A DNA stretch of 64,000 nt. Source: Argopecten irradians. Taxonomy: Eukaryota; Mollusca; Bivalvia; Pectinida; Pectinidae. Where the stretch lies: contig NC_091147.1 in NCBI RefSeq assembly GCF_041381155.1, forward strand, positions 36,439,053-36,503,052, given 5' to 3'. The notes below the pieces were generated by a model that was not told the origin of the DNA, did not search any database, and worked only from the letters and a program-made list of their open reading frames with translations. Of this stretch, positions 1-64,000 are shown one piece after another (position 1 is the first letter of the stretch; every line of letters begins with the position of its first letter). Made by a program: the position numbers and the translations under genes.

Positions 1-3000
1 GTTATATAATCCTGTATTTACATGACATGGAACTGCGCTCTTCTGAGGCTTTGCCTTATATTCATATTATTGATTTTAATTCAATATGCACTAGCAAATT
101 ATCTATATTTCATGAGCTACATTTTGTATCATATTAACCATTTGCTAACAGGGTTTTTTTTTTTTTTCATCTGTTCACATTGCATTGATTGCCATCATCG
201 ATCAATGCTCGCTACGTCCACAAAATTAAATTTATCGACCTGCTTGAACCTGTCGCCTCCGATTACGTACTGAACGTTCAATTCATCTATCGAGCTGTAT
301 TTTACTTACATGGGCATCCATTATGTACAGAGACTATGCAGAAGATCCCCCTAGGCTCTTTTTCTTTATTCTCAGCATCTGCAACACCGACAACTTGCAG
401 ACCGGATGTTGTAGTTTGTCGTGTAAAATCGGACACGGAAACGATACCAAAACTTCCGGAATTTAGAATATATCTTCGGAAAAAAGCGTATCAAATAGGA
501 GCCAACCATATAATATCTTTTCTAATTTTAGAAATATTTCGAAGGTATCTAATTTTAAAAATAGACAAGAAGAAGCAGCAAACTTACTACAGTGTAACTA
601 ATGTTTCGGACAACGGTCTACTGTTACTATTGTCACAGGGGTCTGAAAATTAGTTACAGCTTGGACCCACCAGACAGAGTGTCCATAGATCTTTTTGGAG
701 GCCTAATTGGTCTAAATCAAAATTCGGTAAAACTCTGATTATATAAGATATACTTAACGCATTGAATCAAATACGAGAAGGGAGGAAAGTTCCCAGAAAC
801 AAAATAAATCTACCCCACCAAGCCAGTATAAATGACTTTGATTATATATGTACATGTATTTGGTGCTTTTCGCACCTGCGTTTGAATAAATTCCACCTAC
901 TAATTACATTTTTATAAATTTTAAGTATTTAGATTATTAAAAACTGTTAGTTTAATATTACAAGCCGAATATTATTTATACAAGCAGAGACATATATAGG
1001 TAACTATGTCTTCCCTAGCTATATATATTCCGACTGGTTATATTAGTTAATGAATATAATAAAAGTTAACACCCCCTTCCCCCTCCTACTGGAAAAGTCA
1101 AGGATTTATAAGTGAGAAGGATTCGTGACTGCATGTCTCTTTACACTACTAAACATCATGCAAGACGCCTATTCACCGGGAATAAATAAATTAATTTAGC
1201 TACAACAGTTGGTAAGTCAGAGCAAGGACGTATATGAATGAGACTTATAAATCCTTGGTCAAAGGCAGCAATATAAATACCATGGGAGAAAATGCCAGTT
1301 TTAGGATATATGATAAGTTGCATAACGATTGGCTTCTGTTTTCAACGGTGAAATATAAATTTCATGTATGTATTAATTAGGCGCTTTAATTTTGAGGTAA
1401 AAAGAATGGGTTATTTATGTGAAGATTAAACAATTGAGATGGTCTTAGTTCGAGTATTATTTTTATCTTTTACGCTTCAAAGGTAAGTACACGAAACTCC
1501 ATAAATGACAAAAGTTTAAATTACTATCAATACTATCAATACTGGTAGCCACAATGGGTCTCCTTGTTGCACACCAGGTTGAGAAAAAAAATGTATACGT
1601 AAATCCTTTCGGGTGTATGGAAATCACAACAGCTTCATTACAAAATCTATGAATATACACATATGTTGGACTATGATAGTCCAAAGGGCCCGGTAATTCC
1701 TTGGGTATATAAATATTTCTGTAAGCACCAGCATGTACCACTTGTACCACTGTATATCGAGCCAGCTGGGCGGCAGTCTATGGCTGATTCCGGGGGTTAC
1801 TATCCGGCGTTCGAAATTAACGTCTGTTCATCTGCTCGTGGCCGACAACTTTATAGTCGGGCAGAAATTTTTGCCATGTAGAATTGTGGAAAAGTTGAAG
1901 ATCAAAATGTACAAAACTAATTTTTCGTCATATTCTGTTGTTCAGTCAACTTTGTTGAGAGCGAACATTACTAATCCGGACATGCGGATATATTCTGTTA
2001 GTAAAACGATTAATTTGTTAGTATATAGTATTGTAATTTTATAAACTAAAAGGATGAAGGATAAATTGTAACTTTGTAAGAACCAGTAATTTTCAATCAG
2101 GACCAGTAACTTTTTGGGTCATCCGGATCCGGTCCTTAGGACCAGCAGTAAGATATCTTTAATTAAAGGAGAACACTGTTACTATCACTGTGGATATAAT
2201 GTAACAACAACGTAACGGCGGTGATAGTAACACCTGGTTTATCGAGGGTGCGGTTATTTCACTTGGTGTTAAGTATAAAGTACTGTACTACATGTAGTAC
2301 ACTATGTAGTAAATGACTATTAAAAGGGCATAAACAAAAACAAATAAGACAAACACATTCTACACACGATAACAGTCCCGGCCCGTACACACGACGTTTA
2401 AACTAAAAGGTGTTTGGCATTGTTTTATATATATATATACCGACAATGTACTCGATTGTCTTTGAGTTGTGAATCTAAAGCAGTTTAATAACGCAATACA
2501 CATGTGTATTCGTAAAGGCTACATGTATCACATGTTCCGGTTGTGGGGAGCTATTGTCTATCGTTATCTCGTCTCTTAATAACAAAACTGTTACGGGTGG
2601 ATGAGTTTTACCTGTACCACTAATTACAGGTAACTGATACACAGGTACGAATCTACGACAATGTATTCTTACAGATGTCCTTGTGGTGTTCTTGCATTTG
2701 CACGAATACACACATATACTCATTGTTTTATCCGGGCATTAACCAGGGTACGTGTTTGGATCTTTAAATTAACTTTATAACCCATATATCATGGCCAATA
2801 TTGATATTTGATTTTCCTCTGGACAGGCTTAATAGTGCATGCATAGAAAAAAAATGTCTTTTTATCAAACTGTATTTGATCTCGGCGTGAGATGGAGTTA
2901 CATGTAAACAAAGAAATTGATTTCCAGAAATAATTAATTCGGCTCAAGTGTAACTGATTAGTAGTATGTCTGGCGTGAAGATAATAAAGACATGTGATAT

Positions 3001-3044
3001 TGTCACCTGGTGAAAGAATACAAGAACGGCTGAAACCGAGTAGA
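1..3044. other. Region without a supported gene
   Basis: AT-rich sequence upstream of the KY-family gene. The open frames here (for example 189-653 plus and 1463-1750 minus) show no recognisable family, no periodic conservation and no consistent splice sites. A short motif near 2221-2250 ending in an ATCGAGGGTG-like string recurs near 3460-3510, 4150-4200 and at 58.4-58.7 kb, so part of the region is probably degraded MITE. The promoter and 5' UTR of the downstream gene should lie here but cannot be placed. Confidence 0.5.
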
Positions 3045-3110
3045 ATGGGATCATCGGCATCTCGCGTGTGTGGAACGGGTGCCCTGGGAGTAGTAAAACT
3101 TCACAGAGAG
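3045..3110 (+). CDS. KY-family gene, exon 1
   Basis: Encodes 22 residues starting MGSSASRVCG and ends in phase 0 at donor GAG|GTATGT. Gly2 with Ser6 fits the N-myristoylation pattern and Cys9 could be palmitoylated. The start was chosen because it gives this lipidation motif and joins in frame to exon 2; a 5' UTR exon upstream cannot be excluded. Confidence 0.65.
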
Positions 3111-6100
3111 GTATGTATGCAAAACGAGCATAGAGCCAAGTTCATCCTCGACATTCTAGGGGTTACTATTTCTGTCGTCAATCATTTCCACCCTTTGACT
3201 ACTGTATATCATAGCAAAACTGAAGGCCCTGTCTACGACAACATATGAGCAGGTAATTTGTTCCTTTGATGTACATCAAAAGTATTAAATAAAAGTATAT
3301 TTCGGTTGACCAAATTAACTGTTCATACGTTTTTTCGCAGAAAATTGAAAGCAGTTCAGGAGAAAATTAACTGACCAATCACAGGTCAGCAGAATTTTCC
3401 TATGAAGATTACAGGAAACCTGAACTGCTTTAAATTTACTTTGAGATAGTCTAGGGATGGATATAACGACAGTGAAAGTAAACCCTGGGATATCGAGTAT
3501 GAGCCAGGTTTAAACAAGTGAATGCAGTGTTATTTTCCAAATAGTTTTCTACGGAAGGGGTTTTCTTAGGTCGATACTCATGATACTATACATGGCCTAG
3601 ATCCCTAACGAGCACAAATCCTTTCTGAGAAGATTCCCTGGTGTTTTGAGAGCATTCTTATTGAAAATATAATAAATACATTTATAGTTGGAATAAATGA
3701 TATTTCAAATGAAAGTGGCCATCGGTTATTGTCAAGATATGTGTAACAATTCAACGAGTTTCGAAATAAATGTCCCAAAATATAGAATCTTCAATACATA
3801 GATATATTCCGGTTTCTAGGTGAATTATAGCAATATTTCATCGAAATAGTTGGGCTAGTGTGAACTACGTTTGGAAAATATAAAAGAGTTTCCAACACAC
3901 GAGATTAAATATATATTGAAATTATTCGTCAAGAAACTATGAATATATTTCTGTTTATTACATATTTACGTCTCTATCCTATTGTAGATTAGACCTACCG
4001 ATAACGGTAGATTTGTTTCAATCTGCCGTGATACGTACTTACTCCCCATTAATTTATTTCCCGCTTACAAATGATTTTAGTTCAGAATTAAAGATGACCC
4101 AGTTCGATTTATATACCATGACATCTCGACATACCATGGGCAACTATTACTTTGGATATGGCGACAATGAAAGTAACCCCTGGAGTATCGAGGGTGTACG
4201 TACACGGAGGTGATGCATATTCGTTTTGACTGGCATTTCTACATGAAGATTTTACTACACGTGCCAATTAACTGTCTTTATGAACGTCTTAGAATCTACA
4301 TTCAAACATGCTTATTTTGTCGACCAGTCGTGTCATTTAAATAACCATAATACTGCAAATTCAAACTTTAATTATTTATACCTATATTATTATCATTAAC
4401 AATAAAATTTTATGTTTTGTAACATGATGCTTATAAAGTAGATTTTCTTTTGTCTTGATATTGTTTTTATAATATTCGAATCGTCATGTGATTGTATGAA
4501 GACTAGATATTTTGTTTACGTATACTTCATACATTCATAGGGGTTGCGCGGATCTGACGATACATATAGAGAGCATATAATGGATGTTTAATAGCAATTA
4601 TAGCGTAAATTTGTCAGGTCCCTGTGATATTTAATTCCGATAACACAGATCTATACGGCTTGTTGCTGTCACCAGTATAACAACTACAGGTTGTTTGGCA
4701 AAATGACTGATTAGATTTCGATAATTACTTAATGCAGTACGTGCAACCTTGCTCGTGTAGGACAAACTGCGGACTACCTGCACACATATATCGAGACGTC
4801 GGTAAGTTTTAAGTAATATTTCTATCGAAATGTCAATTTATGGTATACTATGATATGATATACGGTATCGAAGGTTATTCTTAAAGTATTGAAAAGCACA
4901 TTTATTTGCCAACGCTCGAGTTTTATGGTCGATATGCATTGCTAGTAACTACTGTAAGAATCTAATATACAACGTTGAAATTTGCGATATTTTTCGTAAG
5001 TTGTCATCTCCATGACGACCATCTCACATTCGCGACTTCGTCATCTTGACTTCATAAAATGATTGATGTTTTCAATGATGTAATGCGTATCAAATACATT
5101 GTATGACCATGGCCTTGAATAATTTCAAATTCCACAAATAGAAATTCTTAAGGGTTGGTCGGTGTCATTTTTTATATTTTATTTCCATCTAAGACATGAT
5201 TTTAATGATAGAAGGATATCGGTAGACAGTTTATGTTGTATATCGCTAATCCATCTTTCAAAGACTAATCGTCATCGATTCGCAGATACGAATTCGTTTG
5301 TTTCTCGGACTTGACTTGATGAAAGGGGAAGCTTCTTTGGAGAGACTTAAACTGCAGTGTCACAGTGAATCAACTTGCTCGTAAAGGATAAAAACACCAT
5401 GTAGAAATGTAAAAGTTTTGTTGTACACATGGAAAAGATTTAAATCCTGACACACACATGTGTTTTATTCTGCGTTTTTGAAGTGAAGGTTGGAATGTGT
5501 CTTATCGATTACCGAGATAGAGTGGTATAACGACCCCCAACGTCGTAAGGCGATCAAGTGAAGTGCTACATCACAGGGACTTGGAACGAATTTCCAGCCA
5601 ACGGTCAATAAAATATGTATTATATACTATGTCTGTAATACAAAAATGATCGTTAGTTGGAAATCCGTGTCAAGCCCATGTGTACTACACGCGGTATATC
5701 AAGAGTCTTGATTTGCAACTGGTATCAGGGAATCAGGGGATCAGATCTGTTTTGGACGTGTTTTGTCCAATCCCAGTCTGTATAGATATAGTCCGAGTAA
5801 TTCTTGCCATAACACTAGGCTTAAACATTTTATAAGACATCTTTTAATAAGACCCAAGCGAGTATCACGATATAAAGATGGCAGGTTTGTAAAAATGTTA
5901 AATGCTGACGTGTTTTCGGCGATGTATAAAAATCTCATCCATTGTATTCTTAAGATATGTGCCTATCTCGAACAATGTTTTTATCAAAGATGCATTTCTC
6001 TTTTCAAATGTCCATTCATTTATTTTTCAATCATTTCGCAATGTACCTTATTTTAGGATGTGTGATATATTTGTTTATTTTCTTCTCTAGGTGATTGACC

Positions 6101-9100
6101 CCGCCCCGACCCCAGATATTGACAGCACATCCGGGGATTTCAGTGATGAGGATGACGTCAGTCACGCAGACGTTCCTGTCAAGCGTCATCAGATCGTGGA
6201 AATCGCCGACACAGGGGGTACAGAGGTCACGTGGTCTGATCTCATATGTAGGGAAAAGGGGATCGTCATAGAGCAGGTTATTCCTCCAATAAACACGGCC
6301 TATGTTGGACTATATTCTTCAAAAAAGGAAAGTTCAAAGGTCATCCAAAGGTTTGATTCTATTTGTGAAAGTAATGGTATACCTGAATCTACCACGTGCA
6401 CGAATTCTGATGAAGGAGATGACGACACCGATGACGTCACATCTGTAGAATCAGCAGAAAGTGTGACGCTACGTGCAAGTGACGACCTTGGGAATGAATT
6501 TATAACGTTTTTATTCAATGAACTAATTAATAATGTTATGACAGAAATGACTGAAAAAGAAATGTCAGAAGACAAAGTTATGGACGATACACAAGTTGAC
6601 TCTGATTGCAAATCCACTTCTAACGCACTGGAAGATTTGATTGACAGCTCCGAGTTTGACACAGCCGAAGACTACTTGAATGAAATTGAGAACGCCTCCC
6701 GTAGGAATGATACATTTTTTGATAAATTTCCGACACCAAAAGTATAAACCACTGTTCATAGATGAAGATATACTTCGAACAGCTCATCGGAGGCATGGGA
6801 AGCAAATCGATGTTATGGTAGATCCTCCTCGAGACGACTCTGGTCGACCTCTACCATACCCGTATGTAGACTAGGTCAAGAGGCAGTAGTCTCATGTGGG
6901 ATCGAGGCTGTCATATCAAGTCTAAAGGCTGCAAGGTCTGTCAAGGTACGTTTTTATAGCTTGGTTTGATATTGTTTCCATTGTCGATATCTACGATCAT
7001 CTAAAGATTTGTTAGGTTATGATGTTAGGTTATGATGGTAAAGGAAAACCGGAGTACTCAGAGAAATCTATCAACCTCCGACCAGTATCTGAAAACACCT
7101 GCAAACATGCTTCGAACTCGCGATAAAGTGCAGCCTACAGGTCAGACGGGATGGGGGATAGTGATTGAAGACCATAATATTAGAATAAACACGAACGGTC
7201 ATCCGTTCATCATTTATAGAAATGTCCTGGCATTTTACCACTTTACCACTAGACATCCATTGGCGGGTCGTGACTTCAAAAATCATCTGTCAGCAGTTTT
7301 CAGATACGTACGGAAGGTCGGTGGTGTTTCTGTACGGCTTTCCTACACCCCCAACGTCTTACATGTTCTTTAATGTGGAAGCTGTGCATGTTCTTAAATG
7401 TGGAGGTCGGGCGTGTTCTTTCATGCGGAAACCTAGCTTTCTTTTTATCAAATGAGAATGTTTTGGATGTTCTTTTATGACCATGGATTGTTCATCGAAC
7501 GTTATCAATAGACATTTAAACTCGCAGTGCAATAACATGCAAATATTATTATGCTACCATCAACTGTCTTCCACTTTGTACTTATTTCAGGAAAACGTCA
7601 ACTTAAGAGACGTCCTGGCACAGATTCAGACGTCCTGCTCTGATAAAGAAGGGATCATACGATGCGTGTTCTCATTGGTTCATTTTGCTCAGAGATGCGA
7701 GCTAGAGGACTTGGCGAGTGAAGTAGCAGACGGGAGAATGGAGGAGGATATGCTTCGAGTACACGTCTTCAATTATATATGCAGGTATGGATTAGAAAGT
7801 CAACATAGTAATATGTACGTTCACTGTTTCTCAAATCATAGGAAAAAATCTATAGTATTATGTACATTTTGTAATATTGTAATAAACAACTCCTGTTTAG
7901 GAAAATTTTACTCGGGCCAGTAACGCACGCCCTCTCTGCTGAATTGCAGCAAATTTTTTTGCTGATTGGTGATTATAATACATGCTGTCCACTGATTGGT
8001 CATTAGAACACGTTCTGTTCGTCTGATTAGTTATTGAAACACGCCTTTTTAATTGGTCATTAAAACATATCCCGGGTAACTGATTTATCAATTGAACACG
8101 TCATGTCTACTGATCGGATCTATACCCTTTTACTAATTGGTCACTGCAATATTCACCAATGTTTACTAAAGCGAAATTTGACTCTTCCTTCTGTCTACTG
8201 ACAATACAAAATAATGTCGATACCTCTATAAGGTATCCGAGTCCACATGAATAAAACTGTTTTGTTACCGAAATTCCCGTAGTTTTTTATCCTCCAAAGG
8301 CATTGCATTCCTCCAGATATTCCTCATCGTAAAGTTTGAACAAAGGATACTATATTTGTTTCAGATCCATGGACACTCCAACTGCTACTATAAGCGGCTA
8401 TCACAAACTGGACACCGTCGATAGCGACATCGACGATAAGCAGCAAAAACTGTCACTTTGGTCGGCGGTACTAATAAATGATATCTGGAAATACATTGAT
8501 ACAAACAGACGAAGTGTATTTCGGGACGAGAAACACCTATGGAAGGTATATAGGCCATCGTTCTGTACCTCGTGGCTCGTCAGTCCGCTGTGCTTCATCC
8601 AGACGCATCTACCTCAGAAACGGTACTGGCAGCAACTTAGTCGACCAGTCAGTAAATCTGAGTGGGACAACATGGTGTTTTTGACGCCGCACTTCTTTCA
8701 TTATAATCTTCAACTCCACAGCCATAACAGGTACGAGATCTCGTGTGACGAAGAGAGTTTCACAGTATTATTCCGTTATATGGAGCGCAACCATCTTCTC
8801 TTTGAAGCGAAGCTTCTATATAGGGGCAATCCAGTACAGATTAGTCTACCGAAGAACTGCTCATGTACATTTGTGGAAACTCGGATTTCTGACACCTCGG
8901 AGCTAGTTGTCCGTGTTGTCCCACCTCATCCAGGTGAATTTGTCCTCGCAATATTTGGACTCGACATTTTAGAGGATCCCTACAAGTGCATGCATTTATG
9001 CTCGTATAAAATACGATGTAACAAGCGTTCTGATGATGTAACTCTCTTCCCTTCCGTATCTCAGGGTCGGTATCAGTGGGGACCTGGTGCCGATACACTG

Positions 9101-10974
9101 AAAGCTGGTTTATTCCCGGCAAACTGTTTCGATTCCTCTGTCGTCTGTGAAGGACCTTCCCTGCACCTTAAGTTCCGAATATCAAGTGATTCTAACAATG
9201 TGGATTTAGTGTCAACTATGACAGGCGGGGATAATTTTGAAGATAATCTCAATAGACACGTATTTTTCTGGGTGGCGGATGGTCTGGCCCATTTCCTGGT
9301 ACACTCCCCAGGTCCGGGGCGATACGTGTTGAACATTTGTCAGAAAATGCGAAACACTACTGTTGCCATTTGCTCGTATCTACTCGAGTTTAGAAGTACG
9401 GCTTCAGACGTCGTTCTCCCCCCGGGATTTACAGCAAACAAGCTGGGTACCACAAAGACAGGTCTAGCTGCTGGATTCGAAAAGAAAGAATGGCTTGCGG
9501 CATTTTCGACCGCTCCCGCAACGGGTGAACTGGTGCTTAATCCTGTATTTGACCACGATCAAGTCACCAATAGCTACATACAGCTACGACTTCTAGGTAG
9601 GGACTGCATGGACATGACATTATACACTAAATGCAATCTGGAAGAAAATAATTTGTCGTGTACAATTCTTCTTCCACGAGTAGGCACTTACCTACTTTCC
9701 CTCCACGTAGAGTCAGTGAACGGTTCAACAACGTGTTGGCACAATGCTATTATCATTGCTGAAGTTCCGTGTTCAAACTGGGCACCATTTCCCAGCCGAA
9801 CTCGCGATGTACCGATCGACTTCTGCTTGCACTCGCCACTTTCTGGACAAATTCCGGCCAAATCACAAGTAACGTTTTCTTTGCAATTAAACGAGGCACA
9901 CGATGTTGCTGTGGTGACTAGCGGTGGGTGGTTTCATTTGGAAAAATCGATCTCTAACTCTTCGTTGTGGACTGGAAATGTAAACACGGGAGCAAGAGGG
10001 ACGGATATGAAATTGTGTGCCCGTTTCGAATCTGGATCAGGAACTTTCACACCTCTGTGTATCTACAAGGTAAGTTTGAATCAGGGGCTTTAGCCTTATG
10101 TTTTACCAGGTAAGTTATAGGAACGTTCACTTAGATATCGTACTCTAGTATAGGTCAAGGATACATGTTAATAAAGTTCTCATCAGGAGCATCCCTTGTA
10201 TCGTGCACTTGTCTGTGGTGGTAAGGGTACTTGATGTATTATCGCTGTTTCATCTGGCCAGGCTTTGGCTCGTCTTCTTGTATGAGCCATGCATTTTTTA
10301 ATCATACGAACAATATACCTAAAGACGGGTGTCACCGTTACATCAGTCTAGCAAAGACCACAGGGAAATTACGAAACAAGTGCGATCTTTATTTTGTTTT
10401 CCCTCACCATTTCCTATGAACTTGGAAACTTTGGAATTTAAGAATGCTAAGACGTGTTGATTAGGGCTTTGGTATTCATCAATAAATTTTACAAATTAAT
10501 TTGTTGTGCATTAATAAAATTATGCCAAGGTTCGCTCGAATCTGGTAACCACGTATTTGTCTGTATGTTAACTTTGCTCTTGTAAATAATAAGGATAAAC
10601 GTGTAGATATTTACAGCGGTCTAATTTTACTTTGTTGGAGTCATCATTCACTATCAATGTCCGATTTCGTTAAATAACATAACAAACAATGCAAGCCATT
10701 GTTATGCAGGACATCAAACAGAACATATACTAAACATCCTCTTTTGAGTGTGTGTCTACAAAGCAATTTTGTAGAACCCAGAAAGCGTCTGCTATTTTGA
10801 TATTGCTGTGCGTTAAGTGTTGGTAACACGATATTCTATAGGAATGTTTCCAAGGATTTATCGTCATATGATATGTTCCAGGTAATCTCCGGAGACGAAT
10901 ACGAGTCTCGATCTCGTCAGCAGAGCAGTTTGAGAGAAACACTACTACAAAGGACAGATACTAATGTTAGGTAG
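3045..10974 (+). CDS. KY/hillarin-family transglutaminase-like protein, probable pseudoenzyme (5 exons)
   Basis: Spliced CDS: 3045-3110, 6091-6945, 7591-7784, 8365-10069, 10882-10974; 2913 nt, about 970 aa if exon 2 is read at net-zero frame. All introns are GT-AG and phases agree (0,0,2,0). Residues 1-22 begin MGSSASR, an N-myristoylation-type start with a nearby Cys, suggesting membrane attachment. Residues 23-307 are acidic, Ser/Thr-rich and probably disordered. From about residue 320 a transglutaminase-like fold of the kyphoscoliosis peptidase/hillarin type begins. Its family landmarks are visible: TISGYHK (about 380-386), the LWSAVLIND...YIDTN block (403-418), then the KY-specific QTHLPQKRYWQQL and VFLTPHFF segments and Ig-like KY repeats up to about 930. 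The usual HAWN motif reads SLWS and the usual Cys position is not Cys, while Asp417 is kept, so protease or transferase activity is unlikely. Known relatives act in muscle and septin/cytoskeletal scaffolding; that role here is inference. Oddity: two frame breaks in exon 2. Confidence 0.8.
6091..6945 (+). CDS. KY-family gene, exon 2, carrying two compensating frame breaks
   Basis: Acceptor TTCTCTAG|GTG and donor AAG|GTACGT, 855 nt, both phase 0. The first 218 codons are open and acidic (DEDD, DEGDDDTDD). At the A-run 6738-6741 the frame reaches TAA (6745-6747), but coding character continues in the +1 frame as KYKPLFIDEDILRTAHRRHG and on to a TAG at 6872-6874. From about 6874 the original frame resumes as QEAVVSCGIEAVISS up to the donor. 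One extra base followed by one missing base restores the frame. Read errors, a real double indel or a small unannotated intron could explain it. Confidence 0.65.
7591..7784 (+). CDS. KY-family gene, exon 3 (start of transglutaminase-like fold)
   Basis: Acceptor TATTTCAG|GAA, donor TGCAG|GTATGG, phase 0 to phase 2. Encodes ENVNLRDVLAQIQ to HVFNYIC, matching the helix before the nucleophile loop and the helix carrying it. The position where family members have Cys (about 11 residues before the final Cys) is occupied by a non-Cys residue near the sequence EEDML. Confidence 0.75.
8365..10069 (+). CDS. KY-family gene, exon 4 (core and Ig-like KY repeats)
   Basis: Acceptor TTGTTTCAG|ATC joins AG to A to make Arg; donor AAG|GTAAGT. 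A single 1705-nt exon encodes the rest of the transglutaminase-like core and about 500 residues of beta-rich KY repeats with conserved Gly/Pro turns such as PPHPGEFVL, HSPGPGRYVL and LPRVGTYLL. Those three phrases are successive copies of the 'x-x-P-G-x-Y/F-x-L' strand motif of the KY Ig-like repeats. An upstream ATG at 8336 lies in the intron and is not the start. Confidence 0.85.
10882..10974 (+). CDS. KY-family gene, exon 5 (C-terminus)
   Basis: Acceptor GATATGTTCCAG|GTA in phase 0, matching the phase-0 donor of exon 4. Encodes 30 residues from VISGDEYESRSRQQ to TDTNVR, then TAG at 10972-10974. Chosen because it is the first in-phase acceptor giving a hydrophilic tail with a stop; other isoforms are possible. 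Confidence 0.55.
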   Translation, partial: VISGDEYESRSRQQSSLRETLLQRTDTNVR

Positions 10975-11026
10975 GACAAAACAGCGATTTGCTAAAACGT
11001 CATATGCAGATCACCGCACAAACACG

Positions 11027-11665
11027 TGGATAGTTAAGATGGGGTCTGGACGAGGATCGTTAAGATGGGGTCTGGACGAGGATCGTTAAGATGAGGCTGG
11101 ATGTGGATCGTTAAGATTGGGCTGGACGTGGATTGTTAAGATTTGGCTGGACATGGATCGTTAAGATTGGGCTGGACGAGGGCTGGACAAGGATCGTTAA
11201 GATTCGGCTGGACGTGGATCGTTAAGATGAGGGTTGGACGAGGATCGTTCAGATTGGGCTGGACATGGATCGTTAAGATTGGGCTGGACGTGGACTGGAC
11301 AAGGGCCGTTATGATTGGGCTGGACGTGGATCGTTAAGATTGGGCTGGACGAGGATCGTTTAGATTGGGCTGGACGTGGATCGTTAAGATTGGACTGGAC
11401 GTGGGCTGGACAAGGATAGTTAATTTGGGCTGGACGTGGATCGTTAAGATAGGGACTGGATGTTAATACGTTAAGATCGTTGCTGGAAGAGGATCGTTCA
11501 GATGAGAGTTTCCAGTCTTTAGGAAGCTGGTCGTGGACCGTAAAGATATAGAGGTTAGACGTACGCGTGGGTCCGTTAAGATGGGACTGGACGTGGATCC
11601 ATTCAGATGGAGGGCTGGATGTTCAGATAAGGCCTGAATGTGGATCGTTATAAGATGGGAGTTTC
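11027..11665 (+). repeat. GGATCGTTAAGATTGGGCTGGACGT minisatellite
   Basis: About 25-bp units in roughly 25 degenerate copies, starting about 50 bp after the KY-gene stop codon. They lie in its 3' UTR or immediate flank. Purines dominate the plus strand. Confidence 0.9.
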
Positions 11666-13842
11666 CCGTCTTTACATAACACAATGAACGTCAATCGTAT
11701 GGCGAAAGTCCTCTTGACGTGGTCATCCTTTCTAGTCGGACGATTCAAAAGTCATTGGGATAAACCATCGCCCACTTTTCAATTTTCATTGAAAAAATCA
11801 CTGCAAGTGATACATTCCTGACGAAGATTTTCAATTTTTTTTTGCGCTGAATAACATAGGATTACAAAATATAAGTAAAATGTTTTCTTCATTTTATTTA
11901 TCCCACATTGACTAAAAAATCACCCATTATAAACGATAAAATATTAGTACATTTTTCAAACTCAATAATTATACTCAAACCATTGAGTAAATAAATAAAC
12001 ATGTAAACATTAAATAGGTTTATTAATTTATATCAAGTCATGAAGTTATTTTTTAAGTTTTAGTTTTTGCAAGCCTTATAAGCAAAGATTAAAACTTGAA
12101 GATGAGTTGCATGCAATTTCTTATCAGATAAACATACACTTAAATTTAAATCATGATTTATCACAATTCATAGCACATTTCAATATTTTTTAATATCAGG
12201 ATGTGATAAGAAAAGCAGCCCTTATGCACTGCCTTCTTTCATTCCTGACAACACCTCATTGTCCATATCATAACATCACAATGGTTACATTACACTTCTG
12301 ATAAGAGATACATACAAAAGTACTATATAACAAGAAATATTCGTGGGTACTTTCTTTTGCGGGTTTGAGCATTGAAGTAATTTCATTGATTTGAATATTT
12401 GTGTTTAGTCGATAGAACCATAATGACAATAATGTAAAAACTATTTTTTTTTTCATTTGTAATTTCACTGCAACCATGAAAACAATGAAGGTGTCTACAT
12501 GACGAACATTTCATGTTATACATTACTAGATTCAATGGAATTAACGTGAATACATATGTTATTCACAGAATGAAGAATGTAGTCTGGTTCCATTCAAAAT
12601 TTGAGTTTCACTCAATGAACTTGATAAATGCATCACACACTTAACAAATATACAGTGTGTATATCTTCATTAAACAAACCTTTTCTGAATATCTTTAAGT
12701 TTATAATCCCCAAAACTCAAGATAAATTGACCTTGAGGCTGAAATATTTGCATATGAATTATTTCATCAATAGGAAATGGATAGAGAAGTTAAATAAGCA
12801 TACTGAGTATGTTCCGCCCACTTAAGTTAACAATCTTTGACTCTGTATATACTAATAATCAATCTGATCAATCAGATCCTTTATGGTTGAGAATCAGGAT
12901 CTGGATCTTAACATTACGGACCTATTATCAGAAGATATAACATACTCACCCCTGAAATTTTATATTAAACTGTTCCAGCTTTAGTTTTGGGAGATTTCAA
13001 ATGAATCCTCAGGGGTGAATGAGTGAACAATACCTTACCTATGATTTATTGCTGATATCATCAGAACAATAATTCTGATATTTAAATATTGCATATTCTG
13101 CATGTGCATGTCTAAATAAGAAAGAACATACAAATGGACGCCAGGCCGTTCTGGTAGTGTAAAAAGGAGCAATGTATTATTTGTGAGGTATGTCCAAATA
13201 AGGAAAGAGCACATGTTCTTTGCAATTTTTCCAGTAAGAGTCCACACATGCATGTCCAAATAAGGAGAGAACACATGTTCTTTGCTATTGTTCCTACTAA
13301 GAGTCCACATTGTATGTCCAAATAAGGAATGAGCCATTTTATAAGCATCTGTATCACAGAATAAATATTTGATTCGTGTAACCCACTCAGGACTTGGAAG
13401 TTGATAGCAGTAAATTGATCTGGAATTGAATAAATCACACAACTTGTTACAACATGGTATTTTAAGATATTCATATCAGCAGCATTATCATAATTTCTTC
13501 AGTTTTGGGAAAGATTTTTCGACTTTATCTTCTTCACTGTCTTTGAATCTCTTGGTTGTTGAGAAGATGTCATTTGAAAATTCAAGCATATACGATCTCT
13601 GTGATCTTGAATAAAGGTTAAAGCTATTCATTTCATCAATTGCGGTTACTCCTCATCCAATCAACTTTATACTACTATAGGTCAAATATGAAGTCTTTCG
13701 GTCAAGAAAAAAAAACACCCGAAAAATGCACATGCAAATTGTTTGCAAAATGATGATCACCAGGTGGGTCAGAGATGCCTACAGCACATAGACTGCGGTG
13801 ACAGATAACAGATAACAGACAAAAAGTCAATCCAAACTTTAC
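11666..13842. other. Convergent intergenic region between KY gene and COG3
   Basis: Very AT-rich. It should contain the missing last coding exon and 3' UTR of COG3 on the minus strand, but no unambiguous acceptor followed by a short conserved tail was found. It also holds an 84-bp MITE at 12943-13026 and a two-to-three-copy repeat of about 63 bp at 13189-13330 (units beginning ATGTCCAAATAAGGA). Confidence 0.5.
12943..13026. mobile_element. Tiny MITE, ACTCACCCCTGAAA family
   Basis: Terminal inverted repeats read ACTCACCCCTGAAA at the left and CAGGGGTGAATGAGT at the right. The same 80-90 bp unit recurs at 19804-19895, 20793-20873 and 34852-34930. Confidence 0.7.
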
Positions 13843-13941
13843 CTGTTCTGAGCTAGGTGAAGCCACGATCTGTCTGTCCTCTTCCGTGTAATGGTCAGCT
13901 AGGATCTTATCTATCTGTTGGTATGTCTGTTGAATGTTCAC
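13843..13941 (-). CDS. COG3: COG3 exon 20 (penultimate)
   Basis: 33 codons, [20 protein letters not shown] to ASPSSEQ; acceptor TTTGTAG, donor CAG|GTAAAG, phase 0. Open frame runs on past the donor to a stop near 13702, so intron retention would add an unrelated tail. Confidence 0.9.
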
Positions 13942-16298
13942 CTACAAACAGATTTTACACAAAAATACACAACAAATAATTGCACTTTGAAATAGCTTTA
14001 TCTGCCAATACAGCTATAAACACAAACTAAGATAGAAAATTACTAATTGTTAGAATTTCTTACATATGGAGTTAAATCAAAAGTCAAACAAAAGAATAGA
14101 ATTAATTATCTTTAAAACTAATAGACCATCAATGAATAGTTTTGGACATTTATTGTTTTTGCTTACTTTCCCTGCTTCCAGCAGATGACTTTCATTGGTA
14201 GAATAGCTTTCATTGCTCCAAATGTATTAATTTTTGTAGTGAATACAAAGTCATTAAACATTTACTAAAACATCTGATGGGTGTTTTGGATTATCATTAG
14301 CACAAAATGACCTCGACCTACTTTTATTGGTTTGAAGAGAATGACTTCTGTGTCTCGGTTAGCGAGGTATAGTGACATTGAACGTTGCACTGTAGGGAGG
14401 CGTGTCTTGAGATTGCGATATGTCTCCGACATGACGTCATGTAACTTCTCTGGGGTGGCAAAGGGCTGTTGTCGGAGCGAGACATTTCTGACTGGCTCCT
14501 CAGTCTTCATACTGATTACCACATTAGCCTACAACATCATAAACAACTTATTGATATCAAAACATAACACATATCGTAACATCACCTTAGTTACCATATC
14601 ACTCCATGGCCACTCTATAACACCATACTAAACATATCCTTGGTTACACAGTATCTCTATTGTTTCCAAACGTTTTTCTGTTTACTTAACGTCTACAAGG
14701 TAAACAAATATCTTCTTGGTTATCTATCATCCCCATGGTTACTTAACATATCCATGTTTACTGAAAACTATTGTTAACATTTAGCATGTATGTGGTAACA
14801 ATCCATCTTCATCTAGTCATCAAACATCACTATCGTCACTAAACATGTTAATAGATATAAAATATCTCCATGAGATATACAATGTACAGTGTTTTTCCTG
14901 CCTATATATTTGGGGCCGAAATAAGGCCCCATTCCCAATTGTATTTCTTGTTATTTTTTCCCTAATCTATGTCTAAATTTCCCAAATCAGTGAGTTGATG
15001 CGTATTTTGTGCGACGAAACTAAATTTTTTAGGAAATCCCAAGTCTGAATGTCGTATTTTAGTAACCATTTTTACACTTGATTCTTAGAGGAGCATAATT
15101 GTCTATTCTGCCTTTTCCTAAATTTCCATAAACACAGTTCAAATTTTTCATTTCCTACTTTTATCGCACAAAATTTCCAAATTTTCACCAGGTGGCAATT
15201 TCCAAAATACCCAGGAAAAACACTGATGTATCACCATGGTTACAATACCAAGGTATATATATATATATGGTTGCAAAACTCCGGTAACAAAATATCTTCA
15301 TGAACACAATGTATCTCCATGGTAACAAAATATCTTCATGGACACAATGTATCTCCAAGGTAACAAAATATCTTCATGGACCAAATGTAACTCCAAGGTA
15401 ACAAACCAACCATCTCTATGGTCACCAAAGTTCTCCATGGTCATGGTAACATGGTCATGGTAACAATACCAAGGTATGTCCCCATGGTAACAAGCCATCT
15501 CCATGGTAACAAACCATCTCCCTGGTTACAAAACATCTTCATGGTGGCCTAACCTTTCTATGATGATACTCACCATACATCATCAATACATGGGTTGCTG
15601 TGACTCAGTAAAGGTGTCAAACATATAGTAAAAGATCTTAACAAACTAAAACTGTTGCCAGAGTGGACAACTAATACCCCCTGCTGCACAAATTTAGTAA
15701 TTACTCTATTAATAAGGGATATTGCACAACCCTATATAGTGTACTCAACTCCCCTTTATGTCAGGGCTCTGTGTAACAAAATTTATCAAAATCTGTAAAG
15801 TATTTTAAAAGAAGTTTGCTGGACAATGTTGTGTCTACCGACAGACAGACAGATGGAAAACCCAATTCCGGTATATATACCAACCCCTCCCACTTCCCAC
15901 CCCCAAACCCCCTAACAACTTCATTACAGGGGGTATAAAACTATGATGTCAAGGTAGGGCAGTTGACAGTTTCATTTTCTTGATATACTTACTCTTGATA
16001 GGAATGTCTGAACTGGTTCAGTAAACAGACTTGTTACATGATGTATGAAATCCTCACAACTTTTCTTAAGCTGCTGATCAACATCTCTTTTAGAGTCCAC
16101 AAAATATTCGGTCACCTGGGGCGTTCCCTGAAAAGCAATATTATCTTGTGATATTTAATCATTTTCATAATTATATATTTTTTATAAAATTCTATTCACA
16201 TTTTTTTTCATAAAATGTGTAAATCATATTCTATTAGTCAAGCAATTATAAAACATTATTTATATTATCAAAAGTTTATCCTATGAATATGACCTTAA

Positions 16299-16330
<32 letters not shown>

Positions 16331-19300
16331 GAAGACAAGAAATATGAAGGTTACCTCGAGTATGAACTGTAGTATTGAATTGGTGCTGTTTAAGGCGAAC
16401 AGTTTGGATTTGTTATTGACCAGTCCATAAGCAGCACCTGAAAGCAAACATTTTATCTGTATGTAAGAAAATATTCAGAATGCAAAATGATAAACATTAG
16501 CTTTGGTCTTACATTAAGTTGAACTGTCAAAATGATGAGGCAAATTAAAGACTCACTATGCAGATACATAATATGCAATATGATGGTAAATATGGCTTTA
16601 ATTTTTCTCGTCGTTTTGACTGTTTGAATGTGGAAATAAATGTCATGATAGATGATTGTGGTGACCATACATCAACAAATTGACATTATGTCAATACACA
16701 GATATTGTAAATCACTTTATTTTTGCATATACAGAGGCATCCTCTTAAAAAATATGACATTAAGAGGAATGTGATATTAACAGCTGTTGAAACATTTTCA
16801 ATCATTTACATGCATTAAAACAGTACTATATTTTGCATCTTCATCATTTTAAACAAATTTGCGAATACGTTAATTCTGAAACCAGGACTATATATAGAGT
16901 TATATATTAAAGATGCTCCATCGCCGACAAAGCATAAATAATAATCATCATTTGAACAATAATTGGTTTTTAATCTGTATATATATGCCTAATTTACACA
17001 AAAAATATCATAAAATAATTCATTTCACCTTTGGTGCATGCGAAATCATTACTTCATTCCATATAAGATACAGTGTCATGGAATTTTTTCGGGATGCAAT
17101 TAATTATTTTTCATATTTTTAACTTGAAGTAAAATCAGAGACTCAAACTTTTTAATGGTGGTAAATGGTGTAAAGTAAGTAACTTTTGTAACTGAAGAAA
17201 AATATTAAATCATCTGCTCCTGTTTTCGATAGAGAAAAATACCATTTGTCAGCGGTGGAGCATCTTTAAGTATATGTATTTTAATATCATTCATGAACCA
17301 TTTCAATAAACATTTCAGTTCTCCTGCCAATTCAGAAATTTTGAAATCATTTTTGTTAGTAGTCATGACTATTTATCTGAACTGTTTAAAATAAGGTCAA
17401 TATACGAGGCAAATTACAAATGAATCATAAGGATTAAAGGCCATATCGACCATTGGCTCAAATTAAGATGTTTGGATTTGGTCTCCGAAGGATTTTAATT
17501 AGACTAAATGTAATGACAAGAAAATGTTTGATTACTACAAGAAGATAAATGGGAAAAATAGAGGAATGTTTAAATAATGATGGAATGAAACCGTACAATG
17601 ACAAAATAGCATATTCCGTAACAGAACAGATAGTAGAAGGTTGCTAAAAGTTACACTAGGACTAGATCTAATGTATTTAGTATTGTACAAATGAAATAAT
17701 TTATTTTCCTTGGACTCAATTTTTGTGGATGATACAATTTCACAATTTTGTTGGCCATGAAGAAGACCTCAACAACATATAATATTCTGTTAATAGTAAA
17801 TAATAAAATAAGAAACAAACAAATATGCTACAACAACCCAAATAGTTTTTAAAGGCCCACTACCTTCCGGGGCAAAATTTAAAGGTTTCTTAAAAACATT
17901 AATAACAAAAGAAAATATATATATCGATGGCTTAAGATAAGGTTACAACACCAAACATATGCAAGATTTCCTGTCTAATGTACGATATCAGTGGAGATTC
18001 ATTTCGCTGTTTTGCCGTCTGGCGCAGTGTCGTCAACTACCACGCGGTATTTAGGACGACGGTGGGAAACATACCATAAACGACCCGCATTATGAAAATT
18101 AACATTTTATTTATTCTTATTAAACAGTTCTGAAGGTGATGATAAGTGTGCTAGTAAACGTATAGTTAATAACTTCTGCGACTCTACAAAATTATTGATC
18201 TCGTTTTACATTCCTATTTTAAAAATTAAAAGCCGTTTCGGAAAGGTAGTGGCCCTTTAAAATGCCAATACCATACTAAGGCTATATCATTAGCATTTTT
18301 TCAGAAGTACATGCTTATAATGATGTGATTTTATAAACAATGCATACATGACATTTGTATACATTCATTTAGATTTTGTGAGGATGTAAACCTGCTGATT
18401 TTGGTTAAAAAACAAAAACTAAACTAGAAATATGTCTGTTAGACATTAAGTGCTCGCTAAATACTTCCTAACCTTAATTTCCGCTATGAAATCATCCCCT
18501 GCAACAGGTGTATGTAGCACTTTCGCTCATTATCCTTGGAACTATTGCAAGGAGATGGTTTACACCCTTGGTGTATTGTACTCAATACTTTCCTTAACTT
18601 CATCAGAACTTTAAATGTGAAATTACTTTGAAGTTCTTTGTTACATAAAAGTGTGTTTATTATCATATTGATATTGATACCATATTCTTGTTTCGTTGTT
18701 CAAAATAGTCGTACGCTAGAACACCGTCCAGTCTCTGTGCACGTGGTGACTTACCTGTGTCATGCTTGAACACCTTTCTGGGGTACATTAGACCTAGAGC
18801 TCAGACACTCAGACTAATATTTTATAATGTGTTTTTTTTATTCTGTTTCTGTCATGCAAAGCTGTGTAATTTTTATTAATATCAATTAGAACTGCAGCAA
18901 ATGCAGTCTATGGTCACAGGGTATAGTAAGCGATAGTGCAACGTACACCTAGGACCTAGGATGATGTGAAATAAATTAAATATGTGGCCGGTACTAAAAG
19001 TTATCCGTTTCGTCACTTTCTTTTATTGACTATATAAACCTGAATTGCATTGTATTGTTCCGGAAGTTTCAAAAGTCAATCAGATGCTTAGAATATCGTG
19101 ACTGATGCAAGAGTTTGTATGAAACACCGCTTGAAATTTACACAAAACAAATGCATTTAGCACTGTGAAATGTCACTGTTGTTAGTGTATAGTAGGTTAT
19201 CGCTGAAAAGTATATCTTAATATATGTTTTTGAAAGTTTGGTGTCACTAAATCATGGCAAATCTATTAAACGCTATAAGACACTGACTTCCAGTATCGTG

Positions 19301-22300
19301 TGCGCAGTTGGAATCTGCGCATAGCAGATGTACACAGACTCTACACCCGACAAGAAAAATAATAGTACGAGTACACTCGCACTAAAAAATCGAACTCCAA
19401 GAAAATATTATGATATCACAGTGCAGTATGTATGGGTACAAGACTGTGTTGTTAAGGATTTATTACAAACAGATCTATAGAACAATCTAATTAATATTCT
19501 CTTCATAAATTATCAACTTTGTAGCTATCTTCAGCCGAAAAGGAACATGACTACTTATCAAGAGTTAAGTCTCTTCCCTTTAAGAGTAAATATTGAAAAG
19601 AACTTAATCTAAGAAGACTTTATATATGATAATAGAAAAGTTAGCCACTTTGTTCTGAAATAAGAAAGTTGACACATTTTTAAAGACTTAACACTGCCAG
19701 CTTAGCAAAAGCCTCAAAATAGATGAATTTTGTCAATCACACTTGACTTGCCAAGTTGAGATATTCTGTGTGCATGAAATGTACAAGTCTAACTATTTTT
19801 TTCTTAACTCATTCACTCCTGAAGAACCATTTAGGCTCATCAAAATCAAAGACAAGATCAGTCCATTTTGAAATTTCAGGGGCGAATGAGTTAAATTGCC
19901 CTTTTTATGCAACATCAAAACCTTTCAATGTAGATAAATAGTTAACCATCATGCAATATATGAAATGTTTAAAATCATATGACCCATTTCTAGGTCATTA
20001 AATGTCATATGACCCATTTCTAGGTCAGTAAAATCATATATCATATGACCCATTTCTAGGTCAGTTAAATGTCATATGACCCATTTCTAGGTCAGCAATA
20101 TATGAAATGTTTAAAATCATATGACCCATTTCTAGGTCAGTAAATGTCATATGACCCATTTCTAGGTCAGTAAATGTCATATGACCCATTTCTAGGTCAG
20201 TAAATGTCATATGACCCATTTCTAGGTCAGTAAATGTCATATGACCCATTTCTAGGTCAGTAAATGTCATATGACCCATTTCTAGGACAGTAAAATCATA
20301 TGGCTCATTTCTATGTCAGTAAAATCAAATGACCCATTTCTAGGTCAGTAAATGTCATATGACCCATTTCTAGGTCAGTAAATGTCATATGACCCATTTC
20401 TAGGTCAGTAAAATCATATGACCCATTTCTAGGTCAGTAAATGACATATGACCCATTTCTAGGTCAGTAAATGTCATATGACCCATTTCTAGGTCAGTAA
20501 AATCATATGACCCATTTCTAGGTCAGTAAAATTATATGACCCATTTCTAGGTCAGTAAAATCATATGACCCATCTCTAGGTCCATAAATGTCATATAACC
20601 CATTTCTATGTCAGTAAATGTCCAAGACAGGATCTTTGATCTCACTTAAAATTAATAATTTACCAAGAATTTTCCTATTCTAGATTAAGTGATATGATTT
20701 TAAGTACAAAACTACGAATGAGTATGTAACATGATTCGGATAAAACCAACACCATACTACAGATATAATTTCCAGCATGCACCATTTTCCAATTCACCCC
20801 TGAAGACACATTTAGGCTCTTCTTAATCAAAGACTAGACCAGTCCATTATGGTATTTCAGGGGTGAATAAGCTAAAGGATAATTATTTCAGAATGTTAGA
20901 CATGAATTTTGTAAATTAATCAAAGGGGATGAAACACAAGCAAAGGGAGAAAAAACAGGAAGGGGAGATAATATGGACATGGGCAGACAACACACACAAG
21001 GGGAGTTAACACAGACATGCATCATAAGACATGGAAAGGTTACAAAAGAACACAATAAAGGAAAAAGGAATAACACAAAGGGAGATAACATGTAAGGGGA
21101 GACAATATATAACAGAGGAGATAACACAGACTACATGGGTAAAAAGTCTTAAGAGAAAAAACAAATAGGAGTAATTAAAGATGCTCCACCGCTGACAAAT
21201 GGTAATTTTTCACTATCAAAAACAGGAGCAGACAATTTAGTATTTTTCTTCAGTTACAAAAGTTACTTACATTACACCATTACCACCATTGAAAAGTTTG
21301 AGCTTCTAATTTTACTTCAAGTTAATAATATGAAAAATAATTAATTGCATCCCGAAAAAAATTCCGTGGCACTATATCTTATATGGAATGAAGTAGTGAT
21401 TGCGCATGCACCAAAGGCGAAATACATTATTTTATGTTATTTTTTGTGTTAATTAGGCATATATATACACGATTAAACACCAATTTTTGTTCAAATGATG
21501 AATATCATATATGCTCTGTCGACGGTGGAGCATCTTTAAGACAACAAGAATAGACAATAAAAATAACAAAAGGAGATACAAATATTAAGCAAATAAAAAA
21601 GACAATGGTAGAAAAATTATAAATAAACATTATAAGACAAAAAGACAAGGAAAGATAACATACAAAGATAAACAATTCAGATAAAAAGTACACATAGAAC
21701 ACAAAGGAAAAGGAGAAATAAAAAAAGGGGAGGCAACATTAGTTAGGGGAGTTAATCAGGACAAAGACAAGAGGGAAAAAATTGTTAAAGGGAGACAACA
21801 CAAGATAAAGGGAGATAATATAAAAATAAGGAGACAATACCAAACCAAGGCAGAATATATTGACAAGTGGTGACATCACCAGAAATGTTGCATGTTAACC
21901 CCAGGGAAATTCATCAGTTATCTCAGAAACATCAACTTACAATACCCTAAATATTGCAGATCAGATAATACATATATTAAAACATCAACAAGATATGTAA
22001 TATCATTTGTTGCAACGCCAAGAATTTACATAAACCTTTAGAATGGAAAACTGACATATGTAAAGTCTTAGTAGCAGATATAAACAATATACTCGGTTTC
22101 ATAAACAGCCCATATTTGTTTTAAAGGATATGTTCCAAGAATGAATAATAGATAGTGATAATGATCATATTAACTGTATTGATTTTTTTCAGAGGTATAA
22201 TCATGTAAAATACAATATTTCTGATAAGTTGAAAATTTCCCCTAGGTTGAAAAAAGAAACAGGCAGGAAGGAAATAGTTACCGAGAAATTTATGCCCAGC

Positions 22301-25300
22301 TTGTGATAAACTCAGGTCTGCGCAGTAAATAAATTACAGCCGCAATATTAATAAAACCAAACATTCTCATTCGCTTAGAGGAATGATCAAAAATTTTATG
22401 TGTCTATTAAACTAGTTAAAGCAATAAACATATAAAATAATTTTCAAATGAAATGGGAATGTTTGTAAAACAACAGGAGAAAAGCAAATAATGTAAAATC
22501 AAAATCAATTAAAAAACAAAACGAAAAACAAAAACAACACAAAAACCTGAGCAATCGTATTGATATCAGTGATGGATTTTGATAACATTTTCCTTTTCTT
22601 ATGGTGGTTTTTTTATTAAAAAAAGATACAGGTCTGGTTGGTGGAAAAAAAAAATAAAATTATCAATACAAAAACTGCTGTAAATACTTATTTTAGCAGT
22701 TATTTTATTTATGTGCTTTTCACACTGTTTTTAAAGTGCTAATTCATGTACAATCATGCTAAATCGTAATGAAAAAGGACATAATAATTGAAAATATCAG
22801 AAAAAAGTTTTAATGCAGAAATGTGAGTGTTGTAATCATTTTTACAATGCAGGAAATAACAAAATAATAAAAGCATTGAGCATAAACAATTAAATCAGAC
22901 ATAATAATCTATATGTCAAAACAGAAATAGTGAGAAAAATTTTGATAAAATTTAATAAAATAAACACCATTGGTGCTGGAATTTAAATGACTGACCTTTA
23001 AATTTACTGAAGTCCAGTGACGTCTCTCGGATCGAAAAATCAGCCTGGAAGGGGGCGATTTGTTCCCGTAAAATCAAGAGATGTTTAATAATGAAGAGTT
23101 CCCCGTCTAAAACATTCTGGAAAGTGGAAAAGTCATCTGAATTAGGAATGAGTAATATATTGAAAATATAGGATCTTATTGATAAATAAGTGCTCATTTC
23201 ATATGAGACTTTAGGAAATGCGTCTAAGAGTTTAGATTTTTGTGTCCTATTGAAGATGCTCAGGCAGCGCATAAACGATACTCATCATTTGAACAATAAT
23301 TGGTGTTTAATTGTGTATATATGTCTAATTAACACATAAATAATATAAAGTAATTCATTTCGCTTTTGGTGCATGAGCAATCAGAACTTCATTCTATACA
23401 GGACATAGTTTCACCGAATTATTTTCGGGATTCAATGAATTTTTTTTAATTTTTTCATCTTAAAGTAAAATTTGAAGCTCAAAATTTTTCAATGGTGGTT
23501 AAAGTGTAAAGTAAGTAACTTTTGTAACTGAAGAAAAATACTTAATCGTCTGCACCTGTTTTTGATAGAGAGAAAAAAATATCATTCGTCAGCGTTGAAG
23601 TGCTCCTCATTTTTTCAACCAATTTTTAAGTACCCTTGGCGCTTTATATTAGATCGAACTATAAATGACTGCCTTTGACTGACCTTGCGTTTGGTGATGC
23701 CCTCCTTAGCATTCTGTAAACTATGTATACAAGACTGCAAAGCTTCCTGTGACAGACCTTGGAATGTGGTTTTCTGTGAATAAATATGTGAATACACATA
23801 TAGTCTAAATCATTCTGTTAATATATAGGGATTGAATGTATTTTTCTAATTTTCATAGCCGCTATGAATAGCAGAAGCTATCTACAGATCCTGTGGAGGA
23901 CTATTTTCTTATTGATATGAAACTGGCGTGATGTTTGAAATCAGCTGATCGATGCACGAGACGTTGTATTCATAGTGTATTCATAGTGTTTTCATAGGCA
24001 AATGTTTGTTTTTGTCAGTTGATTGATTCATAAAGTGACGAAACATTCAGAATGTAAATATACATACATGTATACAGTAAAGCTTATCAAAACTAGAACT
24101 TATTTAATCTGGATCCCTGTGTATTCTAGCATAAATATATAGTATTTTCCTTGTTAACTTATTGTAATAGAAACCTGTACAATCTGAAAACCTGGCTTTA
24201 CCGACTAAATATGCTGATCCCAATGACATAGACTAGATAAGCTACACTGTACACAGCAAGCCATTATAAATAATCATTTGTTGACTTAGAAACAGTAAAC
24301 AAAATACCATCTTAATACATAGAACCACACCTGTACTACTTTCATCTATTTAAGCATTAAACTATCTTCCTATGGCATCTATGGTCTATATAGATGCCAG
24401 AGCTTTGCAGACAATCATCTCATAATGCGCTAGCGCGCATTATGAAGATTGAAGAAATGAAGACTATGCCTTAGGAAGATAGTTTAATGCTTATATTTAC
24501 ATTATCAACTCATTTTAGGGTCTCTGCATTAACATTGTTTATGCTAGACCAGGAAAACCGTTTATCATCGACGATTTAATCCACAAGATGGAACAGTCAT
24601 TTTGACGGTGATCAGTTGACATCACCACGTCAACATGAGTGACGTCATAATGGTCATGTTTTGGGTGTCAGTTATACCATCATATACTTCACTTTGCCTT
24701 GGTTAGTTTATATAGTAGAAGTGACAAGTAAATGTAAATATACACCAATAGAGTTTAGACAATAGAGGTCACGTACGTATTACTTACATCTATGCACCTG
24801 TAGAGTTTAGACAATAGAGGTTATGTACATATTACTTCCATCTATACACCAATAGAGTTTAGACAATAGAGGTCACGTACATATTACTTCCATCTATACA
24901 CCAATAGAGTTTAGACAATAGAGGTCACGTATGTATTACTTACATCTATACACCAATAGAGTTTAGACAATAGAGGTCACGTACGTATTACTTACATCTA
25001 TACACCAATAGAGTTTAGACAATAGAGGTCACGTACGTATTACTTACATCTATACACCAATAGAGTTTAGACAATAGAGGTCACGTATGTATTACTTACA
25101 TCTATACACCAATAGAGTTTAGACAATAGAGGTCACGTACGTATTACTTACATCTATGCACCTGTAGAGTTTAGACAATAGAGGTCATGTACATATTACT
25201 TCCATCTATACACCAATAGAGTTTAGACAATAGAGGTCATGTACGTATTACTTCCATCTATACACCAATAGAGTTTAGACAATAGAGGTCACGTACGTAT

Positions 25301-28300
25301 TACTTCCATCTATACACCAATAGAGTTTAGACAATAGAGGTCACGTACGTATTACTTACATCTATGCACCTGTAGAGTTTAGACAAAGTGACCAGCGTCC
25401 GGCGTACAGTAGGGTACCACATACCATGGAGGTCAGCGGGAGAGAGCGGCATCGAGGTCCCTATAACAAAATGTGGTACATCAGTTACTTCGCCTAATTG
25501 AATGAAAATGAAGGATCAGCCGAAGGAAAGATGACTTAAAGCATACAAAAATGGAGTGTATGACGTTACTGACACTACAGCCACACAACACAAAAATAAT
25601 ATCCCCACTTAGATGCTTATGCAGTGTAGTGTTTTAAGTACTTAGAAATATATCCAAGATGTAGAGCCAACGCCTTTGTTGTATGACTGGTGGGTAAATG
25701 AGTCCGCCGTCCACCTGGGTACTCCGAGGTATGCAGGGAATCAAAAATAAGTAGGGGGAACTATGATTCAGGGGAGACAATCTCAATCGACAGCCTCCTG
25801 TCTGTGGAGACTGTCTCTTCTGATTCAAAGTACTTAAAACTATAGAAAGATATTCACAAGATGAAAGGCTTTTACAGCTAATAAATTCCAATGTACAATT
25901 ATTGACTTTCTGTAGGTTGAATATATTAAGGAATTGTTAACCTGAGAAAGGTGATAATCCTCAAAGTTGTAAAATGAGGGAGATATCAGGGCTGTTTTTG
26001 TTTATATGGAACAACCGGTTGGACCGTTGGTTAAAGTCATTACTTCAAGTATAAATCCTGACGGACCTACAGTTTATCAGTTTATAATACAGGCCTGTGA
26101 GGACTTTGTCAAGGCTCATCTGAAAACAATATAAAATCACCAGATCCATCTTTAATTCATAAACGAACAACTAGGTCCAATTAGTCAAACTGCATAACAA
26201 AACCGGCCCAGGTTTATAATTTCTTGAATTTACCTAAAAAATGTAGTTGTACTTATTTGTCAACTTGTGGAGTTTAAATTGGAACAGGAAAGACTGGAGG
26301 GAATTATGACCCAGGTTACCAGATTTGGAATTTGAGATATTCATCGCTTTTAAGTTGATATTGACTCTTGTCAATACCTTTACGGATGGTCTCAACCAAT
26401 CAGAAAACAGCAAGAATAACAAAATGTAATCACCAGGGGGATGCTGAGAATCTGCTCTCCTGCAGCCGTTGGCCCATATCCATAGTTCCAGTACATACCT
26501 TGAGGATGTTGAGGGTCTGCTCCCCCTGCCACCGGTGGCCCCATCTCTTGCTGTTCCCCTTCTGTAATTTGTGCTACCTCCAGACTGGTGTTGGAGACAT
26601 TTGACAATGACCTTTTATGACCTCCATCCCCCGAGGAAGTTGAAGACGTCCTGGACTTTTCCTGGCTGGTCTTTATACTCTCAGCTATACTCTGAAATAG
26701 GAAATTAAGAACATAGATTTAATCTCAAGCTATTATCACCTTAGTTGCATTTTTGACATCTCTCTTAGGAAAACTGAAATCAGTACTAAATATCTGGCCA
26801 ACTTAACTTCTTATCATAATGTCTGATTATTTTTTCACTAAAAATAAACATTATATGGTGAAATATATTTTTCATGTCATTTAATCACTCACAAAATTTC
26901 TGGAGGTTTTTGGGGTTTTTTTCCAATTTTTATTTTTTTTATTTTTATAGTTTAATAGTATCTGCAACTGTGTCACATAGGTTTCAAACTTTCAAGAGGC
27001 ATAATATTTTGGAACAATTCACCACTTGACCATGGAAGTTTATGATCACTGTATGTCTCCATGATTTCTTTAATATTAAATCTGAGGAAACATCTCTTAT
27101 GCTTACCAATCCAAGGATATCTGTTATCAACTTATTGTCTCCTTGCTTTAATTACATGGTCCAAGTTAAACAACCTTTTCTCTATAAAAGCTCTAATGCA
27201 CTTGCAATCAAAACAAACATGTAATTTTTCAATATTTTTTTAAATCAAAGTAGTTAACATTACCTCCATCATCTCCAGTTTTTCTGGGTAGGCCAAGTCG
27301 CCCTGGGCAGCGTTGTAGTTTAGGATGTCTGCTTTGATACAGATATATGTACGGTACACCAGTCGTTCCTGGACGTCCATTAACATCTGTCTACAGATCG
27401 TCTCAAACGCTCCCAGCTCCTGAACTGTAAATTAACGTTAAATATCAAACCTTAAATTACACAATTCTATTTTGTCAAAAATCATATTTAAGGATTGAAT
27501 CTTGCTTTGGTCGATTTCATGGGGTGATGAATTGAGTTGCTCTTGTTTTAAGAGCAACTCAATTCATCAATATTATTAATGTAATCAAGATGAAACATAA
27601 AACATATACAATAGATTTAGACGTGATTGCAAAAATGGTCCGCTGAAGATGCGGAAGGATCCAATGTATAGACTGTGTGATACAGTTGTCTCCAGCTTTG
27701 ATTCAAAATGGAGAGTCACCATATAACATGATGGGAACGGAAAGGTTTAGTGGTTTATGTAGACTTTAGCCTTGATACAACTTAAACAACTGATTAAAGG
27801 TAAATCAACACTCATTGACTTTTATATAGTATTTCTTATCGCTCTTTAGGCTTCACCATTAGATAGTAACTGAGAGGGCATAAAGTGGACTAGTTTCAAC
27901 ACACGTCTTCGGTAGGCAATGTTGCTCGACTCGAACGATACACAAGAATCAGTGAAACAAGAGTTCATAAAATGCTTTTAGAATTGCAGAAATCTGTACG
28001 ATATATTTACACTTTTTTTTTTAAATACCGCAGCTTAGATCTATGCCTAGACCTAGTAGGAACTTACGCCTTCTTAAGCAAAAGTAGGTCTAGATAAAAT
28101 ATTTTCTTGCGCCATGTTGATATACCCAAGTTCATGAGCAAATGAAACCGGATTTCTCAAGTATTTTCATTGAGTTCAACTTCAGTGAAGATTGAAATAT
28201 TTGCCTTTGATTTTAAGTTCACACAGGCATATTTTCTATAGATACCAAATTCAACCCAAGAAGCGCCCCCATCCCTAAAAAGGCTCCTCCCCTTTTTTGG

Positions 28301-31300
28301 AGCCTCAATTTCACTTTATGTATTGTGATTGTTATGCAGACTTGCAATTCTGACCTAATTACTTGCTTACCATTAGCTTGTACAGCAGATTACTTACAAT
28401 GATTGCTTACCATTATTTGTACATGCTCCTCCAACATCTAACAATGGATTGCACACCATGATTTTGTACATGCTCCTCCAACATCTAACATTGGATTGCT
28501 TACCATTATTTTGTACATGCTCCTCTAACATCTAACATTGGATTGCTTACCATTAATTTGTACATGCTCCTCCAACATCTAACATTGAATTGCTTACCAT
28601 TATTTTGTACATGCTCCTCCAACATCTAACACTGGATTGCTTACCATTATTTTGTACATGCTCCTCCAACATCTAACATTGGATTGCTTACCATTATTTT
28701 GTACATGCTCCTCCAACATCTAACATTGGATTGCTTACCATTATTTTGTACATGCTCCTCCAACATCTAACATTGGATTGCTTACCATTATTTTGTACAT
28801 CCTCCTCAAACATCTAACATTGGATTGCTTACCATTATTTTGTACATGCTCCTCCAACATCTAACATTGGATTGCTTACCATTATTTTGTACATGCTCCC
28901 CCAACATCTAACTCTGGATTGCTTACCATTAATTTGTAAATGCTTCTCCAACATCTAACATTGGATTGCTTACCATTATTTTGTACATGCTCCCCCAACA
29001 TCTAACCCTGGATTGCTTATCATTATTTTGTAAATGCTCCTCCAACATCTAACATTGGATTGCTTACCATTATTTTGTACATGCTCCCCCAACATCTAAC
29101 CCTGGATTGCTTATCATTATTTTGTACATGCTCCTCCAACATCTAACATTGGATTGCTTACCATTATTTTGTACATGCTCCTCCAACATCTCTATCTTCA
29201 GAATGGAACATAACTCAGCCAGCGTTTCTAAATGGTTGATGTGAATAATCAGCGGTCGGAACATGTCGTACAGACTGTTGCATAGATGTTCTAACATCTC
29301 ACTGAAACAAGAGAACTAAAAATGATAAAAAAAATGTGGTAAAGATGACACTAGTCAATGTCATCTATATGTACATTTAGATGACTCCATTCAACAACTT
29401 TAACGTGTTTTAAATAAAATTTCTCTAAAATAATAAGAACTTCAGCTGTAAGAAAAAATTAACACCAAAGCGAAATAAAAGTGACAGTTTGCGACTTTAA
29501 GCACTAGATCGATGCCCATGACTTGTAATTTAGAGCCGGACTAGTGCCAATTGTAATGAAGTAGTCCAATTGGACTAGTGGCTCCCAATTCGATTAATAA
29601 CGTTAATTCATTTACAAGAGCGGTGGTCAATTGCATTTTTCAACACATTTTGAGTGCATTCTTTATTCGATCATTTCAGTCCGGATGCATCATTTTGTGA
29701 GAATTTGTGTTCATGAAAGCATCTAGACTGCAATTTGGATAAAACTGATCATGACTGAATTTGAAGTGCTGAAGCAAAACGGCTGTACTGTATATTTAAT
29801 ATGGTCTAGTGATTAAATCGTCACACTAGAAAAATTTTGGGATTTACTAAATGACTAGCAGCAAAAAAAATTAGCGTCACAGACTGTAGTGAATTAAATC
29901 AAATGGGAACATCCTACATATAAATTCTAATGTTAATTCTTTCTTAACTTCTCAAAAATAAAAGTTTATTTAGTACTTGAACAGTAAAAATCAAAGGTCA
30001 AGACATCAAATAGAACCAGCACACAAGGTTTTGATAAACAGGATTAGAAGGCTGCATCATTCAACTTTTCAGTGACAATTTTTTTGAATTTTTTTTTATC
30101 AAAGTGAGGGATTAAGGCATGTCTCCTAAATTCTTTTTTGGGTGTAAAATCAACAGTTTATACATCATTTTAAAAATCTTCACTCAAGAATGCACCAGAA
30201 AAATGTGGAATTAGCTACTACTCACTCTAGTCGGGACGTCGGTTTGGAGAAGAAGTTAAAGTAAAGCTGATGTTCATCTTCACAGACATGGACCATAAAA
30301 GCACAGCCACTCCTCATCTGTAAAGACAAAAGTTTTTACTGAAAAAATACTGCATAAAAAACAAAACTAAAGCAATTACAGATCACTGGAATAGTTTTAG
30401 CATTGCAGCTGAACTTGGGTTATGTCTAAAATATGTCCACAAGAAGATACAAGTAGGCTATTTATATGGAAGAATAAGTACTGTTGGGTAGTGGTGACTA
30501 TTGCCTGTATTGGAATAGTATTGAATTCTTAATTCTATTCAATTCCACCTGATAAATTGGCCACCATGTCGTAAATCTATTGCATTGTTGGTTTGTTTGA
30601 GTTGCTTCCCTTTACCTGTTAGCGTGACTTTCAACTCAAACACAATGACGATGATTGCTTTTTGATTGAATAGCATGGAAAAAAGTGACATTTTATCGTG
30701 ACTGTTAGTCTGTTACTGTATCAAACTTCAGTGAGTACATCATTTTAGTCCAAGCTACAGAAAAATATCTGACAATTGAAACTATCACCAGTTTGGCGTC
30801 GTATCAGCAATTGTTATCGACTTGTTGAATTTCCCATCGATTAATTAAATTGAGAGGTATACAATGTATTGATAATCCCATGTATTGTCTTAACTTACAG
30901 TTGGGATACTTACAAGAGCACAGTGGTCGCGGGCGTGTTTAGTAGCCAGGTCGTTTACGGTGGACGAGACACTCGGACCAAGTAACACCTCTCTCTGTTG
31001 AAAGTAGCATTGATGACAGTCTGCTAATATCTGGACATACCTGTTAGAAGAAAAACAAGTGAATCTTACAAATGAGTTGGTATCACAGATAAGAGTATCT
31101 AATACACTAAAATTAAATGTAATAAAAAAACAAGCAAATTCGTGGAATTTCCATCCCCCGCTTTCAGGACATATTGTAGATAAACATTATTGAGGTTAGG
31201 TTTAACCTTGGTTGAAACATGAAAAAATAAACTGAAGTTTTATTCGGAAGTAAGATGTGTAAAATAATGACCCCTGTAAGTGACTATTAAACTTGGCTGA

Positions 31301-34300
31301 GCTCTTAAAGCATTTATCTTCGATACTAACTTTTAAGAAAATCGCTTTCATTTGTTACAATTATTACACAGGGAATGGCAGAAAAAGACGTTTTTAATAC
31401 ATCAAAGGGCCATAACTCTACTACATAATGTCGGCCAAAAGTGGCAATCAAACTTGGCCAAGCCCTTAAGGCATTTGACCTTGTTACCAATCGGTAAATA
31501 TTTATTACAGTTATTGTACTAAGTGGCAGAAAATGACTTTTTTTTATAAAAATCAAAGGGCCATAACTCTGCTGATTAAGATCTGCCAAAAGTGGCGATC
31601 AAATTTGGCTCAGCCCTTAAGGCATTTAAATTTGTTACCAAGTTTCAACAATATTAGTTTTAACATTTGTTAGTTATTACACAGAAACTGCAGAAAAATG
31701 AAATTTGTAGTAAATTAAAGGGCCATAACTCTGATAAATAACATCCGCTGACAGAGTTAATCGAACCTGGCCAAGTACTTAAGGCATTCAACCTTGTTCC
31801 TAAGTTTGAAGAAAATTGGTTAATATTCATTACAGTTATTGCATAAAAGTGGCAGACACTGACTTTTTTTTATTTAAGCAAAGGGCCATAACTCTGCTAA
31901 ATAAGGTCTGTTGAAAGTCGCGATCGAACTTGGCCGAGTCCTTAAGGCATTTAACCTTGTTACTAAGTTAGAAGAAAATCGGTCACATTTGTTACACTTA
32001 TTGCACAGAAATGGCAGAAAATGATGTTTTTAGTAATTCAAAGGGTCATAACTCCGCTAAATAAGGTCCATCGACAGTCGCAATTGAACTTGGCCGAGTC
32101 CTTAAAGCATTTAATCTTGTCACCAAGTTTGAAGAAAATTGGTTTACATTTATTACAGTTATTGCACGGAAACGAAGTGTGACAGACAGACGGACGGACA
32201 GATGGACAAACCCAAATTAATATCCCCTGTTTGGGAAAAAGTGGGGGATAAAAAGTTGTGGAGGGTGATTGTGAAAAGCTAGCAAAGGCATTTCCATTTT
32301 AATGTAATGGCAGAAACAATAATGCCAGTATGTGTCTATTTGTGTTAATATGTGTATGAGAAGCTAGCAGACATACAAAAGAATGGTTTCCAAAAAACTT
32401 TTGTTCCAACTGATATATAGAATATTTGTTTCCATCAGAAACTTTAGGATCACAGGTATTATAGAATTCTTGGAGGAAAGATTTTTTCCCACTTACTCTG
32501 GACTTTTATCCACCCTCTGTTCAAGTTCTTCCATCAGAGATTTCACACGCGGGGCGTTGGCACGAAACTTTCCATAGAACAAGGTAAAGGCGTTGTCCCC
32601 AATATTGACAGAGTCCTGAAATTATACAACATATAATAATTAAATCAATCACATATGAAAAATGGAGTGAGGGTAAAAATTGGGATTCAAACATGATGCT
32701 TATATATTTTAAAAGATAACTTCTACAAACTATTATTTATTCGAGCAGATACATGTATAAATTAGTGCAAGTCTGTGGTTCGATACCAGATATATAGAGG
32801 TTACGCAACGAGTGGTTGTTGGATATGGAATTTATTCCACACGAGTGAGTTATTTTTTAAAAATTACAAAATACAAGAGCTTTAGCAAGTGTCTTTTGTA
32901 ACTTTTAAAAAAATAACTTACGAGTGTGGAATAAATTCCATATCCAACAACCACGAGTCGTGTGACCTGTTTCTACCACAATAATATACGATTTTAGCCG
33001 ATAGAATTACGACGAGGATAAGTACGCAATCCAACAGCAGTTTTGGCGTCAAGCGACAATCACAGCATAGCATGACGTCACTCGATTATTGATGACGTTG
33101 ACAAAAGATGATACGACACTGAGAAAGACGTAGTTCGGTCAAAGTTCATCGTGCCAGCCAGTCAGTATGCGTACAGAGTTTATACCACGTGTGGTATATA
33201 CAAATTGTTAATAAACAGCTGCATTGTTTACTTGATACCCTGAGAGTTGAATAACAGCGCCTATTGTGGTAGAAACCCTTTTGCACAATTTAGCACTGTA
33301 TATAAATAGGTCCTTCAAAGACAGCGCAAAAAGTTCTAAAATAAACCTACCGCTAAAATAAGTATGTTTGTATGCAGTATATGATGAAACTTGATTTCTT
33401 CCATATCCTAAATTCTGCAACATTCATCATTACCTATGATCCAATGAAATCCAGTAAAAGACATTTGCACGCTACCCATATTGTACTTTACACAATATTC
33501 ATTGCAAAAATTAAGTATCTATGTACCATTAAATGCAAGTACTACAATGAAGCATCATTTGGTTAAGTCATAATGAGAATTGTAAGTTAAGGGGAGATAA
33601 TTACACCAAACTAAGACATGTTAACCCTACCGATTTATGCGAAAAAATTTTCTCATTTGAAGCCGATCTAATGCCTTCCCGTTTAATATCCAAATTGTCC
33701 TCTTTCTGGAAAACATTGTTTTTTCTTTTGATTTTTCAATAGTGATTCAGGGTTGCCATGGCAAATTCAAAATGCATTACAGAGGGGCACTGGCATGGTA
33801 ATTAAGTATACAAAAATTACTACATGTAAACAATAATACTAAGTCTTTGAATACCTGTATTTAATAATTGACCTTTACTGACCTTTGTGGGTTGGACCTG
33901 TTGTGTAGCCATTTGTAAAATGTGTACAACATGACATTTTATCAGGTTTAAAGCCCGAGCCAGGCAATGTCTAAACTTGGCAAGGTAAATAGCAGATTCC
34001 TTACAGGGGGCCTGAAAATACAAGATCATCAACAACTAAAATATAAATTCAAACCTAAGTGCCCATATCCCTTTTAGCGCCCCTTTCCCTTTTTGAGGCC
34101 TTCATTTCTTTTACCTCAAATGATATGTACACTGAAAATATGAAAACTGTGTAGGTTTCTTCATTTTTCTTTCTTTCGCTAATTGATTATTGTTTACTTT
34201 ATGGAATAATCTTTGATAATAATGATTCTTTATAATTATTCTCTTTCAAAGATTTTTATAGTATGCTAATTACTTATATGTAAGATTTACCAGTAATTAT

Positions 34301-37300
34301 AGAACTTTAATCATTTTGAGCTATCAATAATGACAAAGTTTCAATTGATTGTCTCCAACATGGCTCTGGATCAATAGACAGCAGTCCTAACACTAATTCA
34401 AATCATTATCAATTATGACAAGGTACTGGGTATAGTAGGTCAGTGATTTTTTTCCAAAAACTCTGACTTTCTCCATAAAACATTATAACAGATGACGTGT
34501 AAATTCTACTCACATTGCTGGAGATATACAATATACACTCATCCAGCCTGGACAACATTGGAACAAAGGACTCATTGGTAACAGTTAGAGTCGGGGAACC
34601 AAGTTTCTGAAACAAAATAGAGTTAATATAAATTTAACAGCAACCAATAATGAAAATATTCTGAATCCAAATATTTGGAAAAATGATGAATATCTAGTTC
34701 CTGTACCCTGTATACGTAATATTGTGTGTATATGATAGAAATAAACCATGCTCAATTAGTTTGAATGCTTACTCATCACGTAATAACAATATTGCAAAAA
34801 AAGACACATGCAAACCATGAAATAAAACTCTCGTAGAAATAGTCATATGTGTGTAACCCTGAAACTTTATATTATAATGCACTCTTCCAGCCTTTGAATC
34901 GAATGCGTTTTCAGGGGTGAATGAGTGAAATCAACTTCACAGCATTTAGATGTCATGATTTCTTATTCCAATAAAATTGAATCGCACATGAAAATAATTT
35001 GGTTTATATATATATTGATAGGTCACTTACTGAAGATATACGGTCCAGCTCATTGAAGTAAGACAATTTGTTACTGATGTTTTCAGCTGTGTTGATGAGT
35101 CGTGTCTGCAAATGAAAGAAATAAAATGTTATGTAGCGGAATTGGACTGTGCCAATCATAGCCATGCACCAATTAGCTCAATTTGTTCAGCATTTGGTTA
35201 AGTGTTCAGAGGTCCTGAGTTCAAACCCCAGCTTGGTCGCTACATTTTCTCCTTTTTCTGTTTACAGTAATTATGTTCAAGTTATGATTAAGTAGATAAA
35301 GACATGGGTTATGCTATGAATGGGTATAAAATGGTATTAAGTATTATTGCCATGCCTATCTTTGTTTTATAAATCCTACATTTTAGATGCTTTTAATATC
35401 CATCTCTTATCATTTTGTGGATCAAACTACTGGAAAGTATAGTGCAGGGTATAGCATCACATCACCTAGTTCTAAATGTGCTAAAGACAGAATCATATTC
35501 CTAAAAAAAGGGTGATCAATTCAAAACAGCATAACCTGTCTTAACGGCCCTTGTCTAATCAAGATTAGGGCTGGATCAATATATCGATATACCGATACGT
35601 ATCGGTTTTCCGCAGTGTATCGAATATCGATACACAAACATGCTGTATATTGCTGTATTGTTTTAACAACTCATCCAACTGTTTTCGTTATAGACATAGG
35701 AAATTCCAAACAAAATTTATTCTAAAACATCATTCAAGTAACAGCATTTCAATCAAAAGAAAGTGTTTAATGCATCTGTGTCACCTAGATGGATTAGAAA
35801 TGCCTTTTCATAACTAAGAATACGAATTGACAGAAATTAATTAACACAGATGATAAACTCAATCAAATGTTTGGTAGATTTTTTCCTGGTTATAGAATAT
35901 TTTATCAAAATTGTCTTTTATTGTCACAATATTCGAAATACAAGGGTCAACTGAATTTGAAAAAGAGGTCCACTGTATTGATCGTCAATACGTATCGTGT
36001 ATTGTTTCAGTGTATTGTCAATACATATCGTATCGTTTTAGACCTTCCAATACCCAGCCCTAATCAAGATACCTATCTATCCTGGCTTAAATGTATGGCA
36101 TTTTTCTTCTTAATTTACAATAATTAAATATTGTATTATCAATCGAATATGCTGGTCTCAGTGATAATATACTCAGGAAATATTCTTCCTGGTAATATTT
36201 TCCATTGACAATGAAGTAGAAATACATGGGTGATCAGGTGGTGTAGTGCTTAAGTCACTCGCTTTCACCTAGCTAGCCGGGGTTTGATCCCCCGCACAGA
36301 CTAAAAAGGTTAGGGGGTCAGCTGCATGATCATGTTGGTTTTCTCCGGGCACTCAGGTTTCCTCCCACACTGAAAGCCCTCGCGCACTTACATCCGGGCC
36401 ACCGATAGTGATTTACTTAAGTTGTATAACTTGTTTCGTAATCGATGTAAAATAAATAAAGTTTATATTAAATACACGGTCAAATGTCATTTAGAGTTGT
36501 GAATTCTTTTTAGCTATATATTATATGATAATGTTGTACCTGTTCAGCCAGCAAATGTTCGCAGGCATCATGGAGAGCGTTTGTCTTTGTAGATACGTGG
36601 ATGTAGTGAGCCTGGAGACTGCGTAGGTAATCCAGAGCTGTCCCTACCTCCTCCAGGACAGAATCACACTGTTTCTGGTACTCTCTCAACTCCTCAATGT
36701 AACGCCTGTGGTAACGACGTAACAGAGCACATCATTTTATTATGTAGTGTAGTTGGTAATATTTGTGTGGGTGGGGGGGTTAATATGTAGTGTAGTTGGT
36801 AATATTTGTGTGTGTGGGGGAGGGGGAGGTGGTATACAATGCTGATGTCAGAAGCATCTCTTGTTGTAAAACATCGTTAAATTTAACTTCCATCAATCTG
36901 AGGGGTGCTAATTAATTACAGCGAATACAAATTATATAAGTCACCCTTACCAGCTATCTCTATCAAGGTTAATTAGAATATACATCTAATATATCTCTTA
37001 ACTACTTATGGTTAGTGACAAATTGTTAGTCTCACCTGTATGGAATTTCCTCATCTTTTTCAATATCTTCTTCAACAGTGGAAAACCAGCAGAAAAACTA
37101 AAACAATCAACACATTTTACTGTATTACAGTTTTGTGATCCTCATTTACAGTTTCAGATTTTCAGTGTATTTTTTTTCGAAACAAAATTATGCGGATTGA
37201 CCCATATTGGTCTGTTTCTAGATCTTTTTAGTTATTTAAAGTGAACAGTCGGGCAAGGATGGTTAAAGTCGGTAAAATGGTGTGAATGTATCCATTATAA

Positions 37301-40300
37301 TTTCTTATGAAATAGAAAAATAAAATCTCTCGTCAAAATCTGTCTGCGTACGAAGAAATTAATTTAAAGTATGGAAATTCTAAAACGTCCTCCCGGCTCA
37401 CTATGTCCGTGGTTACATTTCCACGCAGCCTCGCTTTCAACTTTTCTGTACTTTAATGGTCAGAACTGGGAAACTAAGCAGAACTTGACCGTCGTATTAA
37501 TATGTGAGAACTTTTGGAAGGCCAATGAACGCATTTAGACTGGTTTTCTTTTCCCGACTATTCACTTTAATTTACAAGTTTAAACTTGTATAATTAGAAG
37601 ACCTGAGTTATTTCATTCGAAACAAAAGACTAAAGTCAATATTCAATCACTTGTAGGGTTACCATGGTCATAACTAAATTGCTTGTTTGATATTTAAGAT
37701 CAATAAATTAATTTGAATACTTAGATATCTCTTAAGTGCCATTGATGTGACCATGGTCCCTAAGGCCAAACAAAAAAATATTTGTGTTTCCGGTAACCCG
37801 ACCAACCCTATAAGTATCAGTGCCTTCTCAATAACTTTTTATTAGTTTTGTCCTCAAGCAGACAAATAACAACCTGAATTTTGTTTGTTTTTTCACAAAA
37901 TCCAGAATTTTGGTACAAATTCTGTAAATCTAAGACACCAATAGTCTCCTGGGAATCAAATCAATGGTTTATATAAGGTTGAATAAAGTCTACTTCAGTT
38001 TTTTACTGCAAGACTGGGATGATGAGAAAAAAATATTTAAAAATAAAAAAAAATCCCTATCTGCCGACCCTTCATTTTAAAAGGGTGTTACCAGAAACAA
38101 GAATATTGTTTTATTTGGCCTCATCAACAAGTTCTGACTATCAGGATTTACATAAACATTTAACACTGCCAAGGGTCATACTCAGGACCTCTGGGTAATT
38201 ATGAAGTATTTTTACAGTGAAAGTAGCATGCAGTATTACCTGTTGAGCTGTATCTATCTTTTCCTTGTCATTTGATAAGGCTACTTCCTTCGTTTCCTGA
38301 GAATCAGAGACCAGCCGGGAAGGAGCATTTTTGGACATCGAACACGGAATATCATCTTCTGGGAGCTAATGAAACAGCAACAAAACATCATGTCAAAAAA
38401 ACAGCTGTTGTGTCTGTTGTTATTTTCAACACATGATATGATTTCCTGACTTGAACAAATATAATACATACTTTATATTTATATTTATCCAACACAATCA
38501 ACTCTGTATAAAATACATCTGTCTTTTTTTCAAAATGATACGTTATATGCTAAAAACAGTACAGTGCATTTGCAGAATAGGTCTAAGTGAAAACTGTGTC
38601 AAAGCACACCCCGGTATTCGATACCCCACCCCTCATATTCTAATTATTTGTTAGATGTACACGGATTATGACAATCAACTGACAATCATAATTAACTTAC
38701 ATTATATATAATAATAATAATAACTAGAAATTGTCACCGGGACAATTTGACGGGCTTTTCACCTAAAAGCTACTTCGTTCATGGTCATTTATAAAACACT
38801 CGGTAACGCTTAGTTTCAACGTACCAAAAGTCCAATACCAGGTCTTAGGCCTTTCAGAACTTTACAATAAGTCATTTGAAGACTTTAGGATTGTTAGCCT
38901 GAGTGCCCTTTGATATAGGTCAAGGTCAATCACATTAACAAACTTGGTAGGCATTTATGTCAGCATGCTTCATGCTTAATATTAGGTCTCTAGGCCTTCT
39001 AGAAATTGAGAAGATTTTTTTTAATGATTTTGTCGAAAAATTGCATTTTTGAACTTTGTCCCTTATTTCCAACCGGAAGTTGACGTTTAACAGAAAAATG
39101 ATACAAAACTAATTGTTTCATTTTTGATTCTACATAACATATCCAAAAATGAAAGTAATTGGCTGTGTGGTTAACGAGCTACGGCTGTCTCAATGAGCTG
39201 AATTTTCACAGGATTATTTTCATAACTCTACAATCACACGCACTCTGTGACCTTGGATGACGGTCAAGCTCGTTTATTTTTTCAAACCCGATAGTCAACT
39301 ACCTAAGCTTACTTCATGCAAATCATGAAGCCTCTATACTATGTAGAACTTGACAAGAAGATTTTTTTCGTGATTTTCACCGAAAATGGCGAATTTCCAT
39401 TATGAGTCAATGATCATTCGGAAGTTGACATTTTAGAGAAAAATGTACAATTACAAAGTTTCTCAGTATGCTATTCTACATAACATACAAAAACATGAAA
39501 GGAATTGGCTCAGTGGTTAACGAGTTATGGATGTCTCTAGGTTAAACCGGAAGTGCCGTCATTGCGGCCATATTTGAATTTGAATCAACACCATATTAAC
39601 AAGAATTGGTCACGGTGACAAGTGGAAGATTTGTAGTGCGTTTGGGCTTGATTGCACTGGTGGAATCAGAGGAGATGTTTAAAATATAATTGTCGAAATT
39701 TGAAAAAAAAATCTTAGTTAAAATATTAATTACGTCATAAAAAATTATTTAGTGGACTAATTTTTAATTTGAAGACATCAAAGCCTTCAGAATGAGATAC
39801 TGCATCGATGCAATGGAAAAAATTTGGAAAAAAATTGAATAATAAAAAAAAATTCTAAAAATAGTCACTTTTTTGTAAACTTTGACCTCTAGCGAGCTTT
39901 TTAACAAGACATATTTTGTGGAAACATGTCATGGGTAAAAGTTAGATATGTTCATTCCCTACAATAAAATACCTTCAGATTTGCAATAGCTTTCATATTT
40001 TTTGAGTTAAAGCAGTTTTTGTGGTTTTAAGGTTTTACGTCATGGCGGCCATTTTGGAAATTTTTGACCTACTTAATTTTGTTCATGGAACACCTTCAGA
40101 TGTTTGGTTAAAACATACTGAAATCATTTTTAACCTGTGTGTTACCGTTTGACCGAGAGAGCGTTCACAAAAACAGGAAGAAGAATAATAAGAATAATAA
40201 TAATAAGAAGAATAAGAAACTTAACGAAAACAATAGGTCTTTTCACCAAAAAGTGAAAAGCCCTAAAAATACTGTAAGAGGTATCTTCATAATTCGAATT

Positions 40301-42169
40301 GTTCTGAAATCAGAACGATTTTTTAAGTGTTCCAGCGAAATTAATGTAGTATAACTAACTGACTTTTGGAGGAAATCGACTTTTTGTGTCCCTATTTCCC
40401 TGATGCAAATATTCACTTTTGCCTTACTAGGAAGATCTTTATCATTTCGGTGTTTATTCCCGTTGAAAACAAGCGTTCTGACGCCCTTCGCGGGTTAAGT
40501 TCATTTTACGAATTTAAAGTCAACAAATGAAGCGGAACAATATCAAGAAACAATGCATTTTCAGCTCTAATATCGACATTAGGTCGGGCCACAGAACTCG
40601 ATACCGGATAATAAGAATTTCCTGTAATAGTTGCAATAAGAAAATATTACTATGCCTGTAAATAAATGTTTATTTTCTTTTGTTTGATTCAATTTCTAAA
40701 TTTGATGATTTGATCCCGAACATTCCAGTGACGTCACTTTTGGTAGGAGTGAATGAATGACAGTCAGTCCCGCCAAACAGTGACGTCACAATTGCCGGAA
40801 TGACGTCGTTTACATATTTCCCACGGTAGTAAAAAGGAGTACACACTCATTTGGTTAAGTAAATGCATCTTTTCTTGGTCATCAACGAAGCGTTTCGCTT
40901 TGAGTGAAATCGTGAAATCGTGTAAATAACAGGCAATTTGCTTTCGTTTTGAATGCCATCTTCTGTATGTATAATGAAAAAGTTGCAGGATAAACAGAAT
41001 ACACGGTCAATATCTTACAATACAAGTTTTATTTTGGTGTCGACAGGGAAAACCGAGATGACTCAGCAAAACCTCCTCATCTCATCGCACAAACGATAGC
41101 AGTATCGCTAATAATTATAGCAAAACAAAAATGTCCAACGTTGAAAATATTGCAAGTACATTCATTATTTACATAAGCCAGTAATAAGAATAATCGTTTA
41201 TTTCATCTAGACTAAACAATTTGTAAATCCCATACAGCGCCCGCAAGGAGATGTCCTTGGCCTATCGCTACCCACGATGCTCTCGATCGTGGTCTTATAT
41301 TATGTAACTTTTCATGGGATATTAAATCTAGATATATCTGTTTTCGATAGTTAAATTTCTATGAACATGTGTAAAACAAGCAGTCTCAACTGCTATTCCG
41401 AGACTGTAAAATGCAATCTTGGTCACCTCAGCTAAAACACAGGGGCACGCAAATTATGACAGAAACGTTTACTAGCAATTTGATACGTATGTCATTAAAA
41501 GTATTGGAGACCTTTTGATATGCACATGTATATCATGACGTTTCAAGTGGCTGCCCATATTATTTTTTGTGAAAAATGAATTATACATATATGTTATAAA
41601 ATTAGATTAGCTTTTTGATTGTCATTATTGTTTAGTACACTGTATGTGCAATCTAATCAAAATTAGAACTTCTATGTCGCTCTCCGTACCGTCCGCTCGT
41701 AGAAGCGGACGGTACGGAGAGCGACATAGAAGTTCTAATCAATTAATACAATGTCGTATTTTACCTAAGAAGCCTACATATATAATGTAAGTATCGGTTA
41801 GCTTGTAAATGAATAATAAATGCCAAACATGTTACAGTATCAAGTTATAAACCTCTTAAACTTTTTAGTTCAACACTAATCAACGTGAACTAATAGACTA
41901 CAGAAAACTTCAAGATATTTTATTGCCATTACTGTCCTGGCCCAATAGTATGAACAGATGTATCGACACTGACAGTATCGATACCGGCATTTAGCTATAC
42001 TGACATCTTTAGGGAATGGTCTTTCCGATGTTTTTGCTGTTAATTCAACCAATACATCCTTCTGATTAGCTGTCAGTGGAGCTTTAGGGTCAGTAGTTGA
42101 TTCCCACGCATGCAAACGATCCAGTATCACTCTCTGGTTGACAGGCAAAGCCGACGTGTCCGCCATCAT
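13843..42169 (-). CDS. COG3: Conserved oligomeric Golgi complex subunit 3 (20 of probably 21 coding exons)
   Basis: COG3 (Sec34) is a lobe A subunit of the COG tether, which captures retrograde vesicles at the Golgi; loss disturbs glycosylation. The spliced exons (1 at 42005-42169 down to 20 at 13843-13941) join in frame to 828 codons and align with animal COG3 from end to end. Landmarks are DACEHLL and KLSYFNELD (coiled-coil N-terminal part), [78 protein letters not shown] and, near the end, PSSEQ. Residues about 486-549 form a Ser-rich variable linker, as in other animals. All introns are GT-AG. There is no membrane segment. Exon 20 ends at CAG|GTAAAG just after SSEQ, where vertebrate COG3 has about nine more residues; that last exon was not located. 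Confidence 0.95.
14322..14528 (-). CDS. COG3: COG3 exon 19
   Basis: 69 codons with [16 protein letters not shown] and [20 protein letters not shown]; donor AAA|GTAGGT. Confidence 0.95.
14889..15225. mobile_element. MITE with CAGTG-TTTTTCCTG termini
   Basis: Left end ACAGTGTTTTTCCTGCC, right end CCCAGGAAAAACACTG; the internal GGGGCC...AAGGCCCC motif is shared with 52905-53110, 58955-59290 and 60769-61000. Confidence 0.65.
15232..15545. repeat. ATCTCCATGGTAACAA minisatellite
   Basis: Degenerate tandem units of about 30-36 bp built on ATCTYCATGGTAACAAA in COG3 intron 18. Confidence 0.8.
15650..15936. mobile_element. GACAGACAGAC-tailed repeat, copy 1
   Basis: Starts GCCAGAGTGGACAACTAATA, contains CAAAATCTGT and GACAATGTTGTGTCTAC, and ends in a GACAGACAGACAGATGG tail. 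Homologous to 46449-46700 and 51521-51775. Confidence 0.75.
15993..16127 (-). CDS. COG3: COG3 exon 18
   Basis: [20 protein letters not shown] to FLSR; donor AGA|GTAAGT. Confidence 0.95.
16355..16437 (-). CDS. COG3: COG3 exon 17
   Basis: [19 protein letters not shown]; acceptor TTTCAG|GTGCT, donor GAG|GTAACC. Confidence 0.93.
16911..17265 (+). mobile_element. AGATGCTCC MITE with TTAA duplication
   Basis: 355 bp, TTAA at 16907-16910 and 17266-17269, termini AGATGCTCCATCGCCGACA and TGTCAGCGGTGGAGCATCT. No coding capacity. Further copies at 21179, 23254 and 49020. Confidence 0.87.
17853..18256. mobile_element. TTAA-flanked MITE with AGGGCCACTACCTT termini
   Basis: 404 bp, TTAA on both sides (17849-17852, 18257-18260), termini AGGCCCACTACCTTCCGG and the complement of AGGGCCACTACCTTTCCG. 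TTAA target duplication is typical of piggyBac-type transposases. Confidence 0.8.
19804..19895. mobile_element. Tiny MITE, AACTCATTCACTCCTGAA copy
   Basis: Termini TTAACTCATTCACTCCTGA and CAGGGGCGAATGAGTTAA. Same family as 12943-13026; another copy lies at 20793-20873. Confidence 0.7.
19970..20625. repeat. 30-bp minisatellite CATATGACCCATTTCTAGGT
   Basis: About 22 units of 29-30 bp in COG3 intron 16. Where the period is exactly 30 the minus strand is open with a 10-residue repeat ([10 protein letters not shown]). This is a by-product of the period, not a gene. Confidence 0.92.
20793..20873. mobile_element. Tiny MITE, third copy
   Basis: ATTCACCCCTGAAGACAC at the left and TTTCAGGGGTGAATAAGC at the right. 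Internal sequence TTTAGGCTC...AATCAAAGAC is shared with 19804-19895. Confidence 0.7.
21179..21535 (-). mobile_element. AGATGCTCC MITE with TTAA duplication, inverted copy
   Basis: 357 bp, TTAA at both ends (21175-21178, 21536-21539), termini AGATGCTCCACCGC and its complement. Oriented opposite to the copy at 16911. It splits a degenerate GGGAGATAACACA-type purine-rich tract (20920-21178 and 21536-21850) in two. Confidence 0.85.
22996..23116 (-). CDS. COG3: COG3 exon 16
   Basis: [20 protein letters not shown]; ends phase 1 at AAAG|GTCAGT. Confidence 0.95.
23254..23609. mobile_element. AGATGCTCC MITE, degenerate copy
   Basis: About 355 bp matching the copies at 16911 and 21179 internally (ATTTGAACAATAATTGGT near the left end) but with decayed terminal repeats and no clear TTAA duplication. 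Confidence 0.7.
23684..23773 (-). CDS. COG3: COG3 exon 15
   Basis: [20 protein letters not shown]; donor AAG|GTCAGT. Confidence 0.95.
24351..24740. mobile_element. Non-autonomous element with internal inverted repeats, copy 1
   Basis: Starts TAAGCATTAAACTATCTTCC, whose complement returns at 24471-24493. Between them lies a palindrome ATAATGCGCTAGCGCGCATTAT. A tail of about 240 bp follows that is shared with 55494-56250. This copy lacks the nested MITE found in the other one and ends where the exon 14 array begins. Confidence 0.75.
24740..25395 (-). repeat. 52-bp minisatellite made of COG3 exon 14 3' end plus its 5' splice site
   Basis: About 13 tandem units of 52 bp; the right-most is the real exon end. 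Minus-strand units read TTGTCTAAACTCTA(CAG/TTG)GTG(C/T)ATAGAT|GTAAGTAAT followed by ACGTACGTGACCTCTA. Two units (near 24790 and 25150) keep the exon-like CAGGTGCAT form. Several others (near 24835, 24888, 25200, 25250 and 25310) have GGAAGT instead of GTAAGT, removing the donor. Confidence 0.93.
25360..25460 (-). CDS. COG3: COG3 exon 14
   Basis: [20 protein letters not shown] to KLYRCID; donor GAT|GTAAGTAAT, phase 0. An earlier AG|GTGCAT was rejected as the donor because YRCID is conserved. Confidence 0.93.
26499..26691 (-). CDS. COG3: COG3 exon 13 (Ser-rich linker)
   Basis: Sixty-four codons, [20 protein letters not shown] to ADPQHPQ, donor CAAG|GTATGT, phase 1. Poorly conserved linker, as expected for this part of COG3. 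Confidence 0.9.
27264..27424 (-). CDS. COG3: COG3 exon 12
   Basis: [20 protein letters not shown] and [11 protein letters not shown]; acceptor TTTACAG|TTCAG, donor GAG|GTAATG. Confidence 0.95.
28399..29200 (-). repeat. 47-bp minisatellite made of COG3 exon 11 3' end plus its 5' splice site
   Basis: Seventeen tandem 47-bp units, of which the unit at the right edge is the true end of exon 11 and its donor. On the minus strand each unit reads GATGTTGGAGGAGCATGTAC, then AAAATAATG|GTAAGC and about 16 nt of intron. Most copies keep GTAAGC. Two (near 29010 and 29110) have ATAAGC and one (near 28445) has GTGTGC. Sixteen extra donor-like sites therefore follow the real one. Confidence 0.93.
29162..29301 (-). 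CDS. COG3: COG3 exon 11, whose 3' end is copied in the downstream array
   Basis: Encodes [20 protein letters not shown] to MLEEHVQNN, donor AATG|GTAAGC, phase 1. The final 31 nt with the donor form the repeat unit of the adjoining minisatellite. Confidence 0.95.
29480..29885. mobile_element. Element with GACTTTAAGCACTAG ends, copy in COG3 intron 10
   Basis: See the relative at 55010-55345. Shared strings include TCAGTCCGGATGCATCATTT and GTCCAATTGGACTAGT, in opposite orientation. Confidence 0.6.
30226..30317 (-). CDS. COG3: COG3 exon 10
   Basis: [20 protein letters not shown]; ends phase 2 at GA|GTGAGT. Confidence 0.95.
30914..31040 (-). CDS. COG3: COG3 exon 9
   Basis: [20 protein letters not shown] through ARDHCAL; donor CTT|GTAAGT. 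Confidence 0.95.
31150..32250. mobile_element. AAGGGCCATAACTCTGC repeat element with GACAGACGGACGG tail
   Basis: In COG3 intron 8. About six degenerate units of roughly 170 bp (AAGGGCCATAACTCTGCTAA...ACTTGGCCGAGTCCTTAAGGCAT). They are closed by GACAGACAGACGGACGGACA and bounded by CATCCCCCGCTTT / AGTGGGGGATA. No coding capacity. Confidence 0.8.
32497..32615 (-). CDS. COG3: COG3 exon 8
   Basis: [20 protein letters not shown]; ends phase 2 at GA|GTAAGT. Confidence 0.95.
32798..32968. mobile_element. Long inverted-repeat (foldback) element
   Basis: Left arm from 32798, with GTGGTTGTTGGATATGGAAT at 32812; right arm ends at about 32968. Arms of more than 60 bp are nearly perfect, with a central AT-rich spacer of about 30 bp. 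In COG3 intron 7. Confidence 0.8.
33883..34011 (-). CDS. COG3: COG3 exon 7
   Basis: 43 codons, [17 protein letters not shown]; donor AAG|GTCAGT. Confidence 0.95.
34514..34606 (-). CDS. COG3: COG3 exon 6
   Basis: 31 codons, KLGSPTLTV and [18 protein letters not shown]; donor AAT|GTGAGT. Confidence 0.95.
34852..34930. mobile_element. Tiny MITE, fourth copy
   Basis: TAACCCTGAAACTTTATATT at the left, TTTTCAGGGGTGAATGAGTG at the right; closest to the copy at 12943. Confidence 0.65.
35031..35105 (-). CDS. COG3: COG3 exon 5
   Basis: 25 codons including [17 protein letters not shown]; donor TCA|GTAAGT. Confidence 0.95.
35121..35255 (+). repeat. tRNA-like SINE fragment
   Basis: A box B-like GAGTTCAAACCCCAG follows a weak box A region and leads into GCTACATTTTCTCC, the same tail seen at 60600. 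It lacks a tRNA fold and anticodon. Confidence 0.6.
35566..36062. mobile_element. hAT-type MITE with 8-bp target duplication
   Basis: 497 bp with termini TAGGGCTGGATC and ATACCCAGCCCTA, flanked by ATCAAGAT at 35558-35565 and 36063-36070. Eight-base duplications and TAGGGCTGG termini fit hAT. The interior is built from ATCGATA/CGTATCG palindromic strings. Confidence 0.85.
36226..36475 (+). mobile_element. tRNA-derived SINE
   Basis: The head resembles a tRNA (GTGGTGTAGTGCTTAAGTCA; box B-like GGTTTGATCCCC). It is followed by the widespread core TTTTCTCCGGGCACTCAGGT and an AATCGATGTAAAATAAATAA tail. Lies in COG3 intron 4, close to exon 4. The tail alone is also found at 51064-51100. Confidence 0.8.
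36540..36705 (-). CDS. COG3: COG3 exon 4
   Basis: Heptad-like helix [18 protein letters not shown] through [11 protein letters not shown]; donor CAG|GTACAA, phase 0. Confidence 0.95.
37036..37097 (-). CDS. COG3: COG3 exon 3
   Basis: Encodes [17 protein letters not shown]; acceptor TTTTAG, donor ACAG|GTGAGA, ends phase 2. Confidence 0.9.
37240..37566. mobile_element. TTAA-flanked MITE with AGTGAACAGTCGGG termini
   Basis: 327 bp between TTAA at 37236-37239 and 37567-37570. Left AGTGAACAGTCGGGCAAGG, right CTTTTCCCGACTATTCACT. In COG3 intron 2. Confidence 0.82.
37762..38123. mobile_element. MITE with AGGCCAAACAAAAAAATATT termini
   Basis: Inverted ends of about 35 bp, left AGGCCAAACAAAAAAATATT through TTTCCGGTAAC, right GTTACCAGAAACAAGAATAT through TTTGGCCT. 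A second copy lies at 59341-59730. Confidence 0.78.
38240..38365 (-). CDS. COG3: COG3 exon 2
   Basis: 42 codons, [12 protein letters not shown] to IDTAQQ; acceptor TTTCATTAG, donor CAG|GTAATA. Confidence 0.9.
38723..40270. mobile_element. 1.5-kb element with TTTTCACC ends and an AAT-rich tail
   Basis: Begins AAATTGTCACCGGGACAATT then GACGGGCTTTTCACC, and ends TCTTTTCACCAAAAAGTGAAA AGCCCT after an (AATAAG)n tract at 40180-40220. Two internal units about 350 bp apart share GGAAGTTGAC and GGCT(G/C)(T/A)GTGGTTAACGAG strings. No ORF of note. Confidence 0.6.
40728..40812. promoter_or_regulatory. Cluster of three TGACGTC (CRE-like) motifs
   Basis: GTGACGTCAC occurs twice (near 40729 and 40780) and TGACGTCG once (near 40801), inside COG3 intron 1 about 1.2 kb from the start codon. 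The pair is loosely palindromic with CATTCC/GGAATG flanks, so it could instead be a repeat end. Confidence 0.35.
41662..41739. other. Perfect 36-bp inverted repeat with 6-nt loop
   Basis: Left arm 41662-41697 (ATTAGAACTTCTATGTCGCT, then CTCCGTACCGTCCGCT) and right arm 41704-41739 are exact complements; the loop is CGTAGA. In COG3 intron 1. GC content in the stem is well above the surroundings. Confidence 0.9.
42005..42169 (-). CDS. COG3: COG3 exon 1 (start codon)
   Basis: Begins ATGATGGCG (MMADTSALP; the second ATG at 42166 may be the one used). Ends FPKD at donor GAT|GTCAGT, phase 0. The match [18 protein letters not shown] to the vertebrate N-terminus fixes the gene start. Confidence 0.9.
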
Positions 42170-43278
42170 GGAGAAGTTGTATATAACTTACGAAATCATA
42201 CCAAATTTAACGAAACGCACTAATTAATTTTTAATCGCAGTTACGACATTTTTAGATACAAATGTACTTCAGATAACGAGCGTATGATCTACCTATATAA
42301 CAATATCATATGCGTATTTTAAAATATCATAGAATTTAGTAAACTGTGTGAGATGATTGTAGTAATGTTGATATAAATTACGGATTTTTGTTCAAATAAA
42401 TGAAAGACCTTTAGCGGGAATTTCAAATATTGTTATTCATACTTACATAATTATGTAAATACTTCTGTCACTTATATACGTCTACAATTAGTATATATAT
42501 TACCATTTTCATACAGTCCCACTATGTAACCTTACCAAGCACAGTTGGCAGTCATAGACTATGAACTTTAATCACTTATTTATGACATCATTATCATTGT
42601 TCCAATCACATTTGTCGTGCAAGCGATCACGGAAAACGGCTATTCCATCCTTAATGATAACCAATGATTAATTCATTACAGATGCAAAATCTCCTTGGTA
42701 TGTCAACATAAAATTGTAACCAAATGTAAATATAAGCAGTGAACGTCTTTCAGTTGACATTCATAGCCAATATGAATGCCAACTGGACATAGGCAAATCA
42801 AATAGAATTGACCCTATTTTTTGGCCAGTGGTTAACTCTATTTTGACACCTGGATCTCATATCACATTTTTCATGAGTCACAGCTGGTAATTAGTAGAAA
42901 TTAGTTTTGTTCATTTTAACTCTAATAAGAAAATAATAATTCATCTACCTGAAAGGCAACTACACTAATTCAGCTAATTCAATATGTCGTAAGGTGCAGC
43001 ATTCATTTTCTGTGGCCATCCAATGTCAAATCTTCACTACTTCTGTCTATACCCAAGAGGTTCCAGACACATGCTATTTGGCCTTTGGATTAATCCAAAT
43101 TTGTTCAGATTAAAGACCTTGCCCTTTATTCAAGGTCACATGAATCAAATTGGTCCAACTATATATATTAAGACTAGCTTATGCACAGATCTCGTCGCAA
43201 GCCGATGTCCATCTTGCATGCAGAATATTTAAACAAACCTTCTTTTTTTATTATGACATTTTTAATAATATAACATCC

Positions 43279-44012
43279 AGAGGGATCTTGGCGCCCACCA
43301 AAGAATGATCTATGTCTGACAATGGAAAGAGGGATCTTTTCCCTGCTTTTCAAACTTTTTCAAACAAACACTATATATAGAATTTGAGACAGATCGCTAT
43401 AGTTCTTTCTAAGAAATAGCGATAACAAACTTTAAGTATCAAAATCCAAAATGGCCACCTGTCGGCCATCTTGTTCACCGATCGGTCCCAAAATGCAATA
43501 TGCACAACAAGGGTCCTAGGGGAACCTGTATATGAAATTTGAGAAAGATCCCTTCAGTACTTTTTGAGAAATAGCGGTAACAAACTTCAACTATCAAAAT
43601 CCAAGATGGCCGCCTGTCGGCCATCTTGTTGACCGATTGGTCCCAAAATGCAATATGTTCAACAAGGGTCCTAGGGGAACCTGTATATGAAATTTGAGAA
43701 AGAATCCCTTCAGCACTTTTTGAGAAATAGCGGTAACAAACTTCAACTGTCAAAATCCAAGATGGCCGCCTGTCGGCCATCTTGTTCACCGATCGGTCCT
43801 CAAAATGCAATATGCACAACTAGGGTCCTAGGGGAACCTACATATGAAATTTGAGAAAGATCCTTTCAGCACTTTCTGAGGAATAGCGGTAACAAGAATT
43901 TGTTAACGGACGGACGGACGGAAGGACGAAGGACGACGGACGGACGGACGGACGGACGACAGACTACGGACAAAAGGCGATTTGAATAGCCCACCATCTG
44001 ATGATGGTGGGC
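43279..44012 (+). mobile_element. Retro-like repeat with 15-16 bp flanking duplication and terminal hairpin
   Basis: Flanked by TAATAATATAACATCC at 43263-43278 and 44013-44028. Inside are about four 157-bp units (AAATAGCGGTAACAAACTT...CAAGATGGCCGCCTGTCGGC), then a GGACGGACGG tract at 43909-43963. It ends in a perfect 11-bp stem (AGCCCACCATC, loop TGAT). No ORF with a known domain. Confidence 0.8.
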
Positions 44013-45189
44013 TAATAATATAACATCCATTTCACAAGGCTTTTGTAGCTTATTATAGGTAATGGGCCTTTTAACACTTGAATGACTTGCATGAAATCTG
44101 AAGTGACCTCCATTCTCAGTTGGACAGGTAATAATTTTGGAATATCTTCTTCAATGACCAAGAGGCTTGAGCCTAACTCGATTTGCACTTTCCTGCTTCT
44201 AAAATACAACTTTCTGTTAACTCGATTTATGTAGCTCTTCTGCTTCTGACTTCTTACAAGACTTCGTCGCTTGGCCTTACTGCCTTCACAGGCATCTTCA
44301 GGCCTTCACAAGATAAATTGTTTTTTTACTTTATACATACGTACCAGGTATATAGAGATACACATTTTGTTTTATTTGTCTTTGTTAAATCCAGTTTAGC
44401 ATTCAATTCACATTAACTCTAATCACAATTTGTGGTATTTGCTTAAACTTTAAATGAAACATATATCCGCATTTCCATGATTCCTAGATCAGAAAACTAT
44501 GTTTAGTGTGCTGCTGGCAGAGAGCACAGACGCTATATATAGTACAATCAATATCATGAATTAAAGAGATGACTTTGATTTATCGGACATGCACAACTGA
44601 TGAAAATCTATTTGTGTCAAAATGATTGAATATAATTTGAATCAAAATGAAACAACTGGACAGTGTTCTTACATAAAATTTTAATTTTCATTTGAATGGC
44701 ATTCATCAGAATGTTACTACATATACATGAAATATATTAACAAATGTTATTTTTGTGGTTGTTTTCAATGAAATATTAATTCACACTTTCGATACCACAA
44801 ATACATTGTTTTAATGTATAATTTGAAGCTAGGTTGGATGCATTCCTGATCAACACCATGCAAAATCAATATGAGAACATATTTAAACATCATCAAATAT
44901 ACATAATAACAAACATTTTACAATTTACATATTATAACAGAATATATACTGAATATTTAGTATTACACACAATGTATCTTTCATACACTCACAATCTCAT
45001 CTAATATCTCATCAATACTCCTCAGACTTAAATCACAATCAGCACTATTTCTCATGCCATACATCTCACATCATTGCACATATCAGCAATAATTTCTTAC
45101 AACACAACCGCAATCTCATATCTACGAACTATTTCTTGGACCAATCTCACATCTATGCAGTATTTCTTAAACAAATCTCAAATTTATGC

Positions 45190-45575
45190 ACTATTTCTCA
45201 TACCACACATCTCGCTTCATCTCATCACTATTTCTCATACCACACATCTCCCTTCATCTCATCACTATTTCTCATACCACACATCTCCCTTCATCTCATC
45301 ACTATTTCTCATACCACACATCTCCCTTCATCTCATCACTATTTCTCATACCACACATCTCCCTTCATCTCATCACTATTTCTCATACCACACATCTCCC
45401 TTCATCTCATCACTATTTCTCATACCACACATCTCCCTTCATCTCATCACTATTTCTCATACCACACATCTCCCTTCATCTCATCACTATTTCTCATACC
45501 ACATATCTCCCTTCATCTTATCACTATTTCTCATACCACACATCTCGCTTCATCTCATCACTATTTCTCAAAGCA
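45190..45575. repeat. 37-bp minisatellite TTCTCATACCACACATCTCC
   Basis: About 10 nearly identical units. Because 37 is not a multiple of 3 and the unit has no stop codon on the plus strand, all three plus frames are open for 160-200 codons with the same peptide repeat. This is a property of the repeat rather than a gene. Confidence 0.93.
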
Positions 45576-46065
45576 CATACACTATCTCTCATCTCTGCAT
45601 TATTTCTTGTATTACATTCACTATCTTGCACCTCTGCACATCTTGTACTACATCTCTCATTTCTTAGTTAGCACTTTTTCTTACTTACATTTAAGTGATG
45701 CACCACAATTCAGAACAAGGTTCTTACCAGCTTGACACTTTTGGTACCAAAATATGCTGGCGATACCAAGATAATGAACATTTAGTAGCTTAGACACCTG
45801 TAAAACTCTCTGAGGTTAGAAATCATGTTCAGAAGTTACAGTTCTTCATCAAAGAGCCCACAGCAGCCATGACCACCAGTCATAGTGGTTTAGACATTAT
45901 TCCATTAAAGGACAAAATTGTTTTCAAGGAGACTCTTAAAATCCAAATTCAGAATCGACTCTATCTGTTTCCATGACACCAGCATAACAACATGATGTCC
46001 TGAACCTATGATGCTTGTCACCTGTCAATTTTGTTTCAGTTACAGACCCAGGCTGTCGCTGTAAA

Positions 46066-46310
46066 GCTGTATGGTTGTCACGTCGCTATGACAACATTGA
46101 TGTCATGTTGCTATGACTATATTGATGTCATGTTGCTATGACAATACTGAGCTCATACTGCTAGGACTACATTGATGTTATGTTGCTATGACAACACTGA
46201 TGTCATGTCGCTAGGACTACATTGATGTCATGCTGTTCTGACTACATTAATGTCATGTTGCTATGAAATCCCTGATGTCATATCGCTATGACAACACTGA
46301 TGCTAGAACT
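46066..46310 (-). repeat. 25-bp minisatellite including the PCID2 stop codon
   Basis: About nine units of ATTGATGTCATGTTGCTATGACAAC on the plus strand. The right-most unit holds the last codons of PCID2 and its TAG (46286-46288). The rest form the start of the 3' UTR. Confidence 0.87.
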
Positions 46311-46378
46311 GGGAATGCATTTTGCTTGCTGACCACAAGTTTCTGGTGTTGATGAGAAATGTAGCCCTTGATCTTGTT
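46286..46378 (-). CDS. PCID2: PCID2 exon 15 (stop)
   Basis: [20 protein letters not shown] then [10 protein letters not shown] and TAG. The winged-helix end of the PCI module. The last codons fall inside the 25-bp array. Confidence 0.96.
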
Positions 46379-49300
46379 CTGAAATTTAAAAATAAGAAAT
46401 TAAGTGTAAATACACATAACAATTGATTTGTTGGTGAAAATGTGAACTACCATAATACCTGTCCCGGCTGCACAAATTTAAAATAACTCCATTAATAGGG
46501 GACATTGCAGAACCCTATATAATTTATTCCATTCCTCTTTATATCAGGGTTCTGTGTACCAAATTTTATCAAAATCTGTCAGGTAGTTTAGGCAGAGTTC
46601 GTCGGACAATGTTGTGTCTACAGATCTAGACAGACAGACAGATGGACAGACGGACAACCAGATTCCAGTACACGTCCCTTAACTTCGTATAATAAGTCTA
46701 ATGTGTACATTTTAGAAAATGATAGATGAAAATCATGAAATTACAGTACATCATACATCATCTATGATTCAGGAATTACTGAGAACATGGATTATAATTT
46801 TGATCTTGGAGCCAATGCAACAGTAAGTTAGCATCAGTGCACTGTACATAAATTTCTGGCAATTACATGTGTATCCTCAATGATTAAGAAGTTATGGTCT
46901 GAACAAAAGCAAAAGAAAAATGGTTAAAAATGGAATGAAAACACTTACTTCATAGATGAGGTTTGCTATGATACATGAAGTCTCGTCGTCATCAATATCC
47001 GTCACCTGTAACCAAAAATTAAAATTTCTCACTATGAAATCAGGAAAATTGGGTCCCTAAGACTATTCATTATCATTCCAAGTTTGTTGAATGTTCATGT
47101 GTGAATATATTAGAGGAGATTGAGTGAAAGCTAAATAAGTGAACATTTCATTGCAAAAAATATAATCCAATGTTAACAATGGGTATAAGATGGAAAAGCC
47201 TGCATTGATTAAAGGAATCTATATAGCTCAGCCCACAATCTGATGTCAGATGTGTGGGGGGGAGGGGGGTTAAAATTTTAAAGAGTACAGATATAGTGAT
47301 CTTGGATAATTCGGATGTCGACAGTCCAGAAAACTCACAATCCGAATTAAAGTATCAGGGAACAGATGTGATTTTTGACAAATGCAACATTTCACAATCC
47401 AGACAGCTTAGGCTAGGAAAGCAAGTGTTCGGAATATCTAGGGTGCGCTGTACAAAGTTTGCAAGGCCTAAGTAGGCAATAAGTGATCAGAGACTTACTT
47501 CCATCAATCTGAGGGCTGCAGTGAAGGCCTTTACTGGTATCTGATGTGTGTTGAGGAGCAAATAACTGTAACAACAATCACATCAACCTGAGTTCTAATA
47601 AGGTATGTAGTCTGATCAGTACTTAACTGATACATGAATTTTGAGACGTAACTTGGACCATTACAAATAAAGTAATCTTATTGAGATCTTACAATATGAA
47701 CATACTTATTTTAATGCAGTAAAATTTTAACGCAAATGTGAAAAAAATGTAAAGTATGATTCATTAACGCTGATATAAATTAGCGCAATTCGGTGGTTCA
47801 ATAGCATTTTACAAAATTTAGCGCTGTTCATGTATTAGCGCTTCGAAGAGAGTGTTAAAATAAAAGTACCGCAAAAATAATTAGGTTTACAGTATGTGTC
47901 TGAACATCTGATCTTATGTTCACATGTCGATCTGTATAGAAATGCAATATCCAGTCCTAAGTCTTAAAAGATTTGTCAAGAGATACCAGTAAAGTAAATA
48001 CAAACTATTACAATATATAAATGGACCAATGGATTTCCGCTAAAATAAGATGGGAAAAATCAAAGCTAAAATTTCAGTGTTTTTTTTCCAGACAGAAACC
48101 TAATCATGTGTGGAGGTCATTGAGATTCCCATCGACAGAAGATCTCACATTGTTATTCAAATACCCTGAACTTGATGTTCAATGACAACTTTAAGAGATA
48201 AAATGTCTGAACTTACATTTTCTTAAACAAATTTCTATATGTGATAATTTTGAGTTTCTCCAGGATAAGGAAAATGCCACACTTGATAAAGAAGGCTTCA
48301 TTCTTCTCCAGAGCTTCATTCAGGAGTAACAGGTTCCCAGAACTGTAACAGAAGACAATGAATACTGTAATCCAACTTATTTTGATATTCTAACTACTCT
48401 GCGAATATTTTGACCAGCCAAAATGGCTACTGTATACCAACTTTCCTTCGCAAAATTTGCAGTCCAAGTCAATTGGTGAAAGTTATCTCCGTGAATTAAC
48501 ATCTGCATCAATGATACTGATTGGAATTTCTATTCAATTTTTGAATTCATGAATGCTAATCTTCGTAAAATTGTTTTGAAATGGAAATCGTGAAATTTAG
48601 AAGTCGGGAAAGAAAGCAGGTTTTCAGCATACGATAATAAAGTTTTTATATTAACTTTCACAATTTCTTATCATAAATGTTCAAGTATACTGATGATTAT
48701 TCTGTAGATAGAAGAGTAATAAAGGGCCTGTAATGCTCTGTTAGAATTTATTAAGAATGCTGACCTGATACGTACCTAACAGCTTTAGCTACGTCGTAGA
48801 ACTGCATCAAATCATACTTCTGGAGCAGGGATTGTTTTGGCATGTGACCCTGAATGGTTAACGCAGTATAAACAATGCGTCATCAATCCAACATTCAAAT
48901 TAAAATAAATATGTATCATCAATGTGTTCGTCTATCAAATCTTAACAAGCATAACCTAGACCTGTAAACTAGCGGTGTGTGGATACACCCATACTACAAC
49001 AATGACCAATAGGTTTGTAAAATTTGGACCTATGCCCTTATATGGAATGAAGTACTGATTGTGCATGCACTTAAAGCAAATGTAACTATTTAATATGTAT
49101 TTTGTGCTAATTAGACACAGATATATACAAAGAAACATCAGTTAAACGATGAGTATCATTTATGCTCTGTCGGCGGTGGAGCATCTATAAATTGACAATT
49201 CAATAAAGTCTGTAATAACCATGTAACCTACCAATAACATTTTAACAGGTAACAGGTATATCAAGGTCATCCTTTTATTTTTCCTGCTGGCTCGATGGCA

Positions 49301-52300
49301 GCGCTCAAAGGCATAGGAGAGGAATTCATCAGCTGTAAAGATAAGGGTAGATAACTGTAGATACGGGTACATCACTGCATATAAGGAAAACTGAGATAAG
49401 GGTAGATAACTGTAGATAAGGGTAGATAACTGAGATAATGGTAGATAACGGTAGATAACTGAGATAAGGGTAGATAACTGTAGATAACTGAGATAAGGGT
49501 AGATAACTGTAGATAACTGAGATAAGGGTAGATAACTGTAGATAAGGGTAGATAACTGTAGATAAGGGTAGATAACTGAGATAATGGTAGATAACTGTAG
49601 ATAACTGAGATAAGGGTAGATAACTGTAGATAACTGAGATAAGGGTAGATAACTGTAGATAAGGGTAGATAACTGTAGATAAGGCTATAGATAACTGAGA
49701 TAAAGGTAGATAAATGCAGATAAGGATAGATAACTGAGATAAGGATAGATAACTGAGATAAGGATAGATAACTATAGATAAAGGTAGATAACTGTAGATA
49801 AGGGTATGTAGATAACTGAGATGAGGGTAGATAACTGAGATAAGGATAGATAACTATAGATAAAGGTAGATAACTGTAGATAAGGGTAGATAACTGAGAT
49901 AAGGGTAGATAACTGAGATAAGGATAGATAACTATAGATAAAGGTAGATAACTGTAGATAAGGGTATGTAGATAACTGAGATAAGGGTAGATAACTGAGA
50001 TAAGGGTAGATAACTGAGATAAGGGTAGATAACTGTAGATAAGGCTATAGATAACTGAGATAAAGGTAGATAAATGCAGATAAGGATAGATAACTGAGAT
50101 AAGGATAGATAACTGAGATAAGGATAGATAACTATAGATAAAGGTAGATAACTGTAGATAAGGGTAGATAACTGAGATAAGGGTAGATAACTGAGATAAG
50201 GGTAGCTAATTGGATAAGGGTAGATAACTGTAGATAAGGGTAAGATTGTTGTACTTAAGAACAATTAATTGATGGAATTTTTATTAAATTAGAAATTAAT
50301 GAATTTAATGCACTATAATGTAATTGATAATGGTATACAAAATCAAAACAAAAACTTTCCTCGAAGGGATTGCCTTGACTTACCACTCTTGAAATCACTA
50401 TCAAACATCGCTTTTCTTCCCACATAATATCTACAATAAAGATTATCACAAGTTTTTAGTTGACATCTCGTAGTAGTGTTACAATGTATAATGCATCCAT
50501 AAGCAGACTGCATGGTCAAGGTATTTATATCAACAAAACTGGTCAAGGTATTTATATCAACAAAACTTGTCTATTCTTTCATAAAATACCAATTATCCAA
50601 TTATAGATCTGTAAGGCCTTTCAATGTTCAAGGAGTCATTTTATAGTTATTTTGACTTTGGCTGAAGTTGGCTATTAAAATTAATTTGTTTTGACAAGCA
50701 AAGTAGCCTTTCATCATACCACTGCTGCAGATCCACTATCTCATGATAAAAAAACATTTCCAGTGTGAATTAAGTCTTGATGCTACGTACCAAATGATAA
50801 ACAGACCAAAGAGGAAAGACAGAGTATGTGTTGTGAGTACCAGTTGCCCTTTGAGTGATTAATGAGTAGATTGAATGTTAACTTGTCCTACAGGGATATT
50901 TCCATACCTGTATGTAACCTGCTGGGAGAGAGGGAACCGGTCCTTGATAGGTAAACTGTCAATAGCCCTCACCAATGGCTTGCATAAATGGAGCTTGTTA
51001 ATCTGAAAACAAGTACAGGTACAACTTCTGAATCCAGACCATGAGTAACAGATATCCAATTTTTTCATAATCGATGTAAAATAAATAAAGTTTAAATTTA
51101 ATCTAATTCCGCTCCACTGCAATGCTCTACAATAGTTTACTCCAATACAAGATCCAACAACTCTCCATACCAGGTCACCTCAGCATGACCCCTGGCCTGA
51201 ATCTGAACATCTCTGGACAAACTAATAGCCGTTTCCAGGAGAATCAAGCACACTAATGATTTCATTGGCTACCCATAGGGGTCCTGAGTGACCCAAAATG
51301 GGGAGTTGTAAGATTTTTATATTGGAGTGTATAGTAGAGCATTGTAGAGAGTGTTATTCTTGTCCGCAAAACTAAACTTGTATTGGCCTTTAGAGTAAAA
51401 CACATTAAACTCTTTTCTGTTTCTCTCTCCCTTCTGGTTAGGGCATAGATTGTGTCATAATTACTTTGTGAACAAAATTTACATCCTTTTCTCTGAAAAA
51501 TGTGACGTTACATTCATTACTAGAACTGTCGCCAGAGTGAATGACTAATACCCCCTGCTGCACAAATTTAGTAATACCGCCATTAATAAAGTACATTGCA
51601 GAACCCTATATAATTTACTCAACTTCCTTTTATGTCAGGGTTCTGTGTACCAAATTTCATCAAAATCTGTCGAGTAGTTTAGGAGGAGTTTGCCGGATAA
51701 AATTGTGTCTACAGACAGACAGACAAACAACCCTATTCAAGTATAACCCCCTTTAACTTCGTTCTGGGTGTATAAAAACATTAATAACAAATCAGTACCT
51801 ATCCGCAAGGGAAGATTACTCTGTAACATGCAAAGACAGAATATCTTTGCTATATCATCATGCTCTACTTGTTAACCAAGTGGTTGATGTCGGAAATATA
51901 AAACGGCTACAAGTATGTCCCAAAATTTCCCAATTCAAGGTCAGGAGTCATGCCAACTGGCTAACAAGATTTACCTTAAAATACACTTTAAACAACTGGT
52001 TAACGATACCCACCTTAAAATATATCTTACTTAAATAGCTGGTTATTGAGATTTACTTTAAAATATATTTCAAACAACTGGCTAATGAAATTCACCCTAA
52101 AATATATCTTACTTAAACAGCTGGCTAACAAGATTTACCTTAAAATAATTTTTTTAAATAACTGGTTAACAAGATTTACCTTAAAATATATTTTAAATAA
52201 CTGCTTAATGAGATTTACCTTAAAATACATCTTAAACAACTGGTTAACGAGATTTACCATAAAATACATCTTAAACAACTGGCTAACAAGATTTACCTTA

Positions 52301-55300
52301 AAATATATTTTAAATAACTGCTTAATGAGATTTACCTTAAAATACATCTTAAACAACTGGTTAACGAGATTTACCATAAAATACATCTTAAACAACTGGC
52401 TAACTAGATTCACCCTAAAATATATCTTACTTAAACAGCTGGTTAATGAGATTTACCTTAAAATACATCTTAAACAACTGCTTAATGAGATTTACCTTAA
52501 AATACATCTTAAACAACTGGCTAACGAGATTCACCCTAAAATACATCTTACTTTAACAGCTGGTTCATGAGATTTACCTTAAAATATATTTTAAATAACT
52601 GGTAAACGAGATTTACCTTAAAATATATTTTACACAACTGGCTAACGAGATTCACCCTAAAATATATCTTACTTAAAAACTGGCAAACGAGATTTACCTT
52701 AAAATATATTTTAAATAACTGGTTAACGAGATTCAGCATCCCCCACTTCTTTGTGTCCTCAACAGAAGCTCGGCTGTAAACGAGAACAGAAATATTATAT
52801 GTATACAGTGCAACTTGTCTAAACAGGATGTCATCAGAACCAGCATAATTTGGCCGGTATAGACAGGTTTTTATATTATACAGGTTTGAATCATTATAAT
52901 AAGAAGCAGTGATTTTTTTACTCAATAATTTCAGGGGCCTGACTTTTTAAATCAGGAAAAATTTACATAGTACTTTTTTTGAGATATGTATATATATGAG
53001 AGCTTTTCTTTATTTGGGAAAATATTACATAAAATTTGGAAAATATAGCAAAATTTCTCTAGGGGAAGGGACCTTTATTCGGCCCCAAATGTACCTGAAA
53101 AAATCACTGTTCAGAAAATAATGCCAAACAATAACATTGGTGATGTAGTGGATTTTTTATAACAGATTTGCATGTGATGGATTTTTAATGAAGATTGGGA
53201 TAAGTCATGTGATAAATTTTAATGAAGACATGATGAGTTTTTAATGACGATTAGCGAGTAGTGAACTTTTAATGAAAATTGGTGATATAATGGATTTTAA
53301 TAAAGATTTGTGATGTGATGAAATTTTCATGGAAACGTGATGAATTTTAATGAATATTGTTGATGTGATGAATTTTTAATGAAGATTGGTGATGTGATGA
53401 ACTTTAAATGATGGTCCGCAACATGATGATTTTTATGAGGCTTTATGTTTTGATGAACTTTTAGAAACATGATGATTTTTTACTGAAGTTTGGTGATGTA
53501 TATTTAATGAAGATTGATAATGAAATGAACTATAAATAGACACATGACAATTTTTAATGAAGATTGGAATAAGTCATGTGATAAATTTTAATGAAAACAT
53601 GACAAGTTTTTAATGGAAATTGGTGATGTGATGAAATTTTAATGGAAACCTGATGAATTTTAATGAAGATTGGTGGGTGGTGAACTTTTAATGAAAGTTG
53701 GTGATGTGATGAATTTTAATGAACAATGTTTATGTGATGAATATTTAATGAAGCTTGATGTTGTGATAAACTACTGTATATTTAAATTGAAGATTAGAGA
53801 TTTTTAATGAAGATTGGTGATGTGATCAATTTTCCATGGAGACTGGTACCGGTGTGTAATAAGTTTTTAATGAATATGTGTGTGATGAACTTTTTATAAA
53901 GATTGGCATGTGATGAATTTCTAATGAAGATTTTTAATGAATATGTGTGTTATGAAGACACTTACTTGTCACTGGCACAGACTCTGAAACACGACATTAG
54001 AAGTTCAGCTGCCTTCTCCAACCTCTCGCCAGGCTTTCCTTTTCCTTTTTTCGCAGCCTGAAGGTCTGCCTGAATTTAAAAAAAAGTTTCATTACATTAC
54101 AGAGTTATCTGCCCTTGCAAGTTGGTATTTAACTATATATTTTCCAGAGAAAACGACATAATTTTCACACATAAAATAATGACGTCACAATTAGATACCT
54201 ACCAGCAAGGGAGGTTATTATGTTACTGTAATTTGCAAACTCAGAAAACAATGGAAAAGAAAAGCACTATATACTGGTACTTTACTTTATAATAGTCATT
54301 ATACCGCAATTCATACAAGTCATATTACCATATTTTCTGAAAAATAAGTCGCACCTGTGTATAAGTCGCAAAGGCCTTTTTTACGTTTTTTTCAGTTTTC
54401 ATAACTAAACTGGCAAGTAAAACTTACAATTTTCACATTAGAATCATGATGTAATAATGCAAAAACATTGTCAGATTTTAGCTTTCATCCTCGGATAAGT
54501 CGCACTGGTGTATAAGTTGCACTCCCGATTTTCAGGGGAAAAAGTCGTGACTTATACTCCGGAAAATATGGTATTTATATGTACAGTGTATATAATTTGA
54601 TCAAATAGAAATTATATTGATTGCTTCAATGATGAAACTTATCTCTGTGAGAAGGGTGGGTCAGTGTGCTTTGTATATACAGTAGTGTTAAATACAGTCT
54701 CCGTCACTCAGCTGACTGAGCTACTTCCATAACATGCATATGCATATTACTTTAAAACATGTGAATACTTTGAGTTTTACTGTATCATACGATACACAGT
54801 ACTTACGCTGTTGGCAAACAGCCTGAGGTCAAGGCAGACAGAAAACATAATGGAAAGAGGCCAGTTTTCTTCCTTAATGCTTTGGAACATTTTCACAAAA
54901 GCTGTGGTTTTGTTAAGAAAATATAATTGAAGAATTCCAAAAAAGTCGTTATAAACTTATGTAAAAGACAAATTGAATACAACTCTACCTACCTTCTGCA
55001 TGCATACGCAGTCTGTGACAATAACTTTTTTCCATGCTAGTCCTTTGGACTAGTAAACCTCAAAGTTTTACCAGTCCGGCTATTTTAACACTAGTGGAAA
55101 TTCTAACACTAGTGGAAATTCTAACAAAATGATGCATCTGGACTGAAATAATCGCATACAGAATGCACTAAGAATGTATAATAAAAAAAAAGAAATTGAC
55201 CACTGCAGTATTTTATAATGATTTTAATTGGGCGGGAAGCCACAGGTACTAGTCCAATTGGACTAGTTCATTACAATTAGCACTAGTCCGGCCATAAAAT

Positions 55301-58300
55301 TACTAGTCATTGGCATTGGACTAGTGCTTAAAGTCGCAGACTGCATACGTATATCTACAATCTCTGGATCGTCAAACACAATTGCTATTTACCCCTGGGT
55401 ACATAGGCCACAATGTTAGCATGATTTACATATGTGACCAAGGTTGCTACATATTATAAAATCTTAGATCTATAGATATATGTACATATATATTAAAGCA
55501 TTAAACTGTCTTTCTATGGAATCTTAGGTCTATATTATCTTCATAACGTGCGCAAGCAAGGGCACCACAACCCTGGCAGCTCTCACCAAATCAACGATGT
55601 GTATATACATTTGTTGCAATGCCACAAATGTATATACACATCATATACAGCTGGGGGAATAAAACATGTGTACTGTGAAAAAAAAAAAAAAACGTGCGCA
55701 AGCACAATATAAAATGATTGTCTGCAAAGATCTGGCATCTATATATAATAGACCATCGATTCCAGAGGAAGATAGTTTAATGCTTATATTTACATTATTT
55801 AATCATTTTGTTTGGGGTCTCTGCATTAAAATTGTTTATGTTAGACCAGGAAATGTTAATCAACGACGATATACTCCACAAGATGGAACAACCATTTTTA
55901 TGGTGATCAGTTGTTGTGACCATGTCACCATAAGTGATGTCATAATGGTCACGTTTTAGGTGTTTGGGTGTCAGTTTGCTTTCATAAACTTCACTTTAGC
56001 TTAGTTAGTTTAAATACCATATTCGACCCAATAAGCGCCCATGTCCCTATAAGTACTCCTCCCCCTTTTTGAGGCCTCAATTTCAATTGCTCAGGCACAA
56101 TTAAGGACCAAAACTACATGAAACGGTATAAATTTGCAATAATTTTGACTTATTAGCACCTTTTCATTTTTATCAATTTTTTAAGCGCCCTGGGCACTTA
56201 TTGGGTCGAATACGGTAGTAGATGTGGCAAGTGAATGTAAATATATATGTGTAATACTGAATTACACATATATATAGAGGTGTTTGAATATTTATATAGA
56301 GTCAAAAGCCTGTGATACAATATTATAAACCAAATTTACAACTGGATTTGTGTTTTACATCATAAAGCTAATCCGGATTTGAGATGGAAAAGAAAAGCAG
56401 GACCGGCTGGAGAAAAACACCAGTATATATATATATTTGTACAGTCAGTATATAAACCCTTTAACCATAGGCCTTTTTATTGTGTGTGTGTCTATTAAGC
56501 AATAAATAGTTCTCTCATACCTACACATACAATACTGGCTGCTCTAGGGCAATACACTCATGTCGCCTGAGGCTGTATTGCATGGGTAGCCATTTAATGG
56601 AGCCTTGTGATGTCACGGCCTCAACAACATTACTATTTGCTAGGTATAATTTTAACATTTTTTTTCAGAAACTAGGTTTACTTTAAAAGATACAAACGGG
56701 ATTTGTGTTGAAAATATCATGCAATTTTCATGTTTGGAGAATTTACTTTCAGCCGCGTTTTTTTCTAATTTATTTCAAAATGACGGAAAATCATAGTAGT
56801 AATATTGCAATAAAATGTTGAGGTATGAGAGAAAAATACTCTTTCATAGGTGGATATGAAGGATAGGGATATTCTACCCTTGAGATCACAAAATGTTGTA
56901 ATACCCTCAGCAAGCCTTAGGTTTTACAACATATTGTGACCCTAGGGTAGAATATCCCTATCCTTCATATCCACATATGAAAGAGTCTTATAATATATCA
57001 CTGATGATAGCATGCTTTTCTTCCCCCTCTACCCATAAGTTGGTGACTTTATCTAATTTTTATGCTCCATTCAATCGTTTCTGCTGTGCATAAAGGATAT
57101 TGGACCACAACGGACTGGCAGCCATAAGCTTCAATGAAGTCATGATTTGACACTGCCCAGCAACACCTGAAAATTAACAAACGCAATATTAAATATTGAA
57201 ACACAGGGCATACATTGGCTTAAAAAAGTCTCTCTAGAGTATGACCACTCTACCAGCTGTATCTGTACCTTTCTTTAGTTACTGCATTAGACCCTATAAG
57301 CAACCAGGGCGCTTAAAAAAATGAAGCACCTCAAGATCAGAGGGCGCTTAATAGTTTAAACAAATTTGGACTTGTCTTTCATAAATTTATTCTACAGAGT
57401 AAGCCATGAATCGATTTGCAAAAGAAATCAGTAAGGAAATCAACACAGTTTTCATATTTTCAGTCTGCATTTAATTCTAAGTAAGTGAAATTGAAGCCTA
57501 AAGAAAGGAGAGGGGTGCTCATATATGGATGGGGGTCGAATACTGTAAGATAGTACCGGGGTATGTTTAATCAGGTAACAAATTATAATTGATCATCATC
57601 AGTTGGCATTGGTTGACTTATGTGATACGATAACTGGTAAGTTTTTAGGTTAGATTTGATTCCCTTGTCATTTTTTTCGTAGCCCCTTATGTCATAATTT
57701 GAGATAATGTGAAAAAATTGTGCAAAATATTTTAATTCATCAAGACATTGAGGGAAATGATTAAATTAAGGATATGAATGATTTAAATACTGATATTTCT
57801 TTTTATTAATCACTTAATTAATTGATTACGAAATATTCAACTAGATCTAATGATTAATGAATGTTTGACAATAATCATTACATTGCTAATGCATATTATA
57901 ATAAGAGATGAACCAAATTCAACCAAATAGGTGTAGATGCCAGGGCATTTAAAAAATTGAAAAAAACAGACATAAATTATTACACAAATAAGCCATTAAT
58001 CAATTTGCAAAAAAAAAAATTGAAGTAAAGAAACCTAAAGCTTTCATATTTTTAGCCTGCATTAAATTTGGAGTCAATGAAAATGAGGCATCACATGGGT
58101 TTATTTGAATTTGGTCAAATATGGTACATGTCTATCGCTGCATTCGCATGAAAACTTTTCCATTCTTTTCTGAGAAGTGTGTAATTGTTTAGTTACCGTA
58201 AATGTGCTGCTATTAGCTCATCATATGGGGGATCAAAAACACGCTGAACTGCTGATTCGGGGTGTTCTATTTGGAGGCGTGGGTTGGCAATATGAGGATG

Positions 58301-61185
58301 CTTAAAGGACAGTAACTCCTGTAAATAAAATCATCAGAGAAGTGTCAAATAAAAACAATGTAGTACAGGTTTGTGGTTCAATCATAGTCACCCTCGATAA
58401 TCCCGGGGTTCCGATCACATATGATCTCTACACCCCAGGACTATCTCATAGTAAAACTGGAGGCAACAGAACAAAACAGAACAGGTACAAGTAAATTAGT
58501 CCTTTGATGCACATCAAAAGAGCCGCATAACAGTACACTGTGATTAACTGTGTGGCTTTGAAGTTCGGCGTTGCTCTCTTTGTAGTCTTTAAAGGAAATT
58601 TTTGCTGGCCTGTGGTTGGTTAAGATTTTTTCCTCTGAGCTGCATTCAGTTTTACTATGAGATATTCCAGGGGTATAGAGATCGTAAGTGATTGGAGCCC
58701 ATGTAGTATCGAGGATGTCATAGAGTTTAATGTGGCAAATTCTGATACTCATCATGATCAATAGCTGTCATAAAACATATAGTAGTACATGAAAGGAAAA
58801 ACCTGTTACTTCTCTCTATAAAGACCACCTCTGTATAAAGACCACTTCTTTAAGGTTCCATATAACCAATATTAAAACAATGTAACCTGGCCTCAAAGAC
58901 TTTTTTCAACTGTACCTTCAGTGGTCTTTATAGAAAGGTTTGACTGTACTACTGCATCAGTGATTTTTCTCCTGATATAAATGGGGTCTGTAGATCCTAT
59001 TTCCAATGCCAAACCCCCTTTATTTTTCCCAATTACAATGAAAAATTCCCAAATCAAATCGCTGAGAAAAAAACAAACTGTCCTGATAAAAGATTGTTTT
59101 GTTGATACAATACAGGTCCATGTAAAAACAGCATGTTACATCAAATAACACAGTTATACAATATTTAATTATCTATAACACCACGTTCAGTAATGGGTAA
59201 CTTTTCCCTAAAACCGCTCTTTTTGCGATTAATAATTCCCACTATGTGTCAAAAACTTTTCCCCAAAATACCCTGAAATATCACTGAGTATATATATATA
59301 GAAGACGGCCCACATGACATATACATCCAACTAGACTGGTAAGGCCAAATGAAAAAATGTTCTTGTTTCCGGTAACACCTCTTAAAAATGAAGTGTTGGT
59401 TTATATGAAGGTAGGATTTTTTTTTAAATACCAGTATTTTTTCTCGTCATCTCAGTTTCTTGCAGTGAAAAACTGAAATCAACTTTATTCAACTTTATAA
59501 TATATAAACCATGAATTTGATTCCCAAGGTATTATTGATGTCTTAAATTTACAGAATTTGGGCAAAAATTCAAGATTTTGAGCAAAACCCCAAAAAACAA
59601 GGTTGTTAAAATATTTGCTAGCTGAAAGGCAAAACTGATAAAGTTTTTGAGTACCGATAGCTAGATATAGGCACTCATTTTATTGGGTCAGTTGGGTTAC
59701 AGGAAATACAAATATTTTTTTGTATGGCCTAAGACAAAATTCACACAACTCTCTTTGTTATATATTAGTAGATCGCGATATATCTGATTCATCAGAACTC
59801 TATTAACTGCATTAATGCGGTTGTCAACAACTACTCAGTAGCTAGGGTAGCTCATGATCTGTTGTGAACCGCAGATTTGATGACGTCACCAATGTGCGCG
59901 GACGTGGTCACATGGCGCTCGCGAAGCGCTCTCTCTCCTTCCATCTCTTGAACTGTAAACACCTGTTTCACTACTGTGAGTAAACTTGTCAAAGATAACA
60001 TGCATTGTTCATTATTATTGTAGATGATATGTACTGTAGATAAATATGTATATAGTTGTGAACGATAGTTTACAATAGATCAATCCATCAAACCCCCTAT
60101 CAAGCCTACCCACTTTTAAGGTGATCCGGTGTTACAGCTAAAGATGGGGGGAAGAATACATTCTTCATTTTGAAATAATATAACATTAATTTACAATTCT
60201 TTAGTATTTAAGTTTGTCTCTACCTGTAGTCTAAATCTTGTGCACAAGGGTGTTATCTTTATAATTACTAAATTAGTGTACTACCAACTGCATATATATA
60301 TATTAATGTGATCATAGGTGTCAATACTGTATATATAAGCACACTGGTAAGTTCTAATCTTAGTGTGTAGATCTAACGTTATGACTTACCATCGTATACG
60401 TACTTATTAAAATTACTATGATAGCAAACACTAAATATAATATACTTACTGCACACCCAATGCCATCCTTCTCTGAAAGTGTATCGTCCATCTGAAATAA
60501 ACAAGATTGTAACGATAAACAATCGTAGCGGGAGTGAACTGGGTCTATCATCGGTGACCAGATAGCTAGTGTTTGGAGGGTCGCAGGTTCGAATCCCTCT
60601 CTGGCCGCTACATTTTCTCCTGATCTCCTGTTACAGAATATTATATAGATTTTTTACATTACCTTACATATATACTACATAGAGAAAGAAGTGATCAGGA
60701 CAAAACATACACAGATATACTGTACTGTACATGTAGATCGGGTTATCACTTTGTTGAGAATATATGTTTTTCAGAAACCAGATCTACAGCAGTGATTTTC
60801 TTACTCAATTATTTCAGGGGCCTAGCCTGTACCTTTTCAATTGGGAAAAAAATTGTATCTTTCTTGAACAATGCAGGCCTAGACATTTACAAATTCAATC
60901 GAGAGTTTTTCTTTATTTGGGAAAATATTTACATATAATCTGGAAAATACAGTTAAATTTCTCTAGGTGAGGGGGTCTTTATTCGGCCCTACTCCAACAA
61001 TGTTAGAGGTATAGCCTAGCACAACAAAACACTTAACTTTTGAAACATTACCACGTCGTTTCGACAGTCAGCAATGCAAAATATCACTGATCAGTGCCTA
61101 AACATTTTCATCTCTGTTAAGGAATTCCAAATGTTAATGTTTTACTTACAGACTGAAAATATTGGTTCGGTGTCCAGTGTGCCAT
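46286..61185 (-). CDS. PCID2: PCI domain-containing protein 2 (complete, 15 exons)
   Basis: Fifteen exons join to 1203 nt: 400 codons plus TAG, against 399 aa in human PCID2 as I recall. PCID2 (Thp1 homologue) is a TREX-2 subunit that couples nuclear mRNA export to the pore. Landmarks: [12 protein letters not shown] start, [112 protein letters not shown], then the PCI/winged-helix end [35 protein letters not shown] and [20 protein letters not shown]. Introns are GT-AG except intron 4, which is AT-AC of the U12 class. The PCI domain spans roughly residues 210-390. The gene runs in the same direction as COG3, about 4.1 kb upstream of it. Confidence 0.97.
46449..46700. mobile_element. GACAGACAGAC-tailed repeat, copy 2
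   Basis: CTGCACAAATTTAAAATAAC through a tail of GACAGACAGACAGATGGACA; lies in PCID2 intron 14, 70 bp from the last exon. Confidence 0.75.
46949..47005 (-). CDS. PCID2: PCID2 exon 14
   Basis: [19 protein letters not shown]; donor GAA|GTAAGT, phase 0. Confidence 0.95.
47499..47565 (-). CDS. PCID2: PCID2 exon 13
   Basis: [22 protein letters not shown]; donor GAA|GTAAGT, phase 0. Confidence 0.95.
48217..48342 (-). CDS. PCID2: PCID2 exon 12
   Basis: [20 protein letters not shown] through YRNLFKK; donor AAAT|GTAAGT, phase 2. Confidence 0.96.
48776..48849 (-). CDS. PCID2: PCID2 exon 11
   Basis: [20 protein letters not shown] to KAV; donor TTAG|GTACGT, phase 2. Confidence 0.96.
49020..49186 (-). 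mobile_element. AGATGCTCC MITE, 5'-truncated copy
   Basis: Right half only, ending CTGTCGGCGGTGGAGCATCT. Oriented like 21179-21535; in PCID2 intron 10. Confidence 0.75.
49232..49332 (-). CDS. PCID2: PCID2 exon 10
   Basis: [20 protein letters not shown] then [13 protein letters not shown]; donor TTG|GTAGGT, phase 0. Confidence 0.96.
49340..50250 (-). repeat. TAGATAACTG minisatellite abutting the PCID2 exon 10 acceptor
   Basis: Irregular units of 13-27 bp (GATAAGGGTAGATAACTGTA, GAGATAAGG) totalling about 0.9 kb. On the minus strand they read CCTTATCTACAGTTATCTAC, close to the real acceptor tract CCTTATCTTTACAG|CTGATG of exon 10. Blocks of several units are themselves duplicated (compare 49680-49800 with 50040-50160). 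Confidence 0.88.
50384..50430 (-). CDS. PCID2: PCID2 exon 9
   Basis: [15 protein letters not shown]; acceptor TTGTAG, donor AGTG|GTAAGT, phase 1. Confidence 0.95.
50908..51002 (-). CDS. PCID2: PCID2 exon 8
   Basis: [20 protein letters not shown] to SQQVTY; acceptor TTTTCAG, donor ACAG|GTATGG, phase 2. Confidence 0.96.
51064..51100 (+). repeat. SINE 3' tail fragment
   Basis: TCATAATCGATGTAAAATAA and ATAAAGTTTA match the tail of the SINE at 36226-36475. The fragment is truncated to less than 40 bp, 60 bp from exon 8. Confidence 0.6.
51521..51775. mobile_element. GACAGACAGAC-tailed repeat, copy 3
   Basis: GAACTGTCGCCAGAGTGAAT through CAGACAGACAGACAAACAAC. About 80% similar by eye to copies at 15650 and 46449; in PCID2 intron 7. 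Confidence 0.75.
51949..52740 (-). repeat. 39-bp minisatellite made of PCID2 exon 7 3' end plus its 5' splice site
   Basis: About 19 units of 39 bp (a few 42 bp). The right-most is the true exon end. Minus-strand unit: AATCTCGTTAACCAGTTATT, then TAAAATATATTTTAAG|GTA. Most units keep AAG|GTAAAT; some have GGGTGAAT or TATGGTAAAT variants. The 39-bp period preserves the reading frame, so much of the array stays open and would encode repeats like [13 protein letters not shown]. Confidence 0.94.
52698..52773 (-). CDS. PCID2: PCID2 exon 7, whose 3' end is copied in the downstream array
   Basis: [13 protein letters not shown] then [12 protein letters not shown]; donor AAG|GTAAAT, phase 0. The last 36 nt with the donor are the unit of the 39-bp array in intron 7. 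Confidence 0.95.
52905..53110. mobile_element. MITE with CAGTGATTTTTT termini
   Basis: Left GCAGTGATTTTTTTACTCAA, right CTGAAAAAATCACTG, with AGGGGCC...CGGCCCC inside. Related to 14889, 58955 and 60769. Confidence 0.7.
53130..53960. repeat. Degenerate TTTTAATGAAGATTGGTGAT minisatellite
   Basis: About 28-bp units (GATGTGATGAATTTTTAATG AAGATTGGT), roughly 28 eroded copies, filling PCID2 intron 6 up to the exon 6 donor. Confidence 0.8.
53966..54069 (-). CDS. PCID2: PCID2 exon 6
   Basis: [20 protein letters not shown] to CASD; ends phase 2 at AA|GTAAGT. Confidence 0.95.
54328..54571. mobile_element. MITE with CCATATTTTCYGRA...ATAAGTCGCAC termini
   Basis: 244 bp flanked by TA at both ends (54326-54327, 54572-54573). 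Termini CCATATTTTCTGAAAAATAA GTCGCAC and the complement of CCATATTTTCCGGAGTATAA. The TA target fits Tc1/mariner-type mobilisation. In PCID2 intron 5. Confidence 0.82.
54807..54903 (-). CDS. PCID2: PCID2 exon 5
   Basis: Begins after an AC acceptor with [25 protein letters not shown] to LFANS; donor AGC|GTAAGT. Confidence 0.95.
55010..55345. mobile_element. Element with GACTTTAAGCACTAG ends, copy in PCID2 U12 intron
   Basis: Contains GTCCAATTGGACTAGT and ACTAGTGCTTAAAGTCGCAG. An inverted relative lies at 29480-29885 in COG3 intron 10 (GCGACTTTAAGCACTAGATC, GTCCAATTGGACTAGTGG). Confidence 0.6.
55494..56250. mobile_element. Non-autonomous element, copy 2, interrupted by a MITE
   Basis: Shares GAAGATAGTTTAATGCTTAT ATTTACATTAT, GGTCTCTGCATTAA and CACAAGATGGAACA with 24351-24740. 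A 199-bp MITE sits inside at 56017-56215. Confidence 0.8.
56017..56215. mobile_element. MITE with CCATATTCGACCCAATAAGC termini, TA duplication
   Basis: Left CCATATTCGACCCAATAAGC, right GCACTTATTGGGTCGAATAC GG, flanked by TA. The paralogous site at 24706-24722 is uninterrupted, which proves insertion. Degenerate relatives at 28236-28320, 34050-34130, 57280-57550 and 57912-58130. Confidence 0.88.
56838..56986. mobile_element. Foldback element with about 43-bp arms
   Basis: Left arm ACTCTTTCATAGGTGGATAT through TATTCTACCCT, right arm its near-perfect complement ending AAAGAGT; inner spacer of about 55 bp. In PCID2 intron 4. Confidence 0.8.
57101..57166 (-). CDS. PCID2: PCID2 exon 4 (ends at U12 donor)
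   Basis: [20 protein letters not shown] to GTC CA|ATATCCTTT, phase 2. No GT donor in the right phase exists here. Confidence 0.93.
58197..58318 (-). CDS. PCID2: PCID2 exon 3
   Basis: [20 protein letters not shown] to DELIAAHL; donor CG|GTAACT, phase 2. Confidence 0.95.
58386..58719. mobile_element. MITE with long ACCCTCGATAATCCC termini
   Basis: Left and right arms of about 70 bp each (TCTACACCCCAGGACTATCT / AGATATTCCAGGGGTATAGA) are complementary. The centre has CCTTTGATGCACATCAAAAG, also found at 3264-3284, so a related copy occupies about 3150-3510. Confidence 0.75.
58955..59290. mobile_element. MITE with CAGTGATTTTTC termini
   Basis: Left ATCAGTGATTTTTCTCCTGA, right CCCTGAAATATCACTGA. 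Family of 14889-15225. Confidence 0.65.
59341..59730. mobile_element. MITE with AGGCCAAA termini, second copy
   Basis: Left AAGGCCAAATGAAAAAATGT then TTTCCGGTAACACC, right GGGTTACAGGAAATACAAAT then TGTATGGCCT. Related to 37762-38123. Confidence 0.75.
60450..60491 (-). CDS. PCID2: PCID2 exon 2
   Basis: Fourteen codons [14 protein letters not shown]; acceptor TATTTCAG, donor GCA|GTAAGT. Confidence 0.9.
60545..60640 (+). repeat. tRNA-like SINE fragment
   Basis: GACCAGATAGCTAGTG then GTCGCAGGTTCGAATCCCTC TCTGGCC, followed by GCTACATTTTCTCC. Box B is intact, but box A and the anticodon region are collapsed, so this is not a tRNA gene. Confidence 0.65.
60769..61000. mobile_element. MITE fragment, CAGTGATTTTCTTACTCAA
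   Basis: Left half matches 52905-53110 closely (TTATTTCAGGGGCCTAGC); the right terminus is missing after CTTTATTCGGCCC. Confidence 0.65.
61150..61185 (-). CDS. PCID2: PCID2 exon 1 (start)
   Basis: ATG at 61183-61185 in context CGAAATGG; encodes [12 protein letters not shown]; donor TCT|GTAAGT, phase 0. Joined to exon 2 it gives the same spacing (QYFQS...GCA) as vertebrate PCID2. Confidence 0.9.
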
Positions 61186-62689
61186 TTCGATATTCGTTTA
61201 GACGACCAAATGAAAATATTTACAAACGACCAAATGAAAATATTTACAAACGAGTTTCAAAATTTCCTTCCATTTGTGGATAGGTCAAATTTCTATATGG
61301 CGAGATTCCCTCGTATGCGAGTACTAGGGCACTCGCTTATTTTAGGCTGAGGCAAGTCCGCAAATAGTTTATCGACTACATCAGTCTGGTATTAATACTG
61401 GTTGCATTCGATGTCGAAGTATTCAAACACTAAAATTAGACACAAAGCATCAAAGTAAAACAATCATTAAGTAAATAATGTATATATATGATTAAAGTCA
61501 TATATAGATACACATTAGATTTACGTACAGTATTACGAACAGTTAAATAGCGGATACAATGTACAGTATTTTGGTATTAGCCTATTTTACTGTCTATGCA
61601 AATATACCAAATTACTTATTATTTGTGCAATTTTAATTTAGATATTATGGATGAAAAATGAAAATTGTCAAATACGGTGGCCAAGATTTTAAATCCATGT
61701 GTTCTATAAATAACATATGAATTACATGTTATATGTAACCTTTCATATATTTTAATTGGCATTGTTCATGGACGAATGTTTGAGAGAGTTAGATGGATTT
61801 AGAATACAGAAAAAATCTTGTGATTTAGAATGGCTGAGATGAGTTTTAAGATGCAATTTGATGATTTTAAAGCGTTCTTAAGATGGCATTTTTTCGATTT
61901 AAGTTACCTGCATTTAGAAATGATCATTGTGAATGTCGTCATATCATTATGCAACCCTGCTCGATCTCAACAAACTGCTTCACACCATCGGTACATTGTT
62001 GTGTAACTAAAAAAATTACGGATTTATTGTCTTGCTAAGACATATAAACAAAATAATTTTTTAAATACTTTTTTTGAAATAGTAGAATCACTTGATGGAT
62101 ATTTTAGTCTGGTTCATGTGTATTGAATTTTTATCATTAAAGGTTTGAACATTACGTGCTTGAATGTTTTAGGACTTAAGCGCCGCGCTGCGGTAGTTTT
62201 TCTAAAATGAAGTACGAAAATGTGCAGGAGGACTCTTTTTTCTTTTCTTTCAAATGTGCATTATTATAACATTTCAGTCGCCGAAAATGGGACATGTTAA
62301 GCCCCCCCCCCCCCCCTCCCTCGGGAACAGGAGGAGGGGGCAACCCCCCGCCCACTCCAAGTATTGCTCTTTTGGTGTACTTATACTTACAGATGGTAGT
62401 CGTCACCTTTTCATTAAACGTTCAGTAACAGCCCCAATCTGATTAAAATACAGATCCTTACTATCACTGCATTAAGGTCTGTATTTCAATCAGATTGGTA
62501 ATAGCCCAACAGTATCAATTTAGATTGTCATTTATTGAACACCTTGTATATATATATATATATATTCTGTATATATTAATCGAAGTCTCCCAGCTTTGTT
62601 TACATGTTAGAAGAAATAAAGAATCATTTTTATCAGGATAAATGTACTTTTGACTTGACTTTCACTGTGTAGTCTCACAGTGAAAGTAG
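61186..62689. other. PCID2 upstream region
   Basis: No further gene supported. Contains a poly-C/GGAGG tract (62301-62352), an imperfect inverted repeat near 62445-62500 (CTGATTAAAATACAGATC / GTCTGTATTTCAATCAG) and a (TA)n run at 62547-62566. Confidence 0.55.
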
Positions 62690-64000
62690 ACATCTACCCG
62701 TATAGAACGTTTTAAGTAGTCTCATATAGGGCAACCCAAATTCAAGTGTTCTAGTTTTACATTTAAGCGAATGATATTCTCAATTGTACCAAACTGTGCA
62801 GTTTCTCTGAACATTTTGAAAAAAAAAAACATTTGCAAAAGATCCGGGTATTTCAGGCAAGGGAATCAAGCCGTATAGAGTCGCATTTAGGGCGACCTAC
62901 CCGTATTGACCAAATTTTGTTCTAATTTCACTATTAAACGAATAATCCATTCCATCGTACCCAAACTGTGCAGTTTCCCTGATCATTAAAAGAAAAAAAA
63001 AAGTTTGCAAAATATCCGGGTATTTGAGGCAAAAGAATGTAGTCGTATAGAAAGTTACATAGTAGTCTCATATAGGGCAACCTACCCGTATTGTCCAAAT
63101 TTTGTTTTTATTTCACTATCATACGACTTATAATCTCCATTGAAGCCAAACTGTGCATTTTCCGTGAACTTTTTAACAAACGTACGTAAGATACCCGGGT
63201 ATTTTAGGCAAGGGAATCTAGCCGTATAGAACGTTTTTAGTAGTCTTATATAGGGTGACCTACCCGTATTGTCCTAATTTTGTTTTTATTTCACTAGTAA
63301 ATGACTAATACTATCCAATATAGCCAAACTGTGCAGTTTAAGTGAACTTTTTAACAAACGCACGTAAGATACCCGGGTATTTTAGGCAAGGGAATCTAGC
63401 CGTATAGAAAGTTGCCTAGTAGTCTCATATAGGGCAACCTACCCGTATTGTCCAAATTTTGTTTTTATTTCACTATTATACGACTTATACTCTTCATTGT
63501 AGCCAAACCATGCAGTTTCCGTGAACTTTTAAACAAACGTGCGTAAAATACTCGGGTATTTTAGGCAAGGGAATCTAGCCGTATAGAAAGTTGCCTAGTA
63601 GTCTCATATAGGGCAACCTACCCGTATTGTCCAAATTTTGTTTTTATTTCACTATTATACGACTTATACTCTTCATTGTAGCCAAACTATGCAGTTTCCG
63701 TGAACTTTTTAACAAACGTGCGTAAAATACCCGGGTATTTTAGGCAAGGGAATCTAGCCGTATAGAACGTTTTTAGTAGTCTTATATAGGGTGACCTACC
63801 TATATTGTCCAAATTTCGTTCTGATTTCAATACTAAACGAATTATAATCTCCATTGAAGCCAAACTGTGCATTTTCCGTGAACTTTTTAACAAACGTACG
63901 TAAGATACCCGGGTATTTTAGGCAAGGGAATCTAGCCGTATAGAACGTTTTTAGTAGTCTTATATAGGGCGACCTACCCGTATTGTACTAATTTTGTTTT
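62690..64000. repeat. Satellite of about 178 bp running off the right edge
   Basis: Eight units spaced 172-179 bp, anchored by CCGTATAGAA(C/A)GTT and AGTAGTCT(C/T)ATATAGGGYRAC. Each carries CTACCCGTATTGTCCAAATT TTG, TAGCCAAACTRTGCAGTTT and CCGGGTATTTTAGGCAAGGG. Divergence rises to the left edge, where the array starts. Confidence 0.92.

What the first reader, a model, noticed from the sequence alone, without database searches (positions are those of the whole stretch)
24740..52740. Minisatellites seeded from exon ends and 5' splice sites recur across two genes
Four neighbouring arrays or duplications (COG3 exons 11, 13, 14; PCID2 exon 7) have units that are not arbitrary intron sequence. Each unit contains the last part of the adjacent exon, the donor site and a few intron bases, and sits directly downstream of that exon. 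Having this four times in about 35 exons looks more than chance. It suggests a process that starts tandem duplication at exon-intron junctions, or selection for extra donor sites.
Basis: partly seen in the sequence, partly recalled or inferred. Interest (0 to 1): 0.85.

Follow-up and report, generated by a model that had tools for sequence, protein, structure and literature searches.

The report
Intron minisatellites seeded at exon edges
Several short-repeat arrays in this animal genome are tandem copies of an exon's edge plus its splice site, piled up inside the neighbouring intron; the same kind is known from lancelets as "mirages", and here it may be commoner at splice donors than chance predicts.

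Summary
Three arrays (COG3 exons 11 and 14, one PCID2 exon) are tandem copies of the last 27-36 exon bases, the donor and some intron, starting in the exon and running into the intron. The COG3 exon 13 'duplication' is weak. In COG3 only the exon-proximal donor keeps the reading frame.

It is neither donor-only nor a new kind. Among 136 other exons of this genome I found three donor arrays and two acceptor arrays, plus one two-copy acceptor duplication. The kind is published from amphioxus as "mirages".

"More than chance" is partly supported. Random seeding predicts about 1.4 arrays per side in 136 exons; I saw 3 at donors (P 0.17). The window's 3 of 26 is a post hoc high. A genome-wide count without annotation favours donors: AGGTAAGT three times at array spacing occurs 7,647 times and AGGTATGT 9,258, against 974-4,846 for five control words; an acceptor word (4,289) lies within the control range.

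Most likely: near-neutral junction-spanning minisatellites, tolerated because the exon-proximal site still wins, with a modest unexplained donor excess. Selection for spare donors has little support.

The parts
28401..29191 (-). 47 bp x 16.9 array: last 30 bases of COG3 exon 11 + 17 intron bases beginning GTAAGCAATC, starting in the exon and running into the intron
   Evidence: TRF; junction; class donor; unit alignment
29162..29301 (-). COG3 exon 11 (home exon of the 47 bp array)
   Evidence: splice sites; Pfam match of the joined exons; frame test
24739..25386 (-). 52 bp x 12.5 array: last 27 bases of COG3 exon 14 + 25 intron bases beginning GTAAGT
   Evidence: TRF; GT lost in 5 of 12 copies
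25360..25460 (-). COG3 exon 14
51954..52733 (-). 39 bp array (about 20 copies): last 36 bases of a PCID2 exon + GTA
   Evidence: TRF
52698..52773 (-). PCID2 exon ending NQLFKIYFK (home exon of the 39 bp array)
   Evidence: ungapped match to human PCID2 across this junction
26439..26475 (-). possible second, diverged copy of the COG3 exon 13 end (weak)
   Evidence: local score 33, P 0.006 per random position
26499..26691 (-). COG3 exon 13
   Evidence: of the two donors only the one after 26499 is in frame with exon 14
49339..50242 (-). 10/19/29 bp array of TTATCTACAG-like units that ends 6 bases before a PCID2 exon start (acceptor side, no exon bases in the unit)
   Evidence: TRF (class abut-acc)
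49232..49332 (-). PCID2 exon whose acceptor the previous array abuts

Best explanation
These are 'mirage'-type minisatellites. A short tandem duplication (unit about 20-60 bp) happened to span an exon-intron junction. The new copies can pile up only on the intron side, because the edge copy belongs to the exon and is held by selection. The copies then multiplied and diverged like any minisatellite. Splicing still uses the exon-proximal donor (or acceptor), probably because the site nearest the exon's other splice site wins (exon definition), so the array is nearly neutral. Beyond that, donors seem to carry such arrays moderately more often than composition-matched sequence; the cause of the excess is open (a start or retention bias at transcribed junctions is the leading guess). 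Shown: the anatomy, the frame test, occurrence at both junction types and in other genes, the genome-wide word counts. Inferred: neutrality, use of the exon-proximal site, how copies arise, and that the word excess comes from exon junctions.
For: Units contain exon end + donor + intron and start in the exon. Same anatomy elsewhere: dynein C7 22 bp x79, dynein C1 44 bp x2.3, a glutamate-receptor exon 58 bp x3.3, and C1:2890660 (41 bp, over 6 kb) starting at an exon-like end. Acceptor side: dynein C14 53 bp x12 and a predicted gene 42 bp x31. In COG3 exons 11, 13 and 14 only the first donor (among sites within 3 bits of it) is in frame before a stop, and none of 11 and 29 upstream acceptor-like sites in the two acceptor arrays is in frame and open. 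Human PCID2 aligns without a gap across the array junction. Triple-word counts: donors 7,647 and 9,258; controls 974, 2,005, 2,028, 3,653, 4,846; AGGTAAGT singles 52,563 vs 45,462 for its reversed control. Published amphioxus cases report undisturbed splicing (PMC3087553, PMC3902484, passages read).
Against: The independent exon sample alone shows no significant donor excess (3 vs 1.4, P 0.17; at the lower TRF cut-off 4 vs 1.51, P 0.067, but the fourth, L040, is not a duplication). A donor-score test on 51 local arrays was null: 4 of 51 below P 0.05. Word counts are per copy and heavy-tailed; the reversed control of AGGTAAGT was the lowest of five; only two word pairs were normalised by genome-wide singles; the acceptor word lies inside the control range. 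Of two listed donor-word arrays whose edge I fetched, one had no exon there. A rough comparison of array numbers was not significant (P 0.058). No RNA data, no related species.
Confidence: 0.7

Rival explanations
1. Pure chance seeding with a selective filter: tandem duplications start anywhere, those inside exons are removed, those across junctions survive because the exon-proximal site still works. No bias towards junctions; the window is a lucky cluster.
For: Independent sample: 3 donor and 2 acceptor arrays in 136 exons against about 1.4 each. 75 arrays cover 30 kb of the 264-kb block, so overlaps are expected. The donor-score test on 51 arrays is null.
Against: Two donor words lie in triple spacing 2.8 and 3.4 times as often as the mean of five control words and more often than any of them. 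Window and sample together: 6 donors vs 1.77 expected, P 0.01, but this includes the window that prompted the test.
Confidence: 0.25
2. Selection for extra donor sites: spare copies of the donor make splicing of that exon more robust and are kept for it.
For: Many copies keep a donor-like site: 15 in the exon 11 array and 23 in the PCID2 array score within 3 bits of the true one, counting it. All 19 PCID2 copies keep GT although the unit varies at 9.7% on average; in the predicted-gene acceptor array the splice-site columns vary least (0.9% vs 3.3% overall).
Against: GT varies more than the unit average in both COG3 arrays (2 of 17 and 5 of 12 copies without it). Inner donors in COG3 would shift the frame or meet a stop. 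Acceptors are duplicated too.
Confidence: 0.06
3. The arrays are partly coding: alternative splicing into in-frame copies lengthens the protein.
For: The PCID2 unit is 39 bp and 4 donors (the true one included) are in frame before the first stop; 23 are in the dynein C7 array.
Against: The COG3 units (47, 52 bp) are not multiples of three; PCID2 aligns to human PCID2 with no insertion at the junction when the first donor is used.
Confidence: 0.05
4. Assembly artefact.
For: Long arrays are hard to assemble; no reads were available.
Against: Copies carry scattered differences (TRF matches 79-94% for the three arrays), and the anatomy recurs in unrelated genes on other contigs.
Confidence: 0.02

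Closest known systems
Amphioxus 'mirages' (Adh3, globins BflGb6 and BflGb9, TnC; similar imperfect repeats in PGBD5)
   Same: Minisatellite-like tandem duplications of an intron-exon boundary, at both 5' and 3' boundaries, units 10-72 bp (Adh3) to 150-160 bp (BflGb6), said not to disturb splicing (PMC3087553, PMC3902484; passages read)
   Different: Reported there gene by gene in amphioxus. Here the genome is another one (about 35% GC in the window, 846 Mb; I take it for a bivalve, untested), and a genome-wide word count was made.
Intron gain by tandem duplication of AGGT segments (Rogers model; potato RdRp case)
   Same: Tandem duplication of a segment with a splice signal, one case crossing an intron-exon boundary (PMC4974935, passages read)
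   Different: There a new intron arises; here, as far as one genome can tell, an existing intron grows.
Dual-specific splice sites in tandem repeats (human UBC)
   Same: Splice signals repeated in the units of a tandem array (PMC10809524, passages read)
   Different: There the repeats are coding and a site serves as both donor and acceptor.

Membership tests
mirage minisatellite | tandem units span an exon-intron boundary | tested here: met
   27-36 exon bases + donor in the three window arrays
mirage minisatellite | both 5' and 3' boundaries can be affected | tested here: met
   donor and acceptor arrays in the same genome
mirage minisatellite | does not disturb normal splicing | not testable with these tools
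   no RNA data; the frame test and the PCID2 alignment agree with it
mirage minisatellite | copy-number polymorphism or somatic instability | not testable with these tools
   one assembly, no reads; a two-unit probe of the COG3 exon 11 array matched only its own place
intron gain by AGGT duplication | a new intron absent from relatives | not testable with these tools
   no orthologous introns of related species were available
dual-specific splice sites | same site used as donor and acceptor | not testable with these tools
   no transcript data

The most novel reading that the evidence does not exclude
Splice donors are a preferred starting point of minisatellites in this genome: a process tied to transcription or splicing starts tandem duplication at donors genome-wide, giving perhaps on the order of a thousand donor-bearing arrays (a rough guess from capped listings of the first few Mb of C1).
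Probability: 0.3. Interest if true: 0.75.

Novelty: new member of a known kind. Interest (0 to 1): 0.42.

Why it matters
If junction arrays are this common, introns here grow in part from their own exon edges, every such gene carries a ladder of spare splice sites (raw material for intron gain or sliding), and exon definition can be tested in nature: the cell must pick one of up to about 80 near-identical donors. A true start bias at donors would tie splicing or transcription to DNA duplication.

Tried and rejected
Counting TRF row L040 538-581 as a donor array: dropped, because the stretch is dynein coding sequence shared with the paralogues L030 and L038, not a duplication. Counting COG3 exon 13: kept apart as weak. 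A donor/acceptor score test on 51 local arrays: null (donors 4 of 51, acceptors 3 of 51 below P 0.05). PDB search with the joined exons of flank gene A and with COG3: no match. Pfam gives no match for gene A, so its exons are predictions only, nor for the PCID2 piece. The genome was not available as a file, so no full exon scan was possible. The dynein plan of about 900 exons shrank to 103 because letters were limited. In one search my junction for the dynein C7 array was one base off, so its GT was not scored. Papers: PMC117041 (the Adh3 mirage paper) is not held, so it is known only through citing passages. Searches with mollusc words (bivalve, 68 scallop, 93 oyster) listed nothing on the subject, nor did (no mollusc word); some searches gave the papers cited. 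'Not reported in molluscs' rests on these alone. Two more word counts (AGGTGAGT, TTTGCAGG) did not complete.
Full report
What is in the window. The two genes lie on the minus strand. COG3 was rebuilt as 16 exons (22996-42166; the 3' end not found) and confirmed by Pfam COG3_N and COG3_C. PCID2 was rebuilt as 10 exons (48217-58318; neither end found) and confirmed by an ungapped alignment to human PCID2. The donor of the PCID2 exon at 57166 is uncertain. TRF finds three arrays that begin inside an exon and run into the following intron: 28401-29191, 24739-25386 and 51954-52733. Their units hold 30, 27 and 36 exon bases plus the donor. The fourth case, COG3 exon 13, is a single diverged match of 38 columns whose score is reached by 0.6% of 4,000 random non-array positions.

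Which splice site is used. Reading on from COG3 exons 11, 13 and 14, only the exon-proximal donor, among sites within 3 bits of it, is in frame before a stop. The PCID2 array offers four such donors including the true one, and the dynein C7 array 23. Human PCID2 aligns across the PCID2 junction with no insertion. In the two acceptor arrays none of the 11 and 29 upstream acceptor-like sites is in frame and open. Conservation of the splice site across copies is mixed. GT is missing in 2 of 17 copies at exon 11 and 5 of 12 at exon 14, more variable than the unit average (3.3% and 3.6%). It is kept in all 19 scored PCID2 copies, where the unit average is 9.7%. The AG is kept in 12 of 12 copies (C14) and 30 of 31 (predicted gene).

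Independent sample. I fetched 100 kb on each side of the window (the right side starts with a 17.5-kb run of N) and 65 kb of dynein heavy-chain regions located by a Pfam search, without regard to arrays. Exons came from a small splice-site and codon model. I kept by hand 103 dynein exons with recognisable dynein sequence and 33 left-flank exons: 20 of a predicted gene with no Pfam match, 4 lipase, 3 transporter, 3 glutamate receptor, 3 DUF7886 (for the families). Two exon ends (L036, L041) were set by hand. Left out: the right flank, other weak or antisense predictions, and one predicted exon at -38981 that lies wholly inside a 146-bp array. Among the 136, TRF arrays span a donor in four cases; one (L040) is conserved coding sequence and was dropped. 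The three real ones are L041 (22 bp x79), L043 (44 bp x2.3) and the glutamate receptor exon (58 bp x3.3). Two arrays span an acceptor: L042 (53 bp x12) and the predicted gene at -31544 (42 bp x31). A further acceptor, of the exon at -34218, shows a two-copy duplication that TRF did not list. Two arrays in this sample (L043, L046), and one in PCID2 in the window, end 5-7 bases from an exon start.

Chance. If tandem duplications start anywhere in gene space and survive only outside exons, the expected number of arrays spanning a donor is unit length x array density x number of donors. That is 0.34 in the window (3 seen, P 0.005, post hoc) and 1.4 in the independent sample (3 seen, P 0.17; acceptors 2, P 0.41; TRF score 100 or more). 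At score 50 or more the sample gives 4 donors, L040 included, against 1.51 (P 0.067). Window and sample donor rates, 3 of 26 and 3 of 136, differ at P 0.053. So exon sampling alone supports at most a mild excess (observed over expected 2.1, interval 0.4-6.3).

Genome-wide count without annotation. I counted three copies of an eight-base word at spacings of 15-45 over the whole 846 Mb. AGGTAAGT gives 7,647 and AGGTATGT 9,258. Control words give 974 (TGAATGGA), 2,005 and 4,846 (GATAGTGA and its reverse), 2,028 (GGACATTT) and 3,653 (TGTATGGA). The acceptor word TTTACAGG gives 4,289, inside the control range. With spacing 42-55 AGGTAAGT gives 4,372 against 591. Singles are close: 52,563 against 45,462 for AGGTAAGT, 46,169 against 49,763 for TTTACAGG; the other words' singles were not counted genome-wide. 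The mean over all 560 rearrangements of AGGTAAGT in the 312 kb held, scaled up, is about 1,600. So the donor words stand about 3-fold above the control mean; AGGTAAGT is 6.8-fold and TTTACAGG 2.3-fold above its own reversed control after dividing by singles. In a 51-array local sample a donor-score test was null, so most arrays are not of this kind.

These are copy counts, and arrays run from a few to over 100 copies. The listings, capped at 100 rows and apparently giving forward hits first within a stretch, allow only a rough array count: two donor arrays in the first 2.9 Mb of C1 and six at the longer spacing in 6.5 Mb, against eight control arrays in 69.4 Mb and six in 34.5 Mb. The AGGTATGT total leans on a few large arrays: about seven in 27 Mb. 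The first donor-control comparison is not significant (P 0.058).

Are those donor-word arrays at exons? C1:2890660 starts at an open frame ending KELTKQKGRINWFMFYFYRFWR at GTAAGT (I read it as an acyltransferase-like exon; not tested). C1:1099220 shows no exon.

Reading. The anatomy is that of the 'mirages' of amphioxus: minisatellite-like duplications of intron-exon boundaries, at both ends, not disturbing splicing, of unstable length (PMC3087553 and PMC3902484, passages read). I take these arrays as the same kind of thing in another genome. The simplest mechanism is chance tandem duplication across the junction, growth on the intron side only, and continued use of the exon-proximal site. The donor-word excess suggests something more, at modest strength: arrays may start or persist more often at donors. 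A bias of arrays towards genes would raise donors and acceptors alike, and might explain part of it.

What would change this. A full exon annotation of the assembly with one count per array would settle the excess; long-read RNA would settle site use.

Noticed in passing
left flank -27435..-23523 and L042 1320-1785: A 157-bp tandem unit with a short exon-like stretch (AG|GGG...GAG|GTAAAT, reading GQEGRGPIGEIE or close) recurs in introns of two unrelated genes 16 Mb apart on C14, so some arrays are dispersed families rather than home-grown.
   Followed up: no
49339-50242: A 10/19/29 bp array of TTATCTACAG-like units ends 6 bases before a PCID2 exon; L043 1-382 and the short L046 796-833 also end 5-7 bases before an exon.
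   Followed up: partly
62879-64000: A 179-bp satellite-like array runs to the right edge of the window; the 17.5 kb after it read N.
   Followed up: no
31289-32167: A 162/323 bp repeat with AAAGGGCCATAACTC in a COG3 intron, which looks like a dispersed element.
   Followed up: no
C669:5740-7972 and C3:9463961-9466047: Very similar dynein matches on a small contig and on C3 suggest an unplaced haplotype copy, useful for array length polymorphism.
   Followed up: no
C1:2890660-2897056: A 41-bp donor-bearing array of more than 6 kb, starting at an exon-like end.
   Followed up: partly
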